Virus record (IMG/VR): IMGVR_UViG_3300007735_000800
Location: 62,001 to 126,000 of that record
DNA: 64,000 nucleotides
Direction: 5' to 3' (one strand)
Source: a virus
A model generated the notes under the pieces. The model was not told the origin of the DNA, ran no database searches, and saw only the letters and a program-made list of their open reading frames with translations. Both the position numbers and the translations under genes were made by a program. Of the stretch, positions 1 through 64,000 are shown piece after piece (position 1 is the first letter of the stretch; each line of letters opens with the position of its first letter).

Positions 1-2
1 AA

Positions 3-392
3 AAACAAGTTTTGGCAAATGTGGTTAAAAAATATTTTCCAGATATTCGCAGAATCATCAATGAACTTCAAAAGTATTCTTCTTCTGGAAAGATTGATGT
101 TGGCGTATTGGGACAAAACAGTTCAGATTCATTCAAAGAACTATTGGGGTACATGAAAACAAAGGATTTTGCATCCTGCAGAAAATGGGTTATTCAAAAT
201 ATAGATCTCAATACAAGCGAGTTTTTTAAACGTCTATACAATGAGCTTTATACAGCTCTTAAACCAAGTTCAATTCCTGCAGCAATTTTGATTATAGCCG
301 AGTATCAGTACAAATCTGCATTTGCAGCGGATCATGAAATCAATACTATGGCCATGTTGGTACAGATAATGATGGATTGTGAGTTTGCCTAA
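3..392 (+). CDS. 44: Sliding-clamp loader large subunit gp44, C-terminal part (partial)
   Basis: The reading frame is open to the left edge (the codons before position 12 are sense codons), so only the C-terminal part of the clamp-loader ATPase is here. The collar-domain segment with SSGKIDVGVL and AAILIIAEYQYKSAF resembles the C-terminus of T4 gp44, which with gp62 loads the gp45 clamp onto primer-template DNA. The Walker motifs lie outside the window. The stop overlaps the gp62 start by one base, which implies translational coupling. Order gp44-gp62-regA is the T4 order, which makes the call safe despite truncation. Confidence 0.9.
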   Translation, partial: KQVLANVVKKYFPDIRRIINELQKYSSSGKIDVGVLGQNSSDSFKELLGYMKTKDFASCRKWVIQNIDLNTSEFFKRLYNELYTALKPSSIPAAILIIAEYQYKSAFAADHEINTMAMLVQIMMDCEFA

Positions 393-781
393 TGGAACTA
401 TTTGATTTTATCAACAACATCAATTACCATAAAAAGCCAGTCCTAGATGAGGACGAAAAGGCAGATAAATTTTATCTGCCTTTTATGGTAAATAAATATT
501 ATTCTTTTTTTGCAGATACCATATTTTATGCAAATGAGATGAATTGCAACTGGGAGTTAGATAAAAAACTTCAACATGATTTTTATTTGAATGGAATAAG
601 GAAAAAGAAAAGATTTAATGCTTGGGTTAAGAAAGATACCGAAGACGATATTGAAACTATAAAAAAAGCATATAATTACACAGAGTCTAAAGCTCAAGAA
701 GTGCTAAATATACTTGGACCCGATGGTGTGAAAAAGTTAAAACTTTTTATGCTTAAAGGTGGAACTAATAGTAAAGAGTGA
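392..781 (+). CDS. 62: Clamp-loader small subunit gp62
   Basis: 129 aa, matching the short form of the T4-like clamp loader A subunit. FMVNKYYSFFADTIFYANEMN near the N-terminus and RKKKRFNAWVKK in the middle are typical of the family in cyanophage-type T4-like viruses. It forms a 4:1 complex with gp44 in T4 and loads the gp45 clamp. The start overlaps the gp44 stop and the stop overlaps a GTG start of regA (GTGA), so the three genes look coupled. Confidence 0.9.
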   Translation: MELFDFINNINYHKKPVLDEDEKADKFYLPFMVNKYYSFFADTIFYANEMNCNWELDKKLQHDFYLNGIRKKKRFNAWVKKDTEDDIETIKKAYNYTESKAQEVLNILGPDGVKKLKLFMLKGGTNSKE

Positions 782-1212
782 GTGATATGTCGGAAACATC
801 AGATAAAATTTTTAATAATGTTGGCGTTCATATAAAACTTTTGGATCCAGAAGATTTTATGGTTGTCAGGGAAACCCTATCGAGAATAGGGGTATCACCC
901 AAAGGAAAAAAAGTTTTATATCAATCCTGCCATTTAATACATAAAAATGAAGTTTATATCATAGCCCATTTTAAGGAATTGTTTTCCTTGGATGGGCTTC
1001 CTTCCAATGTATCCGAAGAAGATTTAAAAAGAAGAAATGCAATCATATCTCTATTAGAGGAGTGGGAACTCTTAGATGTTGTTGACAAAGAAAAAATTAA
1101 AGATAAGATGCAAATCAGCGGTCTTAAAATTATAAAACATGAAGAAAAGAATGACTGGCAATTAATACCAAAATTTAATCCAGGCACTCTACGTAAATTT
1201 TTTAATAGTTGA
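778..1212 (+). CDS. regA: RegA translational repressor
   Basis: 144 aa. The core LLDPEDFMVVRETLSRIG, the QSCH..HK motif, the FKELFSLDG segment and a C-terminal KIIKHEEK..W.L.PK tract match T4 RegA, which binds start regions of early mRNAs and blocks 30S loading. The frame starts at GTG 778 (overlapping the gp62 stop) or ATG 787; the overlap favours GTG, the methionine gives the more usual N-terminus. Its presence is notable because many mRNAs here appear leaderless, which would put RegA sites inside coding sequence. Confidence 0.9.
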   Translation: MSDMSETSDKIFNNVGVHIKLLDPEDFMVVRETLSRIGVSPKGKKVLYQSCHLIHKNEVYIIAHFKELFSLDGLPSNVSEEDLKRRNAIISLLEEWELLDVVDKEKIKDKMQISGLKIIKHEEKNDWQLIPKFNPGTLRKFFNS

Positions 1213-1219
1213 GGAAATA

Positions 1220-2461
1220 ATGTACAATCTAACTCTTAGCATGATCGTAAAAAACGAGGCACCAAATATTCTACGGTGCTTGGAATCTGTAGCCCCATTT
1301 ATTGATTATTATGTAATATGTGATACTGGGTCAACAGACAATACCAAAGAGATAATTAAAAATTTCTTTGACAGTAAAAACATACCAGGTGAAATATTGG
1401 ACCATGAATGGAAACACTTTGGTCATAATAGAACAGAGGCACTTAAAGCTTGTTATGGAAAAACTAAATGGGCCATGATGATTGATGCGGATGATTACCT
1501 ATCCGGAAAGTTACCAGTAGAAAAATTTGATGATAATTTGGATGGATATGTTGTAAAAATTACAAGAGGGCCATTTGAGTGGTATAGGGCACAATTGTTT
1601 AATTTAGGAAAGAAAAATTGGTGGTATGAAGAACCACTTCATGAATATGCTATATGTGAACAACCTATAAATGTCGTTAGACTTGAAGGTGATTACAGCT
1701 GGGAAGTAAGAACAGAAGGATGCAGATCTAGAGAATCCGGTGGGGACGATAGAGAAAAATACAGAAAAGATTATTATTTCCTTAAAAAATATCTTGAGGA
1801 CCATCCAGATAATGTAAGAACCCAGTTTTATCTTGCACAATCTGCATTTGATGCTCATATGTTTGATGTAGCTGAAATAGAATATGAAAAAAGAGCAAAA
1901 ATGGGAGGATGGGTTGAAGAGGTATTCTATTCTTGGATGAGAGTTGGAATATCCCGGGAATTGCAGAACAAACCTCTCCCAGAAGTTATAGACGCATTCT
2001 TATTAGCACATGAAACTCTGCCAGTAAGAGCGGAACCATTCTGGCAAATGTCGTGCATCTATAGAAAACACAATAGACCAAGAAATGCATATGTAATGGC
2101 ATCTCATGCACTGCAAATACCAATACCACAAGACAATATTCTTTTCGTGGACAAGGGAAATTATACTTGGGGAATTTTGGACGAAATTGCAACAACGGCA
2201 GCACAGGTAGGAAAATTCCATGTTGGCCTTGCTGCATGTGATAAACTTCTTTCGGAATCACATTTGCCACCGGATCAGAGAGAAAGAGTTATGAGTAACA
2301 GAAATCTATATGTTGATGTTGTTTCTAAAATGAATGCTGAATTGATAAAGCAACAGCAAGAAATTTTAGAAAAACAGCAAAAGGCTATGGAATCGGCTGA
2401 AAAAAGATCAAAGCAAACTACTCTTAACATAGATTTATCAAAGCCACCCATTACGTTATAA
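1220..2461 (+). CDS. Family 2 glycosyltransferase with C-terminal helical repeats
   Basis: 413 aa. The first 110 residues form a GT-A fold: SMIVKNEA at the N-terminus, DTGSTDNT as the nucleotide-sugar segment, and MIDADDYL as the DxD-type metal site. The rest (about 200-390) is helical and TPR-like, and the last 60 residues are a charged Q/K/E-rich coil. Expected reaction is transfer of a sugar from a nucleotide-sugar to an acceptor; the substrate cannot be read from sequence. It leads a tail-fibre module, so glycosylation of a virion protein or modification of the host surface are both possible. Confidence 0.8.
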   Translation: MYNLTLSMIVKNEAPNILRCLESVAPFIDYYVICDTGSTDNTKEIIKNFFDSKNIPGEILDHEWKHFGHNRTEALKACYGKTKWAMMIDADDYLSGKLPVEKFDDNLDGYVVKITRGPFEWYRAQLFNLGKKNWWYEEPLHEYAICEQPINVVRLEGDYSWEVRTEGCRSRESGGDDREKYRKDYYFLKKYLEDHPDNVRTQFYLAQSAFDAHMFDVAEIEYEKRAKMGGWVEEVFYSWMRVGISRELQNKPLPEVIDAFLLAHETLPVRAEPFWQMSCIYRKHNRPRNAYVMASHALQIPIPQDNILFVDKGNYTWGILDEIATTAAQVGKFHVGLAACDKLLSESHLPPDQRERVMSNRNLYVDVVSKMNAELIKQQQEILEKQQKAMESAEKRSKQTTLNIDLSKPPITL

Positions 2462-2477
2462 TAATCTCTAAATAATT

Positions 2478-2500
2478 AATAATGCATTAAAACATTATTA
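2478..2500 (+). promoter_or_regulatory. Hairpin in the leader of the tail-fibre operon
   Basis: A 7-10 bp inverted repeat (ATTAATAATG pairing with CATTATTAAT) lies between a CTAAATA late-promoter-like box near 2468 and the ATG at 2513. There is no following U tract, so a terminator is unlikely; it may protect or regulate the leader. Confidence 0.5.
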
Positions 2501-2512
2501 ATGGAGATTTTT

Positions 2513-2911
2513 ATGGCCGAAAACTACGACATAATTGTTGTAAAAGGCGATACAGCTAGATGGTCTTCCTTCTTTTATAGCCTAACAGGAGGAAATACCT
2601 TCGATTTTAGTGGATGTACCATGTACATGCAAGTAAGATCTGGATATTATGCTGAACCCCTTTTGGCCGGCTACACACAATACATTTCCGCAGGAGCCTC
2701 TTTAGATTATCCTAAAGGATTAACCGGAGGAATATCTGCAGGTGCTACTGGAGGAACTGTATATTTTTGCATAGGTTCTTCTCAGTCAAATCAACTCACA
2801 GCAGATAGAATGTGCAAATATGATGTAAAAGTAGAACATCCCAGTTTAATGGACAAATACACAATCATTAGAGGAAATGTTCAAGTATTGGGCAACGTAA
2901 CTAACATATAA
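2513..2911 (+). CDS. BppU-like baseplate/tail structural protein
   Basis: 132 aa from the ATG at 2513, chosen over the in-frame ATG at 2501 because GGAGA sits just upstream. The layout [16 protein letters not shown], then [12 protein letters not shown], then a C-terminal YDVKVEHP...[15 protein letters not shown] is that of the N-terminal BppU-like domain that anchors receptor-binding modules to baseplates or fibres. It is followed with overlap by the collagen-like fibre gene, which suggests that it is the adaptor for that fibre. Family assignment is by pattern only. Confidence 0.6.
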
Positions 2912-4923
2912 TGTTCTTCGGAAAGAACAAAACATCTTTAAAATTGTCTAAACCATTCCCTGGATTGGCCGAAGGTTGTGAATATTTTATAGTGGAGAGT
3001 GCAACAAATCCAAAAAAAATAAAAATTGGAAATGGTCTCACTCAATTATACTTGAGAGACAGTGATGGTGAAAGTTATTTGATTGAGGGAAATTCAACAA
3101 AAATAAAAAACATATTTACACCAATAAAAAATTATGATTCATTGGATGGAAAAATTTACAAATTAAAAAGATCCTTTGGTTCTTTTGATCAAAATGAACT
3201 TGTAAAATTCATAGATCCAACTAATTATGATGAAAAAATACAATTTGGGATTGGAGTCACCGAACAATACATAATCAAAAAGAGCAATGATAAAGTAATA
3301 AAGGTTTATGGAAATTCAAATCAAATAAAAAGTTTATTCGAAGAAGTTCAAATAAATAAACCTCAAATATCAAAAGTAACAGTACCACAAAAACCAGTTA
3401 AAATAATAGAAAAAGTTATAGTAAAAGAATCTATACCTGTCATAGGTGAACAAGGTTTGCGAGGAGAGCGTGGTGAAATTGGTAATGAAGGTCCGCCGGG
3501 ACCACAGGGTCCGGTTGGACCTAGAGGACCACAGGGAATACAGGGAGAGCGCGGTGAAATAGGTCCAAAAGGTGAACAAGGAATTCCCGGTCCAAAAGGA
3601 AATGTTGGTCCACAGGGAGAGCGGGGACCAAAAGGTGATAAAGGAGACAGCGGAGCCAAAGGTGATAAAGGTGATGTTGGGCCACAAGGAAACCCCGGTC
3701 TAAAGGGGGATAAAGGAGATATAGGACCCAAAGGAGATACCGGAGAACCTGGGTTTGATGGAAGAGATGGTCTTCCGGGTCCACAGGGGGAACAAGGAAT
3801 ACAAGGTCCTGTTGGACCTCAAGGTCCCAAAGGTCCACAAGGAATACGGGGACCAGTTGGTCCAGAGGGTCCAATGGGCCCACAAGGAATCGCTGGAAAA
3901 GATGGACAGTCTTCTTTTACTGAAGTAGAACACCCTTTGGTGTTGGAAGACAATATATTAAAATTTGATTCCAAGCACATAGCAACACTTTTAAGTAAAA
4001 GTGGTGGTGGTGATGTAAAAAGTATTTTAGATAAATTGTCATTACTTTATACGAGTGGTGGTGGTGCCGTAGGAATTAAATTTAATGGAAATTATCTTTT
4101 AAAATCTGTAAGTGACGTAAATTTTACTGGAGCCGGTGTAATTGTAACACGTCAGGGTAAAAATGTAACAGTAAACATACCAGGGTCAGAAGGAACAGTA
4201 ACTTCTTTAACTGCTGGTGCCGGAATAACATTGAGCCCATCATCTGGAATAGGCAATGTTACCATAACAAATCTATTAAGCGTAAAGGGACTTGATGGAA
4301 CGATTCAATTATCAAATGATGGTGCAACGGATTTAAAATCTGATAATGCATTTCGTCTGGATCCAATTACAGCTAATTTAGAAATACCAAACGGACTTAA
4401 AATTTTACCTAGTGGCTCAAATGATTATATTGAATTTAAAAATGGATCCACACAAGGAACCGCACCAAATAAATTTTATTATCAAACAACATATCCTTCC
4501 GGCGTAACTCAAGGTGACCGTTGGATGGATTCCGATAATGGTATTGAATATGTTTATATTTACGATGGAAATACCAACCAGTGGGTTCAACCAACTAATA
4601 CAGGCGGATCTAGCAGCACTACAATTTCTGTTCTTGCAACCACCACAGTTATCGGAGCAACTTATGCGGCTCTCCCCACAGACTATTACATCGGTGTAAG
4701 TTATGCTGGTCCAGTAACAGTAACACTCCCAGTAAATCCAGAAACTGGAAGAGAAATTGTAGTAAAAGATGAATCTGGAAATGCAGGCAATGGAGTCAAT
4801 CGTCAGATCACGATTGTCGGAGCCACTGCATCACATAAAATCGACAATCAAAGTTCAGCGATAATAAACCTAGACAATGCCGGTCTCCATTTTATCTACA
4901 GATCCGGCTGGAGAATAATATAA
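2911..4923 (+). CDS. Collagen-like tail fibre protein
   Basis: 670 aa. Residues about 1-165 form an N-terminal globular part; residues about 176-335 are an almost uninterrupted G-X-Y repeat ([21 protein letters not shown]); then beta-rich segments follow, ending in a domain with [20 protein letters not shown] that is typical of fibre tips. A G-X-Y tract is expected to form a trimeric triple helix as fibre shaft. The start overlaps the preceding stop (ATAATG), so the two are coupled. Probably a host-recognition fibre. Confidence 0.85.
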
Positions 4924-6158
4924 TGTCATACCTATACAACGATCTGGTTGGATTTAAAGAAAATTCAGTTGATGCTTTCAACCGTTTAAAAGTCAGCCAA
5001 CCATTCACTTTATTTGATAGCCAGCATCGTTATCAGGTAAATGATAAATGGAATTATATTGGTGCAACGGGAGGCACGTATTCTTACAATATAACAGAAA
5101 GCACGGTATCTCTTACTACAGGAACAACGGTGGGGTCCAAATTATATTGTGAAACCAAAAGAGTGTTTTCATACCAGCCCGGAAAATCTTTATTGGTCGT
5201 TTTAACTTCGGCTTTTAATCAACCAAAATCTGGTTTAAGGCAAAGAGTTGGATATTTTGGAGTAACTGGTGGATTTACGGGTGCAACACCATATAATGGA
5301 ATTTATTTGGAACAAGACGGTTTAACTTTATCAATTTGCATGGCATCGGCATCACTTGGAACAACCACGGTCGTTAACCAAAGCAATTGGAATGGTGATA
5401 AGTTTGATGGGACTGGTGAGTCCGGAAGAATTTTGGATGTCACAAAAGCAAATATTTTTTGGCAAGATATTGAATGGCTTGGTGTTGGTGATGTAAGAAC
5501 TGGATTTTTTGTTGATGGTAAACCAGTTGTGGCTCACACATTTCATAATGATAACATAAATTCAACAACTTATATGACAACTGCATGTTTGCCGATGCGG
5601 TATGAAATTGAAAATACTGCAGGACAAACTGGAAGTAGTACCATGCGCCAAATTTGCGCAACTGTGATGTCTGAGGGAGGATATGAGGGATTTACACGAA
5701 GATTTAATGTATCCAAAAATGGATCAAATGCAACAGCATTAACTACTCAGGACGTGCAATATCCAATGATAGCTTTGCGTTTAAATTCAAATCGCTTGGA
5801 TAGCATAATTGTTCCTTCAAATATTAGTGTTGTTGCCGAACCAGGAATAAACAATAAACCAACCACGGTTCAATACAGAATATTGCTTAATCCAACTCTA
5901 ACAGGCAATACTTGGACAACGCATTATAATGGAAATGTCGATTATAATATCACGGCAACAGCTGTAACTGGAGGGACCGATATTATCGGTGGATACGTTA
6001 GCAGCAGTGGATCATTGGACATTTCTAGCATAAATGATTTTAATTTTCAACTTGGAAGAACACAATTGGGGGTCAGCGACACATTTGTGTTAACAATGAC
6101 AGGAATAGAAGATGGAACCAACGTTTATTGCGATCTTTCATGGTTCGAAATCATATAA
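4923..6158 (+). CDS. Phage structural protein of the fibre module, function unknown
   Basis: 411 aa, beta-rich. The N-terminus FKENSVDAFNRLKVSQPFTLFDSQHRYQ belongs to a type seen in many marine and large myoviruses as an unnamed structural protein. No transmembrane or signal segment. The start overlaps the previous stop (TAATG). The context between two fibre genes points to a fibre or baseplate component. I do not recognise a specific function. Confidence 0.65.
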   Translation: MSYLYNDLVGFKENSVDAFNRLKVSQPFTLFDSQHRYQVNDKWNYIGATGGTYSYNITESTVSLTTGTTVGSKLYCETKRVFSYQPGKSLLVVLTSAFNQPKSGLRQRVGYFGVTGGFTGATPYNGIYLEQDGLTLSICMASASLGTTTVVNQSNWNGDKFDGTGESGRILDVTKANIFWQDIEWLGVGDVRTGFFVDGKPVVAHTFHNDNINSTTYMTTACLPMRYEIENTAGQTGSSTMRQICATVMSEGGYEGFTRRFNVSKNGSNATALTTQDVQYPMIALRLNSNRLDSIIVPSNISVVAEPGINNKPTTVQYRILLNPTLTGNTWTTHYNGNVDYNITATAVTGGTDIIGGYVSSSGSLDISSINDFNFQLGRTQLGVSDTFVLTMTGIEDGTNVYCDLSWFEII

Positions 6159-6161
6159 ATA
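6154..6161 (+). promoter_or_regulatory. T4-type late promoter TATAAATA
   Basis: Exact TATAAATA, overlapping the stop of the upstream gene and ending 7 nt before the ATG at 6169. T4 late promoters consist of this -10 element recognised by gp55; initiation about 6-7 nt downstream would produce a nearly leaderless mRNA. Confidence 0.6.
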
Positions 6162-6168
6162 TTAAGAC

Positions 6169-8187
6169 ATGCCACTAGATTTTCCTCCATCTCCCGCAGT
6201 AAACGAAATTTACACCTTTGGTGGCCGTTATTGGATATGGAACGGCACAGCGTGGGATTCTTACAGTCCAGTTACAACAATCACAACTTTAAATGGTTTA
6301 ACTGGTACGGTAGGAATCACCGCAGGAAGTGGAATGGGTGTTACTGTTTCCGGACAGAACATTGTATTGAACAATACCGGAGTTTTAAGTTTTAATGGTT
6401 TGACTGGAGCCGTTACTGGAGTAACTACAGGAACTGCAAATACATTTGGACCAGTTCAAAGTTTCAATGGTGGGATAGTTGCATCTGGTGCGACTTTGAC
6501 CGGAAATGTTTATATCACTGGATTGACTACCCCATCAGTAGACTCTCAGGCTGCAAATAAAGCATATGTTGATTCTGTTGCAAGCGTAGGAATTCATTAT
6601 CATACCGGAGTAACTTTAGCCTCCACAGATTCCGAGACTTTTAATACTGGTGTAACATATGACAATGGGGCATCGGGAGTAGGTGCTACATTAAGAAAGA
6701 CCGCATCCTTTGCAAGAATAAACATCGACTCAACAGATGGTTCAACTGGCGACAGAATTCTAATAAGATCCGCAGCAACGCAACAGTGGAATGGTGTTTA
6801 CAGCGTAACAAATCAAGGAAGTGGATCTACCGGATGGATTCTCACCAGAACCACGGATGCCGATAATTACCATCCATACGAAAATGATGGTTTGGGTGGC
6901 AATGATTATTTCTTTGTCACTGGTGGCAGTAGCCTAAAGAACAATGCATACATTTGTTCGAATGTCGGTGGAATTACTTTTGGCACAACTGCAATAACAT
7001 TTGCAATATTCAGCACACCACCTGTATACACAGCAGGAACTGGATTGGCTCTGAATTCCCTGCAGTTCAGCAATACGGGTGTTCTTAGCTTTAACGGTTC
7101 TACTGGATCTATAACAGGTGTTTCTAGTGTTCGCGGTCTCACTGGTGCAATAGGAATCACCAACGGCAGCGGAATCGGTCTAAGTGTTTCCGGTCAAACA
7201 ATGACCTTCAGCAACACTGGAGTTTTGAGTATTGACGGGGGAACTGGTGCCATTACGAATGTTGCTAGGACTAATGTAACTAATAATTTTTCAACATCAC
7301 AAAATGTAAATGGATCTATAGTAGCCTCTAACCCAATTTTTAGTGTAACTGTAAGTCCAACAAAAATTACTTTTTATGAAGACAGTCTCGGGTTTTCAAC
7401 AGATTTATATACTGGTCAATATATAAATCAATCCATTTATTTACCTAGTTACACCACCACTTTAGCAGGACTTTCTGGGGATCCTCAAACCTTTACAGGT
7501 ACAAATATATTCAATTCCATTGCATACTTTAATGGTGGTATCAGTGCTGCTGGAGCAACATTCAGTTCACTTGCAAGATTCAATGCAGGAATCTCTGCTG
7601 CTGGTGGTACATTCTCTGCTCTTACAAGATTCACCGCAGGAATCTCTGCTGCTGGTGGTACATTCTCGGGCACTCAAACATTCGTTAATGGCGCAACTTT
7701 TCAAGGAAACATAAATGCACCAAATATTGTTACGAGTTTCAATGGACTGACAGGTGCTGTTACAGGAGTTACCACAGGATCTGCAAATACCTTTACGGCA
7801 CTGCAAACTTTCAACTCTGGTATTAGTGCTGCTGGTGGTGTTACATTTGCAGGAACTGTTGCATCCGATACAGGTTATAGAATTACTTCAAATGCAATAA
7901 ATGCACAGACAGGAACTACATATACATTCTTGGCTACAGACAATGGAAAAGTTGTGACATTTAACAATGGTTCTGCAATAACTGTAACAATTCCTACAGG
8001 ACTTCCTGTTGGCTTCAACTGCACGGGAATTCAATTGGGTGCAGGGCAAGTAGGATTCACTGCAGCATCGGGAGTAACTTTGAATGCATATTCAAGTGCA
8101 TACAAGATTGCTGGACAACATGGAGCTGCTTCTCTTGTGTCATATACAACAAATATCTACAATCTTTCAGGTTCTCTAAATCCATGA
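6169..8187 (+). CDS. Long tail fibre with repeated beta modules
   Basis: 672 aa, Gly/Thr/Ser-rich. It contains several copies of a module built around LSFNGLTGAVTGV and GVLS.(N/D)G.TG and, around residues 450-490, tandem copies of (F)NAGISAAGGTFSAL. The C-terminal part has NAINAQTGTTYTFLATDNGK, typical of fibre tip domains. The DNA repeats at 7540-7680 could recombine and change fibre length. Likely distal receptor-binding fibre. The stop overlaps the next start (ATGA). Confidence 0.75.
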   Translation: MPLDFPPSPAVNEIYTFGGRYWIWNGTAWDSYSPVTTITTLNGLTGTVGITAGSGMGVTVSGQNIVLNNTGVLSFNGLTGAVTGVTTGTANTFGPVQSFNGGIVASGATLTGNVYITGLTTPSVDSQAANKAYVDSVASVGIHYHTGVTLASTDSETFNTGVTYDNGASGVGATLRKTASFARINIDSTDGSTGDRILIRSAATQQWNGVYSVTNQGSGSTGWILTRTTDADNYHPYENDGLGGNDYFFVTGGSSLKNNAYICSNVGGITFGTTAITFAIFSTPPVYTAGTGLALNSLQFSNTGVLSFNGSTGSITGVSSVRGLTGAIGITNGSGIGLSVSGQTMTFSNTGVLSIDGGTGAITNVARTNVTNNFSTSQNVNGSIVASNPIFSVTVSPTKITFYEDSLGFSTDLYTGQYINQSIYLPSYTTTLAGLSGDPQTFTGTNIFNSIAYFNGGISAAGATFSSLARFNAGISAAGGTFSALTRFTAGISAAGGTFSGTQTFVNGATFQGNINAPNIVTSFNGLTGAVTGVTTGSANTFTALQTFNSGISAAGGVTFAGTVASDTGYRITSNAINAQTGTTYTFLATDNGKVVTFNNGSAITVTIPTGLPVGFNCTGIQLGAGQVGFTAASGVTLNAYSSAYKIAGQHGAASLVSYTTNIYNLSGSLNP

Positions 8188-8945
8188 GATCAATTCCTTC
8201 TGGCAGAGGTTTTTCGGTTGCTTCCCAGATGCTTACTGTTGTCAAGGACAGCAGCCTTCTTCTCAATCTGGACGCAGGAGACACAAATAGTTATTCTGGA
8301 TCTGGAACCACTTGGACGGATCGCAGCACACAGGCTGGAAGCGTTACCTTGACAAACGGTCCATCATACAATACCACAACATCTCCAAATATTTTGTTTG
8401 ACGGTGTTGATGATTATGCTGTTGATGGAGGAAACTCTGCAATCAAAGCAATATCAAATGGTGGGAGTTACACCATTGATGCATGGATGAAATTAAATTC
8501 TTTGACTACTAGCCAGTATCTTTGTGGAAATCAAAATGCTACAGTTGGCTCATATGGGTTTGGGTTGCTATTGGTGCCATCATTAAACAGCGTAAGATTT
8601 TTTTATACTTCAGCCACATCTATTAATGTATTAACTTTAAGTGGTATTACTTTTAATACAACTTGGATGCATTTTAATGCATCATTTCAATACAATAATG
8701 GTTCGTCACCAGCACAGAGTGTATACACAATATACATCAATTCTGTTCAACAAATAACAAGTACAAACAGTCAGCCTACAGGAACTTTGGCTAATTCTGC
8801 AAATTCTTTTTACATAGGAAGAAGACCCAATGCAACACTTCCGGCTAGTATGAATTTAGCAACTTTTAAACTTTATAACAGAGTATTGAGTTCAACCGAA
8901 GTCACACAAAATTATAATTCCGGAAAAGGAAGATTTGGATTATGA
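8184..8945 (+). CDS. LamG/concanavalin-like domain tail protein
   Basis: 253 aa. Residues about 35-250 follow the jelly-roll LamG pattern: LDAGDTNSYSGSGTTWTDRS, LFDGVDDYA, YTIDAWMKL, and a terminal FYIGRRP...ATFKLYNRVLSSTEV.QNYN. Such domains bind carbohydrate and are common in phage adhesins. It is translationally coupled to the fibre upstream (ATGA overlap) and may be its adhesin or a decorating tip protein. Confidence 0.75.
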   Translation: MRSIPSGRGFSVASQMLTVVKDSSLLLNLDAGDTNSYSGSGTTWTDRSTQAGSVTLTNGPSYNTTTSPNILFDGVDDYAVDGGNSAIKAISNGGSYTIDAWMKLNSLTTSQYLCGNQNATVGSYGFGLLLVPSLNSVRFFYTSATSINVLTLSGITFNTTWMHFNASFQYNNGSSPAQSVYTIYINSVQQITSTNSQPTGTLANSANSFYIGRRPNATLPASMNLATFKLYNRVLSSTEVTQNYNSGKGRFGL

Positions 8946-9181
8946 ATACAACTTATATCATAATAAATGTCTCAGAACTTCCTTTGGTGCATTTTGATGA
9001 TGTATTGGAAAACTCTACAAATACTTTAAGGTATTCTTTGGATGGAACTAAGACAATTGTTAAATGGCAAGGTTCAGATCCAGATTTTTTAAAAGACTTG
9101 ACAACGGTTGAAGGACCTTACACTTTCCAAGAAATTTTACCGATACTTGGAGGAACTGAGTGGACAGAACCGGAGATATGA
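8942..9181 (+). CDS. Small conserved phage protein of the fibre operon
   Basis: 79 aa, acidic. The segment YSLDGTKTIVKW followed by GPYTFQEILPIL and a terminal EWT is a pattern I associate with short proteins that end fibre operons in T4-like marine phages. Its start overlaps the previous stop. Function unknown. Confidence 0.6.
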   Translation: MNTTYIIINVSELPLVHFDDVLENSTNTLRYSLDGTKTIVKWQGSDPDFLKDLTTVEGPYTFQEILPILGGTEWTEPEI

Positions 9182-9188
9182 GTATAAT
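9161..9188 (+). promoter_or_regulatory. Early-type promoter of the dUTPase gene
   Basis: -35 TGGACA (9161-9166), 16-bp spacer, -10 TATAAT (9183-9188); the ATG follows after 8 nt. The spacing predicts a 1-2 nt or absent leader. Confidence 0.6.
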
Positions 9189-9196
9189 ATACTTAT

Positions 9197-9718
9197 ATGA
9201 TCCTTCAATATTTTAAACACTCACCAGATGTCGTAGACCCAAATTTTCAGACTCGTATGGCAGCATGCTTTGACTTGGCTGCATATATCCCAACAAACGA
9301 GAAAATTAAAATTTATCAGGGCAAAAGTTTCACGGAAGTCTTTCCGGAATATGATTCTTCCAATGAAAAGAACTTCATTGCCCTGATGCCCGGAGAAAGG
9401 GCTTTAATCCGCACAGGATTGACTTTTAACGTGCCCGAGCAGTATTCCCTCCGTCTGCACCCCCGTTCAGGGATGGCCCTTAAATACGGTTTAACGCTGG
9501 CTAATTGCGAAGGTATTGTGGACGAGGACTATACTCTGGAGACCAAAATTATCATCCTTAACACCAATACTACCGATGCTATCAAAATTTATGACAGGGA
9601 CAGGGTGGCTCAGGCTGAAGTGGTTGAATACGAACAGTGCTATTTTCAGGAAATTTATAAAGAACCTGATCAAAAATCAAACAGAATCGGTGGGTTTGGA
9701 AGCACCGGAGTCGCTTGA
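9197..9718 (+). CDS. dut: dUTPase (trimeric type)
   Basis: 173 aa. Motif 1 is ACFDLAAY, motif 2 PRSGMALKYG, motif 3 LANCEGIVDEDY (the GxVD aspartate activates water and the following aromatic residue stacks on uracil), and motif 5 is GGFGSTG near the C-terminus. It hydrolyses dUTP to dUMP and pyrophosphate, feeding the ThyX encoded downstream. A 30-residue insertion around residues 35-60 is larger than in compact bacterial Dut. Its last 42 nt overlap, antisense, the 3' end of the minus-strand gene at 9677. Confidence 0.92.
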   Translation: MILQYFKHSPDVVDPNFQTRMAACFDLAAYIPTNEKIKIYQGKSFTEVFPEYDSSNEKNFIALMPGERALIRTGLTFNVPEQYSLRLHPRSGMALKYGLTLANCEGIVDEDYTLETKIIILNTNTTDAIKIYDRDRVAQAEVVEYEQCYFQEIYKEPDQKSNRIGGFGSTGVA

Positions 9719-9946
9719 TTTTTTGCTAGGCCACTTAACAGATTTAAATTCTCTCCAAGCTGTCCAAGCAACTATTGCCAAAACGATTATATACCAAAAG
9801 CTCCATTCAGATGCTTGATTTGGTGTACTGAAGAATGGATTTGGTGTTGTTGTATGGATTGGATTTCCAGCCTTGTCTTTCATGTAGACAAACTGTGGAG
9901 ATGTGCAGGATGATAGAATCAAAAATATAGGAATTAGGTATTTCAT
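9677..9946 (-). CDS. Small lipoprotein with a transmembrane helix
   Basis: 89 aa. The N-terminus MKYLIPIFLILSSC is a lipoprotein signal peptide with an LSSC lipobox (Cys 14). A second hydrophobic stretch, WYIIVLAIVAWTAW, lies near residues 50-63, followed by a basic/serine-rich tail. Together with the next upstream membrane gene (4-nt overlap) it could be part of a lysis cassette, for example an outer-membrane spanin partner, but spanins usually lack the second helix, so this is a guess. Confidence 0.6.
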   Translation of the reverse strand: MKYLIPIFLILSSCTSPQFVYMKDKAGNPIHTTTPNPFFSTPNQASEWSFWYIIVLAIVAWTAWREFKSVKWPSKKSSDSGASKPTDSV

Positions 9947-10377
9947 GCTTTATCTCCAGATACCGAAGTTCCAAAGTAAAACCCAACAACCGCCAACAGA
10001 ACTTGTCGATTTTCTTGAGCCAAGAAGTATCCCGGGATCTCCACAAAATATCTTCTAGTGGTTTCGGGAATCATTCCAAAAATACTTTCGGGTTGTTTTT
10101 GCTCAAATTCAGTGAATGTTGGAATCCCAAAGAATGGAAGTACAAAAGGAGCAGCAACCACGGCAAACAAGCATGTTAAAACAATAAGTCTTCTTACATT
10201 TCTACCAACATCCAAAGGAACTCGTTGGGCTGCTTTGTCTTGGTTGTTTGTTGTCTGTTGGTTGGACTTAATAAGGCGTTCAAACATTTCTTTTTGGTCT
10301 TGAGCCCGTTGAGCCCAATACTTGAACAGAAATCCTGTCACGCCCCCACCAATCAAAGATAAAAGTTCTACGCTCAT
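9943..10377 (-). CDS. Membrane protein, possible holin
   Basis: 144 aa. Hydrophobic segments at about residues 5-20 (GGGVTGFLFKYW), 66-87 (LTCLFAVVAAPFVLPFFGI) and 120-137. The arrangement resembles three-TM phage holins, with an N-terminal glycine-rich helix followed by charged residues. It overlaps by 4 nt the lipoprotein gene downstream, so the two are coupled. No endolysin is visible next to it, which leaves the lysis role unproven. Confidence 0.5.
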   Translation of the reverse strand: MSVELLSLIGGGVTGFLFKYWAQRAQDQKEMFERLIKSNQQTTNNQDKAAQRVPLDVGRNVRRLIVLTCLFAVVAAPFVLPFFGIPTFTEFEQKQPESIFGMIPETTRRYFVEIPGYFLAQENRQVLLAVVGFYFGTSVSGDKA

Positions 10378-10384
10378 AATTACC

Positions 10385-10990
10385 TCAGTTCTTTTGATAT
10401 GAAAGTTGTATTTCTACCGAATCACGGATACTTTCAAAATAGTCTGTAACGGATTGTGCATTTTCCATGTCAGGTGGAAAATCAAAATGCCATTGAAGCA
10501 AAATAAAACCAATGTTTACATTTTTGTTTCTAATTGGCAGGCAGGCATAATGAGAAATATTTTCATCCTCAAAGAAATGCTTTGCATAAGAATTGGACAT
10601 TGCCTCAACATGATGCACAATTACTTTGTTATCAAGTACTGCGTGGAGCAGAGGAATAAACAGAGAACAGAGAACATTCTTGAATTTTAAAGATTGTGAA
10701 ATATAACCTTTGTGCGACGATTCGTGTGTGATTGAAAACTTACGCATGGAAATTCCATCCATGAAGTATTCACCATTATGAAATTGCAAAACACTTACAC
10801 GCATCGCCTTGCTGTTTATTCTGAGTTCTGTTAATAATTCATGAATTTCTGTGTGTATGGCAATAAAGTTGTCTGATTTTGGACGAGATTGTATAAATTT
10901 TACTACCCCCCATCCTATTCCCAAAATTCCAAAAACTGCTATGGAAATAACTTCGATAAGTTTAGAAAAATCTGGGATTAGTGCCAACAT
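10385..10990 (-). CDS. Membrane-anchored protein with a GAF-like domain
   Basis: 201 aa. A transmembrane helix occupies about residues 12-30, followed by a cytoplasmic domain with RVSVLQFHNGEYF and a C-terminal IGFILLQWHFDFPP that resembles GAF/PAS-like sensor folds found in phage proteins. Function unknown. It is transcribed divergently from the polymerase operon across a 69-bp gap. Confidence 0.5.
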   Translation of the reverse strand: MLALIPDFSKLIEVISIAVFGILGIGWGVVKFIQSRPKSDNFIAIHTEIHELLTELRINSKAMRVSVLQFHNGEYFMDGISMRKFSITHESSHKGYISQSLKFKNVLCSLFIPLLHAVLDNKVIVHHVEAMSNSYAKHFFEDENISHYACLPIRNKNVNIGFILLQWHFDFPPDMENAQSVTDYFESIRDSVEIQLSYQKN

Positions 10991-11023
10991 CTTGTGAAAT
11001 TCTCCGTGTCTTAATATTTAGAC

Positions 11024-11051
11024 TTGACGACCCCTATAACTAGTGTATATT
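11024..11051 (+). promoter_or_regulatory. Promoter of the polymerase operon
   Basis: -35 TTGACG (11024-11029), 16-bp spacer, -10 TATATT (11046-11051), then 8 nt to the ATG at 11060. It heads the DUF1599-like gene and gp43. Confidence 0.65.
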
Positions 11052-11059
11052 GAACTACC

Positions 11060-11386
11060 ATGACTAGAAGAGAAGATTTATTTAAACTACATCAAGATAT
11101 GTGTTCTGAAGCATTAGAATTGATGAAAAAGAAAAACAATGACTATGCTTCCGGCGTTGATCCATTTATGAATTTTAGACGAGCAGAATATTTGGGTTTT
11201 GCAACGGCAGAACTCGGGGTTCTTATCAGAATGACAGATAAAATGTCAAGAATCTCTACTTTCTTGAACAAGGGAGATCTTTCTCTTGCAAACGAAAGCG
11301 TCTATGATGCAATTGTTGATATGATCAACTACAGTGTTCTGCTTGCTGGACTGTTGAAGGACAAAGACCAAAAGAACAACCAATGA
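11060..11386 (+). CDS. DUF1599-like nucleotide-associated protein
   Basis: 108 aa, helical. The motif KKKNNDYASG..PFMNFRRAE with a later DKMSR and a C-terminal DAIVDMINYSVLLAGL is that of the DUF1599 family, an all-alpha fold related to MazG-like NTP pyrophosphohydrolases. A role in nucleotide-pool clean-up fits its position directly ahead of the polymerase (4-nt overlap). The catalytic acidic residues of true MazG are not obvious, so enzymatic activity is inferred. Confidence 0.65.
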   Translation: MTRREDLFKLHQDMCSEALELMKKKNNDYASGVDPFMNFRRAEYLGFATAELGVLIRMTDKMSRISTFLNKGDLSLANESVYDAIVDMINYSVLLAGLLKDKDQKNNQ

Positions 11387-13884
11387 AGTTTTATACTGCC
11401 TGTACACTCAAAGGCAATAAAATTTTGGTTCGTGGATACAACAAGGGCAAGAGGTTTACGGACTCCGTGACCTTTAAGCCATCGTTGTACATTCGTTCAG
11501 AAAAAGAATCCAACTACAGAAGTCTCAAGAACATACCCGTCAAGAGAATGATATTCGATTCTCTCTATGACTGCAGAGAATTCTTGGATCAATACAGAGA
11601 CATACCGGACTGCCCAATCTATGGAAACACTGATTTCATTACTCAATACCTCATGGAGACTTATTCGGCTGAGGTGGAATACGATCTTTCCCAAATCAAG
11701 GTAGCATATCTTGACTTGGAGTGCGAATCTGAAGGAGGTTTCCCAGATCTAGATTCACCCAACGAAAGAATCAATCTGATAACCATAAGAATCAACGGTA
11801 CAACCTATGTAATAAGTTTTACTCCAGTTACCTTGCCAGATTGCAAGGTGATCATGGTTGCATCCGAAAAAGAATTGATCAAAAAGATCTTTGAGGTTCT
11901 GGCCAAAGAGGATGTTGACATCATAACCGGATGGAACATCAAGCTCTTTGATATGCCCTATATAATAGGTAGGGCATTGCTTTTTTACGAACCGGAAGAT
12001 ATACAGAGTTGGTTGCCTTTTGGTTTGATGAAGATGCGTGAGACTGATATAGGCGGAAAGAACTATAAAATTTATGAGTTCCCCGGCTATACGATTCTGG
12101 ATTACATGGATCTGTATAAAAAGTTTTCCGGTACCAGCCAAGAAAGCTATGCACTGCAAAACATAGCAAAGGTGGAACTCGATGCGCAAAAACTGGATTA
12201 TAGCGAGTATGGCTCACTGCGTGAGTTTTACAAAAAGAACTTTCAAAAGTTTGCAGAATATAACGTCCAAGACGCTGTCCTGGTTGAACGACTTGACGAT
12301 AAACTGAAACTTATCGATCTTGCTGTTTCTATTGCATATGAGGCAAAGATTACTTATGATACTGTATTCTTTGCTACCCGTATATGGGAAAGCATATGCT
12401 GTGATTATTTGCTAAAGCAAAATATAATTACTCACCTTAAGAAAAAATACGACAAAGATGATCAGTTTGTTGGTGCTTATGTTAAAGACATAGTTCCCGG
12501 ATTCTACAACAATGTTGTAAGTTTTGACGCGACCAGTCTGTATCCATCGATTATAATGCAATGGAATATTTCGCCGGATACCTGTGTAAATGATGATTCA
12601 TCATTGAATGCAGATTACTTTTTACAAGAAAATAAAAAAGAACTCCCGGATCTTTTGGAAGATGCCGAGTCCCGAAATGCATGCCTCGCATGCAATGGTT
12701 CGATGTTCACCAGAGATATAAAAGGATTTATTCCAATTCTCATTGAGAGAACATTCAATCAGCGCAAGGAAGCCAAGAACAAGATGATTGAACTGGAAAA
12801 AGAATATGAACAGACAAAAAATGAAAAACTATTGCCGAGAATCGCGGCACTCAAAGTTCGGCAATCGGTTAAGAAGATTCTCGCAAACAGCCTGTACGGT
12901 TGTCTTGGCAATCCCGCTTTTGTGTACTCATCTCCTGCACTCGCTACTGCGGTTACCGTCACGGGACAGGTAATTATTCGCAAAGCAGAGAATTGCATGA
13001 ATCAGTACATACAGAAGGTAACCAAGACCGATAAAGATTACGTCATTGCCGTTGATACTGATTCCGTATATCTGCATCTAGACGCAATCGTAAAGCAGAT
13101 TTCCAGTAAAACAAAGATAGATGATGTTACTGATTTCATCGACCAAGTTTGTGAACAGAAGATTCAACCAGAGTTCAAGAAAGAGATGGAATTGATTGCA
13201 CATACTCTGGGCTGCACCGAGAACAAGATATTCTTCAAGAGAGAGGCAATTGCATCTGCAGGTATATTCATTGCGAAGAAAAGATATGCACTGTATCTCC
13301 AGGATCTGGAAGGAATCAGGTTCAAGGAACCAAAGCTCAAGATCATGGGTCTTGAGACTGCGCGCAGCAGCACTCCGGTAGTCGTTAGAAACAAACTAAA
13401 AGATTGCATAAAGATTATCCTTACAAAAACCCCAGAGGAGCTGCGAGTTTATGTGGATGAATTCTATGATGAGTTTATTAAAATGCCTATTGAGGATATC
13501 GCAGCTCCTCGGGGTGTAAAGGGCATTGCTAAGTACGGAGACGGCATTAAAATTTATAAAACTGGAACACCAATTGCAACAAAAGCAGCTCTACTGCACA
13601 ATGAATATCTTAGAAAAATGGAACTCACCAAGGACATTCAGATAATCAAAGAGAATGACAAAATGAAGTTTGTCTTTGTAAAAATTCCAAATCCTTATGG
13701 GATAGGTGGCAGGGATGCTGTGATGGGTTTTATCAACAAACCTCCCAAGGAATTTGAATTGGAAACTTACATTGACCGAAACAAGCAGTTTGAAAAAACT
13801 TTCAAAGAGCCTTTGGACAATGTTCTTCAGGCTATTGGTTGGTCGATAAGTAATGAAGTAACACTTGAATCGTTTTTTGTTTGA
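11383..13884 (+). CDS. 43: DNA polymerase, family B (gp43)
   Basis: 833 aa. Exonuclease motifs: YLDLECE (Exo I, about residue 109), GWNIKLFDMPY (Exo II, about 184) and YNVQDAVL (Exo III, about 293). Polymerase motifs: DATSLYPSI (A, about 382), KKILANSLYG (B, about 497), and VDTDS (C, about 558). All catalytic acids are present, so it should be a proofreading replicative polymerase that works with the gp44/62 loader and a gp45 clamp outside the window. It is somewhat shorter than T4 gp43 (898 aa), as in cyanophage relatives. Confidence 0.97.
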   Translation: MKFYTACTLKGNKILVRGYNKGKRFTDSVTFKPSLYIRSEKESNYRSLKNIPVKRMIFDSLYDCREFLDQYRDIPDCPIYGNTDFITQYLMETYSAEVEYDLSQIKVAYLDLECESEGGFPDLDSPNERINLITIRINGTTYVISFTPVTLPDCKVIMVASEKELIKKIFEVLAKEDVDIITGWNIKLFDMPYIIGRALLFYEPEDIQSWLPFGLMKMRETDIGGKNYKIYEFPGYTILDYMDLYKKFSGTSQESYALQNIAKVELDAQKLDYSEYGSLREFYKKNFQKFAEYNVQDAVLVERLDDKLKLIDLAVSIAYEAKITYDTVFFATRIWESICCDYLLKQNIITHLKKKYDKDDQFVGAYVKDIVPGFYNNVVSFDATSLYPSIIMQWNISPDTCVNDDSSLNADYFLQENKKELPDLLEDAESRNACLACNGSMFTRDIKGFIPILIERTFNQRKEAKNKMIELEKEYEQTKNEKLLPRIAALKVRQSVKKILANSLYGCLGNPAFVYSSPALATAVTVTGQVIIRKAENCMNQYIQKVTKTDKDYVIAVDTDSVYLHLDAIVKQISSKTKIDDVTDFIDQVCEQKIQPEFKKEMELIAHTLGCTENKIFFKREAIASAGIFIAKKRYALYLQDLEGIRFKEPKLKIMGLETARSSTPVVVRNKLKDCIKIILTKTPEELRVYVDEFYDEFIKMPIEDIAAPRGVKGIAKYGDGIKIYKTGTPIATKAALLHNEYLRKMELTKDIQIIKENDKMKFVFVKIPNPYGIGGRDAVMGFINKPPKEFELETYIDRNKQFEKTFKEPLDNVLQAIGWSISNEVTLESFFV

Positions 13885-13892
13885 GGTATAAT
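13865..13892 (+). promoter_or_regulatory. Promoter at the end of gene 43
   Basis: -35 TTGAAT (13865-13870), 16-bp spacer, -10 TATAAT (13887-13892), then exactly 6 nt to ATG 13899. It lies across the polymerase stop codon and predicts a leaderless mRNA. Confidence 0.65.
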
Positions 13893-13898
13893 AAAACC

Positions 13899-14474
13899 AT
13901 GACTTGGAAATATAGTACAGATGTTATGAATGGTAGATACACCATTCATTGGAGTCCCAGTACGTATGGAAACCCATATGTCAATTCAATACAACAAATT
14001 GATTTGGGCGATATTTCTTTTCAAGATGTGACTTTTGTTTATGATATTAATAAACACTCGGGTTATATTTGTGCTGTCATAAAAGATAAACAATCGTCGC
14101 AAACCTATGACATTCCTACATTTATGGTAACTGGTGCATTTTTGAATGATATGGGTTTGAACTGCGAAGATAAAACACCAAAAGACGATAAATTTATTGA
14201 AAAAGTAATTTTGATTTTGAACGAAACTGGATTTTGGAATAGCGCATCAACTAAGCAGAAAATGACGAAAAAGCCTACTAAAACTTATACCATAAAAAAT
14301 TTGGAATATGATCCTAATTTGTTTTATGAGAAAAAACCAACTCAAGTAGATGACAGTTCTAAACTCAAGTATGAAATAAAACAAAAAGATGCATTGATTG
14401 CCGAATTGAAAGAGCAGATTCAGGAACTAAAAGAAGACATTGAAATGCTAAAAGCAGTAAATCAGGAGTATTAA
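13899..14474 (+). CDS. Unknown protein with C-terminal coiled coil
   Basis: 191 aa from ATG 13899, preferred over 13881 because a TATAAT box ends 6 nt before it. The N-terminal 130 residues are a mixed alpha/beta domain without a recognisable motif; residues about 150-190 are a heptad-rich coiled coil (IAELKEQIQELKEDIEMLK). It sits between gp43 and uvsX, so a replication or recombination accessory role is possible but not shown. Confidence 0.7.
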   Translation: MTWKYSTDVMNGRYTIHWSPSTYGNPYVNSIQQIDLGDISFQDVTFVYDINKHSGYICAVIKDKQSSQTYDIPTFMVTGAFLNDMGLNCEDKTPKDDKFIEKVILILNETGFWNSASTKQKMTKKPTKTYTIKNLEYDPNLFYEKKPTQVDDSSKLKYEIKQKDALIAELKEQIQELKEDIEMLKAVNQEY

Positions 14475-14477
14475 GAA

Positions 14478-14780
14478 ATGGTAAAGAAACTTAAATCTAG
14501 ATATGGTGATGAACGAATTATTACGCTTCTTGAAGATGGACGTTACCGAATCGAAGGCAGGTCTCTTTATACTCGCCACGGCACTGGTCTATTTGACTTT
14601 GAAGGCGGTCCATGCTATATCATTGGTGATAGACTTCTTGATGTTGAAGACACCCCTGTAATAACCAATATAGAAATTGATGAAAGCAACCTTGCAGATA
14701 ACTATGCAAGTGTTATACTTTCCGTTAAGAAAGCAAAAAATGTCAAAGTATCTAAAAAATCTAATAAGCAAAATCGATAA
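14478..14780 (+). CDS. Small protein upstream of uvsX
   Basis: 100 aa. The N-terminal 80 residues look like a small beta-barrel (ERIITLLEDGRYRIEGRS); the tail is lysine-rich and overlaps the first 41 nt of uvsX in another frame. It follows the previous gene by 3 nt, in one operon. No family recognised. Confidence 0.65.
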   Translation: MVKKLKSRYGDERIITLLEDGRYRIEGRSLYTRHGTGLFDFEGGPCYIIGDRLLDVEDTPVITNIEIDESNLADNYASVILSVKKAKNVKVSKKSNKQNR

Positions 14781-15762
14781 TCCTGACGCAACTCTTGTAT
14801 CGGAAGGTATCGATGGGGCGGATGTATCCGGCTTCATTGACACTGGTTCATATGCATTGAATGCATTGCTGTCTGGATCCATCTTCGGGGGTTTACCAAA
14901 CAACAAGATCTCCTGCTTGGCAGGAGATCCGGCAACGGGAAAGACCTTCTATGCCATTGGCATCGCAGGCCAGTTCCTAAAGGATCACAAAGACGGTGTT
15001 GTGATTTATTTTGATACCGAGCAAGCAGTGACATCTGACATGTTCACTGCAAGGGGAGTTGATCCTGAGCGTGTAGCAGTCATTCCCGTTGCCACAATCG
15101 AAGAGTTCAAGACACAGGCACTTAAGATTGTCAATGACATTCTTGAGCAGCCCGAAGAGGATCGCAAGCCGGTCTTCATGATTCTTGACTCACTTGGCAT
15201 GTTGTCTACTCGTAAGGAGATGACTGATTCTGCTGAAGGCAAGGATGTTCGTGACATGACCAAGGCTCAGCAGACCAAGGCAACATTCAGGGTTCTTACT
15301 CTGAAGCTTGGCAAGGCCAAGATTCCCATGCTCCTTACCAACCACACATATCAGGTAATTGGAGCATATGTACCCACAAAAGAACTTGGTGGTGGCATTG
15401 GACTGAAATATGCTGCTAGCAATATTCTTACTTTGTCCAAGAGCAAAGACAAAACAGATGAGGGTGTTGTTGGAAACTTTATTAAGTGCACCAACTACAA
15501 GAATCGTTTTGTCAAGGAGAACATGCAGGTTGAGACCCGGTTAAACTATACATCTGGTTTGAGCAGATACTATGGTTTGACAGATCTTGCTATAAAATAT
15601 GGAATCTTTAAAAAGGTTTCTACTAGAATTGAATTGCCAGATGGATCAAAGGTGTTTGAAAAAAACATTGACGACGAACCAGAAAAATATTTTACCTTGG
15701 ATATTCTAAATAAACTCGATATAGCAGTTCAAAAGGATTTTAAATATGGACAAAATTCCTGA
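14740..15762 (+). CDS. uvsX: UvsX RecA-like recombinase
   Basis: 340 aa from ATG 14740 (an upstream in-frame ATG at 14677 would add an unrelated 21-residue tail lying inside the preceding gene). Walker A is AGDPATGKTFYA at about residues 61-72; Walker B is FMILDSLG at about 147; the L2-like segment with TNHTYQ lies near 206. UvsX forms filaments on ssDNA and drives strand exchange and recombination-dependent replication in T4. Order gp43-uvsX-gp41-gp61 supports it. Confidence 0.95.
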   Translation: MSKYLKNLISKIDNPDATLVSEGIDGADVSGFIDTGSYALNALLSGSIFGGLPNNKISCLAGDPATGKTFYAIGIAGQFLKDHKDGVVIYFDTEQAVTSDMFTARGVDPERVAVIPVATIEEFKTQALKIVNDILEQPEEDRKPVFMILDSLGMLSTRKEMTDSAEGKDVRDMTKAQQTKATFRVLTLKLGKAKIPMLLTNHTYQVIGAYVPTKELGGGIGLKYAASNILTLSKSKDKTDEGVVGNFIKCTNYKNRFVKENMQVETRLNYTSGLSRYYGLTDLAIKYGIFKKVSTRIELPDGSKVFEKNIDDEPEKYFTLDILNKLDIAVQKDFKYGQNS

Positions 15763-16066
15763 ATATAAATTTTTAGAATTACTTTGTGAAGAAAACGACA
15801 CATGCCCAATACAAATTTTAAGCGGGCAGTTTAAAGATATAGTTTACAAATATGGTAAAATTTCTTTGCAAGAATTGCCTAATGATGAATTGTCTGTAAA
15901 CATGGATATTACAGTTATAACTTGTCCAGAGAGTTTTGATCAACAAAACAAAGAATTTACTCAAACTGTCGGAGAAATTTTTGTAAATATAATTGAAAAT
16001 AATTTGGCAGAAACAAAAACAAAAGAAGAGCCTATTGATTTGGAAGACGATGTGCATTCTGATTAA
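15746..16066 (+). CDS. Small acidic protein between uvsX and 41
   Basis: 106 aa, acidic C-terminus (EEPIDLEDD). It overlaps the uvsX end by 17 nt. No motif recognised. Its position in the recombination/replication operon suggests a helper function, which is an inference from context only. Confidence 0.6.
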   Translation: MDKIPEYKFLELLCEENDTCPIQILSGQFKDIVYKYGKISLQELPNDELSVNMDITVITCPESFDQQNKEFTQTVGEIFVNIIENNLAETKTKEEPIDLEDDVHSD

Positions 16067-16069
16067 TGC

Positions 16070-16097
16070 TGGACTTTTTTGAAAAAAGCGATACAAT
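16070..16097 (+). promoter_or_regulatory. Promoter of the helicase-primase operon
   Basis: -35 TGGACT (16070-16075), 16-bp spacer, -10 TACAAT (16092-16097) and 6 nt to ATG 16104; another leaderless-type promoter. Confidence 0.65.
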
Positions 16098-16103
16098 AAA
16101 AAC

Positions 16104-17519
16104 ATGGAATCAGTAATTCTAAAGAACTTGGTCCTCAATGAGGACTATGCTCGCAAAGTTGTACCTTTTCTGCACGAAGAATATTTTCACGACAAGTGTG
16201 AAAAGACTATCTTTGGCATTGTAGGTAAGTTTATATTAAAATATAACAATATTCCCACCAAAGATGCAATTGTTATTACTTTGGAGAATGAAAAAACTCT
16301 TGGAGAAGTTGAATTCAAGAAGTGTGTCTCTATATGCGATGAGATGTACAAAGAGGGAGAAAAGTCGGATACAACTTGGCTTGTAGAGAATACAGAAAAA
16401 TTTTGCAAAGAAAAGGCAATTTACAATGGTATCATGGAATCCATCGGTATCATTGAAGGCAAAGACAAGGAAAAAACTCAAAATGCTATTCCTGAAATCA
16501 TGTCTAAGGCTTTGTCTGTTTCTTTTGACACTAAGGTTGGGCACGACTTTCTTGAGGACGTAGATCAACGATATGACTATTACCATAGAGTTGAGGAAAA
16601 AGTCCCGTTTGATCTAGACATGTTTAATACCATAACAAGAGGCGGCACAAGGAAGAAAACACTTAACGTTGTCATGGCAGCTTCTGGTGTTGGCAAGAGT
16701 GCATTTCTTTGCCATCATGCAGCCGCATGCCTATCACAGAACCTAAATGTTCTTTACATAACTCTTGAGATGGCAGAAGAAGAAATTGCCAAGAGAATTG
16801 ATGCAAATCTTCTTGATACGGACATGCACGATCTTGAAAAAATGCCACTTACCCAATATGAAGGTAAAGTTGAAAACCTGAAGAGGACTTGCCGTGGACG
16901 ATTGATCATCAAGGAATATCCTACAGCAGCAGCAAACGTAACTCATTTCAAAAATCTAATCGAAGAACTCAAGATCAAGAAAAAGTTTACTCCAGATGTA
17001 ATTTTTGTTGATTACTTGAACATTTGCTCATGCGCAAGGTTTAAACTTGGAAACGGCATGAACAGCTATACCTATGTAAAAGGAATCGCAGAAGAACTCA
17101 GGGGTATGGCAAAGCAGTTTAATGTTCCTCTCTGGACGGCAACCCAGGTTAACAGAGAAGGCGCAAAGAGCAGTGATATGGAAATGACCGATACTTCTGA
17201 AAGTTTTGGTTTGCCACAAACTGCAGATTTCTTCTTTGCTTTGATAGAGAATGAAGAACTCGCTGCATCTGGTCAGATCATGGTAAAACAATTGAAGAAC
17301 CGTGGAAATGACCTCACCAAGAATAGAAAGTTCCTTGTTGGTGTTAATAAGTCGAAGATGAAATTCTATGATGTGGACAACACAAACAATAATTTGGTAA
17401 ACTCCAACAACAACGATGATGAAGATCTTGGATCTGGATTTGATGGAAAAGCATTCAACCCACAATTTGGTAAGAAGAAGAACAAAGCCTTGAACTGGAC
17501 CTTTGAAGGCGCTAAATAA
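16104..17519 (+). CDS. 41: Replicative DNA helicase gp41 (DnaB family)
   Basis: 471 aa. An N-terminal helical domain is followed by the RecA-fold helicase: Walker A ASGVGKS at about residue 193, Walker B VIFVDYLN near 298, and a C-terminal motif TATQVNREG typical of DnaB motif 4. It is the hexameric 5'-3' helicase of the primosome. The stop overlaps the start of the primase gene by one base (TAATG), matching the tight gp41-gp61 pairing in T4. Confidence 0.95.
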   Translation: MESVILKNLVLNEDYARKVVPFLHEEYFHDKCEKTIFGIVGKFILKYNNIPTKDAIVITLENEKTLGEVEFKKCVSICDEMYKEGEKSDTTWLVENTEKFCKEKAIYNGIMESIGIIEGKDKEKTQNAIPEIMSKALSVSFDTKVGHDFLEDVDQRYDYYHRVEEKVPFDLDMFNTITRGGTRKKTLNVVMAASGVGKSAFLCHHAAACLSQNLNVLYITLEMAEEEIAKRIDANLLDTDMHDLEKMPLTQYEGKVENLKRTCRGRLIIKEYPTAAANVTHFKNLIEELKIKKKFTPDVIFVDYLNICSCARFKLGNGMNSYTYVKGIAEELRGMAKQFNVPLWTATQVNREGAKSSDMEMTDTSESFGLPQTADFFFALIENEELAASGQIMVKQLKNRGNDLTKNRKFLVGVNKSKMKFYDVDNTNNNLVNSNNNDDEDLGSGFDGKAFNPQFGKKKNKALNWTFEGAK

Positions 17520-18496
17520 TGTTGTATATTGATAAAAAGTATGTGAATCTTCTTTCTGGTTCGTTGCAAAAGTTTAAGTGGAAAAAAGATTCGTTAGCCA
17601 CATGCAGGTGTTTCAAGTGTGGCGACTCAAAGAAAAACAAATCCAAGACAAGGGGATATTTTTTTGAGCATAAAGGCCATTATGTTTACAAATGCCACAA
17701 TTGCGGGTTTTCTTGTAATCTTTATTCTGTACTTGAAAGTATCAGCCCATCTCTCTGCAAAGAATACTCGTTTGAACTCTACAAAGAAAAAAATCCAGAA
17801 CCAAAGAGAGAAATTGAATCCAAAAAGCGTCAACCTGTGTTTAGTGAACTCGGCACAAGGCTTGACCTACTCAATCCAGAGCATAAGGCAATAAAATATG
17901 TTGAATCTAGAAGAATACCGAAAGAAAAGTATAGCAATTTTTATTACACTTCAGATTTTGGTAAGATCATGGATTCCTTTGATCGTGAAGGAAAAGCAGA
18001 AGAAAGATTGGTCATTCCTTTCTACAATGAGGCCGGAGAGCTTATTGGTGTGCAGGGACGAGCGTTCGGTGAGAATGCAATACGCTATATTACGCTCAAA
18101 CAAGAAGGTTGCGAACGCCTTTGGTATAATCTAGACAAGGTAGATCCGCGCTCGACTGTTTATGTGACAGAGGGACCCATAGATTCTATGTTTATACCAA
18201 ATGGAATCGCAATGCAGGGTGCCGGATGGTTGGCGGAACTTCCAGAGAAGATAAAAAACTCAAAAGTAATTTTTATTTTTGACAATGAGCCTAGAAACCA
18301 TGAAATAGTCCAGTTGATTGGTAAGTATATTGATTGCGGAAGAGAAGTAGTAATCTGGCCCGAAGAGATAAATAAAAAAGATATAAATGATATGGTTTTG
18401 GCTTATGGATCACAACAGACAATCAAGCTCATAATCAATAATGTTTATTCTGGACTTAAGGCAAAAATGAAATACACTTATTGGAAGAAGGTTTAA
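17519..18496 (+). CDS. 61: DNA primase gp61
   Basis: 325 aa. An N-terminal zinc ribbon has CFKCGD and CHNCGF pairs at about residues 31-34 and 60-63. The TOPRIM core has VTEGPIDSM near residue 215 and the metal-binding FDNEP near 258. It makes primers at the fork together with gp41. Length and layout match T4-like gp61. Coupled to gp41 by a one-base overlap. Confidence 0.93.
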   Translation: MLYIDKKYVNLLSGSLQKFKWKKDSLATCRCFKCGDSKKNKSKTRGYFFEHKGHYVYKCHNCGFSCNLYSVLESISPSLCKEYSFELYKEKNPEPKREIESKKRQPVFSELGTRLDLLNPEHKAIKYVESRRIPKEKYSNFYYTSDFGKIMDSFDREGKAEERLVIPFYNEAGELIGVQGRAFGENAIRYITLKQEGCERLWYNLDKVDPRSTVYVTEGPIDSMFIPNGIAMQGAGWLAELPEKIKNSKVIFIFDNEPRNHEIVQLIGKYIDCGREVVIWPEEINKKDINDMVLAYGSQQTIKLIINNVYSGLKAKMKYTYWKKV

Positions 18497-18497
18497 T

Positions 18498-18728
18498 ATG
18501 GACGAAAACGAAGACTTATCAGAGGAAGACATTTTAAAGGCCAGCGAAGCTTATTTAATGTTCGTCCATAGATTTAGTGAATATGTAAAAGAAATGGACC
18601 CAAAGCTCTGGGAAAGAGCCAGAGAATATGCAGCTGATTTTACAAAAATACCAGGTGTAAAGATTGAACTTGTAGATGAGGATATTAATGATGACACAGA
18701 CGGAAACCACAAAAACGGATCAGACTAA
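18498..18728 (+). CDS. Small acidic helical protein
   Basis: 76 aa, strongly acidic at both ends (DENEDLSEEDIL and DEDINDDTDG). It follows gp61 by one base and overlaps the thyX start. Similar small acidic proteins occur at this place in T4-like marine phages; I cannot name a function. Confidence 0.6.
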   Translation: MDENEDLSEEDILKASEAYLMFVHRFSEYVKEMDPKLWERAREYAADFTKIPGVKIELVDEDINDDTDGNHKNGSD

Positions 18729-19422
18729 TAAAGTTTTAGTTTTGGATCACGGCCACGTTGATTTGATTGATTGGATGGGTTCAGATCTTAGTGTGGTCAA
18801 TGCAGCCAGAGTTTCTTTCAATAAGGAAAGTTCCTGGGATTATGCAGATAGCCATGTTCCAATCAAGTCTTTGCCAGAAAAAGATGCTAAACTAATAAAG
18901 TATCTTGCAAAGCATGATCACTTTACTCCATTTTGTCACCCTCAGATTAGTATAAGGGTCAAGTGTCCAATTTTTGTTCGTGCTCAACTAGGCAAACACC
19001 AGATTGGTCTTGTTATGAATGAGGTTAGCCGGCGCTATGTAACATTTGAACCTGAAATTTATACTCCTCTCTGGCGGAATGCACCAACTGACGGAGCCAA
19101 GCAGGGAAGCAGTGGTGCAATCGAAGATATGGATACTTGCATTCGTATGCGGCAGGAGTATGATGCCGTTGCAAAAGAATGTCTGGATCTTTATAGTAAA
19201 CTTATTCAAGATGGTGTTGCACCCGAACAAGCAAGATCCATTCTTCCCCAAGGAACTTATACGGAATTTGTGTGGACTGGTTCTCTCTACGCATTTGCCC
19301 GCATTTATAACCTGAGAATCGATGCTCACGCACAATGGGAAATTCAGCAATATGCAAAAGCAATTGACAAATTAATTGCTCCCCTTTTCCCAGTTTCGTG
19401 GCAAACTCTAACAACTAAATAA
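18688..19422 (+). CDS. thyX: Flavin-dependent thymidylate synthase ThyX
   Basis: 244 aa; start ATG 18688 or 18691, 8-11 nt after GAGG. The signature region reads VRAQLGKHQIGLVMNEVSRRY: the classic RHRxxSxNExSxRY motif with the first part altered (GKHQ for RHR) as in phage ThyX, and the NEVSRRY half intact. It methylates dUMP to dTMP using methylene-THF and FAD/NADPH, and it joins the dUTPase and ribonucleotide reductase in one nucleotide pathway. Confidence 0.93.
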   Translation: MMTQTETTKTDQTNKVLVLDHGHVDLIDWMGSDLSVVNAARVSFNKESSWDYADSHVPIKSLPEKDAKLIKYLAKHDHFTPFCHPQISIRVKCPIFVRAQLGKHQIGLVMNEVSRRYVTFEPEIYTPLWRNAPTDGAKQGSSGAIEDMDTCIRMRQEYDAVAKECLDLYSKLIQDGVAPEQARSILPQGTYTEFVWTGSLYAFARIYNLRIDAHAQWEIQQYAKAIDKLIAPLFPVSWQTLTTK

Positions 19423-19447
19423 AGACACCACTACAGGAGTCTCAAAT

Positions 19448-21337
19448 ATGGCAGAAATTTTATCACCGTTTCAATCGTTTATTTTCATCTCACGCTACTC
19501 CAGATGGCTTCCCGATTACAATCGCAGAGAAAGTTGGGAGGAGTGCGTAGAGCGTTGGTGGAATTACTTTACGAACAAGGTCCCTCAACTTGCAGAACGC
19601 CCTGATGTAAAGGATGCAATTCTGAATCTTGAGGTTCTTCCATCTATGCGTAGTCTGATGACTGCTGGACCAGCATTAGACCACGACAATACTTGTTTGT
19701 ACAACTGCTCTTATTTGCCAATTGATTCTCTTGAATCATTTGCTGAGTTGTTTGTCGTTCTCATGAATGGAACTGGCGTTGGTTATTCTGTTGAGCGTCA
19801 ATACACAGACAAACTCCCAACAGTTTCAAGCAAGATTGAGAAGCACTTCAACGTGACTTACGTTGTTGAAGATTCAAAGGAAGGCTGGGGCAATGCAGTC
19901 AAGTTCTTGATGGATCATCTATATGCAGGTCGCCACATCAAGTGGGACTTGAGCAAGATTCGTCCTGCTGGTGCAAGACTCAAGACATTTGGTGGTCGTG
20001 CCAGTGGCCCAGCACCACTTGACAATTTGTTTAAATTCCTTGTCAAGGTTTTCTACAACGCACAAGGACGCAAGTTGACTGCTCTTGAATGCCATGATAT
20101 TTGCTGCGCCATTGCCAATGCTGTGATCGTTGGTGGTGTTCGTCGTTCTGCCATGATTTCTCTCAGCGATTTGTCTGATCGTGAGATGGCTCACTGCAAG
20201 AGTGGTGCATGGTGGGAGCAGGCTGGTTTCCGCTCATACGCAAACAACTCTGCGGTATATCGTGGTCGCCCACCGATGGGTCAGTTCCTTGAGGAGTGGA
20301 CATCACTGTACAACAGTCACAGCGGTGAGCGTGGAATGATTAACCGCAGAGCCTTGCAGGAACAAGCAGCCAAGTGGGGCCGCGACGAAAACTGTGAATA
20401 TGGAACAAACCCGTGCTCAGAGATTATTCTCAAGCCATTTGAGTTCTGCAATCTTTCAACTGTTGTCGTTCGTCCCGATGATACTGCAGCAACTTTGAAG
20501 AAGAAGATTGAGATTGCCACGATCATAGGAACTGTTCAATCTACTTTCACGAACTTCCCATATCTTCGTCCAGAGTGGAAGAAGAATTGTGAAGATGAAA
20601 GATTGCTCGGTGTAAGCATGACAGGGATTTATGACAACAAACTTACCAGTGGTCTTGAAGGTAAGCCAAAGTTGATCCGTCTACTTGAAACCCTTCGTGA
20701 TCATGCAACAGCAACAAATCTCAAGTGGGCAGAGAAGCTTGGTATCAACCCAAGCAAGTCAATCACTTGCGTCAAGCCAGAGGGAACAACTTCTTGCTTG
20801 GTGGATTCTGCATCAGGGCTACACCCAAGATATGCGGATTATTATTATCGTAGAATTCGCATCGACAAGAAGGATCCAATCTACAATCTCATGAAGGATC
20901 AAGGCGTTCCTTGTGAAAATGATGTTATCAACCCAGGAAACACAGCGGTCTTCACCTTTGCGATGAAGGCCCCCAAGGGAACAATCACCACGGAAGATCT
21001 CCGTGCATTGGATCATTTGGATCTGTGGAAGACATATCAGGAACACTATTGCCACCACAAGCCATCTATTACCGTGAACTACAGGGACTCTGAGTTCCTT
21101 GAGGTCGGCCAGTGGCTGTGGGAAAACTTTGATGTGGCAACAGGAATTTCGTTCCTTCCTGGTGGTGATAGCCATACATATGCTCAGGCTCCATTTGAGC
21201 AAATTGATTCTGCTACATATTCGGCACATCCAAAGGTTAAGGTTAACTTCAAGGATCTGTCTAAATATGAAGCAGAAGACAATACTGAGGCAGCAAAGGA
21301 ATATGCGTGCAGCGCTGGCGGTTGTCAGATAGTCTGA
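19448..21337 (+). CDS. nrdJ: Adenosylcobalamin-dependent ribonucleotide reductase (class II)
   Basis: 629 aa. The catalytic triad segment NPCSEI lies near residue 321 (radical cysteine and glutamate), an upstream redox cysteine is in NTCLYNCS near residue 81-87, and the extreme C-terminus CSAGGC carries the shuttle cysteines. The size and the absence of a separate small subunit in the window fit the monomeric B12-dependent class II enzyme. It reduces ribonucleoside triphosphates to dNTPs without oxygen. A good SD (CAGGAG) lies 10 nt upstream. Next to thyX, it completes dNTP supply. Confidence 0.9.
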   Translation: MAEILSPFQSFIFISRYSRWLPDYNRRESWEECVERWWNYFTNKVPQLAERPDVKDAILNLEVLPSMRSLMTAGPALDHDNTCLYNCSYLPIDSLESFAELFVVLMNGTGVGYSVERQYTDKLPTVSSKIEKHFNVTYVVEDSKEGWGNAVKFLMDHLYAGRHIKWDLSKIRPAGARLKTFGGRASGPAPLDNLFKFLVKVFYNAQGRKLTALECHDICCAIANAVIVGGVRRSAMISLSDLSDREMAHCKSGAWWEQAGFRSYANNSAVYRGRPPMGQFLEEWTSLYNSHSGERGMINRRALQEQAAKWGRDENCEYGTNPCSEIILKPFEFCNLSTVVVRPDDTAATLKKKIEIATIIGTVQSTFTNFPYLRPEWKKNCEDERLLGVSMTGIYDNKLTSGLEGKPKLIRLLETLRDHATATNLKWAEKLGINPSKSITCVKPEGTTSCLVDSASGLHPRYADYYYRRIRIDKKDPIYNLMKDQGVPCENDVINPGNTAVFTFAMKAPKGTITTEDLRALDHLDLWKTYQEHYCHHKPSITVNYRDSEFLEVGQWLWENFDVATGISFLPGGDSHTYAQAPFEQIDSATYSAHPKVKVNFKDLSKYEAEDNTEAAKEYACSAGGCQIV

Positions 21338-21344
21338 TCCTCAA

Positions 21345-21418
21345 TCCTCGGTAGCTCAGCTGGTAGAAGCGGGAAGCTGTTAACTTCCATGTCGCTGGTT
21401 CGATCCCAGCCCGAGGAG
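21345..21418 (+). tRNA. tRNA-Asn(GUU)
   Basis: Cloverleaf with acceptor TCCTCGG/CCGAGGA, D-arm AGCTCAGCTGGTAGAAGC, anticodon loop CTGTTAA with GTT, and T-loop TTCGATC. Discriminator G; CCA not encoded. It follows the nrdJ stop by 7 nt and is followed by a terminator. Confidence 0.95.
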
Positions 21419-21423
21419 CATAA

Positions 21424-21454
21424 AAAAATCCTTCCCTTGCGGGAAGGATTTTTC
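21424..21454 (+). terminator. Rho-independent terminator after tRNA-Asn
   Basis: Stem AATCCTTCCC / GGGAAGGATT with a TTGC loop and a following T run. It closes the polymerase-to-nrdJ transcription unit. Confidence 0.85.
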
Positions 21455-21461
21455 ATAAATA
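21454..21461 (+). promoter_or_regulatory. Late-promoter-like CATAAATA ahead of a structured RNA
   Basis: CATAAATA, one base off the T4 late consensus. Initiation 6-7 nt downstream would start transcription at the 5' arm of the 12-bp stem described at 21468. Confidence 0.5.
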
Positions 21462-21467
21462 TTTTTG

Positions 21468-21555
21468 TCAGCGGCGGTGGGATATTTCCACGCATTCCTT
21501 TTGGGCCAGTCTAAGTATAAACCCATCGTAATGCTAAGGAACCACCGCTGCTGGC
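21468..21555 (+). ncRNA. Candidate structured RNA or 5' leader element
   Basis: CAGCGGCGGTGG (21469-21480) pairs with CCACCGCTGCTG (21542-21553) over 12 bp with one G-U. Inside, GCATT (21492-21496) can pair with AATGC (21531-21535) and TGGG with CCCA, giving a closed multi-stem RNA. It is bracketed by a CATAAATA box upstream and TATAAATA downstream (21561), and it codes for nothing on either strand. It could be a small RNA or the leader of the resolvase gene. Confidence 0.5.
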
Positions 21556-21560
21556 CAAGG

Positions 21561-21568
21561 TATAAATA
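21561..21568 (+). promoter_or_regulatory. T4-type late promoter TATAAATA (resolvase gene)
   Basis: Exact TATAAATA, 3 nt before ATG 21572 and 12 nt before ATG 21581. Confidence 0.55.
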
Positions 21569-21580
21569 TATATGTTCTTT

Positions 21581-22132
21581 ATGCTCGTAGGGATTGACTA
21601 TTCTATAACCAGCCCAGCCATCTGCCTTTTTGATGAAAAGCGGGAATTCTGCTTTCAAAATTGCTCATTCTATTTTTTGACCAATACTAAAAAATTTGCA
21701 ACAAAAATTGCGCCAAATATTAATGGTGAAGGTTTTGAAGAATATGCCCACGATACAGAAAGATTTGACACAATTTCTGAGTGGGCAACAAATTTATGTG
21801 TTGGTGCTGCTGATGTTGCTATAGAAGGTTATTCATATGGATCTCATGGGAGAATTTTTAATTTAGCTGAAAATTGTGGTATACTCAAGTATAAGCTCCA
21901 TAAGCTCGCCGTTCCAGTAACCGTCGTGGAGCCATCCAGAGTGAAGAAACTCGCCACAGGTAAAGGAAACGCTGATAAACAGGCAATGTACGAAGCCTTC
22001 CTAAAAGAGACAAAGACCGATTTGATTTCGGTCTTTGAGCAAAAATCTTTGACTAACCCAGTTACTGATATTATCGACAGTTATTATATTCTTAAGTATC
22101 TGTTTCAGACAAGAAATAATCAGAATAGTTAA
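21581..22132 (+). CDS. RuvC-like Holliday-junction resolvase / RNase H-fold nuclease
   Basis: 183 aa from ATG 21581 (ATG 21572 is an alternative three codons upstream). The N-terminal LVGIDYSITSPAICLFD has the first catalytic Asp of the RNase H fold, IEGYSYGS (about residue 84) supplies the second acid, and the C-terminal VTDIIDSYYIL the last. This is the RuvC layout; T4 itself uses the unrelated gp49, so this enzyme may replace it in resolving packaging intermediates. The 3' end overlaps, tail to tail, the minus-strand gene at 22092. Confidence 0.75.
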   Translation: MLVGIDYSITSPAICLFDEKREFCFQNCSFYFLTNTKKFATKIAPNINGEGFEEYAHDTERFDTISEWATNLCVGAADVAIEGYSYGSHGRIFNLAENCGILKYKLHKLAVPVTVVEPSRVKKLATGKGNADKQAMYEAFLKETKTDLISVFEQKSLTNPVTDIIDSYYILKYLFQTRNNQNS

Positions 22133-22388
22133 AAGTTTTAAATTCGTATAATGGTTTAAAATCGGGTGTTGGAGTTAATACCACATTTACAGTTTTAATA
22201 TCATCCAAAATTAAATAATTTCCCTCAAATCCAAAAGATTCAGCCAAGGGTATTATTGGTATATCTGAGGTTTGAACTAGAAGATTTGAATCTGGACTTT
22301 CAAGTACGTGTCCAAGAATATTCCCTTCATGGAGAATATTATATACAGTGCAATTTTTCATTATAATCTTTTGAAGTTCGTAGCTCAT
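22092..22388 (-). CDS. Unknown small protein
   Basis: 98 aa, beta-rich with alternating hydrophobic segments (NYLILDDIKTVNVVL). No motif recognised. Last in a minus-strand operon with the FmdB-type and HNH genes; its 3' end overlaps the RuvC-like gene for 41 nt. Confidence 0.6.
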   Translation of the reverse strand: MSYELQKIIMKNCTVYNILHEGNILGHVLESPDSNLLVQTSDIPIIPLAESFGFEGNYLILDDIKTVNVVLTPTPDFKPLYEFKTFNYSDYFLSETDT

Positions 22389-22396
22389 AAAATTAT

Positions 22397-22699
22397 TTAG
22401 TGTCTTTCAAATCGACCTGCATTGAAAGTTCTGGATTGTTCTAATCTATCCTGCATGCTCTGAGGAGCTACCTTTTTTACTCTATTGATAACATCATTCC
22501 ATGCATTGCCATATACCTTTAATGGGGTGAGTGTGGTATCGTAGGCAACGCTATTAGCCTGTTCCGACCAATCCTTCACTACCTTTTTCTTTTTGCAACT
22601 TGGGCATGGTTCCCCTATGGGTTTACTGTTTTCCGCCATCTTCAAAAATAATTCAAATTTATGATCGCAAGCTTCGCATTTAAATGAATAGTTAGGCAT
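22397..22699 (-). CDS. FmdB-type zinc ribbon protein
   Basis: 100 aa. The N-terminus MPNYSFKCEACDHKFE followed by PCPSCKKKK gives two CxxC pairs (about residues 8-11 and 33-36), the signature of FmdB regulatory zinc ribbons. The remainder is helical and basic. Probably a nucleic-acid-binding regulator. It overlaps the HNH gene by 8 nt. Confidence 0.75.
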   Translation of the reverse strand: MPNYSFKCEACDHKFELFLKMAENSKPIGEPCPSCKKKKVVKDWSEQANSVAYDTTLTPLKVYGNAWNDVINRVKKVAPQSMQDRLEQSRTFNAGRFERH

Positions 22700-23189
22700 T
22701 TTTGTCTTTCTTGAATGTTATTAGCATATCATCAAATAAGAATCCATAAGAAGGTTCTTTTGGTTTTGATTTTAGTTCCATTTTAGCTTCTTTTGGGGTT
22801 CTGTTTCCCTTAAACAAATTGCAATCTTTGCAGGCTGCTACCATGTTTGTCCATGTAGACCCACCACCTTTCGACCTGGGTATCATATGGTCAACTGTGG
22901 CGGTTTTATCGCAAAGATCAATACCACAATACTGACATGCATATTTATCACGTTTAAATATGTTTTTTCGTGAGGGAGCCACTTTTTTAAATGGCAATTT
23001 TACATAATACTTCAAAATCAATACTTTAGGTATTTTAATAATTTTTGATACGGATACAACTTCGTAATATTCCCCTATGGAATCATCAGCCCACACTTTA
23101 TCTTTTGTAAGTAATTTAAAAGCCTTTGAAATCGTAATGATATTCAGGGGTGTACTGTCTTGATTCAACAGGAGAACCTGTTTCTTCAT
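22692..23189 (-). CDS. HNH endonuclease
   Basis: 165 aa from ATG 23189. The HNH domain occupies about residues 78-135: CQYCG..L, VDHMIPRSKGG (metal His), WTNMVAACKDCN..KG. The N-terminal half (VLLLNQDSTPLNIITISKAFKLL) is the usual partner domain of the bacterial McrA-like HNH family. Free-standing phage HNH proteins act as homing endonucleases or assist packaging; with no terminase nearby, homing is more likely. Confidence 0.85.
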   Translation of the reverse strand: MKKQVLLLNQDSTPLNIITISKAFKLLTKDKVWADDSIGEYYEVVSVSKIIKIPKVLILKYYVKLPFKKVAPSRKNIFKRDKYACQYCGIDLCDKTATVDHMIPRSKGGGSTWTNMVAACKDCNLFKGNRTPKEAKMELKSKPKEPSYGFLFDDMLITFKKDKNA

Positions 23190-23199
23190 ACTTCTTAAG

Positions 23200-23219
23200 T
23201 ATTTATGTAAATCTAAATA
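23200..23219. promoter_or_regulatory. Divergent late-promoter-like boxes
   Basis: On the minus strand CATAAATA (23200-23207) points to the HNH gene; on the plus strand TCTAAATA (23212-23219) points to the gene at 23230. Each is 10 nt from its ATG. Confidence 0.45.
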
Positions 23220-23229
23220 TTTTACAGCC

Positions 23230-23916
23230 ATGGATAACAAGAATAATAGACAATTTTTTTGGGAAGTCAAGCAATTTTTTAATAAACCTCAGTTGAACGA
23301 GTCTGCTACTCCAAAACCGGATTTACTCAATACAGTAAAAAGTATAATGAGTTCCGACAGAGGGATAGACGGTGGAACTGAATTTAAAGTGCGAGAAGGA
23401 ATTATAAATTCTGGAAGAGATTTGAAACAAAAAACTGCTGATCTTTTAGACAGCTACAGTCATAAAAAATATACACAGACACCTTTGTCTTCAGGAAAAG
23501 GTCAAAACAGAACCGGTAATTTGTTTAACATAAATGAACAAAATATAGATGTAAAAAAACCAAAAGTAACTACTGAAAAAATTCTTGGGTTGGCTGCACA
23601 AAAACAAGATAATGAAGCCATGAATTATAGTTTCAATGCAACAGCTCCCGGAATGCAAAAGGTAAATTTTCCACAAAATCAAAAATATGCTGTTCAAGGA
23701 ACAAATAGAAAAAGTGGAATAAAGTCTGATGTTTATTCTATGGCCAAGGAAAGATTAGCTCTTCAAAAAATGTATAGCAAAATTGCAACTCCTAGACAAA
23801 TAAAAACAACAGGTAACGAAGGAAATGTTGGAGTCAATGTAACTTCCAAGTTGAGCAGTCAAGCTCCAGTAAATAAAACTGATCCGAGCCAATTAAACGC
23901 ACAAGAACTATTATAA
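23230..23916 (+). CDS. Putative head-packaged protein with L-N-E cleavage site
   Basis: 228 aa, low-complexity, Lys/Asn/Gln-rich and probably disordered. The N-terminus is amphipathic (FFWEVKQFFNKPQLNE) and ends at an L-x-E site about residue 25, like a T4 capsid-targeting sequence processed by the gp21 prohead protease. It begins a co-directional run of three genes with one-base overlaps (TAATG). No enzymatic motif. The targeting role is inferred. Confidence 0.6.
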   Translation: MDNKNNRQFFWEVKQFFNKPQLNESATPKPDLLNTVKSIMSSDRGIDGGTEFKVREGIINSGRDLKQKTADLLDSYSHKKYTQTPLSSGKGQNRTGNLFNINEQNIDVKKPKVTTEKILGLAAQKQDNEAMNYSFNATAPGMQKVNFPQNQKYAVQGTNRKSGIKSDVYSMAKERLALQKMYSKIATPRQIKTTGNEGNVGVNVTSKLSSQAPVNKTDPSQLNAQELL

Positions 23917-24917
23917 TGATTCCTCCAGTATTACATAAAATACTACATGAAAAATATGTTCAAACGAAGTTTGGTACACTTCGTGATGAAGATGACCAAT
24001 TAAAAGGTTGGCAAAGAGGTGAATATGGATCATTTGTATATCCAGGGCAATTAAGTAGAGGTGGGGATTTTGGGCAGTTTCCTCCAGAATCTGGCTTACC
24101 ACCAACAGAACCGCCCCAAACACCTCCTGGAGGAGGACCGGAGGGACCACGAGGTGGAAAACCAAAACAACCTTCAGGAGATCGCCCTCCAAGTAGAGCT
24201 TCTGAAATGGGAAGAAGATTTAGAGGAGCTCCAGAAAAACCTTCTTATGGTGGTATCCCATCAAGAGAAGGTGTGAGATTATCACCATACTTCTTTGATG
24301 ATATGGGGGGAGAAAACGTAAAATATTTTCAAGATTTGGTAAATAAATATAATCCACCCCCACCACCACAACCACCAAAATCAAAATTTTCTATTTCTCC
24401 TGAAGTAACAGGACTAGGAAAATTTGCAACTTCCATGGCAGCAGGAAGTGCAGCAGGGTATTATCCTGCAAAATGGACACAAGAATTAACACAACCTTAT
24501 CTGGGTGATATAGGCTCTTATTATGCAGGAACAGTGGCTGGAACTGCGGCTGGAATTCCAGCAGCAGAGATTGCGGTTACTGGAATCCCAGCGCTAATGG
24601 CAGGTGAAGGTATTGGTGGGGCAGCTTCATTGACAGCAGCTGCAGCCGGAAGCCAATTATTAAATCCTCTTACTTGGGTAACTGCCTTAGGTTTGGCAAC
24701 CATTTATCCAGCAGAAATTATAAAAGCAGAACAGCAGGCTAAAGTGTTGGAAAGAATAGAAAAAGAAGAAAGACTTAGAGAAAATAAAAGAAAAACCAAT
24801 GAAATATTGGGAATTAAAGAAGAAGATGATAATTGGTGGGAAGAATTTAAATATGATTTTAAAAGAGCAATGGCAGTTGGTGGGGCAGATGCAATAATGT
24901 CAGGAGGAAGAATGTAA
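23916..24917 (+). CDS. Pro-rich protein with a long Gly/Ala hydrophobic segment
   Basis: 333 aa. Possible targeting peptide MIPPVLHKILHE. Residues about 55-165 are Pro/Gly-rich and unstructured; residues about 180-275 are hydrophobic and Gly/Ala-rich (GTVAGTAAGIPAAEIAVTG, LTAAAAGSQLL), which could insert in a membrane; the C-terminus is charged. A head-packaged protein that crosses or disturbs the host membrane on entry is possible. No family recognised. Confidence 0.55.
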   Translation: MIPPVLHKILHEKYVQTKFGTLRDEDDQLKGWQRGEYGSFVYPGQLSRGGDFGQFPPESGLPPTEPPQTPPGGGPEGPRGGKPKQPSGDRPPSRASEMGRRFRGAPEKPSYGGIPSREGVRLSPYFFDDMGGENVKYFQDLVNKYNPPPPPQPPKSKFSISPEVTGLGKFATSMAAGSAAGYYPAKWTQELTQPYLGDIGSYYAGTVAGTAAGIPAAEIAVTGIPALMAGEGIGGAASLTAAAAGSQLLNPLTWVTALGLATIYPAEIIKAEQQAKVLERIEKEERLRENKRKTNEILGIKEEDDNWWEEFKYDFKRAMAVGGADAIMSGGRM

Positions 24918-25834
24918 TGAAAAAATTAAAACCAGTTCTACAAAATATATTATTTAAAAGATATGTAAATTCATTGTTAAATGAACAATCTATTGCACCT
25001 CCACCAATCAGACTTCCATCGGCTGGATATGCACCATGGAAATTACCTACCCCGAATGCAATTAGACCTACTTTTGAATTACCAGTTACGCCAACAGAAG
25101 TTTCTCCTGGCACAACTACAATTTTTGCAAATCCCAATGTGCCTCCAGGCTCAGGCGCAGAACAAACTAAGAAAAAGTTAAGCTTTGATGATGCTCAAAC
25201 CGTAATAAAAAATGAAATAGAATCAGGATTGTCAAAAACAAAAAATCAAAAAGAACTAGTAGATTATGTTTTTGATAAACAAACAGAACTTTTATCAGAT
25301 TCTGAATATGGAGATCAATTGTCAATCTATGCCGGAAATGAAATAAAAAATAGATTGGGATTGGCTAAAACAGAAACACTACCAACACCGATTGAACCAA
25401 AACCTTTTAAATTTCCAACACAAAATCCGAAAGAAGTAATAAAACCGTCACCATTAACTACGACCCCTTCCACCGCCCCTGTTGAAGAACCAGAATTTAA
25501 TTATTCTCCAAAAGAAAAATCTGTGACACCCACTCTGAGTGCATTGTTTCCTTCCATGGTTCCCATTAGGTATTCTAAATTAAGAGCCTCACCAGATGAA
25601 GAATTGGAACTTCAAACAAAGTCTGAGTTTAAAGGACCAGAAAAATTTAAAACAGCAGTTGGTAGTGACGAATTAGAAATACGTCGAAAAGATGGAATGG
25701 GAACATTTCCCGGTATGGAACCATCTGAACAAGATGAAATAGAGCCATACGAAGGTTCTATGTATGATGTTGATGCAGATTTGTTATTAAAGAACATTTT
25801 AGGAAAATATTCTGGAACTTATAGAATTGAGTGA
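24917..25834 (+). CDS. Putative head-packaged protein with L-N-E cleavage site
   Basis: 305 aa. MKKLKPVLQNILFKRYVNSL is followed by LNE at about residue 23 and then by a Pro-rich linker, as in the two genes before it. Residues about 75-150 are helical, the rest Pro/Thr-rich with acidic patches. One-base overlap with the upstream gene. Function unknown; packaging inferred from the N-terminus. Confidence 0.55.
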   Translation: MKKLKPVLQNILFKRYVNSLLNEQSIAPPPIRLPSAGYAPWKLPTPNAIRPTFELPVTPTEVSPGTTTIFANPNVPPGSGAEQTKKKLSFDDAQTVIKNEIESGLSKTKNQKELVDYVFDKQTELLSDSEYGDQLSIYAGNEIKNRLGLAKTETLPTPIEPKPFKFPTQNPKEVIKPSPLTTTPSTAPVEEPEFNYSPKEKSVTPTLSALFPSMVPIRYSKLRASPDEELELQTKSEFKGPEKFKTAVGSDELEIRRKDGMGTFPGMEPSEQDEIEPYEGSMYDVDADLLLKNILGKYSGTYRIE

Positions 25835-25842
25835 TATAATAA

Positions 25843-26511
25843 ATGGAAGTGTGTGAATTTAAAAAATTTAATCATCTTGTAAATCCAATAAAATGTGAAT
25901 TAAAGGAAGTTACAAAAAACGGAAAACGTTTTTATGCAACTCCGGTTGGAGAATTCCCAAGCGTAACTACAGTTGTTGGTTTTAAGAAACAGCAATTTTT
26001 TGCTGAATGGAGACAAAAAAATCCAGAAGAAAGCAAAAGAGTAACGACTAGAGGAACAAAATTTCATAAAATAATAGAACAGTATTTGAATAATGAAGTC
26101 TTGGATCTAGATTCTATAGGATCTGGAAACAAGGCTTTGTTCCTTTTATTGAAACCAGAGCTCGACAAGATAGATAACATCATAGCACTTGAAACTCCCC
26201 TGTGGTCAAAAACAATAGGTCTTGCGGGTAGAACAGACTGTATAGCAGAATATGATGGCAAGCTTTCAATAATAGATTTTAAAGCCAGCACAAAAGAAAA
26301 AAGAAAAAGCGATATTGAAAATTATTTTCTCCAGGCATGTGCATATGCTTTGATGTATCAAGAACAAACTGGGCAGATAATAGACAATTTTTCCATCTTA
26401 ATAGCATGTGAAGATGGTTTACGCCAAGTATTTGAAGACAAACCAATAAAATACGTAAGAGAACTAAAAAATATAATAACAGAATATAAGGAACGGTATG
26501 GAAATTCGTGA
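25843..26511 (+). CDS. PD-(D/E)XK exonuclease (RecB/Cas4-like)
   Basis: 222 aa. The catalytic core GLAGRTDCIAEYDGKLSIIDFKAS (residues about 126-149) has the D...(D/E)xK arrangement (IDFK), and the upstream TRGTKFHKIIEQYL supplies the family His-containing helix. Such enzymes in T4-like phages are single-strand exonucleases of recombination. A TATAAT box ends 2 nt before the annotated ATG, so a GTG two codons downstream could be the true leaderless start. It overlaps the next gene by 14 nt. Confidence 0.75.
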   Translation: MEVCEFKKFNHLVNPIKCELKEVTKNGKRFYATPVGEFPSVTTVVGFKKQQFFAEWRQKNPEESKRVTTRGTKFHKIIEQYLNNEVLDLDSIGSGNKALFLLLKPELDKIDNIIALETPLWSKTIGLAGRTDCIAEYDGKLSIIDFKASTKEKRKSDIENYFLQACAYALMYQEQTGQIIDNFSILIACEDGLRQVFEDKPIKYVRELKNIITEYKERYGNS

Positions 26512-27076
26512 ATTAAAAAATATGGAAGATTTTGTTAATAGAAGAGGTTCCAAGTATTGGATTATGATGAATGACAGCTCAAAGGCCAAACTACACAGAG
26601 AAGCTCATATTAAAAAATATGGTGGATTTTTTGAAAAACAGGATAGATTTTTTATTTGGAGATCGCCAGTAGAAGAAAAAAATGGTTATTGGCTGAAAAA
26701 TATTCATACTAACGAAAAAACTTTCTTCAGCAATATGAAAGAATTTGGGGAAAAGAATGGCCTTACTGCTGTAAAAATATGTGAACTTTTAAATGGAAAA
26801 AGAAAAACATATAAAGGATGGACTGCGGTAGAGATAAGAGAAGTCAAGGATGGAGTTGGTTCCAATATAAAAGCCAAAAATGAACCAAAAAAGAAAATAA
26901 AGGTTTTTGAAGGTGCAACTTTCCAAAATATGGAAACAAAGCAAGTGTTCTTTGTTGATAATATAAGTGAGTACGCAAAAGCAAATAATATCAATGGCGG
27001 AAATTTATATAAAGTCGCCAGGGGTAAGATGAAAAGCTACAAAGGTTTGAAACTTTATAACCCACTAGAACCTTAA
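26498..27076 (+). CDS. Protein with two NUMOD-like DNA-binding repeats
   Basis: 192 aa. Two related modules, (S)NMKEFGEKNGLTAVKICELLNG..KTYKGW (about residues 76-108) and (D)NISEYAKANNINGGNLYKVARG..KSYKGLKLY (about 151-186), look like NUMOD helix-turn-helix repeats of homing endonucleases. No HNH or GIY-YIG nuclease domain is visible, so this may be a homing-endonuclease remnant or a DNA-binding regulator. Confidence 0.6.
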   Translation: MEIRELKNMEDFVNRRGSKYWIMMNDSSKAKLHREAHIKKYGGFFEKQDRFFIWRSPVEEKNGYWLKNIHTNEKTFFSNMKEFGEKNGLTAVKICELLNGKRKTYKGWTAVEIREVKDGVGSNIKAKNEPKKKIKVFEGATFQNMETKQVFFVDNISEYAKANNINGGNLYKVARGKMKSYKGLKLYNPLEP

Positions 27077-27082
27077 AATTAT

Positions 27083-27090
27083 GATAAATA
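27083..27090 (+). promoter_or_regulatory. Late-promoter-like GATAAATA
   Basis: GATAAATA ending 6 nt before ATG 27097, the spacing used throughout the late genes here. Confidence 0.5.
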
Positions 27091-27096
27091 ATTTAG

Positions 27097-29457
27097 ATGA
27101 ACTTCAAAGATTTATTAAAATTAACAGAAGAAAGCCGCACCAAGGCAGATTCTTTCCGTACAACTGGTGAAGCAACTCAAAAAGAGCGAGCAAAGTCTAG
27201 CGCTCCAGATGCAAAAGCCAAAGATGCCGCAAGAAAGCGTGTAGAAAGATCTAAAAAACTTCCAAGGGATAGAATGCCAAAGGAGCAACTCATCCGAGAA
27301 GTTATCGCAGTAAGAACAGCCTCTGGTAGAGTACAATTAATCTTTAAAGATTCTTTCAATAAAAATGTACATACTAAAATAAATCGTGGCGACACTCTTA
27401 CCATGGAGGAAGCCAGATCTTTCACCCAGGAGGATGGGTTTGAACAAACAGGTGCTTCAAAACTTTTGTTTGGAGATGTCAAAACAAAAGAACCAACGGA
27501 TAAAAGAGTAGCAAAAAAGGGGGAAGAGGGAGAAGAAAAGGAAGCTGAAGCCGAGGCAGAGCCTGAGCCCCTTGAAAAACCAGAGAAAAGAGCAAAAAGA
27601 CTGTCTCCAGAAGAAATATTTGATTTGATGAGCCAAATGGGTCCAGAACAATTGGCTCAAATGCCATTTGAGGTCAGACAGCAATATTTTAAACAAGTAA
27701 GAAATCCACCTTCAAATGTTGATTTTGATAACGCATCATTTGAAACTTTAAGCACAAAATTTGGTATCAATCCAATATCATCGGTTCCATACAATCAACA
27801 AGTTTTAAATGCATTGGTATTCTTGGCTAAGATAAAATCTGGTGCCAGCGAACAGGAGCTGGGTACATATACAGCATTAGCCCCAAGTGCACTGGAGTTT
27901 ACAAAAAATGCATTCCTGCAGGCAAAGAAAATATTGTCACAAATAGGTGAACAATGCATTCAAAACTTAATATCAACAATTGAAAATGGAAGCAAGAGCA
28001 CCTTCAGTGAGGGTGGCGTTGATATGGAATGTGGAAATTATAAATTTAAAATGTCCGTTGGTGGTGAAGTCTCTTTGACCACAGATAAGTTTAATCAAGA
28101 AGGAAAAGGAATAAGAGGAATTATTGCCACCGCTATAAATCAAACTCTAAACAATCCTGAAACCATGAATGACCCAAAAGTGAAGGAATTTATATCAACT
28201 TCAGGACAAGTTGGATCAAAATTTGGCCAAAAATTAATAAATCAACAAACATTTTCATCTTTAAAGAATTCACCAGATGTTATAGAACAATTGAAGCAAA
28301 CAATGGTCTTTGGAGAAAATGGACAAGCATTGGGACCTTATGTTGATTCAAAAGGAAATCTTAATAAATTTGCATCTTTTGAGAATTATGAAAAAGAAAT
28401 AACCAAAGATGCTTCATCTTTGTTTAAATCCTCTAAAGATAAACCAAATGGTTTTGCATCAAATTTTGTAAAAACTGTTTTGAAAATGTTTTACAGGGGT
28501 GATGGAATAAAACAACCAGAATTTGCGCCAACACACATGATAACACAAAATGGGGTATTTCCCATGACGGATGCCTATTTTGATGAAATATCAAAAACTG
28601 CAGTTTTAACAATGAACAATGTTAAGCCACTGATCAGTGCTGCAAACATAGAATCGGGAAAGAAAAAACCATCTGAAAGATTGGCTCAATTTGCAACCGT
28701 AGTCGAAGAAACACAAAAGCAAAAAGAACCAGATATTTTTATTGATAGATCAAATATAAATCCATTGCAATTAGCAATGGCTTCTATATCACAAAGCATG
28801 GAATTTGATATCAATGCCAGTCTTTTACCTGGATTCTCTCCAAAAGACCTTAATGCTATACAATATAATATAGTAAGAATCGGTAAAAAGACTGTAAGAA
28901 TCCCAGTTGAGAGAAATGACACAGTTACAAATGAGATAATGGCAGAGAGTCATATACTGGTAAATGATATTTTAGTTGAATCTTTGACAAATAATTTTGT
29001 TTTGAATACATTGCTAGCATCAAGATTGATGACTAAAGATGAAGCAATATCAATTACTTCTGAAAACTTTTTGCTGGAAAGTGCAAATCCGATAAGATCA
29101 ATATATGAAAGAGTATTGACCAGAGTTAACAAAAATCCAGAGATGTTGATTGCAGTATTGAACAAATACAATTCTTATCTCTATGAAAAATATGTCCGTG
29201 ATTACAAAATGGAATACCGAAATTATCATGGAAAAGCAAAACAGAGAAAAGAAAGAGCAAAAAGAACAGCAGCTAGAGAAAATCTCATTAAAAAGGGAAG
29301 AGTAAAAAAGGGAGATGGTAAAGATATTGACCATAAAAAACCACTAAGAAGTGGTGGTTCAAATGGTATAAATAATTTACGAATCAGAAATAAATCTGAA
29401 AATAGAGCTGATAACGGCCACAAAAAAGGTGAAAAACAAAACAAGGATTGGAAATGA
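27097..29457 (+). CDS. Large putative head-packaged protein with C-terminal HNH nuclease
   Basis: 786 aa. The N-terminus MNFKDLLKLTEES looks like a capsid-targeting sequence with an L-T-E site. Residues about 20-210 are highly charged and probably extended; 210-700 is a helical body. The last 90 residues are basic (RKERAKRTAAREN) and end in an HNH core: DIDHKKPLRSGGSNGINNLRI.NKSENR..NGH. Only the histidines of a compact HNH without zinc cysteines are visible. A virion-delivered nuclease is the simplest reading. The stop overlaps the next start. Confidence 0.65.
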   Translation: MNFKDLLKLTEESRTKADSFRTTGEATQKERAKSSAPDAKAKDAARKRVERSKKLPRDRMPKEQLIREVIAVRTASGRVQLIFKDSFNKNVHTKINRGDTLTMEEARSFTQEDGFEQTGASKLLFGDVKTKEPTDKRVAKKGEEGEEKEAEAEAEPEPLEKPEKRAKRLSPEEIFDLMSQMGPEQLAQMPFEVRQQYFKQVRNPPSNVDFDNASFETLSTKFGINPISSVPYNQQVLNALVFLAKIKSGASEQELGTYTALAPSALEFTKNAFLQAKKILSQIGEQCIQNLISTIENGSKSTFSEGGVDMECGNYKFKMSVGGEVSLTTDKFNQEGKGIRGIIATAINQTLNNPETMNDPKVKEFISTSGQVGSKFGQKLINQQTFSSLKNSPDVIEQLKQTMVFGENGQALGPYVDSKGNLNKFASFENYEKEITKDASSLFKSSKDKPNGFASNFVKTVLKMFYRGDGIKQPEFAPTHMITQNGVFPMTDAYFDEISKTAVLTMNNVKPLISAANIESGKKKPSERLAQFATVVEETQKQKEPDIFIDRSNINPLQLAMASISQSMEFDINASLLPGFSPKDLNAIQYNIVRIGKKTVRIPVERNDTVTNEIMAESHILVNDILVESLTNNFVLNTLLASRLMTKDEAISITSENFLLESANPIRSIYERVLTRVNKNPEMLIAVLNKYNSYLYEKYVRDYKMEYRNYHGKAKQRKERAKRTAARENLIKKGRVKKGDGKDIDHKKPLRSGGSNGINNLRIRNKSENRADNGHKKGEKQNKDWK

Positions 29458-30605
29458 AAGTCAAGAAACTTCTTGAAAAAGTTTATGCTAACTCTGGTTT
29501 AGGAAAATGGTTCAATAAAGAATCTGGTGGTGGTGGTCCGGGATGGGATCGCTATAACACAAAAGGAGATAGAGTGGGCAAATGCGGAGATAGCGATGAG
29601 GGTGAACCATATGCAGCTTGCTTAAGCAAGCAAAAAGCAAAGAAGTTGGGAAAAGGTGGCGTTGGTTCTTTTGTAAGAAGAAAAAGAGCTGCCCAAAAGA
29701 AGGCTGGCAAGGGAACTAAAGGTTCAGTGAAAGGTAAAGGGAAAAAACCTGTATTTGTAAAAACTGGAGTCACCGAAGTCAAAGAATCATATGATATATT
29801 TTTAGTTGAGGGCGCATCTTCTGTTTTCACTATGCAATTTTCACCTATAGAAGCGTGGGAATTGCTGCCATGTGATTTGATAATAAATGAATCGGGTGAA
29901 ATTTTTGATGTGGATTATATTGAAGAAAAGGATGGAATCTTAATTGTTGAGATGACCGACGAAATTGGAAATGAAATAACGGAATATTTTAATAAAAACA
30001 CTGTAATGGGATTTTTGGATAATTTGGAAGAAACTTCAAGTAATGAGTTTGGAGATAAGATTGAAGTTTATGAGAGTGAAGGTAAAAAAGTTAAATTAAA
30101 CAAAATAATGCGTGGAGATGTTAAAAAATATAAAGTTTTTGTTAAAAATGATAAAGGCAATGTTGTAAAAGTTAATTTTGGTGATCCAAACATGGAAATC
30201 AAACGTGACGACCCAAACAGACGTAAAAACTTCCGTGCAAGACACAATTGCGACAACCCGGGCCCACGATGGAAGGCAAGATATTGGGCATGCAAAACAT
30301 GGAGCAGCAAACCAGTTACAGCAATGTTAAAAGAAGAAGACCTCATACTTGAAGCAAAGAAGAATAAGCCCAAAGATCCCGCTAAATGGTCTTCCTGCAT
30401 CTCACAGGCCAAGAAAAAGTTTGATGTGTATCCATCCGCATATGCAAATGCATGGGCTGCAAAGTGCTATAAAGGCAAAGGAGGAGGCTGGAAGAAGGTC
30501 TCCGAAGATGTTGCCCACAAAATGTTAAAAACACTGGAAAATAAAGAATACAATCCGAATTTATTTGGTTTGATGGAACAAAGAACTTTTAACAGAGATA
30601 AATAA
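29454..30605 (+). CDS. Putative head-packaged protein with DUF5872-like and NFRARHNCDN modules
   Basis: 383 aa from ATG 29454 (overlapping the previous stop). After a short basic N-terminus with an L-L-E site comes KWFNKESGGGGPGWDRYN..G..VGKCGD...YAACLS, a DUF5872-like module. Later comes DDPNRRKNFRARHNCDNPGP.WKARYWACKTW and then WSSCISQAKKKFDVYPSAYANAWAAKCYKG. These cysteine-containing modules recur in structural proteins of large phages. The middle part (120-230) is acidic. Function unknown, virion location inferred. Confidence 0.65.
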   Translation: MKVKKLLEKVYANSGLGKWFNKESGGGGPGWDRYNTKGDRVGKCGDSDEGEPYAACLSKQKAKKLGKGGVGSFVRRKRAAQKKAGKGTKGSVKGKGKKPVFVKTGVTEVKESYDIFLVEGASSVFTMQFSPIEAWELLPCDLIINESGEIFDVDYIEEKDGILIVEMTDEIGNEITEYFNKNTVMGFLDNLEETSSNEFGDKIEVYESEGKKVKLNKIMRGDVKKYKVFVKNDKGNVVKVNFGDPNMEIKRDDPNRRKNFRARHNCDNPGPRWKARYWACKTWSSKPVTAMLKEEDLILEAKKNKPKDPAKWSSCISQAKKKFDVYPSAYANAWAAKCYKGKGGGWKKVSEDVAHKMLKTLENKEYNPNLFGLMEQRTFNRDK

Positions 30606-30614
30606 AATAGAACC

Positions 30615-31148
30615 ATGAAATTTAAACAATTATTACAAATAACAGGACCCATCTATGAAAATTCTGGTGAACAAACCTTTGGTGGTGGTTTGTTCATCGG
30701 TGATCCACAAGCACCAAATAAATCAAGTGCATTGACAGATAAAGGAACTTTCAACATAAAACTTCCTCGTTCTTTAGATGCAATTAATGCTTTGTTGTAC
30801 GGTCTTGGACAAAAAGAATACATTGATCCGGATTCAGTTCTTAATGTTGTAAAACAAAAATTAAATCATTTTGGATTTGATTTTCAATATATGAATTCCC
30901 TTCCAGATGGCGAGACTTTGATCAAGCTATTCCAATATGGAAGTCCATATATCGGTGTTTATGGAATGACTCCTCACCAAGACGTAAATGAAACAGGATT
31001 CTCTTCTGATGGTATCAAGGAAAAACTTGGTCACGGCTTAAACTTAAGAGTAAATATAGTAAAACAGCCAAACATGTTACGCAAGGTCGAACTTATGATC
31101 GTCCCTGCAATGGATAGTGAGAATTCTGATTGTGGCTGCATGCACTGA
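30615..31148 (+). CDS. Putative head-packaged protein with I-Y-E cleavage site
   Basis: 177 aa. N-terminus MKFKQLLQITGPIYE, a targeting-like sequence with I-Y-E at residue 15. The remainder is a compact alpha/beta domain, with a Cys-rich end (DCGCMH) that could bind metal. A GATAAATA box lies upstream near 30597. No family recognised. Confidence 0.55.
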   Translation: MKFKQLLQITGPIYENSGEQTFGGGLFIGDPQAPNKSSALTDKGTFNIKLPRSLDAINALLYGLGQKEYIDPDSVLNVVKQKLNHFGFDFQYMNSLPDGETLIKLFQYGSPYIGVYGMTPHQDVNETGFSSDGIKEKLGHGLNLRVNIVKQPNMLRKVELMIVPAMDSENSDCGCMH

Positions 31149-31155
31149 TTTAAAA

Positions 31156-31551
31156 ATGCAAAACAATATTTTGTTGACAGAGGAAAATTTTATGCTCTTC
31201 TGCCAACAAAATTATTTTAATCCACATTGCAGTGGAAAAAATGAATTTATTGATGATTTAAAACGCATCAAATATATCAAGCGATTAATACAAAAAATTC
31301 ATAAACAAAAGACTTTAAAATCAATTCGGGAAAGATTGATAATAAATCACATAGTTATTTTAAAAAATGTATTTGGTGAGGAAAATTGTGCTAGGATATT
31401 ATTTTTTAGACTAGAACCTAGATTGCATTCTTATTTAAAATCTTTCATGGTATTTTTGGAATTCAATGTCAAGAATATACCAGAAGTTCAGTATAAACTA
31501 ATAAATACTGATCCTAGAGTAGACAGAAAATTAATAGGTGTAGAATCCTAA
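31156..31551 (+). CDS. Conserved helical phage protein
   Basis: 131 aa from ATG 31156 (an upstream ATG at 31117 lies in the previous gene). The pattern FIDDLKRIKYIKRL..K......L.RLIINHIVILKNVFG...ARILFFRL recurs in T4-like marine phages next to structural genes, always without a known function. Basic and all-helical. Confidence 0.6.
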   Translation: MQNNILLTEENFMLFCQQNYFNPHCSGKNEFIDDLKRIKYIKRLIQKIHKQKTLKSIRERLIINHIVILKNVFGEENCARILFFRLEPRLHSYLKSFMVFLEFNVKNIPEVQYKLINTDPRVDRKLIGVES

Positions 31552-31560
31552 ATAATTTTA

Positions 31561-33318
31561 ATGGCTGGCAAAACTTATATACCAACATTTTATTTTTATA
31601 ATTTTGCTGACTTAGTTGCTTCACCATATACTAAGTTTGCCGCATATGCTAGTGGACTTATAGATGAAAAAGGCAACTTGACCGGAAATGAATCATCTAT
31701 AGATCCATTAGAATATTTTGTAATTAAACTAAAGAAGATATTTGAACAATTGCCACCGGGCGTTACAAAATATAAACTTGGAAATATTATGGGAATAATG
31801 CAATTATTCTCAGAAGAAGTTTCATATTTTGGTGTCACAAAAGATCAATTCAATTGTTTGGTGGAAGCTCACATAACAAATATTACGGATGGTAAAGTGA
31901 GCTATTTGGAGTTATTGGAAGATATGAGTACTGGAGGAATGGCTGGTGGGCTTGGGAAGCCTGCAGATGCGCCTGAAGCAAATAAGGGAAACGTATCAGG
32001 ATATGATCCTGTCATGGGTTCTCTCCAGAGCAGATCGGGACCAGTTAACATGATCGGTGCGGTAGAAATGTTTGGAGTTCCTTCTTCCGAATTCCAAATG
32101 ATGAAGAAAACAAATGCATATCCAAAAAATGCAACAGGAAATTATTTGAGAAGATTTGGATTGAGAAATGCCGATAAAAAGATGGCAATAAGGGATGAAG
32201 AAACTGGAGAGATTCACTGGCTCCCGGCTCCAAACAAAAAAACGTTTGTGGAGAAATTTAATTTGAATGATTTAAATATATTAAAAGAGTCTTTTATAGA
32301 ACCTGAAACAACTCCATCTGGGAATTCAGCTAAATCTGAAGTGTGGGCTTTAAAAGCTGTATCAAATTTTTTAAGTAAAAATTTTGAACATGTTCCATGG
32401 GAAGGCGAATTGGGTCCAGGAGAATTTGCTGTATCTACTGGTGGTAGAGGCAAACTCGATATGAAATTAAAAGATCGAGATGGTGTGGAAATACCAATAG
32501 AAGTAAAAAGTATAAAAGCCAACCCAAGTTATACTGCTTTTAATATGGATTTATCTACGAAAAATAATCCAAAAGGTGTAGCCACATATGCATCGACTGC
32601 TCACGGATTAACTGACATATATGATCCAGAATATGAAGAGCAAATTGATGACTTACTTAGAGGAAGTCCAATAGAAAATATTTCCAAACAATTAGAAGCA
32701 AGAGGAGAAAAATTTACAGCACATGGAATCCCGAGCATAGGGTATAGATCTCTTCAACAAAGAGGAGTACCAATACTCGGTAGCCCTCAAAGAGCAAGAG
32801 AAAGGGTTTTAGGCTGGAGAAAGGGACTGTTGGACATTGTTGGTAATGAAAAAAGAGGTGTTGTTCTTGCTGTGAATCCTGAGATGCGCCATATGCATGT
32901 TTTAAATATGGAAACTGGCCAGAATGGTTCTGCAGTTAACAGATTATTAAGAGATATGGGTGGTCTTGTTCCAACCGGAACAGCATCAACACCAAATGTT
33001 GAGAGTGGAATGTATTTGCCATATGTAAAAATGGCAAAAGGATCCAACCCAGAGGAAAGAAAACTAAGAAAAACCTTGAGAGATCAGGGAGCTAGCCCAG
33101 AAGAAATTGCAAGAACTTTGGCAAGTGCTAAAAAGGCTGGAGATATACCACAAGCAAGAAGAATGTTACGTGTAGATTATAGATTCTCTCCAGATGGATC
33201 TACTGATGATCCATGGGTAAGAAATGGTCAAATCGCATTTGGAGATTTGAATCTGGGAAATAGAGAAAATTTTAGAGATTGGGAAAAAGAATTAGAAAGA
33301 TTATCCAGAGCAGAATAA
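31561..33318 (+). CDS. Large late protein with a PD-(D/E)XK-like core
   Basis: 585 aa. The N-terminal region TFYFYNFADLVASPYTKFAAYASG is typical of a conserved structural-type protein of large T4-like phages. In the middle (about residues 280-330) GRGKLDMKLKDRDG...PIEVKSIKA has the spacing of a PD-(D/E)XK nuclease active site (D...E-x-K). The C-terminal third is basic. A CCTAAATA box ends 6 nt before the ATG. A nuclease that is packaged or acts late is possible; the family is not certain. Confidence 0.55.
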   Translation: MAGKTYIPTFYFYNFADLVASPYTKFAAYASGLIDEKGNLTGNESSIDPLEYFVIKLKKIFEQLPPGVTKYKLGNIMGIMQLFSEEVSYFGVTKDQFNCLVEAHITNITDGKVSYLELLEDMSTGGMAGGLGKPADAPEANKGNVSGYDPVMGSLQSRSGPVNMIGAVEMFGVPSSEFQMMKKTNAYPKNATGNYLRRFGLRNADKKMAIRDEETGEIHWLPAPNKKTFVEKFNLNDLNILKESFIEPETTPSGNSAKSEVWALKAVSNFLSKNFEHVPWEGELGPGEFAVSTGGRGKLDMKLKDRDGVEIPIEVKSIKANPSYTAFNMDLSTKNNPKGVATYASTAHGLTDIYDPEYEEQIDDLLRGSPIENISKQLEARGEKFTAHGIPSIGYRSLQQRGVPILGSPQRARERVLGWRKGLLDIVGNEKRGVVLAVNPEMRHMHVLNMETGQNGSAVNRLLRDMGGLVPTGTASTPNVESGMYLPYVKMAKGSNPEERKLRKTLRDQGASPEEIARTLASAKKAGDIPQARRMLRVDYRFSPDGSTDDPWVRNGQIAFGDLNLGNRENFRDWEKELERLSRAE

Positions 33319-33321
33319 AAA

Positions 33322-33346
33322 AATTCCCCTTTCGGGGAATTTTTAA
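33322..33346. terminator. Bidirectional terminator
   Basis: Stem AAATTCCCC / GGGGAATTT with a TTTC loop, A run before and T run after, between convergent genes ending at 33318 and 33343. Confidence 0.85.
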
Positions 33347-33561
33347 TCTTGTATAAATCCTTTGTTACATTTATTTTCTGCGCACTGATTTCTTTCTCTC
33401 GCTTCTTTAATCACTTTATCGTCAGCATCCTTCCATCCAGTGGCATATTCCTGCCAATAAGGATCTGAACTTCCACCAACTGCCTGCACTGGAAGTTGAC
33501 CTCCCGCCATCCTGGATCTGTAACCTTTATCATAACCTTCACCAGGAGTATATTTTGTCAT
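33343..33561 (-). CDS. Small unknown protein
   Basis: 72 aa. Segments GYDKGYRSRMAGG and DPYWQEYATGWKDADDK give it an aromatic/Gly character; a CAENKCNKG tail has two cysteines. It overlaps the next upstream gene by 4 nt, in a minus-strand operon of small early genes. No family recognised. Confidence 0.6.
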   Translation of the reverse strand: MTKYTPGEGYDKGYRSRMAGGQLPVQAVGGSSDPYWQEYATGWKDADDKVIKEARERNQCAENKCNKGFIQD

Positions 33562-33974
33562 TTTGATTCCTTCGGAATAATTTGAATTTGATTTAACAGT
33601 TTATCCAATGCCTTTACATGGGCATGTTGCTCTGTAATAGCAAGATATCCTCTAATTTCTATTAGTTTTAAATAATCATCTTGATTAAAAATTGTTGTTT
33701 TCTGAGACTTGGAAGTTTTCTTGTTTGGTTGTTTTGATTTGGAATTTAATTCCTTACCCCATTGATTCAACATATCATTCATGTTGAGATAGTCTTTCAT
33801 TCCATCAACCATATCATCAGAATTGTTAATGTTATTCCACAAGTTTTTAAATTTGTCACTCATTGGTCCATAATAAAAGAAACCACCTTTGGGATTCCAG
33901 TTATTTGGATTGTTCATCTCATTGTCATCGCCATTTTGCCAGTTATTGAAATCATTATAATCTGAGTTATTCAT
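33558..33974 (-). CDS. Asn-rich small protein
   Basis: 138 aa. The first 60 residues are Asn/Asp-rich and probably disordered (NNSDYNDFNNWQNGDDN); the C-terminal 50 residues are helical (IRGYLAITEQHAHVKALDKLLNQI). Coupled to the gene downstream. Function unknown. Confidence 0.6.
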   Translation of the reverse strand: MNNSDYNDFNNWQNGDDNEMNNPNNWNPKGGFFYYGPMSDKFKNLWNNINNSDDMVDGMKDYLNMNDMLNQWGKELNSKSKQPNKKTSKSQKTTIFNQDDYLKLIEIRGYLAITEQHAHVKALDKLLNQIQIIPKESK

Positions 33975-33982
33975 TTAAATCC

Positions 33983-34282
33983 TTAGTTTGTATCAAAAAT
34001 TTGCTCGTATACTACTTTGCTACGGTTATCAGTAACAGAGATATAACGAACATGACGCTCAAGGGCATCTGTAATATTTAGGGGATCATTTGGACCAAAA
34101 GTAATATTTTTGATCCATGCTGGGCATCCACCCAATGAAATTCTTACCTCATTTCCGGAGGCATCAGTCCCGTAGAAATCAAAAGTGGACTTCTCACCAT
34201 CGTAATAGGTAAAGAAGCAATCAATAGAATCATACTTTTTGCGAACATCCGCAAGACTCATTTGCGTATCAGTTTTAGCCAT
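33983..34282 (-). CDS. Unknown early protein
   Basis: 99 aa from ATG 34282, preferred over the upstream in-frame ATG because that extension is antisense-like and lies within gene 34275-34448. Mixed alpha/beta with FFTYYDGEKSTFDFYG. It overlaps the upstream gene by 8 nt. No family recognised. Confidence 0.6.
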   Translation of the reverse strand: MAKTDTQMSLADVRKKYDSIDCFFTYYDGEKSTFDFYGTDASGNEVRISLGGCPAWIKNITFGPNDPLNITDALERHVRYISVTDNRSKVVYEQIFDTN

Positions 34283-34448
34283 TTGGCAATCTTTCCTGCT
34301 TGACAGACTTGGGAAGCTGGCCAATCGCGTCAAGCTTGCGAAGTGTACCAACCTTTGCCTCCATGAGGCTCTTTGCGCGGTTACGGGCAATCCGCTCCTT
34401 GCGCTTCTTGTGACGACGAGATGTAATACGTTGCTTAGAATTAGGCAT
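34275..34448 (-). CDS. Very basic 57-residue protein
   Basis: 57 aa, rich in Arg/Lys (SRRHKKRKERIARNRAKS), too short for most gene finders. It has its own promoter (TTGACA, 16 bp, TAAAAT, 6 nt to ATG). A nucleic-acid- or ribosome-binding role would fit the charge but is inference only. Confidence 0.65.
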   Translation of the reverse strand: MPNSKQRITSRRHKKRKERIARNRAKSLMEAKVGTLRKLDAIGQLPKSVKQERLPNG

Positions 34449-34452
34449 GCTA

Positions 34453-34596
34453 TTATTTTACCTTCTTTTTTGTTTTTGTCAACTTTTTCTTCTTTCTTTT
34501 GGGAGTGTTAAAAATTTTATCCCAATTTTTTGAATAAATTTTCATGTTTACTGAACGGTAATTGTCGCCTTTTCCGGCTCCATATGATTCTTCCAT
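34453..34596 (-). CDS. Lysine-rich 47-residue conserved phage protein
   Basis: 47 aa. YGAGKGDNYRSVNMKIYSKNW then DKIFN and a Lys-rich tail; the GKGD.YR.VN...Y..NWD.IF pattern occurs in short proteins of many phages. It ends 5 nt before the next gene's start, and the next gene's -35 (TTGACA) lies inside its coding sequence. Function unknown. Confidence 0.6.
   Translation of the reverse strand: MEESYGAGKGDNYRSVNMKIYSKNWDKIFNTPKRKKKKLTKTKKKVK
34455..34482 (-). promoter_or_regulatory. Leaderless-type promoter of gene 34275-34448
   Basis: -35 TTGACA (34477-34482), 16-bp spacer, -10 TAAAAT (34455-34460), 6 nt to the ATG at 34448. Confidence 0.65.
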
Positions 34597-34631
34597 ATTT
34601 TAAATATAACATAGAGCAACCCGAAGGCAAA

Positions 34632-34639
34632 TATAAATA
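34632..34639 (+). promoter_or_regulatory. T4-type late promoter TATAAATA
   Basis: Exact TATAAATA ending 5 nt before ATG 34645. Confidence 0.65.
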
Positions 34640-34644
34640 ATTTT

Positions 34645-35391
34645 ATGGCAAATAAAATAAACAAATATTCCTGGATTCATGACTTAAATCGAGCTGCTAT
34701 TGAAGCACAGATGTTATCTGAAGCCACAACATACTCCAATATGGTTGAATTAAATGAGGCAAAAAGAAATATACGCATGGGTCAAATAGAAAGACCTATG
34801 ATTGACATTAGCCCAGAAGAAAATGCAATTCAAGGATTGGGAAGAATAATGAAAGATATTACTGGCATGTCCCGACCCAGAATGAAAAGATTTTCAGGTG
34901 ATATAGTTAACATAGGATCAAGAATTCCTGGTAATCCAAATTTTATTGCGCCTCCAAGTGAAAATGAATTATTGGCAAATATGGGTGAGGAAGAAAGATT
35001 ACTAAGAGCAAGATTAGCAAAGGTCAAAGGATCAGTAGATTCAAAACCAAGAGATTTTGATGGTGATGGTGATGCAGATGCATTTGACGTTGAAATTGAT
35101 GCAAAAGATGGAATCATGGGAAATTTTGGAAATGAAACAGTACGAAGACTTCCGAGTTTTGAATTTGCTAGAAAAGAAGGAGTTCCAGAACCAAGACAGC
35201 ACCCCGCACCCCAATTCTCAAGCAAGGAAGAGGCAGAGGCGTTTGTAAGACAATTGAACCAACAATCTCGTGGTGAAAATTCACTAATGGCTGATTTGGA
35301 CATTGAATTGGATAAGATGAAGGCAAGAGCTGGGCGCAAGGGAACCATGAGTGAAATGGAAGCAATCGCAAGAATTCTTGGAGGTCGCTGA
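34645..35391 (+). CDS. Putative head-packaged protein with a Ca-binding DxDGD loop
   Basis: 248 aa. The first 45 residues are helical with an L-S-E site at about 26 and L-N-E at about 39. At about residue 138 the sequence DFDGDGDADAFDVEID is a dockerin/EF-hand-like calcium loop. The C-terminal part is helical and charged. One-base overlap with the next gene. Packaging and calcium binding are inferred from sequence. Confidence 0.6.
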   Translation: MANKINKYSWIHDLNRAAIEAQMLSEATTYSNMVELNEAKRNIRMGQIERPMIDISPEENAIQGLGRIMKDITGMSRPRMKRFSGDIVNIGSRIPGNPNFIAPPSENELLANMGEEERLLRARLAKVKGSVDSKPRDFDGDGDADAFDVEIDAKDGIMGNFGNETVRRLPSFEFARKEGVPEPRQHPAPQFSSKEEAEAFVRQLNQQSRGENSLMADLDIELDKMKARAGRKGTMSEMEAIARILGGR

Positions 35392-37838
35392 TGAAAAAGT
35401 TAGAAGATTTTTTGGTAACAGGTCTGTTGAACGAGCAAGACAGCAAACAGGAAAAATTAGATCAAATAAAGAAAAGAAGAGCAGACGCACTCAAAGCATG
35501 GGATGAAGGTAAAATATCCCCCGATGATTATCGTAGAATAGCTTGGGAGTTAGGTAAAGAAGAGGATATTATAAACGGAAGATCTAGTGCTCCATCACAG
35601 CAACAACCAACATCACAGCCAACATCACAGCGAACATCACAGCCACAGTCAACAGCTCAACCACAACAGTCAATAGATCTTGCTTCAATCCCAGATGATC
35701 AATGGGATTGGAGAGAACATACTCCAGAAGAAAATAGACAAAGAGGAAGAGCAAAGGTAATAGCAGCACAAGCTAGAGATAAAAATCTTAGTGACGCACG
35801 CGACCCTAGAAGATCACCGAAGTATTACAGTACAAAGACCGGAATCTCTGGAACTCCTACTCAACATGCAGAAGCATCTAGAAGAAGAACAAATGAAAGA
35901 TTAGCACAAGGTGAAGAATTGGATGCAAATGATTTATTTGCTCTTCAATATATTGATAAACTTACACCAGAAGAAATTGAACAAAGACATGGATCTGTTT
36001 CTGGAAAAGCACCAAAATCTCAAAGTTATGAATTGCCAAAGGCTACCAGCATACTCCCAGATTCAGATCTTGCACCATCAACAGATAGAATAAGCTCAGC
36101 GTATTGGCCTACTTATGAAGATTTTTATAAGGCGACAGGCCAAAAATATGATGTTTTTAATCCATCACATAAACAAATTTTCTTTGATTTAGTTTCAAGA
36201 GGTGAATCGACAGTCGCACCAACCGCTGGAGTTGGTCAAGGGCCCGCATATGATTCTCTTGAATATCATACAATGAGAAGAAGACCAGCACAGATTCCTC
36301 AATTTGGACAACCTGAAGCCTGGTATGACACAGAAACAGGGACAACAGCACGCACAACAGAACAATCCAGAAGAAGAGCACAAGAAACTGAAGACATAGC
36401 AAATTTAGAATATGGATTGAAAAAACAAGATGCTGCTATAAGAGACATGGCATCGTGGACAGCCAACAGAGAAGCCAAACAAGATGCATTGAATCGTCTT
36501 CTGGGCCAAAATGCAAGTTATTGGAAGCAAGTTTCGGATCTTGGAAAGAAAAACGATCAGCAGAGACAGAACTATGCAAATGAAATTCAAAGAGATTTGG
36601 AAGGTTCTGCCGGAAGAACAATAGATGACAGTCAGATACCACCATCTAAACCCGGGCAGGGAAGACACATGGGTGATACTGACCAACAAAGAGGTCAGTT
36701 CAATATTGCAGACATGGATCTCGGGCCTGAACGACGTGGATCTTGGGACCCAATTGGGTCAGCAGTATCACAGGGAATTGTAAAGGCTGGTGAGACTGGA
36801 CAAAAAGTTGGACAAAAGATATTGGACATGATGAAAGTCCAATTGATGCAACCAACAATTCCACCAGAGATGGGAATGCATCCAGCCGATTCTGATTTCC
36901 AAAGAGGCCAATTTCCGATTTATGGAGAGGGAGAGGACGTAACTACAGAACCGCAAATGGTTCAGTCTATGAAAGTTGGTCCAGAACTACCAACCAAGTA
37001 TGTAGTTCCTGAATCCGAAGAATGGGAAAAATTATCAGAAACTGAAAAAGTTAATATGGCAGTTGCGGCAATGCAACGAGGAGAAGCTCACAAATTCTTT
37101 GGTGGAAGAGAAAAGAAGACTGGCGGGTTCATGGGAATTGGTGGAGAAAAGACAGGAAGATTTTCTGAGGACAATTCCGGTCAAACTCCAGAAGAAATAG
37201 CAAGATTGAATCGTGTAGCGAAGATGTTGAATTCTTTGTTGGACAAATACGATGCTGGTGTTAAAGGAGATCAGGCTGAAACTGCTCGTGGTGATGTAGT
37301 TGGTGCTGCTGTTTCGGATCTATCTGGCCAAGGCCAAAGCAGACCTCCTCGTAAGGGTTTTAGATATTATTCGCAGGCTCCCGGTGATGCTGCCAAAATA
37401 ATCTATAGGTTGACAAAAGGAAGAAAATTTTCCACTAAAGACATGGCACCAGAAGAAGAGGTCAACATAATTCCATCTGATAGGGAAGATGCCTTCGAAA
37501 AAGCATATGAAGAATGGTTGGCTACACATGGTGAAAGACTACAAGTTCCAATGAGAGTCGTTAATCCCAATGAAGAAGGTGGATATAATTCAGAATTGTT
37601 TAGCGGAACATCTGGACCTGCTTCAGAGGAACAATATCAATCTTCTCTGAAGAGAAGTCGAGCATACAACCAGGCAATGGATAGGGCCACAAAGGCTTTC
37701 GTTTCCGCAACAGGAAAAAGATCTCCACAATCTAACAGTGACATAATTCTATTCAATCAAATATTGATGAAGGAACTCATGAAAGCAGGATTTGATTATG
37801 ATGATGCGAGATTCTTAATACCAATGGAAGCAAGATAA
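35391..37838 (+). CDS. Large putative head-packaged protein, unknown
   Basis: 815 aa. N-terminus MKKLEDFLVTGLLNEQDSK, with an L-N-E site at residue 15. Long stretches are Gln/Ser/Arg-rich and disordered (a QPTSQPTSQRTSQPQ tract around residues 70-85), with ordered segments near 225-310 and 540-800 (EEWEKLSETEKVNMAVAAM, NSDIILFNQILMKELMKAG). No catalytic motif found. Coupled to the upstream gene. Confidence 0.55.
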   Translation: MKKLEDFLVTGLLNEQDSKQEKLDQIKKRRADALKAWDEGKISPDDYRRIAWELGKEEDIINGRSSAPSQQQPTSQPTSQRTSQPQSTAQPQQSIDLASIPDDQWDWREHTPEENRQRGRAKVIAAQARDKNLSDARDPRRSPKYYSTKTGISGTPTQHAEASRRRTNERLAQGEELDANDLFALQYIDKLTPEEIEQRHGSVSGKAPKSQSYELPKATSILPDSDLAPSTDRISSAYWPTYEDFYKATGQKYDVFNPSHKQIFFDLVSRGESTVAPTAGVGQGPAYDSLEYHTMRRRPAQIPQFGQPEAWYDTETGTTARTTEQSRRRAQETEDIANLEYGLKKQDAAIRDMASWTANREAKQDALNRLLGQNASYWKQVSDLGKKNDQQRQNYANEIQRDLEGSAGRTIDDSQIPPSKPGQGRHMGDTDQQRGQFNIADMDLGPERRGSWDPIGSAVSQGIVKAGETGQKVGQKILDMMKVQLMQPTIPPEMGMHPADSDFQRGQFPIYGEGEDVTTEPQMVQSMKVGPELPTKYVVPESEEWEKLSETEKVNMAVAAMQRGEAHKFFGGREKKTGGFMGIGGEKTGRFSEDNSGQTPEEIARLNRVAKMLNSLLDKYDAGVKGDQAETARGDVVGAAVSDLSGQGQSRPPRKGFRYYSQAPGDAAKIIYRLTKGRKFSTKDMAPEEEVNIIPSDREDAFEKAYEEWLATHGERLQVPMRVVNPNEEGGYNSELFSGTSGPASEEQYQSSLKRSRAYNQAMDRATKAFVSATGKRSPQSNSDIILFNQILMKELMKAGFDYDDARFLIPMEAR

Positions 37839-37842
37839 AAAG

Positions 37843-38049
37843 TTAAAGATTGGGATAACCAATTTCTCTGGTCCAATCCCATTCTTCCCATAAAATCTTA
37901 GCAAGCTCATCGTCGGGATCAAACCGACGATGTTCTAATTCTGCCAATCCAGAGGCAGAAATGGGAGCTTCAAGCTCCCATGAATACCAACGCCATTCCT
38001 TTTCCCCTAGAAGTTTGTTCGTTATCAAGCAACGAACTTCTTTTTGCAT
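37843..38049 (-). CDS. Small Trp-rich protein
   Basis: 68 aa with six or more tryptophans (KEWRWYSWELE, WEEWDWTREIG) and acidic. It lies next to the minus-strand gene at 38051 and both are embedded in a plus-strand late region. No family recognised. Confidence 0.6.
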   Translation of the reverse strand: MQKEVRCLITNKLLGEKEWRWYSWELEAPISASGLAELEHRRFDPDDELAKILWEEWDWTREIGYPNL

Positions 38050-38050
38050 C

Positions 38051-38299
38051 TTAGTTCATCATTAATCCGGTAACACCAGATGTCATCGATAAAATTGAGT
38101 AAAATTGATTTGAAAAATAATTTGGACCTGCAGCAAGATTGAAGTTAAATGCTATGGTACCACCTTGATCATTTAAAACATAGGCAGTAAATCCTGTTGT
38201 TGTGGCTGTTGCGCCACCCAACATTAAAAATCCCTTGTGTTTAGGTAATTTTGTTGAGCCTGTTACAAAAGTGTTTCCTGTTAGATATTTGTCATACAT
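38051..38299 (-). CDS. Small beta-rich protein, possibly structural
   Basis: 82 aa, Gly/Thr-rich and beta-forming (GGATATTTGFTAYVLNDQGG), like a fibre or decoration fragment. A minus-strand TATAAATA late box ends 8 nt before its ATG, as part of a palindromic TATTTATAAATA shared with the plus strand. Function unknown. Confidence 0.55.
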   Translation of the reverse strand: MYDKYLTGNTFVTGSTKLPKHKGFLMLGGATATTTGFTAYVLNDQGGTIAFNFNLAAGPNYFSNQFYSILSMTSGVTGLMMN

Positions 38300-38307
38300 G
38301 TTATTAA

Positions 38308-38319
38308 TATTTATAAATA
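38308..38319. promoter_or_regulatory. Palindromic divergent late promoter
   Basis: TATTTATAAATA reads TATAAATA on both strands and separates the divergent late genes starting at 38299 and 38351. Confidence 0.5.
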
Positions 38320-38350
38320 CTTTTGTACCTGTATTAAATAATAAATAAAA

Positions 38351-38542
38351 ATGAAGAACATTCGTGAAGGAAACCTCTACAATATAGAAATGGATATCTC
38401 AAAAGTTAAAAATCCATCACAAGTCGGGTTGGAGAGTTGGAAACAAAAAGTTAGAAAACAAATATTGCAGAGTTTAATTAGACAAAAAACACCAAACATT
38501 GAAAACATAATAAAATCAATATTTGGAGAAACGCTAGAGTAA
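38351..38542 (+). CDS. Small basic late protein
   Basis: 63 aa, basic and helical (ESWKQKVRKQILQSLIRQK). An N-terminal YNIE could be a prohead-protease site. It precedes the 38545 gene by 2 nt. Function unknown. Confidence 0.5.
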   Translation: MKNIREGNLYNIEMDISKVKNPSQVGLESWKQKVRKQILQSLIRQKTPNIENIIKSIFGETLE

Positions 38543-38544
38543 TT

Positions 38545-39330
38545 ATGGCAAATAAATCAAACTTTCAACTATTGGCAGAAAACCTTTCGGATGAAATCAA
38601 AAATTTAAAAAGAGAAATATCTTTTAAAAAGTTTTTGTTAGAAATTTCAGGTAATCCAAATGTAGATGGTATGGTGGATGAATATGCTACTACGCAAGCA
38701 GATGCACTAGCTAACACCGGAAAAATAGCAGGTTTGGGTGTAGGAGCCGCAGCAAATGCTTCTGCAATAGTTGCAAATCCAAGAGTTGTAGTTCAAAGTT
38801 TGTCTTTAAAGGGAGCCGAGCCATTTGTTATATCTGAACCAAATATGCAAGGCGGAACACGAACTGGAAAACCCATAGTTCAAAATATTGGTTTTGGAAT
38901 GGGACTTGGTTACGATCAACAGACATTTAACAACGCCTTAAATTTCGTTAGGCAATATTCAACAGTTGATTCTGCAATGAGTGATGCAGAAACCGATGAT
39001 CCAGAACAATCAACTTACATAAATTGGAAAACAATGAACTCTGCAGTTCACAATTACCAATCGCAAAGAATCAAAGATCAATTGGCCAGAGCAGGCATGT
39101 TTAATGGATCTATTACCGACCCTTATTCACAAGGTTTAGCAGATACATATAATCTTAATTTGATGTTACCTGGAAAACTGAGAAAAGTAGTAGATGACAC
39201 TGCAAACTCAATACTGGGAAAACAAACATCAAAAGGCAAACAAGTAAATGGATACGTAAGAAATCTCTCTAGAGGAGAATTTGATAGATTTGCAAATACA
39301 TGGAGTCAAAATTCTAGAAAAAATAAATAA
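38545..39330 (+). CDS. Putative head-packaged protein with coiled-coil leader
   Basis: 261 aa. The first 35 residues (NFQLLAENLSDEIKNLKREIS then FKKFLLE) combine the coiled-coil leader shared with 39349, 40464 and 44499 with an L-L-E cleavage site. Downstream, a Gly-rich segment (about 55-125) and a helical C-terminus. Function unknown. Confidence 0.55.
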   Translation: MANKSNFQLLAENLSDEIKNLKREISFKKFLLEISGNPNVDGMVDEYATTQADALANTGKIAGLGVGAAANASAIVANPRVVVQSLSLKGAEPFVISEPNMQGGTRTGKPIVQNIGFGMGLGYDQQTFNNALNFVRQYSTVDSAMSDAETDDPEQSTYINWKTMNSAVHNYQSQRIKDQLARAGMFNGSITDPYSQGLADTYNLNLMLPGKLRKVVDDTANSILGKQTSKGKQVNGYVRNLSRGEFDRFANTWSQNSRKNK

Positions 39331-39348
39331 CAATAGGAATCACAAATA

Positions 39349-40389
39349 ATGAATTACCTCACAAACTATTACAAAAACTTATCGGAAAAATTACAAACTC
39401 AAGTCAATTTACTTGAGAACAGAGCTCAACAATTAAACGAAGCCATCGCAACTACAACCGTGTATGGCAATCGCCCCAATGTTGGTGATTCACAATACAG
39501 CGGAAGCTATATGTATGGTGATTACAACGGAGATGGCGTTGTTGACGGTGCCGATCTTGGCATCGCCTTAGGTGGATATGGGCAACCAGGATATGATTAC
39601 CAAAACGTTATTCAAAACTGGACAGGAAACATGCAAGCAGCTGGTCCAGCATTCCGTTCCACAAGAATCAACAGAGGCCAAGGAGTACGAGGCGCTTCCG
39701 ATATGGGTGTTGGTTCCGCCCCACAATTTGGTGTTGCAGGTTCAGCAGGTGGATATGGTGGTGCAGCCAGAGCATCAGTTGGTGGAAGACCAACAATGTC
39801 TGATGTTGGCTATGGTGGACAAGCCATGGGAGCTGCAGGCCCAGCAGGTGGTTACGGTGGACAAGCAAGAGGATCAGGTAGAGGTAGTTCTCCAACCTCA
39901 GGTGGAGGAATGGGTGGGGCACAAGGATCTCTTCCCGGAGATTACAATGGTGACGGTCGCGTAGACGGTGCAGACATCAGTTATGTCTTAAACAACTGGG
40001 GTCAATTCGGCCAACAAGATCTCAATAACGTAAACAGCAACTTTGGTGGCCGGTTTGGAACACCGACACAATTCCGTTCAACTTCATCTAGAAGAGTAAA
40101 CAGCAGAGATATGGAATCAGCTGGTGGCTACGGTGGACAAGCAGGTGGAGGCTTATACGACCTAAACGGTGATGGCCGTGTAGATGGTGCTGATCTCGGA
40201 TTGATGTTAGGAAACTATGATCAATACGGAAACGCTGGAATCAGCAATCTAATTGCTAACTGGTCTGGTGTAGATACAGGCGTTGGAGTTCCTTCTTATA
40301 GAGCAGCTGGAGGATCGAGACCTCTACCTCGCCCAGAGCCAGGTAAGGGAACAAACGTCAGCCCATTCAGACGCCCAAGACCGCGCTGA
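39349..40389 (+). CDS. Coiled-coil leader protein with three dockerin-type repeats
   Basis: 346 aa. Residues 1-31 are the leader (NYYKNLSEKLQTQVNLLENR..QLNE). Three calcium-loop repeats follow: DYNGDGVVDGADLGIALG (about 61), DYNGDGRVDGADISYVLNNWG (about 199) and DLNGDGRVDGADLGLMLGNY (about 275). Linkers are Gly/Ala/Arg-rich (SAGGYGGAARAS). Type I dockerins bind cohesins in cellulosomes and also abound in planctomycete secreted proteins; half-repeats like these may simply bind calcium. Unusual for a phage. Confidence 0.7.
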   Translation: MNYLTNYYKNLSEKLQTQVNLLENRAQQLNEAIATTTVYGNRPNVGDSQYSGSYMYGDYNGDGVVDGADLGIALGGYGQPGYDYQNVIQNWTGNMQAAGPAFRSTRINRGQGVRGASDMGVGSAPQFGVAGSAGGYGGAARASVGGRPTMSDVGYGGQAMGAAGPAGGYGGQARGSGRGSSPTSGGGMGGAQGSLPGDYNGDGRVDGADISYVLNNWGQFGQQDLNNVNSNFGGRFGTPTQFRSTSSRRVNSRDMESAGGYGGQAGGGLYDLNGDGRVDGADLGLMLGNYDQYGNAGISNLIANWSGVDTGVGVPSYRAAGGSRPLPRPEPGKGTNVSPFRRPRPR

Positions 40390-40408
40390 TAAAAACTTAA
40401 CTTTAGAA

Positions 40409-40438
40409 ATAACTCGCCAAGAAATTGGCGAGTTATTA
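40409..40438 (+). terminator. Terminator-like hairpin
   Basis: Perfect stem AATAACTCGCCAA / TTGGCGAGTTATT with a GAAA loop and an AT-rich 3' flank, between two dockerin-repeat genes. Confidence 0.8.
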
Positions 40439-40463
40439 TTTAATAAATACTTTGGAGAGAATT

Positions 40464-41813
40464 ATGAATCCACGACTTCTATATCTTAAAAATTTAACTC
40501 AAGTTCTTCAAGAAAAAGTTGTTGTTCTTGAAAATCAATTGAACTTATTACATGAAACAAGTATGTTTACAAGCCCATCTGGTGAAGTTGTAGATTTTGA
40601 TACCACTGCAGGAGGACATGTATACAAACCAAACATCATTGCAGACAAATATGCAATGGGTGTTCCAAATCAAGGAAAACCAAGTTCTCGTGACAGAACA
40701 TCTACAACATTCAGAGGAACCACTGTAGATTATGATCCAAATGATCCTTCGTGGCCATGGAACCAACCTGGAGCCAACGGACTTGAAGGTGATTTTAATC
40801 AGGATGGTATAGTAAATGGTTTCGATCTGGGTATAGTATTCGGTAATTGGGATCAAAATGGATCCGATGGAACCTGGCAAGTTCCAGGAGGCGGAAGACT
40901 GTTTGGTGTTGTTTTGGGTCAATGGGGGCAAACTGCCACAAATACCGGTGGTGGTGGAGGGGGCGGTGGAACCGAAACTGGTGGTGGAGCTGGAGGTGGT
41001 GGGGGAACCGAAACTGGTGGAGGAGCTGGAGGTGGCGGTGGAGCTGGAGGTGGAGGAACTGAAACTGGTGGTGGGGCTGGTGGAGCTGGTGGTGGTGGGG
41101 GAGATTTTGATCCATCAAATCCCTCATGGCCGTGGATTAGTGGAAACGGACTGTTTGGTGATTTCAACCAAGATGGTAAAGTAGATGGTTTCGATCTTGG
41201 AATTTTTAGTGGAGACTGGGCACCATTATTTCCATCAAGTGGAAATTGGTCACAGTCTTATTGGTATGGACAAATAGCTGGTGCTGTTGGGAATAGTACG
41301 GGTAGTGGTGGAGGAGGCGGAGGTGACGGAGGTGGCGGTGGAGCTGGAGGTGGAGGAACTGAGACTGGTGGAGGAGCTGGAGGTGGTGGAGGTGGAGGAA
41401 CTGAGACTGGTGGAGGAGCTGGAGGTGGTGGAGGTGGATCTGAACAACCTCACTGGCCATGGGATTCAGCTTATGGTGGAAATGGAATAGAATGGGATTT
41501 CGACCAAGATGGTACAGTAAATGGTTTTGATTTAGGTATTTTATTAGGTCAATGGGGAGAAAGAGGACCCGATGGAACCTGGCCAACCAATATTAGTGGT
41601 TTACAGTTAGGTACACTTTTAGGAGCATGGCCCGCAGCACAAACTGGTGGTGGGGCTGGTGGCGGTGATGGAGTCGGTGGTGGACCAGACTTTGGAGAAA
41701 GAACATATGGATCGCCATCTGTAAATCAAGGAAATGTTTCTTATTATGATAAATTCCTTTTCCCAAGAAAAGAAACAAAATTTTCTAGAACAAGAAGTAG
41801 AAAAGGTAAATAA
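40464..41813 (+). CDS. Coiled-coil leader protein with three dockerin-type repeats and Gly-rich linkers
   Basis: 449 aa from ATG 40464 (GGAGAG upstream; an upstream ATG at 40425 lies in the terminator hairpin). Leader YLKNLTQVLQEKVVVLENQL.LLHE, then DFNQDGIVNGFDLGIVFGNWD (about 112), DFNQDGKVDGFDLGIFSGDW (about 233) and DFDQDGTVNGFDLGILLGQWG (about 346), joined by GGGG/TETGGGAGGGG linkers of 20-40 residues. Each repeat is preceded by a P.WPW motif. A paralogue of 39349 in design. The Gly linkers are DNA-repetitive and likely length-variable. Confidence 0.7.
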   Translation: MNPRLLYLKNLTQVLQEKVVVLENQLNLLHETSMFTSPSGEVVDFDTTAGGHVYKPNIIADKYAMGVPNQGKPSSRDRTSTTFRGTTVDYDPNDPSWPWNQPGANGLEGDFNQDGIVNGFDLGIVFGNWDQNGSDGTWQVPGGGRLFGVVLGQWGQTATNTGGGGGGGGTETGGGAGGGGGTETGGGAGGGGGAGGGGTETGGGAGGAGGGGGDFDPSNPSWPWISGNGLFGDFNQDGKVDGFDLGIFSGDWAPLFPSSGNWSQSYWYGQIAGAVGNSTGSGGGGGGDGGGGGAGGGGTETGGGAGGGGGGGTETGGGAGGGGGGSEQPHWPWDSAYGGNGIEWDFDQDGTVNGFDLGILLGQWGERGPDGTWPTNISGLQLGTLLGAWPAAQTGGGAGGGDGVGGGPDFGERTYGSPSVNQGNVSYYDKFLFPRKETKFSRTRSRKGK

Positions 41814-41816
41814 AAT

Positions 41817-42002
41817 TTAATACAAGTTTTTGAAGAACTCAGCAATAGTCTTGCTGAGTTCTTCTTTTGTTTTAATTAATTTATTGTATTCTTTTTCAGT
41901 ATCCTTGCCATCGGTTTCAAGTCTTCCAATTTTATATTGTACATGCGCAAACTCAAAGACCATTTCTTCAATTTGTTTTGAGGTATATTCTTGACTTGGC
42001 AT
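41817..42002 (-). CDS. Small coiled-coil early protein
   Basis: 61 aa from ATG 42002, chosen because a -10 box ends exactly 6 nt upstream. Helical and charged (EFAHVQYKIGRLETDGKDTEKE). The terminator hairpin of the opposite late gene lies inside its 3' coding sequence (41831-41867). Function unknown. Confidence 0.65.
   Translation of the reverse strand: MPSQEYTSKQIEEMVFEFAHVQYKIGRLETDGKDTEKEYNKLIKTKEELSKTIAEFFKNLY
41831..41867. terminator. Bidirectional terminator inside a coding region
   Basis: Stem GAAGAACTCAGCAA / TTGCTGAGTTCTTC followed by TTTTGTTTT on the plus strand. It ends the plus-strand gene 40464-41813 and at the same time encodes the C-terminal residues of the minus-strand gene 41817-42002. 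Confidence 0.8.
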
Positions 42003-42008
42003 GCGCAT

Positions 42009-42036
42009 AATATATACTGTTGAGTGTAAAAGTCAA
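42009..42036 (-). promoter_or_regulatory. Leaderless-type promoter of gene 41817-42002
   Basis: -35 TTGACT (42031-42036), 16-bp spacer, -10 TATATT (42009-42014), 6 nt to ATG 42002. Confidence 0.65.
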
Positions 42037-42041
42037 GAAAC

Positions 42042-42113
42042 GCGGATGTAACTCAATGGTAGAGTGCTAGCCTTCCAAGCTTGCTGTTGAGGGTTCGAAT
42101 CCCTTCATCCGCT
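42042..42113 (+). tRNA. tRNA-Gly(UCC)
   Basis: Acceptor GCGGATG/CATCCGC, D-arm AACTCAATGGTAGAGT, anticodon loop CTTCCAA (TCC), T-loop TTCGAAT. CCA not encoded. First of a three-tRNA cluster. Confidence 0.93.
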
Positions 42114-42115
42114 TT

Positions 42116-42187
42116 GCCACTTTAGCTCAACGGAAGAGCAGTGCTTTTGTAAAGCACAGGTTGCGGGTTCGAATCCCACAAGTGGCT
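42116..42187 (+). tRNA. tRNA-Thr(UGU)
   Basis: Acceptor GCCACTT/AAGTGGC, D-arm AGCTCAACGGAAGAGC, anticodon loop TTTGTAA with TGT, T-loop TTCGAAT. 2 nt after tRNA-Gly. Confidence 0.93.
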
Positions 42188-42190
42188 TTT

Positions 42191-42272
42191 GCGAGTATAC
42201 TCAAGCGGTCAACGAGGACGCGCTGTAAACGCGTTGGCATTGCCTACGGGGGTTCGAATCCCTCTGCTCGCA
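42191..42272 (+). tRNA. tRNA-Tyr(GUA)
   Basis: Acceptor GCGAGTA/TGCTCGC, anticodon loop CTGTAAA with GTA, a long variable arm as expected for bacterial Tyr tRNA, T-loop TTCGAAT. 82 nt. Confidence 0.92.
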
Positions 42273-42275
42273 TTC

Positions 42276-42294
42276 GGCAGACTATAACTCTGCC
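42276..42294 (+). other. Isolated hairpin after the tRNA cluster
   Basis: Stem GGCAGA / TCTGCC with 7-nt loop CTATAAC, shaped like an anticodon arm but without other tRNA arms. Probably a processing or termination hairpin. Confidence 0.5.
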
Positions 42295-42298
42295 ACTA

Positions 42299-42306
42299 TA
42301 TAAATA
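42299..42306 (+). promoter_or_regulatory. T4-type late promoter TATAAATA
   Basis: Exact TATAAATA ending 5 nt before ATG 42312. Confidence 0.6.
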
Positions 42307-42311
42307 TTTGT

Positions 42312-42713
42312 ATGCAAAACTTATTTGAAAATTGTTTGACATCTAAAAAACAAGGTTCGCTGGGCGAGGCAAAAGCAGTTTACGAATATACCAAATTGGG
42401 TTTTATAGTTTCAAAACCATTACAAGATTGTGATTATGATCTAATAGTGGAAAAAAATGGCTTATTAAAAAGAATTCAAGTTAAAACAACCACACAAATT
42501 CCCAAAGGCAAATATTTTGTTTGTAATTTAAGAGTTCTTGGTGGAAACCAATCGTTCAATACAGCAAAAAATAGAAATCCAGAAGCGTATGATGAATTAT
42601 TTGTTTTAGCAAATAATGGAGATTGTTGGAGCATTCCAGTAAATAATTTTAATGCATTAAGCACTTTAACTTTAGATAAAAGATTTGAACAGTATAGATT
42701 GACAACTAAATAA
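42312..42713 (+). CDS. PD-(D/E)XK endonuclease, I-Ssp6803I-like (putative homing enzyme)
   Basis: 133 aa. GSLGEAKAVYEYTKLGFIVSKPL provides the family N-terminal Glu helix, DCDYDLIVEKNGLLKRIQVKTT the D...(Q/E)xK active site (D then QVK), and NNGDCWSIPVNN the tail. This is the layout of the PDDEXK_5 group that includes I-Ssp6803I, a homing endonuclease found in a tRNA group I intron. Its position between tRNA genes and tRNA-like sequences fits a homing enzyme. It could also be a free-standing restriction-like nuclease. Confidence 0.7.
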   Translation: MQNLFENCLTSKKQGSLGEAKAVYEYTKLGFIVSKPLQDCDYDLIVEKNGLLKRIQVKTTTQIPKGKYFVCNLRVLGGNQSFNTAKNRNPEAYDELFVLANNGDCWSIPVNNFNALSTLTLDKRFEQYRLTTK

Positions 42714-42719
42714 TTTTAC

Positions 42720-42815
42720 GCGTAGTCAAGCAGCTGAGGATAAACGGCTAGGCTTATATGGACCTAAGTTTCTAGAACTGAGGGTTGAGAATGGGTGCAA
42801 GTCCCTCGCTACGCT
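42720..42815 (+). ncRNA. tRNA-like RNA, unresolved
   Basis: 96 nt with a perfect-length acceptor stem (GCGTAGT/GCTACGC). GAGGG (42780-42784) can pair with CCCTC (42803-42807) as a T-stem, but its loop would be 18 nt rather than 7. A hairpin CCTAAGT/ACTGAGG with 7-nt loop TTCTAGA shows a CTA triplet after a T33-like base. The arms do not all fit one canonical cloverleaf, so isotype is left open. A TTTT spacer follows. Confidence 0.45.
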
Positions 42816-42818
42816 TTT

Positions 42819-42932
42819 GGTGATCGGCGTGGTGAGAACACGCAGTCTTGAGAAGAGTCTTGCCAGCGTAAAACGGTCTACGATTAATTGACCGACAAAG
42901 CTGGGCAAATGGGTTTAAATCCCATATCACCT
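42819..42932 (+). ncRNA. tRNA-like RNA with extra arms, unresolved
   Basis: 114 nt. Ends GGTGAT/ATCACC pair and the T-arm ATGGG-TTTAAAT-CCCAT is perfect. Inside are a 5-bp hairpin GCGTG/CACGC with loop GTGAGAA, and a two-level hairpin CCAGC/GCTGG enclosing CGGTC/GACCG. This is about 30 nt too long for a normal tRNA. It may be a tRNA with an insertion or a decayed tRNA. Confidence 0.45.
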
Positions 42933-42935
42933 TTT

Positions 42936-43550
42936 ATGCATAACATTAACATTCCACATTTTTATTGTCTTTTAAGAAAAGAACATCTTTACCAAGATGA
43001 AAAATTTAAAGGTGAATATGAAAAGGTAACGGTTTTTTCAGCTCAGTCTAATCCAGACCGAGCGATGCTTTTTTCTGTGATGTTGGACAATGGAACCATA
43101 AGAAGCAGAGTTCCAATCAATAAACTCTGCAGTAGAGAATCTGCAATTCAACCATTGGATCATTTGCAGCTATGGGATTGCTTCTCTATGAATTGCACGG
43201 TAATTTCATATGATTATTTGAAGGGTTCAAGGGCAAAAGTAATATTCAAAGATAAGACTTATTCATGGGGAAATTACATGATGACATTTGATTGGTATGA
43301 CAATCCATACAGCGATGCCCCCACCCAATATAAATGTCTTCATATGATTGAATTGGATAATGGAAATTATGCATTGCAGCCAAACAACAGAATTTATTGG
43401 AAACATATGTCTTTTGTCACAAAACCATTTCCAATGAATCCAGATTACAAAGTTGACAACAAAATTTATAGATGCGAAGACAAGAGCGACAGATGGATTG
43501 TCACCGGTGATGATGATCAATATTATTATGATATAGAAGAAGATAAATAA
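42936..43550 (+). CDS. Conserved phage protein of unknown function
   Basis: 204 aa from ATG 42936; the longer frame from 42888 would start inside the tRNA-like element and is rejected. Aromatic-rich, mixed alpha/beta (FDWYDNPYSDAPTQYKCLHMIELDNGNYALQPNNRIYWKH). Such proteins occur in T4-like marine phages without assigned function. It ends 2-10 nt before the tmRNA acceptor piece and is probably co-transcribed with it. Confidence 0.65.
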   Translation: MHNINIPHFYCLLRKEHLYQDEKFKGEYEKVTVFSAQSNPDRAMLFSVMLDNGTIRSRVPINKLCSRESAIQPLDHLQLWDCFSMNCTVISYDYLKGSRAKVIFKDKTYSWGNYMMTFDWYDNPYSDAPTQYKCLHMIELDNGNYALQPNNRIYWKHMSFVTKPFPMNPDYKVDNKIYRCEDKSDRWIVTGDDDQYYYDIEEDK

Positions 43551-43552
43551 AA

Positions 43553-43614
43553 ATGGTATTGTTGATAACGGATTGAAATGCGACAACACAGGGGTTCGAT
43601 TCCCCTCGGCTCCA
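43553..43614 (+). ncRNA. ssrA: Permuted tmRNA, acceptor piece
   Basis: T-arm AGGGG-TTCGATT-CCCCT (43590-43606), 3' acceptor strand CGGCTCC (43607-43613) and discriminator A; CCA not encoded. The strand pairs with GGGGCTG at 43711-43717 to form the alanine-type acceptor of the tRNA-like domain. TAACGG (43566-43571) and TGCG (43579-43582) can pair with CCGTTA (43759-43764) and CGCA (43734-43737) of the coding piece as the P2 helix. The 5' end is estimated. Confidence 0.85.
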
Positions 43615-43710
43615 TTAGCCTAACCGAAGGATTCTGCAATTCCTTAGAGATGGCGATCCAAGTCCTCGTAGCAGCGGGGCAATCCCCGAAGTCCTAGGCT
43701 TCGGGAATCA
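43615..43710 (+). other. Intervening (excised) segment of the permuted tmRNA precursor
   Basis: 96 nt between acceptor and coding pieces. AGCCTA near its start pairs with TAGGCT near its end, and it contains hairpins AAGGA/TCCTT and GGGG/CCCC. It should be removed by tRNA-type processing (RNase P at the GGGG end, 3' nucleases at the discriminator). Confidence 0.7.
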
Positions 43711-43840
43711 GGGGCTGAAATGGCTTCGACTGGCGCAGAGTAATGAAGAAGGAGATACCCGTTACTGGCAACGAGGAACGTGAAACAACAGTTGCAAATT
43801 TAATTGCCGAAGAATTGGCAATAGCTGCTTAAAGCAGTGG
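43711..43840 (+). ncRNA. ssrA: Permuted tmRNA, coding piece with degradation tag
   Basis: Begins GGGGCTG, then the D-loop-like GGCTTCGACTGG typical of tmRNA. The tag frame, probably from GGC 43767, reads to TAA 43830-43832 (21 residues) and ends ANLIAEELAIAA, with the AA end recognised by ClpXP-type proteases. The sequence before the resume codon is short, so PK1 may be reduced or absent. A terminator follows directly, so there is no 3' half downstream: the gene is circularly permuted and the mature molecule is two-piece. Confidence 0.88.
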
Positions 43841-43845
43841 GGTTT

Positions 43846-43882
43846 CCCGGTTTTCCCGCATCTGAAAAACCGGGATTTTTTA
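43846..43882 (+). terminator. Terminator of the tmRNA gene
   Basis: Stem CCCGGTTTT / AAAACCGGG followed by ATTTTTTA. Confidence 0.88.
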
Positions 43883-43886
43883 TTGG

Positions 43887-43894
43887 CATAAATA
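43887..43894 (+). promoter_or_regulatory. Late-promoter-like CATAAATA
   Basis: Ends 5 nt before ATG 43900 and fixes that start. Confidence 0.6.
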
Positions 43895-43899
43895 TTTTT

Positions 43900-44496
43900 A
43901 TGATTATAAAATCTGGAAAACATTGGTTGGTGAAAGATTCCTCTGGTAAGAAAATATTAGGAAGACACCCATCAAAAGAAAAAGCAGTCAAACAACTGGC
44001 AGCTATTGAAATTTCAAAGAAAAAACGCGGTGTGAAAGAACAAGCAGAAAGCATAAATAATTTTATGAATCCAACAGACAACTACTTTAAATTAAAATGC
44101 GCAGATCTTTATGAACAAAAGAAAATTTTGTTAAATTATTTAAGAAAACTCGATGAGGATATTGCATCTGTAGCACAACAACCAACACAACAACAAAATC
44201 AACAACAAACCCAACAATCAGTAAAAGGCATGGGGAAGCGTGGAAAAAAGATGATTGGACAACAGGGTGAAGAGCAACCTCAAGATCCAAGAATTCCAGT
44301 TCAAATGCAAGGATTTGCTGGTACACCACAACTTCAAGCAGCTCGTCTCGATGTTATTCAAAAATATTCTGACAACCCAATGACACAGCAAATAGAAGAG
44401 CCAGGAGAAGTAAGTTGGCAAAATGTTAATGCCAGCATCGGAAATGAGAGACAAGAAGCTTTACGTAAACTAATGATTCAACAGAGAATGGCATAA
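43900..44496 (+). CDS. Late protein with internal coiled-coil leader-like segment
   Basis: 198 aa from ATG 43900; the ORF start at 43837 would lie in the tmRNA and terminator and is rejected. The N-terminal KSGKHWLVKDSSGKKILGRHPSKEKAVKQLAAIE is a small domain seen in phage and bacterial hypothetical proteins. Residues about 55-90 (NYFKLKCADLYEQKKILLNYLRKL) resemble the N-terminal leaders of 39349 and 44499, followed by a Gln-rich linker. Function unknown. Confidence 0.6.
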   Translation: MIIKSGKHWLVKDSSGKKILGRHPSKEKAVKQLAAIEISKKKRGVKEQAESINNFMNPTDNYFKLKCADLYEQKKILLNYLRKLDEDIASVAQQPTQQQNQQQTQQSVKGMGKRGKKMIGQQGEEQPQDPRIPVQMQGFAGTPQLQAARLDVIQKYSDNPMTQQIEEPGEVSWQNVNASIGNERQEALRKLMIQQRMA

Positions 44497-44498
44497 AA

Positions 44499-45158
44499 AT
44501 GAATAGCAAACAAGAAAAACATTTAATCCAATATTACGAAAATTTAGCAGAAGAGCTATCTTACAAAGTAAATCTTCTGGAAAAGATTATTGCAAAAAAG
44601 AAAGCCGCAAAGAAAAAGGCAAAAAAAGACTACGACAAAGACGGAAAGCTTGAATCACCAGAAGAAGAATGGAAGGGTTCAAGAGATGCTGCCATCAAGA
44701 TGAACATGGCAAAGAAATCAAAGAAAAAATTTGCTTCAAAGAAAAAACAAAAACTTCAAGAGGGAACTGTAATAACTGACGGAGAACTTTGCTACGGTGG
44801 GTTCCCAAGAATTTTAAGAGAAAATGAAGAAGAAGGAAACTGGCAAGAATTTATTGGATTGGTAAATCAAGCCCAAAGAGGTTATTTTGACAGCTTGCCA
44901 GGAATAAAAGGGAAAAAAACAATGCCTTCCCATATTGATAGAATGGTAACAGCATTCATTAATGACCCGTCAGAAGCTGGAGATAATGTTACTGATGATT
45001 TAATCCAAGCAGGATTCCCAGCAGAGACAATTGGAAGGGCCGCAAGAATCAGAAGAGCTTCCATTAAGCAGCAGAAAGCTTCTCAAGGAAGATCTGATCC
45101 ATCATTGCGTGGCACTTATAGACCAGGCTTTGACAGAAGCGCTTCACCGTTTGATTAA
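44499..45158 (+). CDS. Coiled-coil leader protein with an EF-hand-like loop
   Basis: 219 aa. Leader LIQYYENLAEELSYKVNLLEK, then a very basic stretch (AKKKAAKKKAKK) and DYDKDGKLESPEEEW, a canonical EF-hand-type calcium loop at about residue 47. More Lys-rich sequence and a helical C-terminus (EFIGLVNQAQRGYF) follow. Two nucleotides after the previous stop. Putative packaged DNA-binding protein; inference only. Confidence 0.6.
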   Translation: MNSKQEKHLIQYYENLAEELSYKVNLLEKIIAKKKAAKKKAKKDYDKDGKLESPEEEWKGSRDAAIKMNMAKKSKKKFASKKKQKLQEGTVITDGELCYGGFPRILRENEEEGNWQEFIGLVNQAQRGYFDSLPGIKGKKTMPSHIDRMVTAFINDPSEAGDNVTDDLIQAGFPAETIGRAARIRRASIKQQKASQGRSDPSLRGTYRPGFDRSASPFD

Positions 45159-45189
45159 AAAAACACCAAAGAGAGTATCTTTGGTCCGA

Positions 45190-45217
45190 CAACCCCGAGA
45201 TGTTCGGGGTTGTTTCT
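45190..45217. terminator. Bidirectional terminator
   Basis: Stem ACAACCCCGA / TTCGGGGTTGT with GATG loop and T run, between convergent genes ending at 45158 and 45220. A smaller hairpin ACCAAAGA/TCTTTGGT lies just before it. Confidence 0.85.
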
Positions 45218-45219
45218 TT

Positions 45220-45471
45220 TTATCTCTCTACGAATTCAACCCAGTCTTGGTGGACTACGTGATTTCCTGCATAGCCATCTTTGAGCTTGCTTACATCCCA
45301 CCAAACAACATCACCAACCTGAATGTCTTCGGTCAACTTGTTGCCAACGGCAATAACCCTGGCAGGAATAATCTTTGATTTTGATTTTTCCTGGAATATG
45401 ATTCCGGCTTCGGTTTTCTTTTCACCACCAATTAACGATTTTGCGACGATCCATTTTCCTACTGGTTTCAT
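45220..45471 (-). CDS. GroES-like co-chaperonin
   Basis: 83 aa from ATG 45471. EAGIIFQEKSKSK is the mobile-loop region, IPARVIAVGNKL the beta-barrel hairpin and IQVGDVVWWD with the C-terminal strand HQDWVEFVE completes the Cpn10 fold. T4 gp31 replaces host GroES to fold the capsid protein; this short version may do the same. Compared with GroES (about 97 aa) the roof loop is reduced. Its ATG overlaps the upstream stop (ATGA). Confidence 0.8.
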   Translation of the reverse strand: MKPVGKWIVAKSLIGGEKKTEAGIIFQEKSKSKIIPARVIAVGNKLTEDIQVGDVVWWDVSKLKDGYAGNHVVHQDWVEFVER

Positions 45472-45578
45472 TTTTCGTTCCAATCTTCTATAATGCAGTA
45501 AATGCCGTATACAAATATTCCTATTCCTATGGCAAATATAGTTCCTATAATACTCCAACCAATTATCTTGTCCGTCAT
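45468..45578 (-). CDS. Single-span membrane miniprotein
   Basis: 36 aa: a short polar N-terminus, a transmembrane helix (IIGTIFAIGIGIFVYGIYCI) and an acidic tail. Its stop overlaps the GroES-like start (ATGA), so coupling supports translation. It is too short for standard gene calling. Function unknown. Confidence 0.6.
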   Translation of the reverse strand: MTDKIIGWSIIGTIFAIGIGIFVYGIYCIIEDWNEK

Positions 45579-45581
45579 AAT

Positions 45582-45650
45582 TCCTTCGCTAGGATTCGAA
45601 CCTAGAAAGAGAGATCCAAAGTCTCCCGTGTTACCGTTACACCACGAAGG
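45582..45650 (-). tRNA. tRNA-Gln(UUG)
   Basis: Acceptor CCTTCGT/GCGAAGG, anticodon loop with TTG, T-arm CTAGG-TTCGAAT-CCTAG, discriminator A. Compact (69 nt) with a short D-arm. The 5' 14 nt overlap the end of the SpoU methyltransferase gene. Confidence 0.85.
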
Positions 45651-46200
45651 AGGATATCTTGCTGCAATAATTATTCATTATTATTCCAGAGGCAGTTCCG
45701 ACATTGATGCTGCGAACTGATCCATACTGGGGAATATAAAGAACATCATCACACATACTTAGCACGTCCGAAGGAATGCCGATTTGCTCCTGTCCGAACA
45801 CCATTATGTAATGTGTACCGGGATCAAAGTCATAAGCATTTACATCCTTGGACTCGGGAACATTGTCTATTCCGATGATTTTGATTCTTTGTCCCCCAGC
45901 AACACACTCATTAGTAACATTGACAAAAAAATTGGATAGAGAATCAATATCACGTACATGATGGAAATTAGTGTAGTGATGCGTTCCAACAGTGCCGCGC
46001 CTATCGTATTTTTTCTTTCCATAGATTACGACTTCTTTCGCCAAGAACGCATTAGCGTTGCGAATAATGGTTGCAATATTAAAATCATTGCCAATATTGC
46101 AACAGACAACTGAATAATTAAAACGCTTGTCGTCCAAGTCTGCACGAATTGCGTCGTCTCTCCAATACTTGTAGTGGTCAATCAGGTTCCTCGTGTCCAT
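45637..46200 (-). CDS. SpoU/TrmH family RNA 2'-O-methyltransferase
   Basis: 187 aa. Motif 1 DFNIATIIRNANAFLAKEVVIYG, motif 2 MVFGQEQIGIP and motif 3 IPQYGSVRSINVGTASGIIM are the three SPOUT signatures that form the trefoil-knot SAM site. It transfers a methyl group from SAM to a ribose 2'-OH, typically G18 of tRNA (TrmH) or rRNA. Location among phage tRNA genes suggests a tRNA substrate. The stop codon lies within tRNA-Gln, so gene and tRNA overlap. Confidence 0.88.
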   Translation of the reverse strand: MDTRNLIDHYKYWRDDAIRADLDDKRFNYSVVCCNIGNDFNIATIIRNANAFLAKEVVIYGKKKYDRRGTVGTHHYTNFHHVRDIDSLSNFFVNVTNECVAGGQRIKIIGIDNVPESKDVNAYDFDPGTHYIMVFGQEQIGIPSDVLSMCDDVLYIPQYGSVRSINVGTASGIIMNNYCSKISSFVV

Positions 46201-46427
46201 TATTCATCTTTGCCTTTGCCCCATCCAATGGGCAAATTAACATTGTTGGGAATGAACTTTGGCTTGTTCAGTTCTCGGTAGATTTCAAGTTCTCTGTTTG
46301 CAGCATCCAGTTGAATGCGCATGACACGAAGTTCTTCGGCAGCGTCACGACAGATATCGGCTGCTTCCATCTGGGCGTGTCTCCATTTTTCGGAAAGTTC
46401 TCTTATTTTTTGTTCAGTCGTATTCAT
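46200..46427 (-). CDS. Small coiled-coil protein
   Basis: 75 aa from ATG 46427, chosen because TATACT ends 7 nt upstream. Helical (AEELRVMRIQLDAANRELEIYREL) with a PIGWGKGKDE tail. One-base overlap with the methyltransferase start. Similar short coiled-coil proteins fill the early region at 48-50 kb. Confidence 0.65.
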   Translation of the reverse strand: MNTTEQKIRELSEKWRHAQMEAADICRDAAEELRVMRIQLDAANRELEIYRELNKPKFIPNNVNLPIGWGKGKDE

Positions 46428-46560
46428 GGCAACTAGTATAGCATCTGGTGACAAAATAACAAATTAAAAGCAATCCCAAAAGATAAAACGCTGAATACTT
46501 TCCATCAATTACACCCAATAAAACCCATATGGTTAATGCATATGAAAAAATCATTGACAT
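46414..46560 (-). CDS. Two-span membrane miniprotein (tentative)
   Basis: 48 aa: two hydrophobic helices (MSMIFSYALTIWVLLGVI and FYLLGLLLICYF) and a Cys-containing tail. It overlaps the next gene's start by 14 nt and contains that gene's promoter. No clear SD; tentative. Confidence 0.4.
   Translation of the reverse strand: MSMIFSYALTIWVLLGVIDGKYSAFYLLGLLLICYFVTRCYTSCHEYD
46435..46462 (-). promoter_or_regulatory. Promoter of gene 46200-46427
   Basis: -35 TTGTTA, 16-bp spacer, -10 TATACT (46435-46440), 7 nt to ATG 46427. Confidence 0.5.
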
Positions 46561-46594
46561 AAACCAAAGTAATTTTTCATGTTTTGTACTCATA

Positions 46595-46668
46595 ATGATC
46601 CTGACGGGATTCGAACCCGTGTTATGGCCTTGAAAGGGCCGTGTCCTAGACCGACTAGACGACAGGAC
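46595..46668 (-). tRNA. tRNA-Glu(UUC)
   Basis: Acceptor GGTCCTG/CAGGATC (one G-U), anticodon loop CTTTCAA with TTC, T-arm ACGGG-TTCGAAT-CCCGT, discriminator A. Confidence 0.93.
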
Positions 46669-46671
46669 CGA

Positions 46672-46836
46672 TCAATCAAACTTAGCACGAATTTCGGATG
46701 CCAGGAAACCAACAATCATTCCAATGATGCTACCAACAACAGCACCCTCGTAGTTGTAATGGAAAGCATAGCCTACGATGTTGATCGAAATCAAAACCGA
46801 TATTGGAACTGCAAGTTTGTTTAGTAGAATTTTCAT
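46672..46836 (-). CDS. Small membrane protein
   Basis: 54 aa from ATG 46836: two hydrophobic segments (LAVPISVLISINIVGYAF and AVVGSIIGMIVGFLA) separated by HYNYEG. A strong promoter (TTGACT, 16 bp, TATAAT, 7 nt to ATG) precedes it and could also transcribe the tRNA-Glu 4 nt downstream. Function unknown. Confidence 0.65.
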   Translation of the reverse strand: MKILLNKLAVPISVLISINIVGYAFHYNYEGAVVGSIIGMIVGFLASEIRAKFD

Positions 46837-46843
46837 GATTATT

Positions 46844-46871
46844 ATTATACTATGTATTTTGAATAAGTCAA
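46844..46871 (-). promoter_or_regulatory. Promoter of gene 46672-46836 and tRNA-Glu
   Basis: -35 TTGACT (46866-46871), 16-bp spacer, -10 TATAAT (46844-46849). Confidence 0.65.
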
Positions 46872-46874
46872 GAA

Positions 46875-46948
46875 TCGGGTATGCTGGATTTGAACCAACG
46901 ACTTCTTGCTCCCAAAGCAAGCGCTCTACCAAGCTGAGCTAATACCCG
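46875..46948 (-). tRNA. tRNA-Pro(UGG)
   Basis: Acceptor CGGGTAT/ATACCCG, D-arm AGCTCAGCTTGGTAGAGC, anticodon loop TTTGGGA with TGG, T-loop TTCAAAT, discriminator A. Confidence 0.93.
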
Positions 46949-46953
46949 TTAAA

Positions 46954-46961
46954 GCTAAATA
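46954..46961 (+). promoter_or_regulatory. Late-promoter-like GCTAAATA
   Basis: Ends 5 nt before ATG 46967, the same spacing as other late genes. Confidence 0.5.
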
Positions 46962-46966
46962 TTTAT

Positions 46967-47272
46967 ATGCTTTCCTTCAAACAATTCCTCGTAGAAAAAT
47001 CACCCGCATGGCAACGCAAGGAAGGTAAAGATCCTGAAGGTGGCCTCAACAAAAAAGGTGTAGCATCCTATCGCAGGCAGAATCCCGGTTCAAAACTGCA
47101 AACAGCAGTTACCGAGAAGCCATCAAAACTAAAGCCAGGATCAAAGAAGGCCAAGAGAAGAAAATCATTCTGCAGCCGCATGAAGGGAATGAAGGCGAAG
47201 TTGACATCGAAGAAGACCGCAAACGATCCAAACTCAAGAATCAATAAGTCCTTGAGAAAATGGAATTGTTAG
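46967..47272 (+). CDS. Putative head-packaged basic protein (DUF6321-like)
   Basis: 101 aa. N-terminus MLSFKQFLVE|K is a close look-alike of the T4 internal-protein targeting sequence (M-K-T-Y-Q-E-F-I-A-E). The rest is the DUF6321-like pattern SPAWQRKEGK.PEGGLN.KG.ASYRRQNPGS.L..AVTEK followed by RRKSFCSRMKGMK and a basic end KSLRKWNC. A small basic DNA-binding protein released by the prohead protease and packaged with DNA is likely. Confidence 0.7.
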   Translation: MLSFKQFLVEKSPAWQRKEGKDPEGGLNKKGVASYRRQNPGSKLQTAVTEKPSKLKPGSKKAKRRKSFCSRMKGMKAKLTSKKTANDPNSRINKSLRKWNC

Positions 47273-47574
47273 TTTAGTCCCAGTTCTTCATCCAATTCAG
47301 CAAGCCGCTGCATCGCTTCCTGCGGTCCCTTCCACTTGGCGATCTTGTCCTGCATTGCCTTGATGCGTTCGGGTGTGCGGAACTTCTCCATGAAGCCACA
47401 GGTGCATGAGACAAACTCATCGTCATCGACATGGATGAGCAGACCGTCCCACTCCTCGCACCAATGCCATCCATCGTTCAGTTCCTCTGCGGTGAGCATG
47501 ACATCCTCATTGCCATCGAAAGGCTGCATGAGGTAGTTCCAACGCTCTTTGGTCATTTTATGCTTGTTACACAT
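47269..47574 (-). CDS. Acidic Cys/Trp-containing early protein
   Basis: 101 aa. LTAEELNDGWHWCEEWDGLLIHVDDDEFVSCTC is a pattern also seen in marine phage small proteins; three cysteines (CEEW, CTC) could bind metal. Last gene of the minus-strand operon (8-nt overlap with speD). Function unknown. Confidence 0.65.
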   Translation of the reverse strand: MCNKHKMTKERWNYLMQPFDGNEDVMLTAEELNDGWHWCEEWDGLLIHVDDDEFVSCTCGFMEKFRTPERIKAMQDKIAKWKGPQEAMQRLAELDEELGLN

Positions 47575-47989
47575 TTTCGTCAGTCCTCAAAGAACCGTAA
47601 CCTTTGCCACGCACAAAGAACTGCTCTTCGTGATGCGTAAATCCAAAGCACTGTTTACTATACTCCAAGATGATTTCCTTGTCAAACTTATTACAGGAAT
47701 ACACATCAAGAGTGATAAAATGAGTGGGTTCAATTGAGTGAATCTGAATTCCACTCTCAATCAAGGGAACCCATCCGCTGACACCAGCCTTGGCCGGATA
47801 GAGTTCCTTTCCAGCCTTGGTTGGAGCATGTATGACGAATGGTTGACTCATGCGAGTCATTCCTATCTTGTCCACGACTCTCTCAAGGAATCTGTAGTGG
47901 AGTTCAAGATCATCTGCCGCACCTTCACGGCAGTCATACATGTCCAAAAAGTAAGAATAACCAAACGGATTTTCAATTTTTTTACTCAT
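47567..47989 (-). CDS. speD: S-adenosylmethionine decarboxylase-like protein
   Basis: 140 aa. GWVPLIESGIQIHSIEPTHF followed by ITLDVYSCNKFD matches the SpeD core, where the Ser after Glu (ES) is the self-cleavage site that becomes the pyruvoyl cofactor, the downstream His and the final Cys are catalytic. The product, decarboxylated SAM, feeds spermidine synthesis; polyamines neutralise packaged DNA. The N-terminal MYDC..GA part is phage-typical. 8-nt overlaps on both sides. Confidence 0.75.
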   Translation of the reverse strand: MSKKIENPFGYSYFLDMYDCREGAADDLELHYRFLERVVDKIGMTRMSQPFVIHAPTKAGKELYPAKAGVSGWVPLIESGIQIHSIEPTHFITLDVYSCNKFDKEIILEYSKQCFGFTHHEEQFFVRGKGYGSLRTDENV

Positions 47990-48185
47990 TTGTGTCCTCT
48001 CTTAAGGAGTCCCATCTATCTCTGTCCATTTCAACTCTTCGATATTCATCAAGCAGGTTTTCGCACTCACGCAGTTCCTCGCGCAACCGCTCAATCTCAT
48101 TGGCTGCTTTCTGGCAATGCAGTTCAACGGAACGATCATTGTGAAGAATGCTGCGGAGCCATGTAACGATATCTGTGTCACTCAT
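47982..48185 (-). CDS. Small coiled-coil protein (early operon)
   Basis: 67 aa: DIVTWLRSILHNDRSVELHCQ then a coiled coil AANEIERLREELRECENLL. The AA.EIERLR pattern is widespread in short phage proteins of unknown role. 8-nt overlaps with neighbours. Confidence 0.65.
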   Translation of the reverse strand: MSDTDIVTWLRSILHNDRSVELHCQKAANEIERLREELRECENLLDEYRRVEMDRDRWDSLREDTNE

Positions 48186-48492
48186 CGCCTAGATCCTCAT
48201 ACTTGGGAGGTACTGCCTTGCCACCATCAACTATAACACCATTCATCGTCTTGTCAAGTTTGCCTTCGGGAGTATTGAAGCAGTCCCATCCCATGCGCTC
48301 GGCATGGTCACGGGCAGAGCCGTTCCTAGGAACTCCTCTTTCGTCGCAGCCCAGCGTTTCCTCTTTCTCGCAAGCCATCCGCCTCGCCTCGTCACGCTCG
48401 CGCTTGAGGATGTTGCACTTCACGATCAGGGCTTGCAGTTCCTGCTCCACGGTGCTCTTGCGTTCTGCGATCAGCGTTTCAACCTTGTTCAT
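48178..48492 (-). CDS. Coiled-coil protein of the RDEAR/GWDCF family
   Basis: 104 aa from ATG 48492 (GGAGAA upstream). Coiled coil with KRERDEARRMACE and a later GWDCFN motif. Related in design to the products of 48619, 48905 and 49230. Function unknown; probably arose by tandem duplication. Confidence 0.7.
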   Translation of the reverse strand: MNKVETLIAERKSTVEQELQALIVKCNILKRERDEARRMACEKEETLGCDERGVPRNGSARDHAERMGWDCFNTPEGKLDKTMNGVIVDGGKAVPPKYEDLGDE

Positions 48493-48626
48493 GTATTCTC
48501 CTTTGTCAAGTGTTTGATGATGCTCCACACGGCACGCGCCGTGCATTCGATTCCGATCACGAGTCCGACCAGCATGCCGATTACGAATCCGCCGAGTGCG
48601 GCCACGGCAATGGTGCAGTCAGTCAT
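48489..48626 (-). CDS. Small membrane protein in the early operon
   Basis: 45 aa: TIAVAALGGFVIGMLVGLVIG is a single transmembrane helix with Gly zipper spacing. Start ATG 48626 follows GGAGAA of the preceding gene's 3' end; the stop overlaps the next start (ATGA). Function unknown. Confidence 0.65.
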   Translation of the reverse strand: MTDCTIAVAALGGFVIGMLVGLVIGIECTARAVWSIIKHLTKENT

Positions 48627-48912
48627 CGATGTTCTCCTTGAAGCAGTCCCATCCCATTTCCTTTGCAATGCTCTCCGTGGTGTTCTTTTCTCCAAGATTC
48701 TTCGTGATCTCTTGGAACGCAATGCAGTAGAGCCGCCTCGCCTCGTCGCGCTCGGCGCGGAGCCGTTCCATCTCCTCGGTGACATCCTTCAACTGTGACC
48801 GCAGGCACTCAATCAGGTGTGTTCCATCCAAGTTGGTGCTGCTCAAGCCACGGGTGGCTTCAAGAATCTGCACGCTCTTCTGTTCGTAGTTGCAACGGCG
48901 GAACTTAAACAT
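48619..48912 (-). CDS. Coiled-coil protein of the RDEAR/GWDCF family
   Basis: 97 aa from ATG 48912. Coiled coil VTEEMERLRAERDEARRLYC and C-terminus KEMGWDCFKENIDD. The DNA for CFKEN contains AAGGAGAAC, which is the SD of the next gene (48626), so the conserved tail doubles as a translation signal. Confidence 0.7.
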   Translation of the reverse strand: MFKFRRCNYEQKSVQILEATRGLSSTNLDGTHLIECLRSQLKDVTEEMERLRAERDEARRLYCIAFQEITKNLGEKNTTESIAKEMGWDCFKENIDD

Positions 48913-49237
48913 CGGTGTTCTCCTTGAACAAGTTGTAAATGGCTTCAAGATGCCCGTTGCTCTCCGCGCCGTGTTCTATGCGGCAGTCGATCTCATTGAG
49001 GATGCGTGCCGTTTGCAGTCTCGCCTCGTCGCGCTCCTCCATCATGCGGCGCATCTCATTGCAGATGCATGAGTAGTCACGGCGCAGCCGCTCAATCTCC
49101 TTGATGGCACACTCAATGTCGTAAGCGGAAGCCGCAGGGGAGGCAAAGATGTCTGCAATCCCGCCGACCTCCCTAATGGTTGTAGCGATCTGCTGAAGGC
49201 GGGGGATGGGGTCGAAGTTGTTGGTAGTGTCAGTCAT
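48905..49237 (-). CDS. Coiled-coil protein of the RDEAR family
   Basis: 110 aa from ATG 49237. Coiled coil with EIERLRRDYS and MMEERDEARLQTA; the C-terminus is NLFKENTDV, with the GWDC part of the motif lost. Its tail DNA again carries GGAGAAC before the ATG of the next gene. Confidence 0.7.
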   Translation of the reverse strand: MTDTTNNFDPIPRLQQIATTIREVGGIADIFASPAASAYDIECAIKEIERLRRDYSCICNEMRRMMEERDEARLQTARILNEIDCRIEHGAESNGHLEAIYNLFKENTDV

Positions 49238-49763
49238 TCGTGTTCCCCTTGAAGCAGTCCCAGCCGCGCTCACGGGCAATGAGTTCAACGCTCATTACGC
49301 CACCACGCGCCCAACGGATTTCTTCGCACAACTCCCGCCTCGCCTCGTCACGCTCTGCAGTCAGACGATCAATCCTCTCCAAGAAAATTTTATCCTGACC
49401 TTCTAGGAACAACTTGAAGTCTTTGACAGACGGTGGAAACCCAAGTCCTTTTGGATGATCCTTGAAGCAATCCCAACCACGGGAGTTGGCATAGTCACCA
49501 GCAAGGAATCCAGTCAAGTGGTGGAAGCCACAGACTTCTTGCCTCGCTTCATCACGCTCTTCACGCAACTTTTTGTTCATCTCACCAACAGGCTCACAGG
49601 CTGTGCAGGAACCCTCAAAGCCATCGCGGAGCATCTGAATGCGTCTCTGCAAGTCATTGATGTATTCATAAGCCTCACCAATGTCCCGCAGAACATCCAC
49701 AGGGAGATCGGTGCGCTTGGTATGGCAGCGTAGGCGGTAATCTATGGGCTGGTATTCGGTCAT
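49230..49763 (-). CDS. Duplicated coiled-coil protein, two RDEAR/GWDCF units
   Basis: 177 aa from ATG 49763. It holds two units: REERDEARQEVC...RGWDCFKDH (about residues 68-105) and TAERDEARRELC...RGWDCFKGN (about 134-172), so it is an internal duplication of the family unit found singly in downstream genes. Function unknown. Confidence 0.7.
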   Translation of the reverse strand: MTEYQPIDYRLRCHTKRTDLPVDVLRDIGEAYEYINDLQRRIQMLRDGFEGSCTACEPVGEMNKKLREERDEARQEVCGFHHLTGFLAGDYANSRGWDCFKDHPKGLGFPPSVKDFKLFLEGQDKIFLERIDRLTAERDEARRELCEEIRWARGGVMSVELIARERGWDCFKGNTND

Positions 49764-49764
49764 A

Positions 49765-50043
49765 TCAGTTCTTCCATTCAATAGCAGAGGTTCCCTGAAG
49801 GTGGATGCTACGTCCATCAGAAGTGGTCAGGGCGACACCAGTTCTATCAATGTACCAAATCTCACAGTTCTCATACACAGCGGTAGGAGTAGTTACCGTG
49901 GCCTTTCTGTTTACGTGCCAGTCCCACTTTATCATGCAGAACACCAGTGCAATGAACAATGCAGACAAAACAATCACCCAGTACTCAAAAAGGATGCTGA
50001 TGCAGGCTTTTACCAGTGCTGAGAGTTCTTTCACTATGGTCAT
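49765..50043 (-). CDS. Membrane-anchored small protein
   Basis: 92 aa by the first ATG. A transmembrane helix (WVIVLSALFIALVFCMI) is followed by a beta-rich soluble part (ATVTTPTAVYENCEIWYID). The annotated ATG abuts the -10 box directly and would precede the expected transcription start, so the GTG at codon 4 (50034) may be the true start. Confidence 0.65.
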   Translation of the reverse strand: MTIVKELSALVKACISILFEYWVIVLSALFIALVFCMIKWDWHVNRKATVTTPTAVYENCEIWYIDRTGVALTTSDGRSIHLQGTSAIEWKN

Positions 50044-50071
50044 AGTATACTACACAAAACGAATCAGTCAA
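50044..50071 (-). promoter_or_regulatory. Promoter of the 50.0-47.3 kb early operon
   Basis: -35 TTGACT (50066-50071), 16-bp spacer, -10 TATACT (50044-50049). Confidence 0.65.
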
Positions 50072-50231
50072 CCTTGTCCTTGATGGATTCCAACAGAGCC
50101 TTGATGCGATTCTCGCAGAAGGTCGTGTAGATCATCGGGTAGTCTTCGGGATCTTTGTAAGGATTATCCTTTTCCCACTCCTTAGAGAATACGGTAGCCA
50201 TCGCGTCCAACAGGAGTTCTTTGTTTTTCAT
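50064..50231 (-). CDS. Small acidic early protein
   Basis: 55 aa, missed by length filters. LLLDAMATVFSKEWEKDNPYKD..DYPMIYTTF ends in a helical KALLESIKDKVD. It follows gene 50234-50647 by 2 nt. Function unknown. Confidence 0.55.
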   Translation of the reverse strand: MKNKELLLDAMATVFSKEWEKDNPYKDPEDYPMIYTTFCENRIKALLESIKDKVD

Positions 50232-50233
50232 AA

Positions 50234-50647
50234 TCAAAGATTCTCGTAGTTCTTTTCGATGAAGTTGGCAATCTTCTTGAACGAGTGGCCGTCATCGTTC
50301 ATGTGCGACAGGCTTCCATAGTGGCCCTTGTCCATAACATCAAACTCTCCAAGCCTGCCCTCCATGCCAGCCCAACGCTGAACGGCAACGGGAAGTTCCT
50401 CGGCAGCACACTCACCACTGCCGTACTTCACGACATTGAAAGAGGCATCGTGATACATCTTGCCAACTTTGGTGGGGAGAGCCTTCTTCTTTTTGGCTTT
50501 CTGCTCGGCCTGATACATCTCGGTCAGGACACCCAAGCAGCAGTGCTTCTTGCCCTTGCTGGTGATCTGACAGAGATATGCCTCGCCCTGCTTGTACTTA
50601 CCGGAGCGAAGAGCCTTGACCCATTTCATTGCGATAGTCTTGTTCAT
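50234..50647 (-). CDS. Conserved phage protein (KWVKALRSGKYKQG type)
   Basis: 137 aa from ATG 50647. The N-terminal KWVKALRSGKYKQGEAYLC and CCLGVLTEMY patterns, with a C-terminal LSHMNDDGHSFKKIANFIEKNY, recur in many unrelated phages as an unnamed protein. Possible metal site from the Cys/His residues. Own leaderless-type promoter. Confidence 0.75.
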   Translation of the reverse strand: MNKTIAMKWVKALRSGKYKQGEAYLCQITSKGKKHCCLGVLTEMYQAEQKAKKKKALPTKVGKMYHDASFNVVKYGSGECAAEELPVAVQRWAGMEGRLGEFDVMDKGHYGSLSHMNDDGHSFKKIANFIEKNYENL

Positions 50648-50653
50648 GTTCCT

Positions 50654-50681
50654 AGTATACTCCACGAAAGGGGGAAGTCAA
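50654..50681 (-). promoter_or_regulatory. Leaderless-type promoter of gene 50234-50647
   Basis: -35 TTGACT (50676-50681), 16-bp spacer, -10 TATACT (50654-50659), 6 nt to ATG 50647. Confidence 0.7.
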
Positions 50682-51034
50682 TCAATCATGCCAAGAGACT
50701 TGGCAACGCTTGAATACTTTGGCTGCAAATTTTGATCAATTTTTACTTCAACATCCGTCATGGCACTCGGGCGACCACCCACGATCTCCTCGGCCTCGAC
50801 AGACCGGGACAGGTGCATGGACACTCTCTTGCGCTTGCGCTTCACCACGACAGGCTCAAACTCCACATCGAAGGAAGTCTCGTAGGATCGCATACCGCGC
50901 ATGATTGGGTCTACGACATACCAAGACTCCAACGAAGTGCAGGGAAGGCTTGGCAGGGCATTGTAGGCTTCCAGAAGGCAATTGCGAAGATACTGCACCT
51001 CGCGCTTGAGTCGTTCAACATCATTGCTTTGCAT
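50678..51034 (-). CDS. Early protein with N-terminal coiled coil
   Basis: 118 aa from ATG 51034, which is 6 nt after the -10 box (the upstream ATG 51040 abuts the -10). NDVERLKREVQYLRNCLLEAYNAL is a coiled coil; the middle has basic VVKRKRKRVSMHLSR. Its stop overlaps the -35 of the next promoter. Function unknown. Confidence 0.65.
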   Translation of the reverse strand: MQSNDVERLKREVQYLRNCLLEAYNALPSLPCTSLESWYVVDPIMRGMRSYETSFDVEFEPVVVKRKRKRVSMHLSRSVEAEEIVGGRPSAMTDVEVKIDQNLQPKYSSVAKSLGMID

Positions 51035-51040
51035 GGTCAT

Positions 51041-51069
51041 AGTATACTCTCTGTGGGTGGGTTAGTCAA
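51041..51069 (-). promoter_or_regulatory. Leaderless-type promoter of gene 50678-51034
   Basis: -35 TTGACT (51064-51069), 17-bp spacer, -10 TATACT (51041-51046), 6 nt to ATG 51034. It overlaps, back to back, the late box ACTAAATA (51070-51077) of the plus-strand operon. Confidence 0.7.
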
Positions 51070-51082
51070 ACTAAATAGTTAC

Positions 51083-51676
51083 ATGAAAAGTTTTAAGGAA
51101 TATCTCATGGAAGGTTCCGGTGGTCAGATATTCGGAATCGACCCATTTGGAAACAGGGCCAAGGCGGAAATAATGAAGATGGCCGCAAATATCGGCTACA
51201 CGGTTGCAGAAGGCCCGAAGCACACGAAAATAATAAATCCAAAGACAGGTCAACTGGTCGCAGCGATCAGCCATGGAGCCAACCGAAGTGAGTACAACGA
51301 AAGATTGGTTCTCAAGAATCTTGCCAAGGATCTTGAGGCATCGGGAAGCCAACTCCGACCCCAGATGCCGGCCAAGACCGTTGCAGACAGAATACGCAGC
51401 GGAACCCAACAGGGAAAAATATTCCCAAGAGCCGCAGGACTCCCCGGAATCGCAGCACAGGTAGCCGGAGAAGCCCTTGCAGCGCCAGTACAGCAAGCAG
51501 GAGAGGAATCGGGACTCATTGATTTAATCGCCAGAGGAATAAACGCAGTAATTCCAACGGACATTCTTGCATCAGGCCCATCACCAGCAGAGGAAGAACG
51601 CCAAGAGCAGGAAACAGAGGAAAGATTGAAAAAAATGGGAGTCAATCCAAAAATAATGAGAAGTCTACCAATATGA
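51083..51676 (+). CDS. Putative head-packaged protein (CTS operon, gene 1)
   Basis: 197 aa from ATG 51083, 5 nt after an ACTAAATA late box; a longer frame to 50732 is antisense to an early gene and rejected. N-terminus MKSFKEYLME|G is a T4-like capsid-targeting sequence with an L-M-E site. The body has a conserved-looking NPKTGQLVAAISHGANRSEYNERLVLKNL segment and an Ala-rich hydrophobic stretch (PGIAAQVAGEALAAPV). Coupled to the next gene (ATGA). Confidence 0.65.
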   Translation: MKSFKEYLMEGSGGQIFGIDPFGNRAKAEIMKMAANIGYTVAEGPKHTKIINPKTGQLVAAISHGANRSEYNERLVLKNLAKDLEASGSQLRPQMPAKTVADRIRSGTQQGKIFPRAAGLPGIAAQVAGEALAAPVQQAGEESGLIDLIARGINAVIPTDILASGPSPAEEERQEQETEERLKKMGVNPKIMRSLPI

Positions 51677-52383
51677 AAAGATTCAAAAAATTCTTAATTG
51701 AAATGGAAGCAACATCAACCGACAGCACATTGTCATCAAATACAAGTGCATCAGCGCCCCCGGGTTACCACAGACTTCCATACATAAACCCAACCATGCC
51801 GGGTTACCCATATCCCGTTGAACCCGACATGAAACCAGCAAGCGAAAACGAGAACGCACCGCCAAACCCGATAGACTGGCAGGAAGTTGATGATAGAATG
51901 AGAGACATTGAAGAAGGATTCAATGAATGGATGAGGCTTATAAATGCTCTGGGTTGGGATGGTTTCCTACTATGGCTGAAAAATAATTTAGGCATAAATT
52001 TGGGAAATATAAACACAGATGATTTTTTCCTGTGGTACACTAACAGATATCTCGACAGATTTGATCAATGGTTCAGAGAAAATTATCCAGGCGCAAGTCA
52101 ACAACAACGAGACACATGGTTCGCTAAAAAAGCTCTCTTGCGTGATAAATTATCTGAAATTTTTAACAGACACATTTATCCATCAACTCCCGGAAATCCA
52201 AACCCGTGGTTACCATTTGGTGGAGCCGATGATGACAGATACAGGCCCATGGACATAAATGATCCAAGTACATGGGAGAATTTTGACACTGAAAACAACC
52301 CATTTTTGAGACCTTGGTGGCGTGAACCAAATCGCATACGCGATGATCCAATGAAACCATATCCAGGAGTATATCAGGGATGA
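51673..52383 (+). CDS. Putative head-packaged protein (CTS operon, gene 2)
   Basis: 236 aa. N-terminus MKRFKKFLIE|M. Then a Pro-rich linker (residues 25-70), a helical middle rich in Trp/Phe (GWDGFLLWLKNNLG, FFLWYTNRYLDRFDQWF) and an acidic Trp/Pro-rich tail. Function unknown. Overlaps both neighbours by 4 nt. Confidence 0.65.
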   Translation: MKRFKKFLIEMEATSTDSTLSSNTSASAPPGYHRLPYINPTMPGYPYPVEPDMKPASENENAPPNPIDWQEVDDRMRDIEEGFNEWMRLINALGWDGFLLWLKNNLGINLGNINTDDFFLWYTNRYLDRFDQWFRENYPGASQQQRDTWFAKKALLRDKLSEIFNRHIYPSTPGNPNPWLPFGGADDDRYRPMDINDPSTWENFDTENNPFLRPWWREPNRIRDDPMKPYPGVYQG

Positions 52384-52757
52384 GAAGATTCAAAGAATTT
52401 TTAGAAAATTATGATCCCTACCTCGATGATCCTTCTCAATTCCGCCCGGACGGAACCAGAAAGGGAAAGGGATGGCTTGGAACATTCAAGAATGCCAAGG
52501 GGCAGGATGTATCTGAATATTCGGTATCAGTCCCTACTGAGGAATTATATGACATGGATCTTCCAAAGGGAGCAATATTGAACAAGCCAGAGACTCTGAT
52601 TCCAACATTGGTTCCTGATCTAGATGATTCAGAGGTAGAATCGGTAGTGAAGGCAACAGAGAACGAGGACAGCGAATTACCGGATAGCGTCATGAAAAAG
52701 GCATTTTCTCATGCCCAAAGCCAAGTAAGACAAGGAAGAAGTCAGTTCAGACAATGA
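52380..52757 (+). CDS. Putative head-packaged protein (CTS operon, gene 3)
   Basis: 125 aa. N-terminus MRRFKEFLE|N. The middle, RPDGTRKGKGWLGTFKNAKG..VSEYSVSV followed by IPTLVPDLDDSEV, is a small conserved phage domain (GWLG..K...G...TE.S) known from structural proteins of diverse phages. 4-nt overlaps on both sides. Confidence 0.65.
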   Translation: MRRFKEFLENYDPYLDDPSQFRPDGTRKGKGWLGTFKNAKGQDVSEYSVSVPTEELYDMDLPKGAILNKPETLIPTLVPDLDDSEVESVVKATENEDSELPDSVMKKAFSHAQSQVRQGRSQFRQ

Positions 52758-53221
52758 AAAGTTTTAAGAAATTTTTAGAGGAAGAAAAACAAAAAGCTTC
52801 CATTCAAGATGAGGCAGACAGACGCCTTAAATTTGAGAGGGAAGTCATGGGAATGGAAGATAATGGAACATACGCTATTGAAGCAGATCGAAGATTGCAG
52901 TTAGTGAATCAAATTACAAAAGAACGAGAAGCAGCTTTCCCCGAAGAGGCCAAAAATAAAAGATTTGACAGAGCAATTCAAAAGCATGGTACTGAATTTG
53001 CAGCTATGAATATTCCCTATCTTACACCTTGGCTAAAAGGAAAGGTTTTGGCTGCAACAAACCGGCTAAAAGGAAACCCAACCGAAAGAGTGAATTCTGA
53101 AATTTCAGTTTTATTAAATTATCCAAAAGAATTTGATACAGGTGTCTTGCCGCAAAATACAGTAAGAGTTGCACCTAGCGCAACAGCCGAACAAAAGAAA
53201 AAAGAAATATTTCTACCATAG
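52754..53221 (+). CDS. Putative head-packaged protein (CTS operon, gene 4)
   Basis: 155 aa. N-terminus MKSFKKFLEE|E. Charged helical body with a repeated EADRRL (residues about 21 and 43), and a C-terminal LLNYPKEFDTGVLP. Last gene of the operon; transcription then enters the non-coding region. Function unknown. Confidence 0.65.
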   Translation: MKSFKKFLEEEKQKASIQDEADRRLKFEREVMGMEDNGTYAIEADRRLQLVNQITKEREAAFPEEAKNKRFDRAIQKHGTEFAAMNIPYLTPWLKGKVLAATNRLKGNPTERVNSEISVLLNYPKEFDTGVLPQNTVRVAPSATAEQKKKEIFLP

Positions 53222-53550
53222 CACCACCATTGGATTTGAAAAAGTATAGAAAAGAACTTTTATATAATCTTACATTTGGTTTGATGGATGAGAAGGAATA
53301 AGACAAGGGGTAAAGAGGGGTAGGAGAAAGTGTGGTAAGGGTAAAGGGTTTTGAAGAAAATTAACAAAATTTGAGATTAGAGACCCCACCCCTCAAAGCC
53401 CCTCCAAAGCCCTTAAAATCCTTTTAGAGCCCTTCCAAACCGTCCAAGGTAGCCCGAGAGGTCTTTTTTAGAAGCTTTTTATAGGGCATCCTAGACAGTC
53501 AAGCAATTTTTATAAATTTTTAGACAATTTTTGATAAATTTTGAACAATT
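53222..53550. other. Non-coding region with purine/pyrimidine strand switch and AT-rich tract
   Basis: No convincing gene. 53280-53370 is purine-rich on the plus strand (GGGGTA, AGGGTAAAGGG), 53380-53470 is pyrimidine-rich (CCCC, CCCTCC), and 53503-53556 is very AT-rich with repeated CAATTTTT/ATAAATTTT units. Confidence 0.6.
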
Positions 53551-53715
53551 TTAAAACCCGTTTATCCTGTCCAGGCCCCGTCCAGGCAATTCTCCATCCT
53601 GTCCGTACAAATCCTGTCCAAAGGGGGGTTTTGATCCTGTCCGAGCTCTCCGTAGCATTCCCAGAACCCCCGGATAGTAGTTTTTAATTTTTTCTGAAAT
53701 TTTTGAATCCTGTCC
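53503..53715. repeat. Iteron-like array beside an AT-rich tract (candidate origin)
   Basis: Five exact copies of ATCCTGTCC start at 53564, 53596, 53611, 53634 and 53707, directly after an AT-rich stretch with short direct repeats. The arrangement (AT-rich unwinding element plus iterons) is that of many replication origins; no initiator gene is adjacent. Confidence 0.45.
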
Positions 53716-53883
53716 GGTAAAAGTTTCAAATTTATCTGAAACTTCATAGAGTCCCATAAGTATAGCACAGACCAGTCCGATAACAACCAGTCCGGTAACT
53801 CTATTGAATAGCAACGCCCGATAACCCCCAGCCCCTCCCTCACAGTTATCAGACACAGGGGACTGGGGGGTTATCAGCCGCAT
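53551..53883 (-). CDS. Possible membrane protein, C-terminal part runs into repeats
   Basis: 110 aa from ATG 53883. GLVVIGLVCAILMGLYEV is a transmembrane helix. After about residue 63 the frame enters the CTACTATC element and the ATCCTGTCC repeats, so the C-terminal half looks like read-through into non-coding DNA. It has a promoter 13 nt upstream. Perhaps a decayed early gene. Confidence 0.35.
   Translation of the reverse strand: MRLITPQSPVSDNCEGGAGGYRALLFNRVTGLVVIGLVCAILMGLYEVSDKFETFTGQDSKISEKIKNYYPGVLGMLRRARTGSKPPFGQDLYGQDGELPGRGLDRINGF
53820..53875. repeat. Long inverted repeat GATAACCCCCAG / CTGGGGGGTTATC
   Basis: Arms at 53820-53831 and 53863-53875 differ by one extra G; the loop contains another GTTATC (53845-53850). 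It lies just inside the 5' part of the putative gene 53551-53883. Confidence 0.7.
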
Positions 53884-53896
53884 GAACAGTCTGGTA

Positions 53897-53925
53897 ACTA
53901 TACACCATATATGGGGGTAGGTCAA
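53897..53925 (-). promoter_or_regulatory. Early promoter with upstream GTTATCGGA box
   Basis: -35 TTGACC (53920-53925), 17-bp spacer, -10 TATAGT (53897-53902), 13 nt to ATG 53883. TCCGATAAC lies at 53941-53949, one helical turn closer than in the other cassettes. Confidence 0.6.
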
Positions 53926-54069
53926 GCAATGGAGCACAAGTCCGATAACTCAGCCCAGCCGGCTTCCTGGAGAAGACCACGTTTCTCCAGAGTAAATTAA
54001 TTATTATTTGTGGGGTTGTGTATATTGCGTCCCTGGATGGAGAGCTCGGAACAATCCGGGGTCCTTGCC

Positions 54070-54153
54070 GTCCATGCCGTCCACTACTATCAGGAGGCGT
54101 CCAGTCCATGCAAAAAATCAGGGATCCTCTGAGGATCCCTGATAGTAGCTGCC
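54070..54153 (-). terminator. CTACTATC cassette, copy 1 (after the VWA gene)
   Basis: On the minus strand: CTACTATC at the 5' side, a perfect terminator hairpin ATCAGGGATCCTC/GAGGATCCCTGAT followed by TTTTTT, then GGACGCCTCC and TGATAGTAG. The outer CTACTATCA can also pair with TGATAGTAG, an alternative to the terminator stem. Confidence 0.7.
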
Positions 54154-54205
54154 GGCCCTGGATGGGCTCTCTCCTTCCCATCCAGGGCAATGCAGAACTT
54201 TTTAT

Positions 54206-56380
54206 TTACTTTGCGGGGGAAATGGCCTGCTGATACTCCGGGGGGAGTCCGGGCTTGATGGCCTGCCCCGCCACGATATCCACATACCGGGTGAGGAACA
54301 CGCGGCTACCCGCCCTCTTGCCCATCGTCTTGACAAAGGTGTTCTTGATCTTGGTGAAGGTTCCGCTCTCCGCAATGGCATCCGCGTCCTTGACGATCTT
54401 GGGGGTGCGGATCAGGAAGAACGAGTCGTAGCCGGGAGCCATGTCCGGGTGGCAGATGATGGCACCGTCCTTGTACGCCTCGCGCATGGCGGTGAAGCGG
54501 GGCGAGATGCCCGTGTTGCGGAGGTGGTAGGGGAGGTTGAAGTACGCCTCCCGCTCCTTGGTGGACATGCAGAACGCGAGGTACTCCGTTTCGTGCAGCG
54601 TGTTGCTGCCCACGAACATCCCGACAAGCCTAGCGTTGATCGTCTTGCGGAGCGAGTCGAGCATGGAGCCGATGAGGACATTGGCGAGGTTCGTGCCACG
54701 GTAGTCGTACAGGTTCATGCGGTGAGCCGTCCCGCAGACCTCGTTCATCACGGTCATCGTGCCATTCTCCGCGTGGTGGTAGTACGCCGTCTGCGACACC
54801 AAATCGTCACGGGTGTAGATGCCGTTGGGCTGACCATCGGTGACAACCATGAGGGTCGGAATCTGAATCTTCTTGTCGGCCACCCACTTGAGCATGAACT
54901 GGCTGACCGCAGCGATAGCCTCCACCGTGGGAGTGCCGTGCAGCGAGAGGCAGGCGGGAGCGTGAACGCGATCATTGTAGTTCGCGGCCTTCTCCTTGGC
55001 CTCGTCCACAAACGCACCGTACAGGTAGGCCATCATGCGCTCCCGATCAGCAGCCGAATCGGAGGACGAGAGGAGGTTGAACAGGCGCACCATGCCGTAC
55101 TCAACGGAGGTGGGCTTGGGGTTGTTGATCTGCGTGAACAGGGGCGCGTAGTGGAAGTCGCCCTGACCACCCTTGCGCCTCCAGTCGTTGAAGGCATCAT
55201 CGTACTTCTTGCCGTCAATGTAGGCGGGGCCGCAGTCGGTGAAGGCGAACACCTCAAACGGAATCTTGGCCTTCTCGCAGAACCAAACCAACTGGAACAA
55301 CTGGAGGATGCAGTCGCTCAACCGGACGCTCATGCTGCCTGAGAAGTCGAGCATGAACACCATGCCGTGGTTCTTGCCGTCCTGCTTGACGATCTTGCTG
55401 ATGAAGATATCGTCATGGGTGCGGTACTGGTGGAGGCGGTCGAGGTTCAGCATCCCGGTCTGCTTGGGACGCTCACGCCGAATCTCGTCCGCAGCCTTGC
55501 GGCGGTCGAACTGCGCGGCCAACTGGCGAACGAATGCATCGGAGTGGCGAACGAACTCGCGGTAGCCGTCCATGTTGACGAAACCGTTGTTGCGCTCCTC
55601 AAACTGCTTGAGCAGATTGGACGAGGGGATGATGATGGTGGACAAGTCCTTCACCGGGGAGATGGTGACGCAGGAGGCGGTGAACTTCTCACCGTCCTTC
55701 TTGTCCCCTTGGCCGGGGGTGAACTCCTTGATGGCCTCGTCCATGAGGTTGCTGCCGTCCCGCCGTCCGCCCGCCTTCTGCTCCTCCTTCATCTGCTCGA
55801 CCATGCTCTCCATAGAGGGGTGATCGTACAGACGCTTGGCGATATCGTAGACCTCCGCAAAGGTGGTCACGGCATCAACCTCGTCCGCGATCTTCTGCTC
55901 CTCATCGGTGAGGTTGATCGGCAGGAAGCCCTGAACGCCCCACTTGAAGTGGAGGTTGATGCGGTTGACGAGGCTAGCCCGGTCAAAGTCCATCTTGGAG
56001 AAGCCGAACAGGTCGGTGTCCACGATCTCCTTGTAGCCAAGGAAGAAGTCGCGGCGAGTGCCGGGGAACTTCTCCTTCATCATCTTCTCGATGCGGACAT
56101 CCTCGACCACATTGGCGATCCGCTGAAGGATGACCGGGTTGTAGCCCTCCGCCTCCGCAGCCTTGAGGATGGCATCACTCTCCTCCGCAGGAGTCCACAG
56201 CGCGTGGCTGATCTCGTGCGCGATCAGCATGGTCTGCACGGTTTCCGAAACCTTCCACACCGGGAGGGTGAGGTGACGCTGCTTGACATCGAAGGACGCG
56301 GTTTCCGCGTTGGGGTCGAAGGCGAAGGACAGGTTCTCGGTGGCGAGTGCGCGGGCGAAAATGGAGAGAGAGGTGTTCAT
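54206..56380 (-). CDS. CobT-like protein: zinc metallopeptidase-like domain plus VWA
   Basis: 724 aa. The N-terminal domain has AHEISHALW near residue 55 (HExxH zinc motif), as in DUF2201-type putative metallopeptidases. The C-terminal VWA domain has the MIDAS MLDFSGSMSVR near residue 340 and a later VVTDGQPNG. VWA proteins of this type partner with MoxR/CobS ATPases (as in cobaltochelatase CobS/CobT). The MoxR-like ATPase is two genes upstream in the same orientation. In a phage the pair may remodel a metalloenzyme or protein complex; target unknown. Confidence 0.8.
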   Translation of the reverse strand: MNTSLSIFARALATENLSFAFDPNAETASFDVKQRHLTLPVWKVSETVQTMLIAHEISHALWTPAEESDAILKAAEAEGYNPVILQRIANVVEDVRIEKMMKEKFPGTRRDFFLGYKEIVDTDLFGFSKMDFDRASLVNRINLHFKWGVQGFLPINLTDEEQKIADEVDAVTTFAEVYDIAKRLYDHPSMESMVEQMKEEQKAGGRRDGSNLMDEAIKEFTPGQGDKKDGEKFTASCVTISPVKDLSTIIIPSSNLLKQFEERNNGFVNMDGYREFVRHSDAFVRQLAAQFDRRKAADEIRRERPKQTGMLNLDRLHQYRTHDDIFISKIVKQDGKNHGMVFMLDFSGSMSVRLSDCILQLFQLVWFCEKAKIPFEVFAFTDCGPAYIDGKKYDDAFNDWRRKGGQGDFHYAPLFTQINNPKPTSVEYGMVRLFNLLSSSDSAADRERMMAYLYGAFVDEAKEKAANYNDRVHAPACLSLHGTPTVEAIAAVSQFMLKWVADKKIQIPTLMVVTDGQPNGIYTRDDLVSQTAYYHHAENGTMTVMNEVCGTAHRMNLYDYRGTNLANVLIGSMLDSLRKTINARLVGMFVGSNTLHETEYLAFCMSTKEREAYFNLPYHLRNTGISPRFTAMREAYKDGAIICHPDMAPGYDSFFLIRTPKIVKDADAIAESGTFTKIKNTFVKTMGKRAGSRVFLTRYVDIVAGQAIKPGLPPEYQQAISPAK

Positions 56381-56386
56381 GCCTAC

Positions 56387-56415
56387 AGTATAAGGGATGG
56401 TCGTGGGTGCGTCAA
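56387..56415 (-). promoter_or_regulatory. Leaderless-type promoter of the VWA gene with GTTATCGGA box
   Basis: -35 TTGACG (56410-56415), 17-bp spacer, -10 TATACT (56387-56392), 6 nt to ATG 56380. GTTATCGGA box (plus-strand TCCGATAAC) at 56440-56448, 25 bp beyond the -35, with an A-tract between. Confidence 0.75.
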
Positions 56416-56494
56416 GCGAAACAGAAAGATTTTTTTGCGTCCGATAACTCGGCCAGCTGCAGGTACGGGTCTGGGACTACTATCCGGCACCGTC

Positions 56495-56550
56495 CTAAGA
56501 AATAATAAAGTTCTGCGAGTCCTCGGCCCTGAAGGGGCCTCGGATAGTAG
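56495..56550 (-). repeat. CTACTATC cassette, copy 2
   Basis: Minus strand: CTACTATCCGAGGCCCC, hairpin GGCCC/GGGCC, then TTATTATTTCTTA and GGATAGTAG. The terminator of gene 56602-56844 (GCCCCGGCCCCC/GGGGGCCGGGGC) lies just before it. Confidence 0.65.
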
Positions 56551-56601
56551 TTCCCCCTCCCGCTGCCCCGGCCCCCACAGGGGGCCGGGGCATGAACAGC
56601 A

Positions 56602-56844
56602 TCAGACGGTCACGGGGCTGATGAGCGAGGTCAGGTCGTAGACCCCCCTGCTCACCGCGCTCTTGTAGTCCTTCAGCACCCAAGTCGGGATGCCCTTCAT
56701 GTTGATGGACTGGGCAATGGTCAGGAGTTCCGTCTTGGTGAACTGGCTGTAGTCAGCCTGCCCCCCTCCGCTAGCCGCCTGTGCGGTATCTGCGAACTGC
56801 TTTGCGGCTTGGACGAAACGATTGCGCTTGTTGAGGTATGGCAT
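56602..56844 (-). CDS. Small protein sharing a domain with the MoxR N-terminus
   Basis: 80 aa. The C-terminal half IPTWVLKDYKSAVSRGVYDLTSL aligns by eye with LPAWLVQDKSRRVGRGLYSIPEM near the N-terminus of the MoxR-like ATPase encoded just upstream (21 nt apart, same operon). It is thus a stand-alone copy of that domain, preceded by an Ala/Gln-rich linker. It may compete for the same partner. Confidence 0.7.
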   Translation of the reverse strand: MPYLNKRNRFVQAAKQFADTAQAASGGGQADYSQFTKTELLTIAQSINMKGIPTWVLKDYKSAVSRGVYDLTSLISPVTV

Positions 56845-56865
56845 TTTCTTTTCTTTCTTTCTTGG

Positions 56866-58176
56866 TTAGGCGTTGATCGCGTACTGCGTGTCCCCGCCCT
56901 TCAGGTGGGGATCGGTGATGTCGATGGCATCCTGCACCGGGGTTCCCGCCCAATCCTTCTTGACGGGATGATCCTTCATCCCCTCCGGGGGAGGGAGGAT
57001 GGTCGGGTCGATCTTGGTGTAGAGGTTGAAGAACGCATCCTGCGTGGCGGGGTCGAAGCGGGTCAGCGTCAACTTGATCGCCTTCTGCTTGTCACCGAAG
57101 ATGGCGAACGCCTTGCAGACCTCCTCCAAGCGGCGGGTGGTGATGATATCGTCCAAGCCGCCCTCCTTGAAGCCCAAGCGGATCGTTTCCGCCCACTTGA
57201 CGAGGTACTGCGCGAACTCCTTGTCCTCGCGCCCATAAGCCTTCATCTTGCGGATGATGATGCGGGCCTCAACGGTGCGGTCAGCGTAGTCCTGCTCAAA
57301 CCAGTAGGAGAAGCGGTCAAGGAACGCCTCGTTCATGCACCGGGTGCCAACGAAGCGGTCAGACTCGCCCTTGCCCTTGGTGTTGGCGGTGGCGACCACA
57401 TTGAAGCCAACGGCGGGCTTGATGAACGCGCCGATCTTCTTGATGTAGATGCCCTTGCCCTCAAGGACGGGCTGCAAGCACATCATGCGCTCCGTCCCAA
57501 GGTCGATCTCGTCCAACAGGAGGATCGCGCCACGCTGCATGGCCTGAACGACCCCGCCGAACACGAACTTGGTTTCGCCGTTGATGAGGCGGAATCCACC
57601 GATGAGGTCATCCTCGTCAGTCTCGGCGGTGATGTTGACGCGGATGCACTCACGACCGGAGGCCGCGCAAATCTGCTCGACCATCGTGGTCTTGCCGTTG
57701 CCGCTCATGCCCGTGATGTAGACGGGGGCGAACTGCTTGGACTTGAGGATGGTGCTGATGTCATCGTGGTGACCCCAAGGAACGAAGGTGTCGTTCTTGA
57801 CGGGGACGAGCGAAACATCGGAGGACGGGGCGGCGAGGTTGTAGTTGCTGCTGCTCATGGGTTCCATTGTAACCGAAGTTTCGGAGTCGGTCAACTCATC
57901 TGAAGAAAGATTCTCATTTTCCTCACCGATTGCATCGGTGACGACGACCATCTCCGGGATGCTGTACAGGCCACGGCCAACGCGCCGGGACTTGTCTTGG
58001 ACGAGCCAAGCCGGGAGGGTGCTGTAGTTGTCGTTGGGCGACATCTTGTAGGTGAGGTGGAATGCGTTGATGCACTGCTCACGGGTGTACCGTGCCTCAC
58101 CGATGGACGAGGGAGTGCCGTACAGGTCGGTGAGAGCCTTGAGGAACTTTGCCTTGCGGTTGTCGATGCTGTTCAT
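56866..58176 (-). CDS. MoxR/CobS-like AAA+ ATPase with extra N-terminal domain
   Basis: 436 aa from ATG 58176, 6 nt after the -10 box. Residues about 1-80 hold the LPAWLVQDKSRRVGRGLYS domain; a disordered linker follows to about 110. The AAA+ core has Walker A GMSGNGKTT near 155, Walker B AILLLDEIDLG near 222 and sensor NVVATANTKG near 265. Works with the VWA protein in MoxR-type chaperone pairs. A second promoter lies inside the gene and could give a shorter product starting at ATG 57858. Confidence 0.85.
   Translation of the reverse strand: MNSIDNRKAKFLKALTDLYGTPSSIGEARYTREQCINAFHLTYKMSPNDNYSTLPAWLVQDKSRRVGRGLYSIPEMVVVTDAIGEENENLSSDELTDSETSVTMEPMSSSNYNLAAPSSDVSLVPVKNDTFVPWGHHDDISTILKSKQFAPVYITGMSGNGKTTMVEQICAASGRECIRVNITAETDEDDLIGGFRLINGETKFVFGGVVQAMQRGAILLLDEIDLGTERMMCLQPVLEGKGIYIKKIGAFIKPAVGFNVVATANTKGKGESDRFVGTRCMNEAFLDRFSYWFEQDYADRTVEARIIIRKMKAYGREDKEFAQYLVKWAETIRLGFKEGGLDDIITTRRLEEVCKAFAIFGDKQKAIKLTLTRFDPATQDAFFNLYTKIDPTILPPPEGMKDHPVKKDWAGTPVQDAIDITDPHLKGGDTQYAINA
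57866..57894 (-). promoter_or_regulatory. Internal leaderless-type promoter within the MoxR gene
   Basis: -35 TTGACC (57889-57894), 17-bp spacer, -10 TACAAT (57866-57871), 7 nt to an in-frame ATG at 57858. A product from here would lack the N-terminal domain but keep the whole AAA+ core. Confidence 0.55.
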
Positions 58177-58182
58177 ACGAAC

Positions 58183-58211
58183 ATTGTAAGGCACAATCTT
58201 CTTGCCGTCAA
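58183..58211 (-). promoter_or_regulatory. Leaderless-type promoter of the MoxR gene with GTTATCGGA box
   Basis: -35 TTGACG (58206-58211), 17-bp spacer, -10 TACAAT (58183-58188), 6 nt to ATG 58176. TCCGATAAC at 58236-58244, 25 bp beyond the -35; an A8 tract lies between. Confidence 0.78.
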
Positions 58212-58267
58212 GCAATCTTCAAAGTTTTTTTTGAGTCCGATAACCTGCCGGCTCCGCCTGGTCCTGG

Positions 58268-58345
58268 ACTACTATCCGGAAAGAAATAATAATCCTCACA
58301 ATCCTCAGAAACCGGCATAAGGCCGGTTTCTGATAGTAGCTCAAC
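58268..58345 (-). repeat. CTACTATC cassette, copy 3
   Basis: Minus strand: CTACTATCAGAAACCGGC, a perfect stem TCAGAAACCGGC/GCCGGTTTCTGA, then TTATTATTTCTTTCC and GGATAGTAG. The terminator AACCCGGCCC/GGGCCGGGTT of gene 58399-58641 precedes it. Confidence 0.7.
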
Positions 58346-58398
58346 GAACAACCCGGCCCTTGCGGGCCGGGTTGAGTATGAGAGGGAACCCTAGCGGA

Positions 58399-58641
58399 TT
58401 AGGCTCCCGTGTTGTAGAAGTTCTTGTCGCACTTCTCCTGCGGCTTGCAGCAACGCTCAAGGCTGTTGATGCGAGCGTAAATCTTCTCATGCTCGCGCCA
58501 GTAGTCAGTCTCCAACTCGTTGATGCGGTGGTTCACGGCTGCGCTGCGCTCACGGAGCAGGGCGCGGGTGTAGCCGATGGCGCAGAAGAGTGCGAGGCCG
58601 GTGAGGGACAGGTACATCAGGGTCGTGGGTTCGATGGTCAT
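58399..58641 (-). CDS. Membrane protein with coiled-coil tail
   Basis: 80 aa from ATG 58641. Transmembrane helix LMYLSLTGLALFCAIGY, then a charged coiled coil (NHRINELETDYWREHEKIYARI) and a CC..C tail. Resembles small inner-membrane phage proteins; function unknown. Confidence 0.65.
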   Translation of the reverse strand: MTIEPTTLMYLSLTGLALFCAIGYTRALLRERSAAVNHRINELETDYWREHEKIYARINSLERCCKPQEKCDKNFYNTGA

Positions 58642-58647
58642 GGTTCT

Positions 58648-58676
58648 ATTATACCTCTTGGGTTGGGGTTTGTCAA
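58648..58676 (-). promoter_or_regulatory. Leaderless-type promoter of gene 58399-58641
   Basis: -35 TTGACA (58671-58676), 17-bp spacer, -10 TATAAT (58648-58653), 6 nt to ATG 58641. Consensus in both hexamers. Confidence 0.78.
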
Positions 58677-58692
58677 GCAAAAAGTCGGGAAG

Positions 58693-58768
58693 TGGAAGGG
58701 GCGGGAGTTGCACCCACATATTCACGCTTATAAGGCATGCGCTCTAACTACTTTTCAGCCACCCTTCC
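58693..58768 (-). tRNA. tRNA-Ile(UAU)
   Basis: Acceptor GGAAGGG/CCCTTCC perfect, anticodon stem CATGC/GCGTG with loop CTTATAA (TAT), T-arm GTGGG-TGCAACT-CCCGC, discriminator A. UAU reads AUA directly, unlike the usual lysidine-modified CAU tRNA. Confidence 0.85.
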
Positions 58769-58878
58769 GTGGGAAGCCTTTTTACAGATGCTCCGTGTCT
58801 GTGCAACCGCAGGTTGCCTCTGTGCGGTTTGTCGAACACCGCCAAACTCAAAATATATTATTCGTCATGTTGATGTAC

Positions 58879-58906
58879 ATCGTACCTCCTGGTTTGTGTT
58901 TGTCAA
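58879..58906 (-). promoter_or_regulatory. Promoter upstream of tRNA-Ile
   Basis: -35 TTGACA (58901-58906), 16-bp spacer, -10 TACGAT (58879-58884). The following 110 nt have no gene but include a hairpin AACCGCA/TGCGGTT before the tRNA. Confidence 0.55.
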
Positions 58907-58907
58907 G

Positions 58908-58981
58908 CGTTCCCGGCTGGATTCGAACCAGCGACCTGCCGCTTAGAAGGCGGCTGCTCTATCCAACTGGGCTACGGGAAC
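58908..58981 (-). tRNA. tRNA-Arg(UCU)
   Basis: Acceptor GTTCCCG/CGGGAAC, D-arm AGCCCAGTTGGATAGAGC, anticodon loop CTTCTAA with TCT, T-arm GCTGG-TTCGAAT-CCAGC, discriminator G. Confidence 0.94.
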
Positions 58982-59178
58982 AGGTCGATTCGGCAGCAGG
59001 ACTCCCATACCTGCATCTCTAGGATCGTACTTTCGGGTCGGATATAGCCAACATCGGGGCTTTACCACACCTAGCCGTGGAAGGTTTGCACACGGCGGGG
59101 AATCCTAGCGACTTCTCTATACAGCCCATGCCTCATCTCAACTTGGACGGGCTTAAAGAAGCACCGCCTCTCTTTTAG
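58982..59178 (-). other. Structured non-coding spacer between two tRNAs
   Basis: 197 nt with no reading frame of note. CTAGGAT (minus strand, near 59105) can pair with ATCCTAG (near 59020), and stems CCGTG/CACGG, GTTGG/CCGAC and GCAGG/CCTGC lie inside. It might hold an unrecognised RNA; I cannot assign it. Confidence 0.4.
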
Positions 59179-59263
59179 TGGGATTGGTGGGACTTGAACC
59201 CACAAGACTTTAGAGGTCGGCAGATTTTGAGTCTGCTGCGTATGCCGATTCCGCCACAATCCC
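59179..59263 (-). tRNA. tRNA-Leu(CAA)
   Basis: 85 nt, acceptor GGGATTG/CAATCCC, anticodon stem GCAGA/TCTGC with loop CTCAAAA (CAA), long variable arm, T-loop TTCAAGT, discriminator A. Confidence 0.92.
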
Positions 59264-59272
59264 TTTGGTCGT

Positions 59273-59301
59273 ATTGTATCAGATCGTTGAGTCTTTGTCA
59301 A
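59273..59301 (-). promoter_or_regulatory. tRNA promoter
   Basis: -35 TTGACA (59296-59301), 17-bp spacer, -10 TACAAT (59273-59278), 9 nt before tRNA-Leu. It overlaps the 3' end of the HNH gene. Confidence 0.7.
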
Positions 59302-59659
59302 GTGTGTTGTGTAATATTCTATGGCAATTTGCACAGACCAAAACACACTTGCTGATTTCCTCGTTGAGCGTTTCTAGACTGTGTGAGTCTTTAGACAACC
59401 AAGAAACGTTTTTATGTTTTGCTTGTGGATCTAGGTGATGAAAGTCCAAACCACATGGATGTTCATTCCAACCACATCGGAAACATTTACCAGATTTTTT
59501 AATTTCTTGGATGTACTCCCTGTTGCGCTCTCGTAGTTTTTGGTTGTTCTCTCTAAACCGTTCTTTGTTACTCTGGTAGTATTCTTGAACAGCTTGTTTG
59601 TTTTTTTCACGCCAACGACGTGAGGCTTCTTTTCTTGCTTCTGGATCTTTTCTAGGCAT
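59279..59659 (-). CDS. HNH endonuclease between tRNA genes (putative homing)
   Basis: 126 aa. A basic coiled N-terminus (RKEASRRWREKNKQAVQEYY) precedes the HNH domain: CFRCGW, LDFHHLDP, and CVLVCANCHRILH, with two CxxC-type zinc pairs and the catalytic HH. Its base composition is visibly AT-richer than its neighbours, which suggests recent arrival. Placement among tRNA genes fits a mobile homing endonuclease. Confidence 0.8.
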   Translation of the reverse strand: MPRKDPEARKEASRRWREKNKQAVQEYYQSNKERFRENNQKLRERNREYIQEIKKSGKCFRCGWNEHPCGLDFHHLDPQAKHKNVSWLSKDSHSLETLNEEISKCVLVCANCHRILHNTLDKDSTI

Positions 59660-59701
59660 GGATTCTAAATCTCCTAAAAGTATTTAGAATCCTAGCAATG
59701 T

Positions 59702-59998
59702 CTAGAACAGGTCGGGGGTGTTGTCAACCTTTTTCTTGAAATTTTCTAGACCAAACTTGGCATGCAGTTCCTCGTAGAAGTCGGAGTTCGGGCGAACCAC
59801 CGATTCGTGAAGACGGTTGCCGTTGATGAAAAAGGTCGCCTCGTCCACGGCATCGTAGTAGGCATCGATCAGTTCCTTGGGTGGATTGGCATTGCCTTCC
59901 AACCAATGCTCCATGATCAGGTCTGCCACGATTACAACGCGGTCGTAGGCTTGGAGGGCGAGAACCTTGGATTCTTCCGGCGTTGGGGGGTTGATCAT
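59702..59998 (-). CDS. Unknown early protein
   Basis: 98 aa, helical and acidic (ESKVLALQAYDRVVIVADLIMEHW). It begins 4 nt after tRNA-Lys and so shares the tRNA promoter at 60083-60111. No family recognised. Confidence 0.6.
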   Translation of the reverse strand: MINPPTPEESKVLALQAYDRVVIVADLIMEHWLEGNANPPKELIDAYYDAVDEATFFINGNRLHESVVRPNSDFYEELHAKFGLENFKKKVDNTPDLF

Positions 59999-60001
59999 AA
60001 A

Positions 60002-60074
60002 TGCCTCCGGTGGGGTTCGAACCCACGACCAATAGATTAAAAGTCTACTGCGCTACCAACTGCGCTACAGAGGC
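60002..60074 (-). tRNA. tRNA-Lys(UUU)
   Basis: Acceptor GCCTCTG/CGGAGGC, D-arm AGCGCAGTTGGTAGCGC, anticodon loop CTTTTAA with TTT, T-loop TTCGAAC, discriminator A. Confidence 0.94.
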
Positions 60075-60082
60075 GAATGCCC

Positions 60083-60111
60083 ATTGTACCCGATGGGCGC
60101 GGGTTTGTCAA
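60083..60111 (-). promoter_or_regulatory. Promoter of tRNA-Lys and gene 59702-59998
   Basis: -35 TTGACA (60106-60111), 17-bp spacer, -10 TACAAT (60083-60088), 8 nt before the tRNA. The -35 overlaps the stop of gene 60108-60455. Confidence 0.7.
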
Positions 60112-60455
60112 ACCTGATCCATGTCCTCGTCCTCGCTCCACATGCGCTTCTCCTCCGCGCTCCCGTACTTGTCACGGGTCATGGTGAGGAGGTCAACGAG
60201 GAGCATGATGAAGCCCATCGTCATCTGGTCGAGGGGACACTCCTCGCCGTTCTCCTTCATCCGCATGAGCGTCATGCCCATGTCGGCAGTCGCGCCGGAA
60301 ACGATGAGGCGCAACTTGTCGTCCTTGTACCATGTCTTGTTCTCGCAGGTCAGCGCGAGGAGCATGGCTGCGATCATGGACGGGGGCGGCTTGAAACTCT
60401 GCGCCACCTTGGACGGGTCGTTGAAGAAGTTGCTGAACTTGTTGGGTGCGCTCAC
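60108..60455 (-). CDS. Unknown early protein
   Basis: 115 aa, Met-rich and helical (MTLMRMKENGEECPLDQMTMGFIMLLVDLLTM split over two helices), acidic tail. 4-nt overlap with gene 60452-60694 (coupled). No family recognised. Confidence 0.6.
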   Translation of the reverse strand: MSAPNKFSNFFNDPSKVAQSFKPPPSMIAAMLLALTCENKTWYKDDKLRLIVSGATADMGMTLMRMKENGEECPLDQMTMGFIMLLVDLLTMTRDKYGSAEEKRMWSEDEDMDQV

Positions 60456-60694
60456 TTGTTGATCTCCTGAATCTTGGCGAAGATGTCCACCACGAACTCA
60501 CACTCGTCCTCGCTGCACATGGACGGGTCGCTCATGTTGGTGAGGATGCCGTAGGCAATCGCCATCTTTGCAACGCTGTCCACATCCTCGTGCCACAGCG
60601 GGTTCTCCTGCACGAAGGCGAACATCTCGTTCAGCAGGTCGCTGAAGTCACAGGTGGTGGGCTTGTCGGGGAAGTGTCGGGGTGGCTTTCGCAT
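60452..60694 (-). CDS. Unknown early protein
   Basis: 80 aa, helical and acidic (DFSDLLNEMFAFVQENPLW). Its promoter is TTGACA, 16 bp, TATAAT with a 9-nt leader containing GGAGG 4 nt before ATG; this is the only early gene here with a clear SD-bearing leader. It overlaps the end of gene 60631-61011. Confidence 0.6.
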   Translation of the reverse strand: MRKPPRHFPDKPTTCDFSDLLNEMFAFVQENPLWHEDVDSVAKMAIAYGILTNMSDPSMCSEDECEFVVDIFAKIQEINK

Positions 60695-61011
60695 GGTGCC
60701 TCCATTATAAGGGAAGGTTCAACCTTGTCAAGCAGGACGGTGTAGTTTTTCTTGCTTTTCGACAGGTAGTTCTTGATCGCGTAGAAGTCCTTCATGTCGT
60801 CCGAAGGAATCTCCACGCGCAGGATGTAGGTCTCGTAATCCGGCATCTCTGCGAACATGGTGGTCTTGTTCAGCGGGGAGAAGTCATCCTTGCCGATGAA
60901 GACCGTGATGTAGCCAAACATGATGTCGTTCATCATCTTGGCGAACCTGCGCTTCACCCAAGCATGGGAGAAGGATCGCTTGTGTTGGAGCGTGACCGTG
61001 AAGGTGATCAA
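60631..61011 (-). CDS. Unknown early protein
   Basis: 126 aa, alpha/beta with TFTVTLQHKRSFSHAWVKRRF and ETYILRVEIPSDD. The C-terminal 25 residues (Pro/Ser-rich) are encoded by the promoter and start region of the next gene and look non-native. 4-nt overlap with gene 61008-61235. Confidence 0.55.
   Translation of the reverse strand: MITFTVTLQHKRSFSHAWVKRRFAKMMNDIMFGYITVFIGKDDFSPLNKTTMFAEMPDYETYILRVEIPSDDMKDFYAIKNYLSKSKKNYTVLLDKVEPSLIMEAPCESHPDTSPTSPPPVTSATC
60704..60731 (-). promoter_or_regulatory. Promoter of gene 60452-60694
   Basis: -35 TTGACA (60726-60731), 16-bp spacer, consensus -10 TATAAT (60704-60709), lying inside the 3' part of gene 60631-61011. Confidence 0.7.
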
Positions 61012-61235
61012 TCGAAGTCCTCCTCGTCAACGAACTCATCGGCATCGAACTCATCCATGTCGGGAACATCCCGGTCAAGGTCAACCTCGCTGCCCGCGTA
61101 CTCCTCCGGGTCGTAGTCGCCCACCATGCGGGTGGCCTCGTCACGGCTGTAGCCCTCGTTCATCAGTTCAACGATGGCATCGTTGGTGTCGTAGAGATCG
61201 GACTCGTCATACGGAATGTGGTCGGGGTTGGTCAT
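61008..61235 (-). CDS. Highly acidic early protein
   Basis: 75 aa from ATG 61235; more than a third Asp/Glu (DMDEFDADEFVDEEDFD tail), so a DNA mimic is conceivable but unproven. A helical hairpin VELMNEGYSRDEATRMVGDY resembles a UBA-like fold. Leaderless-type promoter. Confidence 0.65.
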   Translation of the reverse strand: MTNPDHIPYDESDLYDTNDAIVELMNEGYSRDEATRMVGDYDPEEYAGSEVDLDRDVPDMDEFDADEFVDEEDFD

Positions 61236-61241
61236 GCCCCC

Positions 61242-61270
61242 ATGATAAGGCATGAAAGGTGTCCCGTCAA
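61242..61270 (-). promoter_or_regulatory. Leaderless-type promoter of gene 61008-61235
   Basis: -35 TTGACG (61265-61270), 17-bp spacer, -10 TATCAT (61242-61247), 6 nt to ATG. A TTATCGG box in inverted orientation starts at 61293. Confidence 0.68.
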
Positions 61271-61307
61271 GCAAACCGGGGAATATTTTTTATTATCGGT
61301 CCAAGGG

Positions 61308-61376
61308 GTCCGGGCCGGCTACTATCAGGAGGCGTCCAATAAAATCAGCGGCCTTAGGGGCCGCTGATAGTAGCCA
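61308..61376 (-). terminator. CTACTATC cassette, copy 4
   Basis: Minus strand: CTACTATCAGCGGCC hairpin with GGCCGCTGAT then TTTTATT, GGACGCCTCC and TGATAGTAG. The terminator stem and the outer CTACTATCAG/CTGATAGTAG pairing exclude each other. Confidence 0.72.
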
Positions 61377-61502
61377 AAGGACATGGCCCGCCCTAAAGAG
61401 GACGGGCCAGAGGTCTTGAAGGAAGCACCGTACTCCCTGTGCCCAAAGAAACTTGCAAATCTCTCCGGGTTCGCGCTGCGCGAGGCGCCTGGTGTTATTT
61501 GT
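61377..61502. other. Intergenic, no gene seen
   Basis: Only the start of copy 4 and a GC-rich hairpin (CGGGCCATGTCC area) that may terminate gene 61503-61877. Confidence 0.4.
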
Positions 61503-61877
61503 TCAGATCACGGGTGCGCCGAACTTCTCCGTGTGCATCTCCATGAGGCGCATGACCGCATCGTCCAAGTCCACCGCCTTCTCCTCGCCCTTGGCGCGCA
61601 TCTTGGCGATCATGTGGTTGTAGTAGGAGATGTTGCCCTCGGAGAGTTCGTTGATGAACTTGCGGGGATCGCCGTAGAGTTGCGTGATGAGAGCGACCAC
61701 GATATCGCGCTCCATGCGGCTGAACCATGCCGGGGGCAGGCTGACGGCGAGTTCGCAGAAGGCGAGGGCCGCGTTGGTCTCCTCCGCGTCCTTCTTCGTG
61801 TCGTTGACCATGGCGAGGCAGAGGGCGAGGTTGAGGGCGAGAGCGTCGATTGCGGGGGTTCGGGTGGGCTTGTCCAT
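61503..61877 (-). CDS. Unknown helical early protein
   Basis: 124 aa, all-helical (AIDALALNLALCLAMVND, MERDIVVALITQLYG). No motif recognised. Leaderless-type promoter TTGACA, 17 bp, TACAAT, 6 nt to ATG. Confidence 0.62.
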   Translation of the reverse strand: MDKPTRTPAIDALALNLALCLAMVNDTKKDAEETNAALAFCELAVSLPPAWFSRMERDIVVALITQLYGDPRKFINELSEGNISYYNHMIAKMRAKGEEKAVDLDDAVMRLMEMHTEKFGAPVI

Positions 61878-61883
61878 GGTGCT

Positions 61884-61912
61884 ATTGTACCTGTTGGTGG
61901 TGCGAATGTCAA
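61884..61912 (-). promoter_or_regulatory. Leaderless-type promoter of gene 61503-61877
   Basis: -35 TTGACA (61907-61912), 17-bp spacer, -10 TACAAT (61884-61889), 6 nt to ATG 61877. Confidence 0.75.
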
Positions 61913-61913
61913 G

Positions 61914-62201
61914 TCACGCGGTGACGATTTCTGTTTCTTTGCTGAAGTCCATCACACCAACGATGGAATCCTCGTGGAAGCGAATCCAGTCGCCTTTCTT
62001 GGTGTCGAACGCGGTGATGTAGTGCGGGTTCTCACCGCGCACAAACTTGGGATGCTTGTCCTTCGGAATCACGATCAGGTTCCGCGTGATCTTGCGGTCG
62101 TGGGTCGTGGTTCCATCCACCTTCTTGAAGGTGACGCGGATGATCTCTCCGTTGGAGAGAGCGGTGCGAATGATACGGGCGATTTCTTGAGTCGGGTTCA
62201 T
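61914..62201 (-). CDS. WYL_2/DUF2693-like Sm-fold protein
   Basis: 95 aa from ATG 62201. VTFKKVDGTT..RKITRNL, VIPKDKHP and DTKKGDWIRFHEDSIVGV follow the DUF2693 (Sm-like SH3 barrel) pattern common in phages, thought to bind nucleic acid or protein. Purine-rich leader AAGAAAG. Confidence 0.65.
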   Translation of the reverse strand: MNPTQEIARIIRTALSNGEIIRVTFKKVDGTTTHDRKITRNLIVIPKDKHPKFVRGENPHYITAFDTKKGDWIRFHEDSIVGVMDFSKETEIVTA

Positions 62202-62272
62202 TTTCTTTTTCTTTCTTGGAGGGGTCGGGTGGGGGGCGGGGCAACAAGCCTCCACCCCCCTAGCACCACCCT

Positions 62273-62509
62273 TTAGGCGGGGTTGTTGCGGCGGGCATCC
62301 TGCCACCGGGTGACGGCCACCTCCACCGCGCGGACATAGCGGATGAGCCGCTCGGCCTCCTCGCGCACACACTTGTCGGAGCGACCGTTGCGGAGCGCGT
62401 TTTCGAGGCCCAAGGTGAAGCCGTTGACCAGTCCGTAGGCGAAGGCCATGCCGAAGTCGTTGGTGGGCGGGATTTCGATTTCCGGGAGTTGGGTGGTGCT
62501 GTTCGTCAT
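62273..62509 (-). CDS. Unknown early protein
   Basis: 78 aa. FGMAFAYGLVNGFTLGLENALRNG is a Gly-rich hydrophobic helix, then a charged C-terminal helix. Leaderless-type promoter with a weaker -35. No family recognised. Confidence 0.6.
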   Translation of the reverse strand: MTNSTTQLPEIEIPPTNDFGMAFAYGLVNGFTLGLENALRNGRSDKCVREEAERLIRYVRAVEVAVTRWQDARRNNPA

Positions 62510-62515
62510 GTCCCT

Positions 62516-62544
62516 ATTGTAACCTCTGTTTCGGATTCTGTCTA
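62516..62544 (-). promoter_or_regulatory. Leaderless-type promoter of gene 62273-62509
   Basis: -35 TAGACA (62539-62544), 17-bp spacer, -10 TACAAT (62516-62521), 6 nt to ATG 62509. Confidence 0.65.
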
Positions 62545-62565
62545 CCGTCTTGGAAACTTTTTTTT

Positions 62566-62610
62566 GAAAAAAGGGGAGGGGGAGATTTCTCTCAACCCCT
62601 CCCCCATCCG
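62566..62610 (-). terminator. Terminator of gene 62615-62998
   Basis: Minus strand stem GGGGAGGGG/CCCCTCCCC followed by TTTTTT. Confidence 0.75.
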
Positions 62611-62614
62611 GGGG

Positions 62615-62998
62615 TCAGGCCGCTTCCTGGTCGCTGAGGTTCTTGAGGATGTTGCGGGCCTCCTGCTCCACCGCATCGAAGAACAACTTCGGGCAGGCGA
62701 TGGAGAGGGGAACGATGTCGAAGGTGTCCGCGCACTCCCCGGCCATGATCGCGTCACCGTAGATGTGACGGCCCGCGATGCATGAGGCGCGCAGGTTGAG
62801 GGGCGCGTCCCGGAGGAGGCCCATCTCATCGACCCACATGGCAGCGTGGTAGTTCTTGTCGAGGGACACGCGCTCCACGATCTCGCAGCCGATGATCGGG
62901 TACATGGACGAGAGTTCGCGGGTGATCTCCACGACCGTGATCGGCTGCGTCATGGAGGCGGGGATGTGGACGGCGGGGATGTTGGAGGCGGTGCTCAT
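62615..62998 (-). CDS. DUF3846-like early protein
   Basis: 127 aa from ATG 62998. AAMWVDEMGLLRDAPLNLRAS, then GDAIMAGECADTFDIVPLS, fits the DUF3846 pattern of short phage proteins (VDDEG....N..A.......GNA). Function unknown. Confidence 0.6.
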   Translation of the reverse strand: MSTASNIPAVHIPASMTQPITVVEITRELSSMYPIIGCEIVERVSLDKNYHAAMWVDEMGLLRDAPLNLRASCIAGRHIYGDAIMAGECADTFDIVPLSIACPKLFFDAVEQEARNILKNLSDQEAA

Positions 62999-63004
62999 GC
63001 ACCT

Positions 63005-63033
63005 ATTGTAACCGATGGCGGGCATTCTGTCTA
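63005..63033 (-). promoter_or_regulatory. Leaderless-type promoter of gene 62615-62998 with GTTATCGG box
   Basis: -35 TAGACA (63028-63033), 17-bp spacer, -10 TACAAT (63005-63010), 6 nt to ATG 62998. CCGATAAC at 63060-63067, about 26 bp beyond the -35. Confidence 0.68.
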
Positions 63034-63094
63034 GCGATTTGGAAAGATTATTTCGGGGGCCGATAACGCGTCCTGCGCCGGCGCGTCCTGGGCT

Positions 63095-63160
63095 ACTATC
63101 AGGGGGCGTCCGGTAACGGGGGAGCTCCGGGCCGGCCAAGGGCCGGCCCGGATAGTAGTC
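63095..63160 (-). repeat. CTACTATC cassette, copy 5
   Basis: Minus strand: CTACTATCCGGGCCGGCC, perfect stem with GGCCGGCCCGG, then GGACGCCCCC and TGATAGTAG. Confidence 0.7.
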
Positions 63161-63161
63161 C

Positions 63162-63302
63162 CTAGCCCTCCCGGGCCAGTTCCCGCTTTCCGTCCCTCCT
63201 CAAAGCCCGAGGATCGCGGGTCTTCTTGCCCCAGGTCTTGGGGCGAAGCCTTATCCCTTGGCGGAAGGCATCGTGTACAAAGCGTCCGGGTCGGTTGTTC
63301 AT
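63162..63302 (-). CDS. Basic 46-residue protein
   Basis: 46 aa from ATG 63302, overlapping the previous stop (TAATG). Arg/Lys-rich (RLRPKTWGKKTRDPRALRR), so nucleic-acid binding is plausible. It ends 2 nt before cassette copy 5. Confidence 0.55.
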   Translation of the reverse strand: MNNRPGRFVHDAFRQGIRLRPKTWGKKTRDPRALRRDGKRELAREG

Positions 63303-63550
63303 TACTTGGCCTCCAGTTCGATTTGCTTTCTGGCGAAATCCAGTTTGTTCTGGATTCCCTTGATCGCGTTCGCATCCATCCGACACTCCATCAGCGCATC
63401 ATCGTCCTGCGTGTCGGTAATGTCGAACGACTTTGAATCCTTGAGGAGTCTAACCAACGCGTCGAACATTGCCGCATCGATTAGGGCCAGTTCACGGGCG
63501 GAGAACTCGACCCGCGTGGTACGCTTGCGAATGGGGGCGATTGTGGTCAT
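63302..63550 (-). CDS. Unknown small protein
   Basis: 82 aa from ATG 63550 (TAATG overlap with the upstream gene). Helical: RVEFSARELALIDAAMFDALVRLL and a C-terminal KLDFARKQIELEAK. Function unknown. Confidence 0.6.
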   Translation of the reverse strand: MTTIAPIRKRTTRVEFSARELALIDAAMFDALVRLLKDSKSFDITDTQDDDALMECRMDANAIKGIQNKLDFARKQIELEAK

Positions 63551-63999
63551 TAGTCGGCCTTCCCCCGGACGATGATCCACAGCAGAGCCTGCAGCGTGGC
63601 CGGGGCCATGCACACGGTCGGCGTGGCCGCGATGCTGCGGATAGCGTCCGCGATGGCCCGGTACTCGGTGGCCGTGGGCGCATCCTTACCAAGGTCAGCA
63701 GCGCGGCACATCCACACATCGACCACGACCGCGCCCGAATCCCCGGCGATGGCACGGGCGAATGCGTTCGTCTTCGGCCCCTTCAAGCCCTTGAAGCCTT
63801 CCGTGCAGCACCGATCCGCAGCGGCCACATGGGAGCGCAGACCCTTGGGCGTGATGCCCTGCGCGTACTGGAGTGCCTTGGCCTTATTGTGCGCCCAAGT
63901 CACGCGGGGCGAGAACGCGGAGACAACGCTGGCCGCGACTTCCATGCTCCACTCCGGGCGCAGGATGGTCAGCGACTCTGCGAACGCGTTGGCCTCGGT
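63550..63999 (-). CDS. DUF7178-like phage protein (partial)
   Basis: The frame is open to the right edge (ANAFAESLTILRPEWSMEV precedes the first ATG at 63945), so the gene is cut. GPKTNAFARAIAGDSGAVVVD followed by WMCRAA and a C-terminal ATLQALLWIIVRG is a pattern seen in phage proteins of the DUF7178 type. Function unknown. Coupled to two small genes downstream by TAATG overlaps. Confidence 0.6.
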   Translation of the reverse strand, partial: TEANAFAESLTILRPEWSMEVAASVVSAFSPRVTWAHNKAKALQYAQGITPKGLRSHVAAADRCCTEGFKGLKGPKTNAFARAIAGDSGAVVVDVWMCRAADLGKDAPTATEYRAIADAIRSIAATPTVCMAPATLQALLWIIVRGKAD

Positions 64000-64000
64000 G

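Follow-up and report, generated by a model that had tools for sequence, protein, structure and literature searches.

Leader genes in the window

The window analysed is a stretch of 64,000 nucleotides that represents half of a 126-kb T4-like virus record, whose genome is labelled G000. The leader genes described here by window coordinates all lie on the plus strand, and a slash marks the predicted cut. The gene at 23230..23916 encodes a protein with its own leader type (MDNKNNRQFFWEVKQFFNKPQLNE/S), the N-terminus of which is conserved in G063 (with LNE), L187 and L182. No relatives were found for the two following genes, and leaders are unsupported in both: 23916..24917 encodes a Pro/Gly/Ala-rich protein (MIPPVLHKILHEK) and 24917..25834 has a possible leader ending in LNE (MKKLKPVLQNILFKRYVNSLLNE/Q). 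Next lie a conserved 786-aa protein with an HNH-like C-terminus (27097..29457, MNFKDLLKLTE/E), a conserved protein whose relatives have ILE/K or LLE/K after variable N-termini (29454..30605, MKVKKLLE/K) and a third conserved leader protein (30615..31148, MKFKQLLQITGPIYE/N). These three belong, with others, to a conserved block that is collinear in G063, G066 and G041. The block also includes a conserved 585-aa protein (31561..33318), which is leaderless, its YIPxFYFYxFA N-terminus being a conserved domain with no LxE leader.

Downstream, the protein encoded at 34645..35391 (MANKINKYSWIHDLNRAAIEAQMLSE/A) has one Ca-loop, and its leader shares 67% identity with L173, limited to the first 30 aa. 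It is followed by an 815-aa leader protein (35391..37838, MKKLEDFLVTGLLNE/Q) with body homologues in six relatives, and by the product of 38545..39330 (...ISFKKFLLE/I), for which L151, L188, G063 and L173 have an N-terminal LLE or similar. Four genes carry a longer leader: 39349..40389 (MNYLTNYYKNLSEKLQTQVNLLENRAQQLNE/A; leader HMM 2.3e-15), with three dockerin-like Ca-loops (Dockerin_1, 3e-8); 40464..41813 (...LLHE/T; 1.8e-10), which is Gly-rich and also has three Ca-loops (Dockerin_1, 2e-7); 44065..44496 (MNPTDNYFKLKCADLYEQKKILLNYLRKLDE/D; 3.9e-5), an in-frame start inside the 43900 ORF whose G063 homologue begins at the same Met; and 44499..45158 (3.6e-10), with an EF-hand-like loop (DYDKDGKLESPEEE) and relatives in L167, L174, G063 and G001. 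Short leaders are found on a protein with a basic DUF6321 domain (46967..47272, MLSFKQFLVE/K; DUF6321 E 1.5e-20) and on four proteins further right. Of these, 51083..51676 (MKSFKEYLME/G, at an internal ATG of the 50732 ORF), 51673..52383 (MKRFKKFLIE/M, where homology to G063_37391 begins at residue 11) and 52754..53221 (MKSFKKFLEE/E) are strict matches, while 52380..52757 (MRRFKEFLE/N, G041 homologue MKNFKQFLENYDPYLD) has Phe rather than Leu or Ile at P3.

The observation itself was confirmed: all ten N-termini quoted in the original prediction were located, either at the genes named or at in-frame ATGs there. Leaders are supported for 16 window genes, but these cover 14.7 kb (49%) and do not fill most of the 30 kb, and the leader of 52380 ends in FLE, not in L/I-x-E as had been claimed. 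There are about 24 leader genes in G000, with bodies of up to 815 aa, and the set extends beyond the window to genome positions 1938-5510 (minus strand), 24250 (plus) and 40029 (plus). No part of the leader set was recognised at 53.5-64 kb, the right-hand end of the window.

Comparison of the bodies with PHROGs, Pfam and NCBIfam named almost none of them. The proposed HNH nuclease in 27097 is based on a motif and on PHROG 4590, a family of unknown function, and there is no Pfam match. No PDB sequence matched the C-terminus of 27097, and AlphaFold models of 27097 (pLDDT 71) and 30615 (pLDDT 59) gave no PDB fold match at E <0.001. Parts of 29454 resemble a cyanophage virion protein family, with partial matches in S-BM3, and some bodies are T4-lysozyme-like or resemble a lysozyme with LysM.

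Short leaders and predicted cut sites

The short leaders had been likened to the capsid targeting sequence (CTS) of T4, and this was borne out by motif statistics and by comparison with the T4 internal proteins. A near-perfect version of the T4 capsid-targeting leader, M..FK.FL.E, is present in five proteins, where shuffling leads one to expect 0.01. The motif M..F[KQ].[FYLH][LIV].{1,2}E was matched by 5 of 126 called genes, with a mean of 0.0105 and a maximum of 1 in 2000 N-terminal shuffles, and by none of 473 internal Met windows. At the DNA level the pattern has five matches in G000, all on the coding strand (backwards control, 0), and no match in five marine cyanophage/pelagiphage isolates; a variant of it occurs three times in T4 (ipII, ipIII and 61.1) and once in S-SCSM1. 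The N-termini of T4 ipII and ipIII read MKTYQEFIAE/A and that of ipI reads MKTFKEF...ITE/A (NC_000866). Resemblance to MKTYQEFIAE within a leader of 10-20 residues was found for the short class only.

A bare LxE is weak evidence, and counting such sites was rejected: [LI]xE occurs within the first 45 residues of 23 of 24 leader genes, yet also in 44 of 97 other genes. Support for the leaders is comparative. In the family of 27097, with 53 relatives, [LIV]-x-E is kept in all 37 distinct N-termini at residue 11, 12, 13 or 18, while the spacing and the middle residue vary (10 different residues) and P1' is Ala in 28. The 30615 family likewise keeps [IL]xE/N in 17 of 17 distinct N-termini with a varying middle residue. 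Judged from these N-termini, the predicted cut site is under selection in both families.

Long and third leaders and their exchange

At least two further leader classes, and the exchange of leaders between homologous bodies, were overlooked in the original prediction. The long leader, of approximately 30 residues (MxYLTNYYKNLxEQLQxKVNxLE...LNE), was found on 116 non-redundant proteins from uncultivated viruses, with approximately 54 unrelated body clusters ranging from ~80 to 630 aa, only some of which have Dockerin or EF-hand domains. An [LIM]xE is present in 113 of these 116 proteins. LNE[ASGDVE] occurs 22 times in the long-leader region where 1.1 are expected, and [LIM]NE has a density of 10.7 per 1000 aa there and 0.15 in the bodies (~70-fold). 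Third-base identity is 0.64, where codon usage would predict 0.52, which means that the long-leader peptide is conserved more than its DNA. Tandem clusters of long-leader genes occur in G001, G002 and L136. A tblastn search of 50,697 phage records gave nothing convincing, and the long leader was found in neither T4 nor P-TIM68. Two matches to its pattern in GTDB cellular genomes, one in a marine Bacteroidetes assembly, were considered as a clue to the host but look like chance, as no leader gene is seen there and the genomes have no gp21 or gp23 match.

The third class has the pattern FKDHLNxSNNLxDAAxQI..E. Since neither this nor the long leader has any sequence resemblance to the T4 CTS or a counterpart in T4, they are not filed here as T4-type CTS but as leaders that may work like one.

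Eight body families bear leaders of differing classes, with the junction mostly at or just after the LxE. The GLKKAL body follows MKSFIQYLQE/S in one case and MDYQAQYYKNLCEQLQGRINLLE/A in another (E 1e-51), the RPxFIPLT body a third-class or a long leader, and the AEIxxPE body a short or a third-class leader, while the MDADxAARQN body is found behind short, long and third-class leaders. Homologues of the 35391 body have at least three N-termini, with the long leader in L140, L155 and L181 and other N-termini in G063, L165 and G066. Given such differing classes on homologous bodies, the leaders appear to be interchangeable, and they are most likely alternative prohead-loading tags removed by gp21.

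Head genes, protease and late promoters

Homologues of gp20, gp21, gp22 and gp23 occur in that order in G000, placing it among T4-like phages of the gp23 lineage. The original prediction had proposed a search for gp21 and gp22 homologues in the rest of the genome and both are present, the former as a gp21-type S77 protease (PF03420, E 9.5e-42, genome 39448-39882) and the latter, as with gp20 and gp23, through a PHROG match. PF03420 was also detected in 17 of 20 relatives. At the gp23 maturation site, 53 of 53 clade members have [LI]xE, and for a conserved leader gene lying between gp21 and gp22 a site is present in 41 of 42 distinct relatives. S77 was found in just 13 of 49 long-leader contigs, most of which are fragments, and neither gp21 nor gp23 was seen in G063 (117 kb), which is compatible with the absence of a head module without proving it. 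In G000 and Sf-CH11, which are both S77-positive, DUF6321 follows a leader, and there is no leader in HTVC115P, where the homologue of 46967 starts MAKSPAWQRKEGK, or in G069, with no S77 found in either; as most contigs are fragments, this comparison of two against two is kept qualitative.

The T4-type late promoter TATAAATA lies on the plus strand at 29367..29374 (87 nt before 29454), 34632..34639 (13 nt upstream of 34645) and 38312..38319 (ahead of the 38351-41813 gene run). Its raw count shows no excess (19 against 19.2 expected by chance), and only its position is informative: 14 of the 19 lie no more than 100 nt upstream of a start, compared with 1.0 at random, the best of 56 words of the same composition. 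It also precedes g1938, gp22 and gp23. The remaining leader genes lack individual copies.

Role of the leader proteins

We consider it probable that these genes encode late proteins with removable prohead-loading leaders, of several families serving one purpose. The leader would attach the protein to the prohead core, and the S77 gp21-type protease would cut after (L/I/V)-x-E, releasing the body within the head. Some of these bodies would then leave with the DNA at ejection, as happens in T4, and others may remain behind in a structural or DNA-packing role. Points against this reading are the frequency of a bare LxE in other genes, the small size of the DUF6321 comparison, the low share of long-leader contigs with S77 and the dissimilarity of the long and third leaders to the T4 CTS. 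The leader families, without evident mutual similarity, would comprise a short amphipathic helix, a long coiled-coil-like helix, the third type and gene-specific variants, and the core protein or the stage at which docking takes place may depend on the leader. With at least two dozen very different proteins carrying leaders, the range of proteins loaded into the head is probably far wider in this virus than in T4.

Whether the bodies are injected is a separate matter. It is possible, if somewhat doubtful, that the leader proteins serve the head as structural or core components, kept or degraded in the virion, and are not an injected arsenal. The conserved collinear block contrasts with the variable accessory internal proteins of T-even phages, and domains of 29454 and 46967 occur in a cyanophage protein annotated as structural. 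The conservation of 27097, 29454, 30615 and the gp21-gp22 gene suits a structural head or core role at least as well as an injected arsenal, but many bodies are unique or hypervariable, as the ~54 clusters show, and the lysozyme-like ones look enzymatic.

As the long leader resembles a coiled-coil docking helix and lacks a counterpart in T4, one could also propose that only the short class targets the capsid, with long and third leaders tying their proteins to the tail, baseplate or fibres and the LxE being incidental. This is unlikely given the MDADxAARQN body, joined near the LxE to all three classes, and the concentration of [LIM]NE in the leader region. Even less probable is paralogous expansion, in which the bodies of one ancestral long-leader gene diverged past recognition while the N-terminus was kept; tandem clusters would fit, but homologous bodies with different leaders show recombination at the junction, and the bodies differ widely in length and domains. 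On balance we lean towards head loading by a plug-in system in this uncultivated T4-like clade, with several apparently unrelated, interchangeable leaders, in which a body behind any leader at the LxE would be head-loaded; a similar leaning applies to the inclusion of a ~30-residue coiled-coil-like tag not found among phage isolates.

Comparison with known systems

In T4, IPI, IPII, IPIII and Alt carry a gp21-cut CTS (PMC7697877, PMC12373910). The present system is alike in its short amphipathic N-terminal leader of near-identical consensus (MKTYQEFIAE in T4, MKSFKQFLIE here), (L/I)xE site, S77 protease, late promoters and variable bodies. It differs in having at least three leader families, ~24 genes in one genome, bodies of up to 815 aa and leader classes swapped on the same body, in an uncultivated clade. 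The giant phages SPN3US/phiKZ have head ejection proteins with long propeptides; many of their head proteins carry an N-terminal propeptide that a prohead protease removes and that is thought to assist targeting to the head (PMC5694885). Those are mostly >100 residues, and a gp22 counterpart is unconfirmed there, whereas gp22 is present here. To our knowledge they have not been described as a leader family that is shared and swapped. In cyanophages, the T4-GC0119 structural protein has a C-terminal DUF6321 as in 46967 and an N-terminus sharing domains with 29454; it is often one long protein, whereas the domains are encoded by separate genes here, with 46967 carrying a CTS-like leader of its own.

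The combination of leader family and LxE gives a sequence rule predicting head-loaded proteins in a group of uncultivated phages whose proteins otherwise lack names, and suggests that prohead loading tolerates several unrelated tags. As T4 IPI, IPII and IPIII inhibit host restriction enzymes (PMC12373910), the bodies form a list of candidates for host takeover or anti-defence. The long leader could also become a second tag, independent of the first, by which cargo is loaded into phage heads.

Head Module and Late Promoters

The virus record comprises 126,277 bases, of which the window covers bases 62001–126000. Outside the window a T4-like head module was located, consisting in order of gp20 (PHROG 213, E 9e-185), two small genes at the gp67/gp68 position, gp21 (PF03420), one extra gene, gp22 (PHROG 237), and gp23 (PHROG 138; PF07068, E 2.7e-134); homologs of gp21 and gp22, which the original prediction had left to be sought in the rest of the genome, are thus present. 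An island of sugar-nucleotide-enzyme- and glycosyltransferase-like genes, judged from their N-termini only, adjoins this module (genome 46.7–56.9 kb). The identity of gp23 to every isolate is below 60%, with marine cyanophages being the top isolates, and the nearest relatives of the virus are IMG/VR contigs.

The T4 late promoter consensus TATAAATA occurs in 19 copies with no overall over-representation. In 14 of them a start on the same strand follows within 100 nt (1.0 expected), the top result among 56 words with this composition, and they include copies upstream of gp22, gp23, the genes at genome 34770 and 1938, window genes 29454 and 34645, and the 38351–41813 run.

Leader Classes and Their Cleavage Sites

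The N-termini quoted in the original prediction as T4-like head-targeting leaders were all found in the sequence. The short leader motif M..F[KQ].[FYLH][LIV].{1,2}E starts 5 of 126 genes, with 0.0105 predicted by N-terminal shuffles, and occurs at none of 473 internal methionines. As a DNA pattern it has five matches in the record, all on the coding strand, with zero for the backwards control and zero in five marine isolates. A close variant matches T4 ipII, ipIII, and gene 61.1, plus one place in S-SCSM1. The N-terminus of ipII and ipIII was read here as MKTYQEFIAE/A (slash, predicted cut), and the hypothetical 54-aa product of gene 61.1 (NC_000866 18966–19130, minus strand) starts with MKTFKEFIKE, a perfect leader of the capsid targeting sequence (CTS) type. 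A lone L/I-x-E within the first 45 residues is common, being found in 44 of 97 non-leader genes, and the weaker examples of the original prediction therefore need other support.

Such support came from relatives in IMG/VR, 53 for the protein at window 27097 and 19 for that at 30615, neither of which has a match among 50,697 phage records. Within the 27097 family, each of the 37 distinct N-termini carries [LIV]-x-E, at residue 11, 12, 13, or 18, with ten identities at the middle residue and Ala directly after the cut in 28 (shuffled N-termini: mean 13.7 of 37, maximum 23). In the 30615 family [IL]-x-E/N is present in 17/17 distinct N-termini with eight different middle residues, and for the gene between gp21 and gp22, a site is carried by 41 of the 42 distinct relatives. 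In T4, gp21 cuts gp23 after a 65-residue propeptide (PMC5694885); the gp23 maturation site is [LI]xE in 53/53 clade members and also in two cyanophages. Conservation of P3 and P1, a free P2, and a shifting distance from the start are what would be seen at a protease site under selection.

A second, longer leader, M(D/N)YLTNYYKNLxEQLQ, is common to two proteins at genome 1938–3190 (minus strand) and a third at window 39349. An HMM gave 15 clear matches (E < 1e-7) across this genome plus three relatives. The pattern YLTNYYKNL matches 58 stretches in IMG/VR, where the HMM detects 122 such proteins. Nothing convincing was found by tblastn against the 50,697 phage records, and the DNA pattern had two matches in 84,980 cellular genomes, both chance-like. 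The bodies of 116 non-redundant long-leader proteins fall into ~54 clusters (45 at looser settings). LNE[ASGDVE] was observed 22 times in the leader region (1.1 expected), and [LIM]NE density is 10.7 per 1000 residues there vs. 0.15 in the bodies. Since the conserved hydrophobic positions (4, 8, 11, 15, 19, 22, and 26) have heptad-like spacing, a coiled coil is suggested. Paralogous long leaders in one contig share the third base at identical residues in 64% of cases vs. 52% expected from codon usage, so selection, rather than recent copying alone, keeps this peptide. The leader is tandemly duplicated at the N-terminus of G066 14349–15086 (minus strand), and L148:327–1631 (minus strand) has a second copy with LNE inside the protein, after approximately residue 147.

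Members of a third class, F(K/N)DHLNxSNNLxDAA, occur at 3464, 4095, and 4567 of this genome and also in G003, G066, L147, L164, L176, L179, and L180. Neither the long nor the third class is present in T4 and P-TIM68.

Leader Proteins and Leader Exchange

The genome has 24 supported leader genes (19.4 kb), 16 of them in the window. These 16 amount to 14.7 kb, 49% of the span, which falls short of the original claim that they fill most of 30 kb; the LNE leader proposed at 24917 stays unsupported, as does 23916. Calcium loops occur in four bodies (window 34645, 39349, 40464, and 44499), and 8 of the 9 D.[DN].[DN]G motifs in the genome lie inside leader proteins. Among the other bodies are one basic DUF6321 and one with an HNH-like end, and conserved collinear leader proteins may be structural. 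Two HNH-type endonuclease genes lie beside or inside the leader block (window 22692–23270, minus, and 26498–27076, plus; PHROG 16726 and 2081). A permuted-type tmRNA (tag AEELAIAA) was called at window 43525–43923, where it runs into the beginning of the 43900 ORF; a tRNA-Gly/Thr/Tyr array occurs at 42042–42273 and a tRNA-Pro adjoins the DUF6321 gene.

A short CTS-like leader precedes a T4-lysozyme-like body at genome 24250–24924 (outside the window), L140:13346–14179, and L136:1186–1977. Relatives are ~27% identical to T4 gene e (E 1.7e-8). In one case there is also a LysM domain, and several relatives keep the single-domain form with its leader. A peptidoglycan hydrolase loaded in the head would be unusual.

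Eight body families carry differing leader classes, with homology mostly starting at or just past LxE. The GLKKAL body follows MKSFIQYLQE/S in L140 and MDYQAQYYKNLCEQLQGRINLLE/A in G001 (E 1e-51), and the RPxFIPLTxAY body has a third-class leader in this genome and G066 vs. a long one in L136 (E 3e-45). The AEIxxPE body is preceded by MKSFKQHLEE or MKSFKEYLQE (L177, L144) vs. the third class (this genome, G003), DPxFLEKK by a short (L180) vs. a long leader (L172), and MDADxAARQN by leaders of all three classes: short (L149), long (L167), and third (L176). Two more short/long pairs are L154/G063 and G066/G063. L140, L155, and L181 carry the 35391 body behind the long leader; elsewhere it has other N-termini, of which that in G066 may reflect a gene fusion. 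The junction is not visible in the G066/G063 pair or in the 35391 set, where alignment of the bodies begins well inside at least one protein.

DUF6321 (window 46967) lies behind MLSFKQFLVE in this genome and behind MKSFKQLRSDINE in Sf-CH11, both of which have S77; in HTVC115P and G069 it starts MAKSPAWQRKEGK, without a leader, and no S77 was found in either genome of this small comparison. The DUF6321 proteins of L208, L210, L223, L224, and L229, apparently other phages, share RGxGxAxxxxGG at the N-terminus, a different tag that may be a further recurrent leader.

In T4 the CTS carries internal proteins (IPs) into the prohead and is cut off by gp21, the IPs being ejected with the DNA, and it functions on nearly any fused protein (PMC7697877, PMC5694885). 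T4 IPI–III block GmrSD restriction enzymes, and at least ten Ips have been reported in T-even relatives, many detected via the signal sequence (PMC12373910). CTS-tagged internal proteins are therefore already known as a kind. What appears new from these genomes is the number of leader genes in one genome, the extra leader families, and the evidence of leader exchange; no earlier description was found in the literature searched, which was mostly without subscription papers. The simplest reading would be that this clade uses several CTS-equivalent leaders, and because natural swaps occur, we infer that these would be functionally equivalent.
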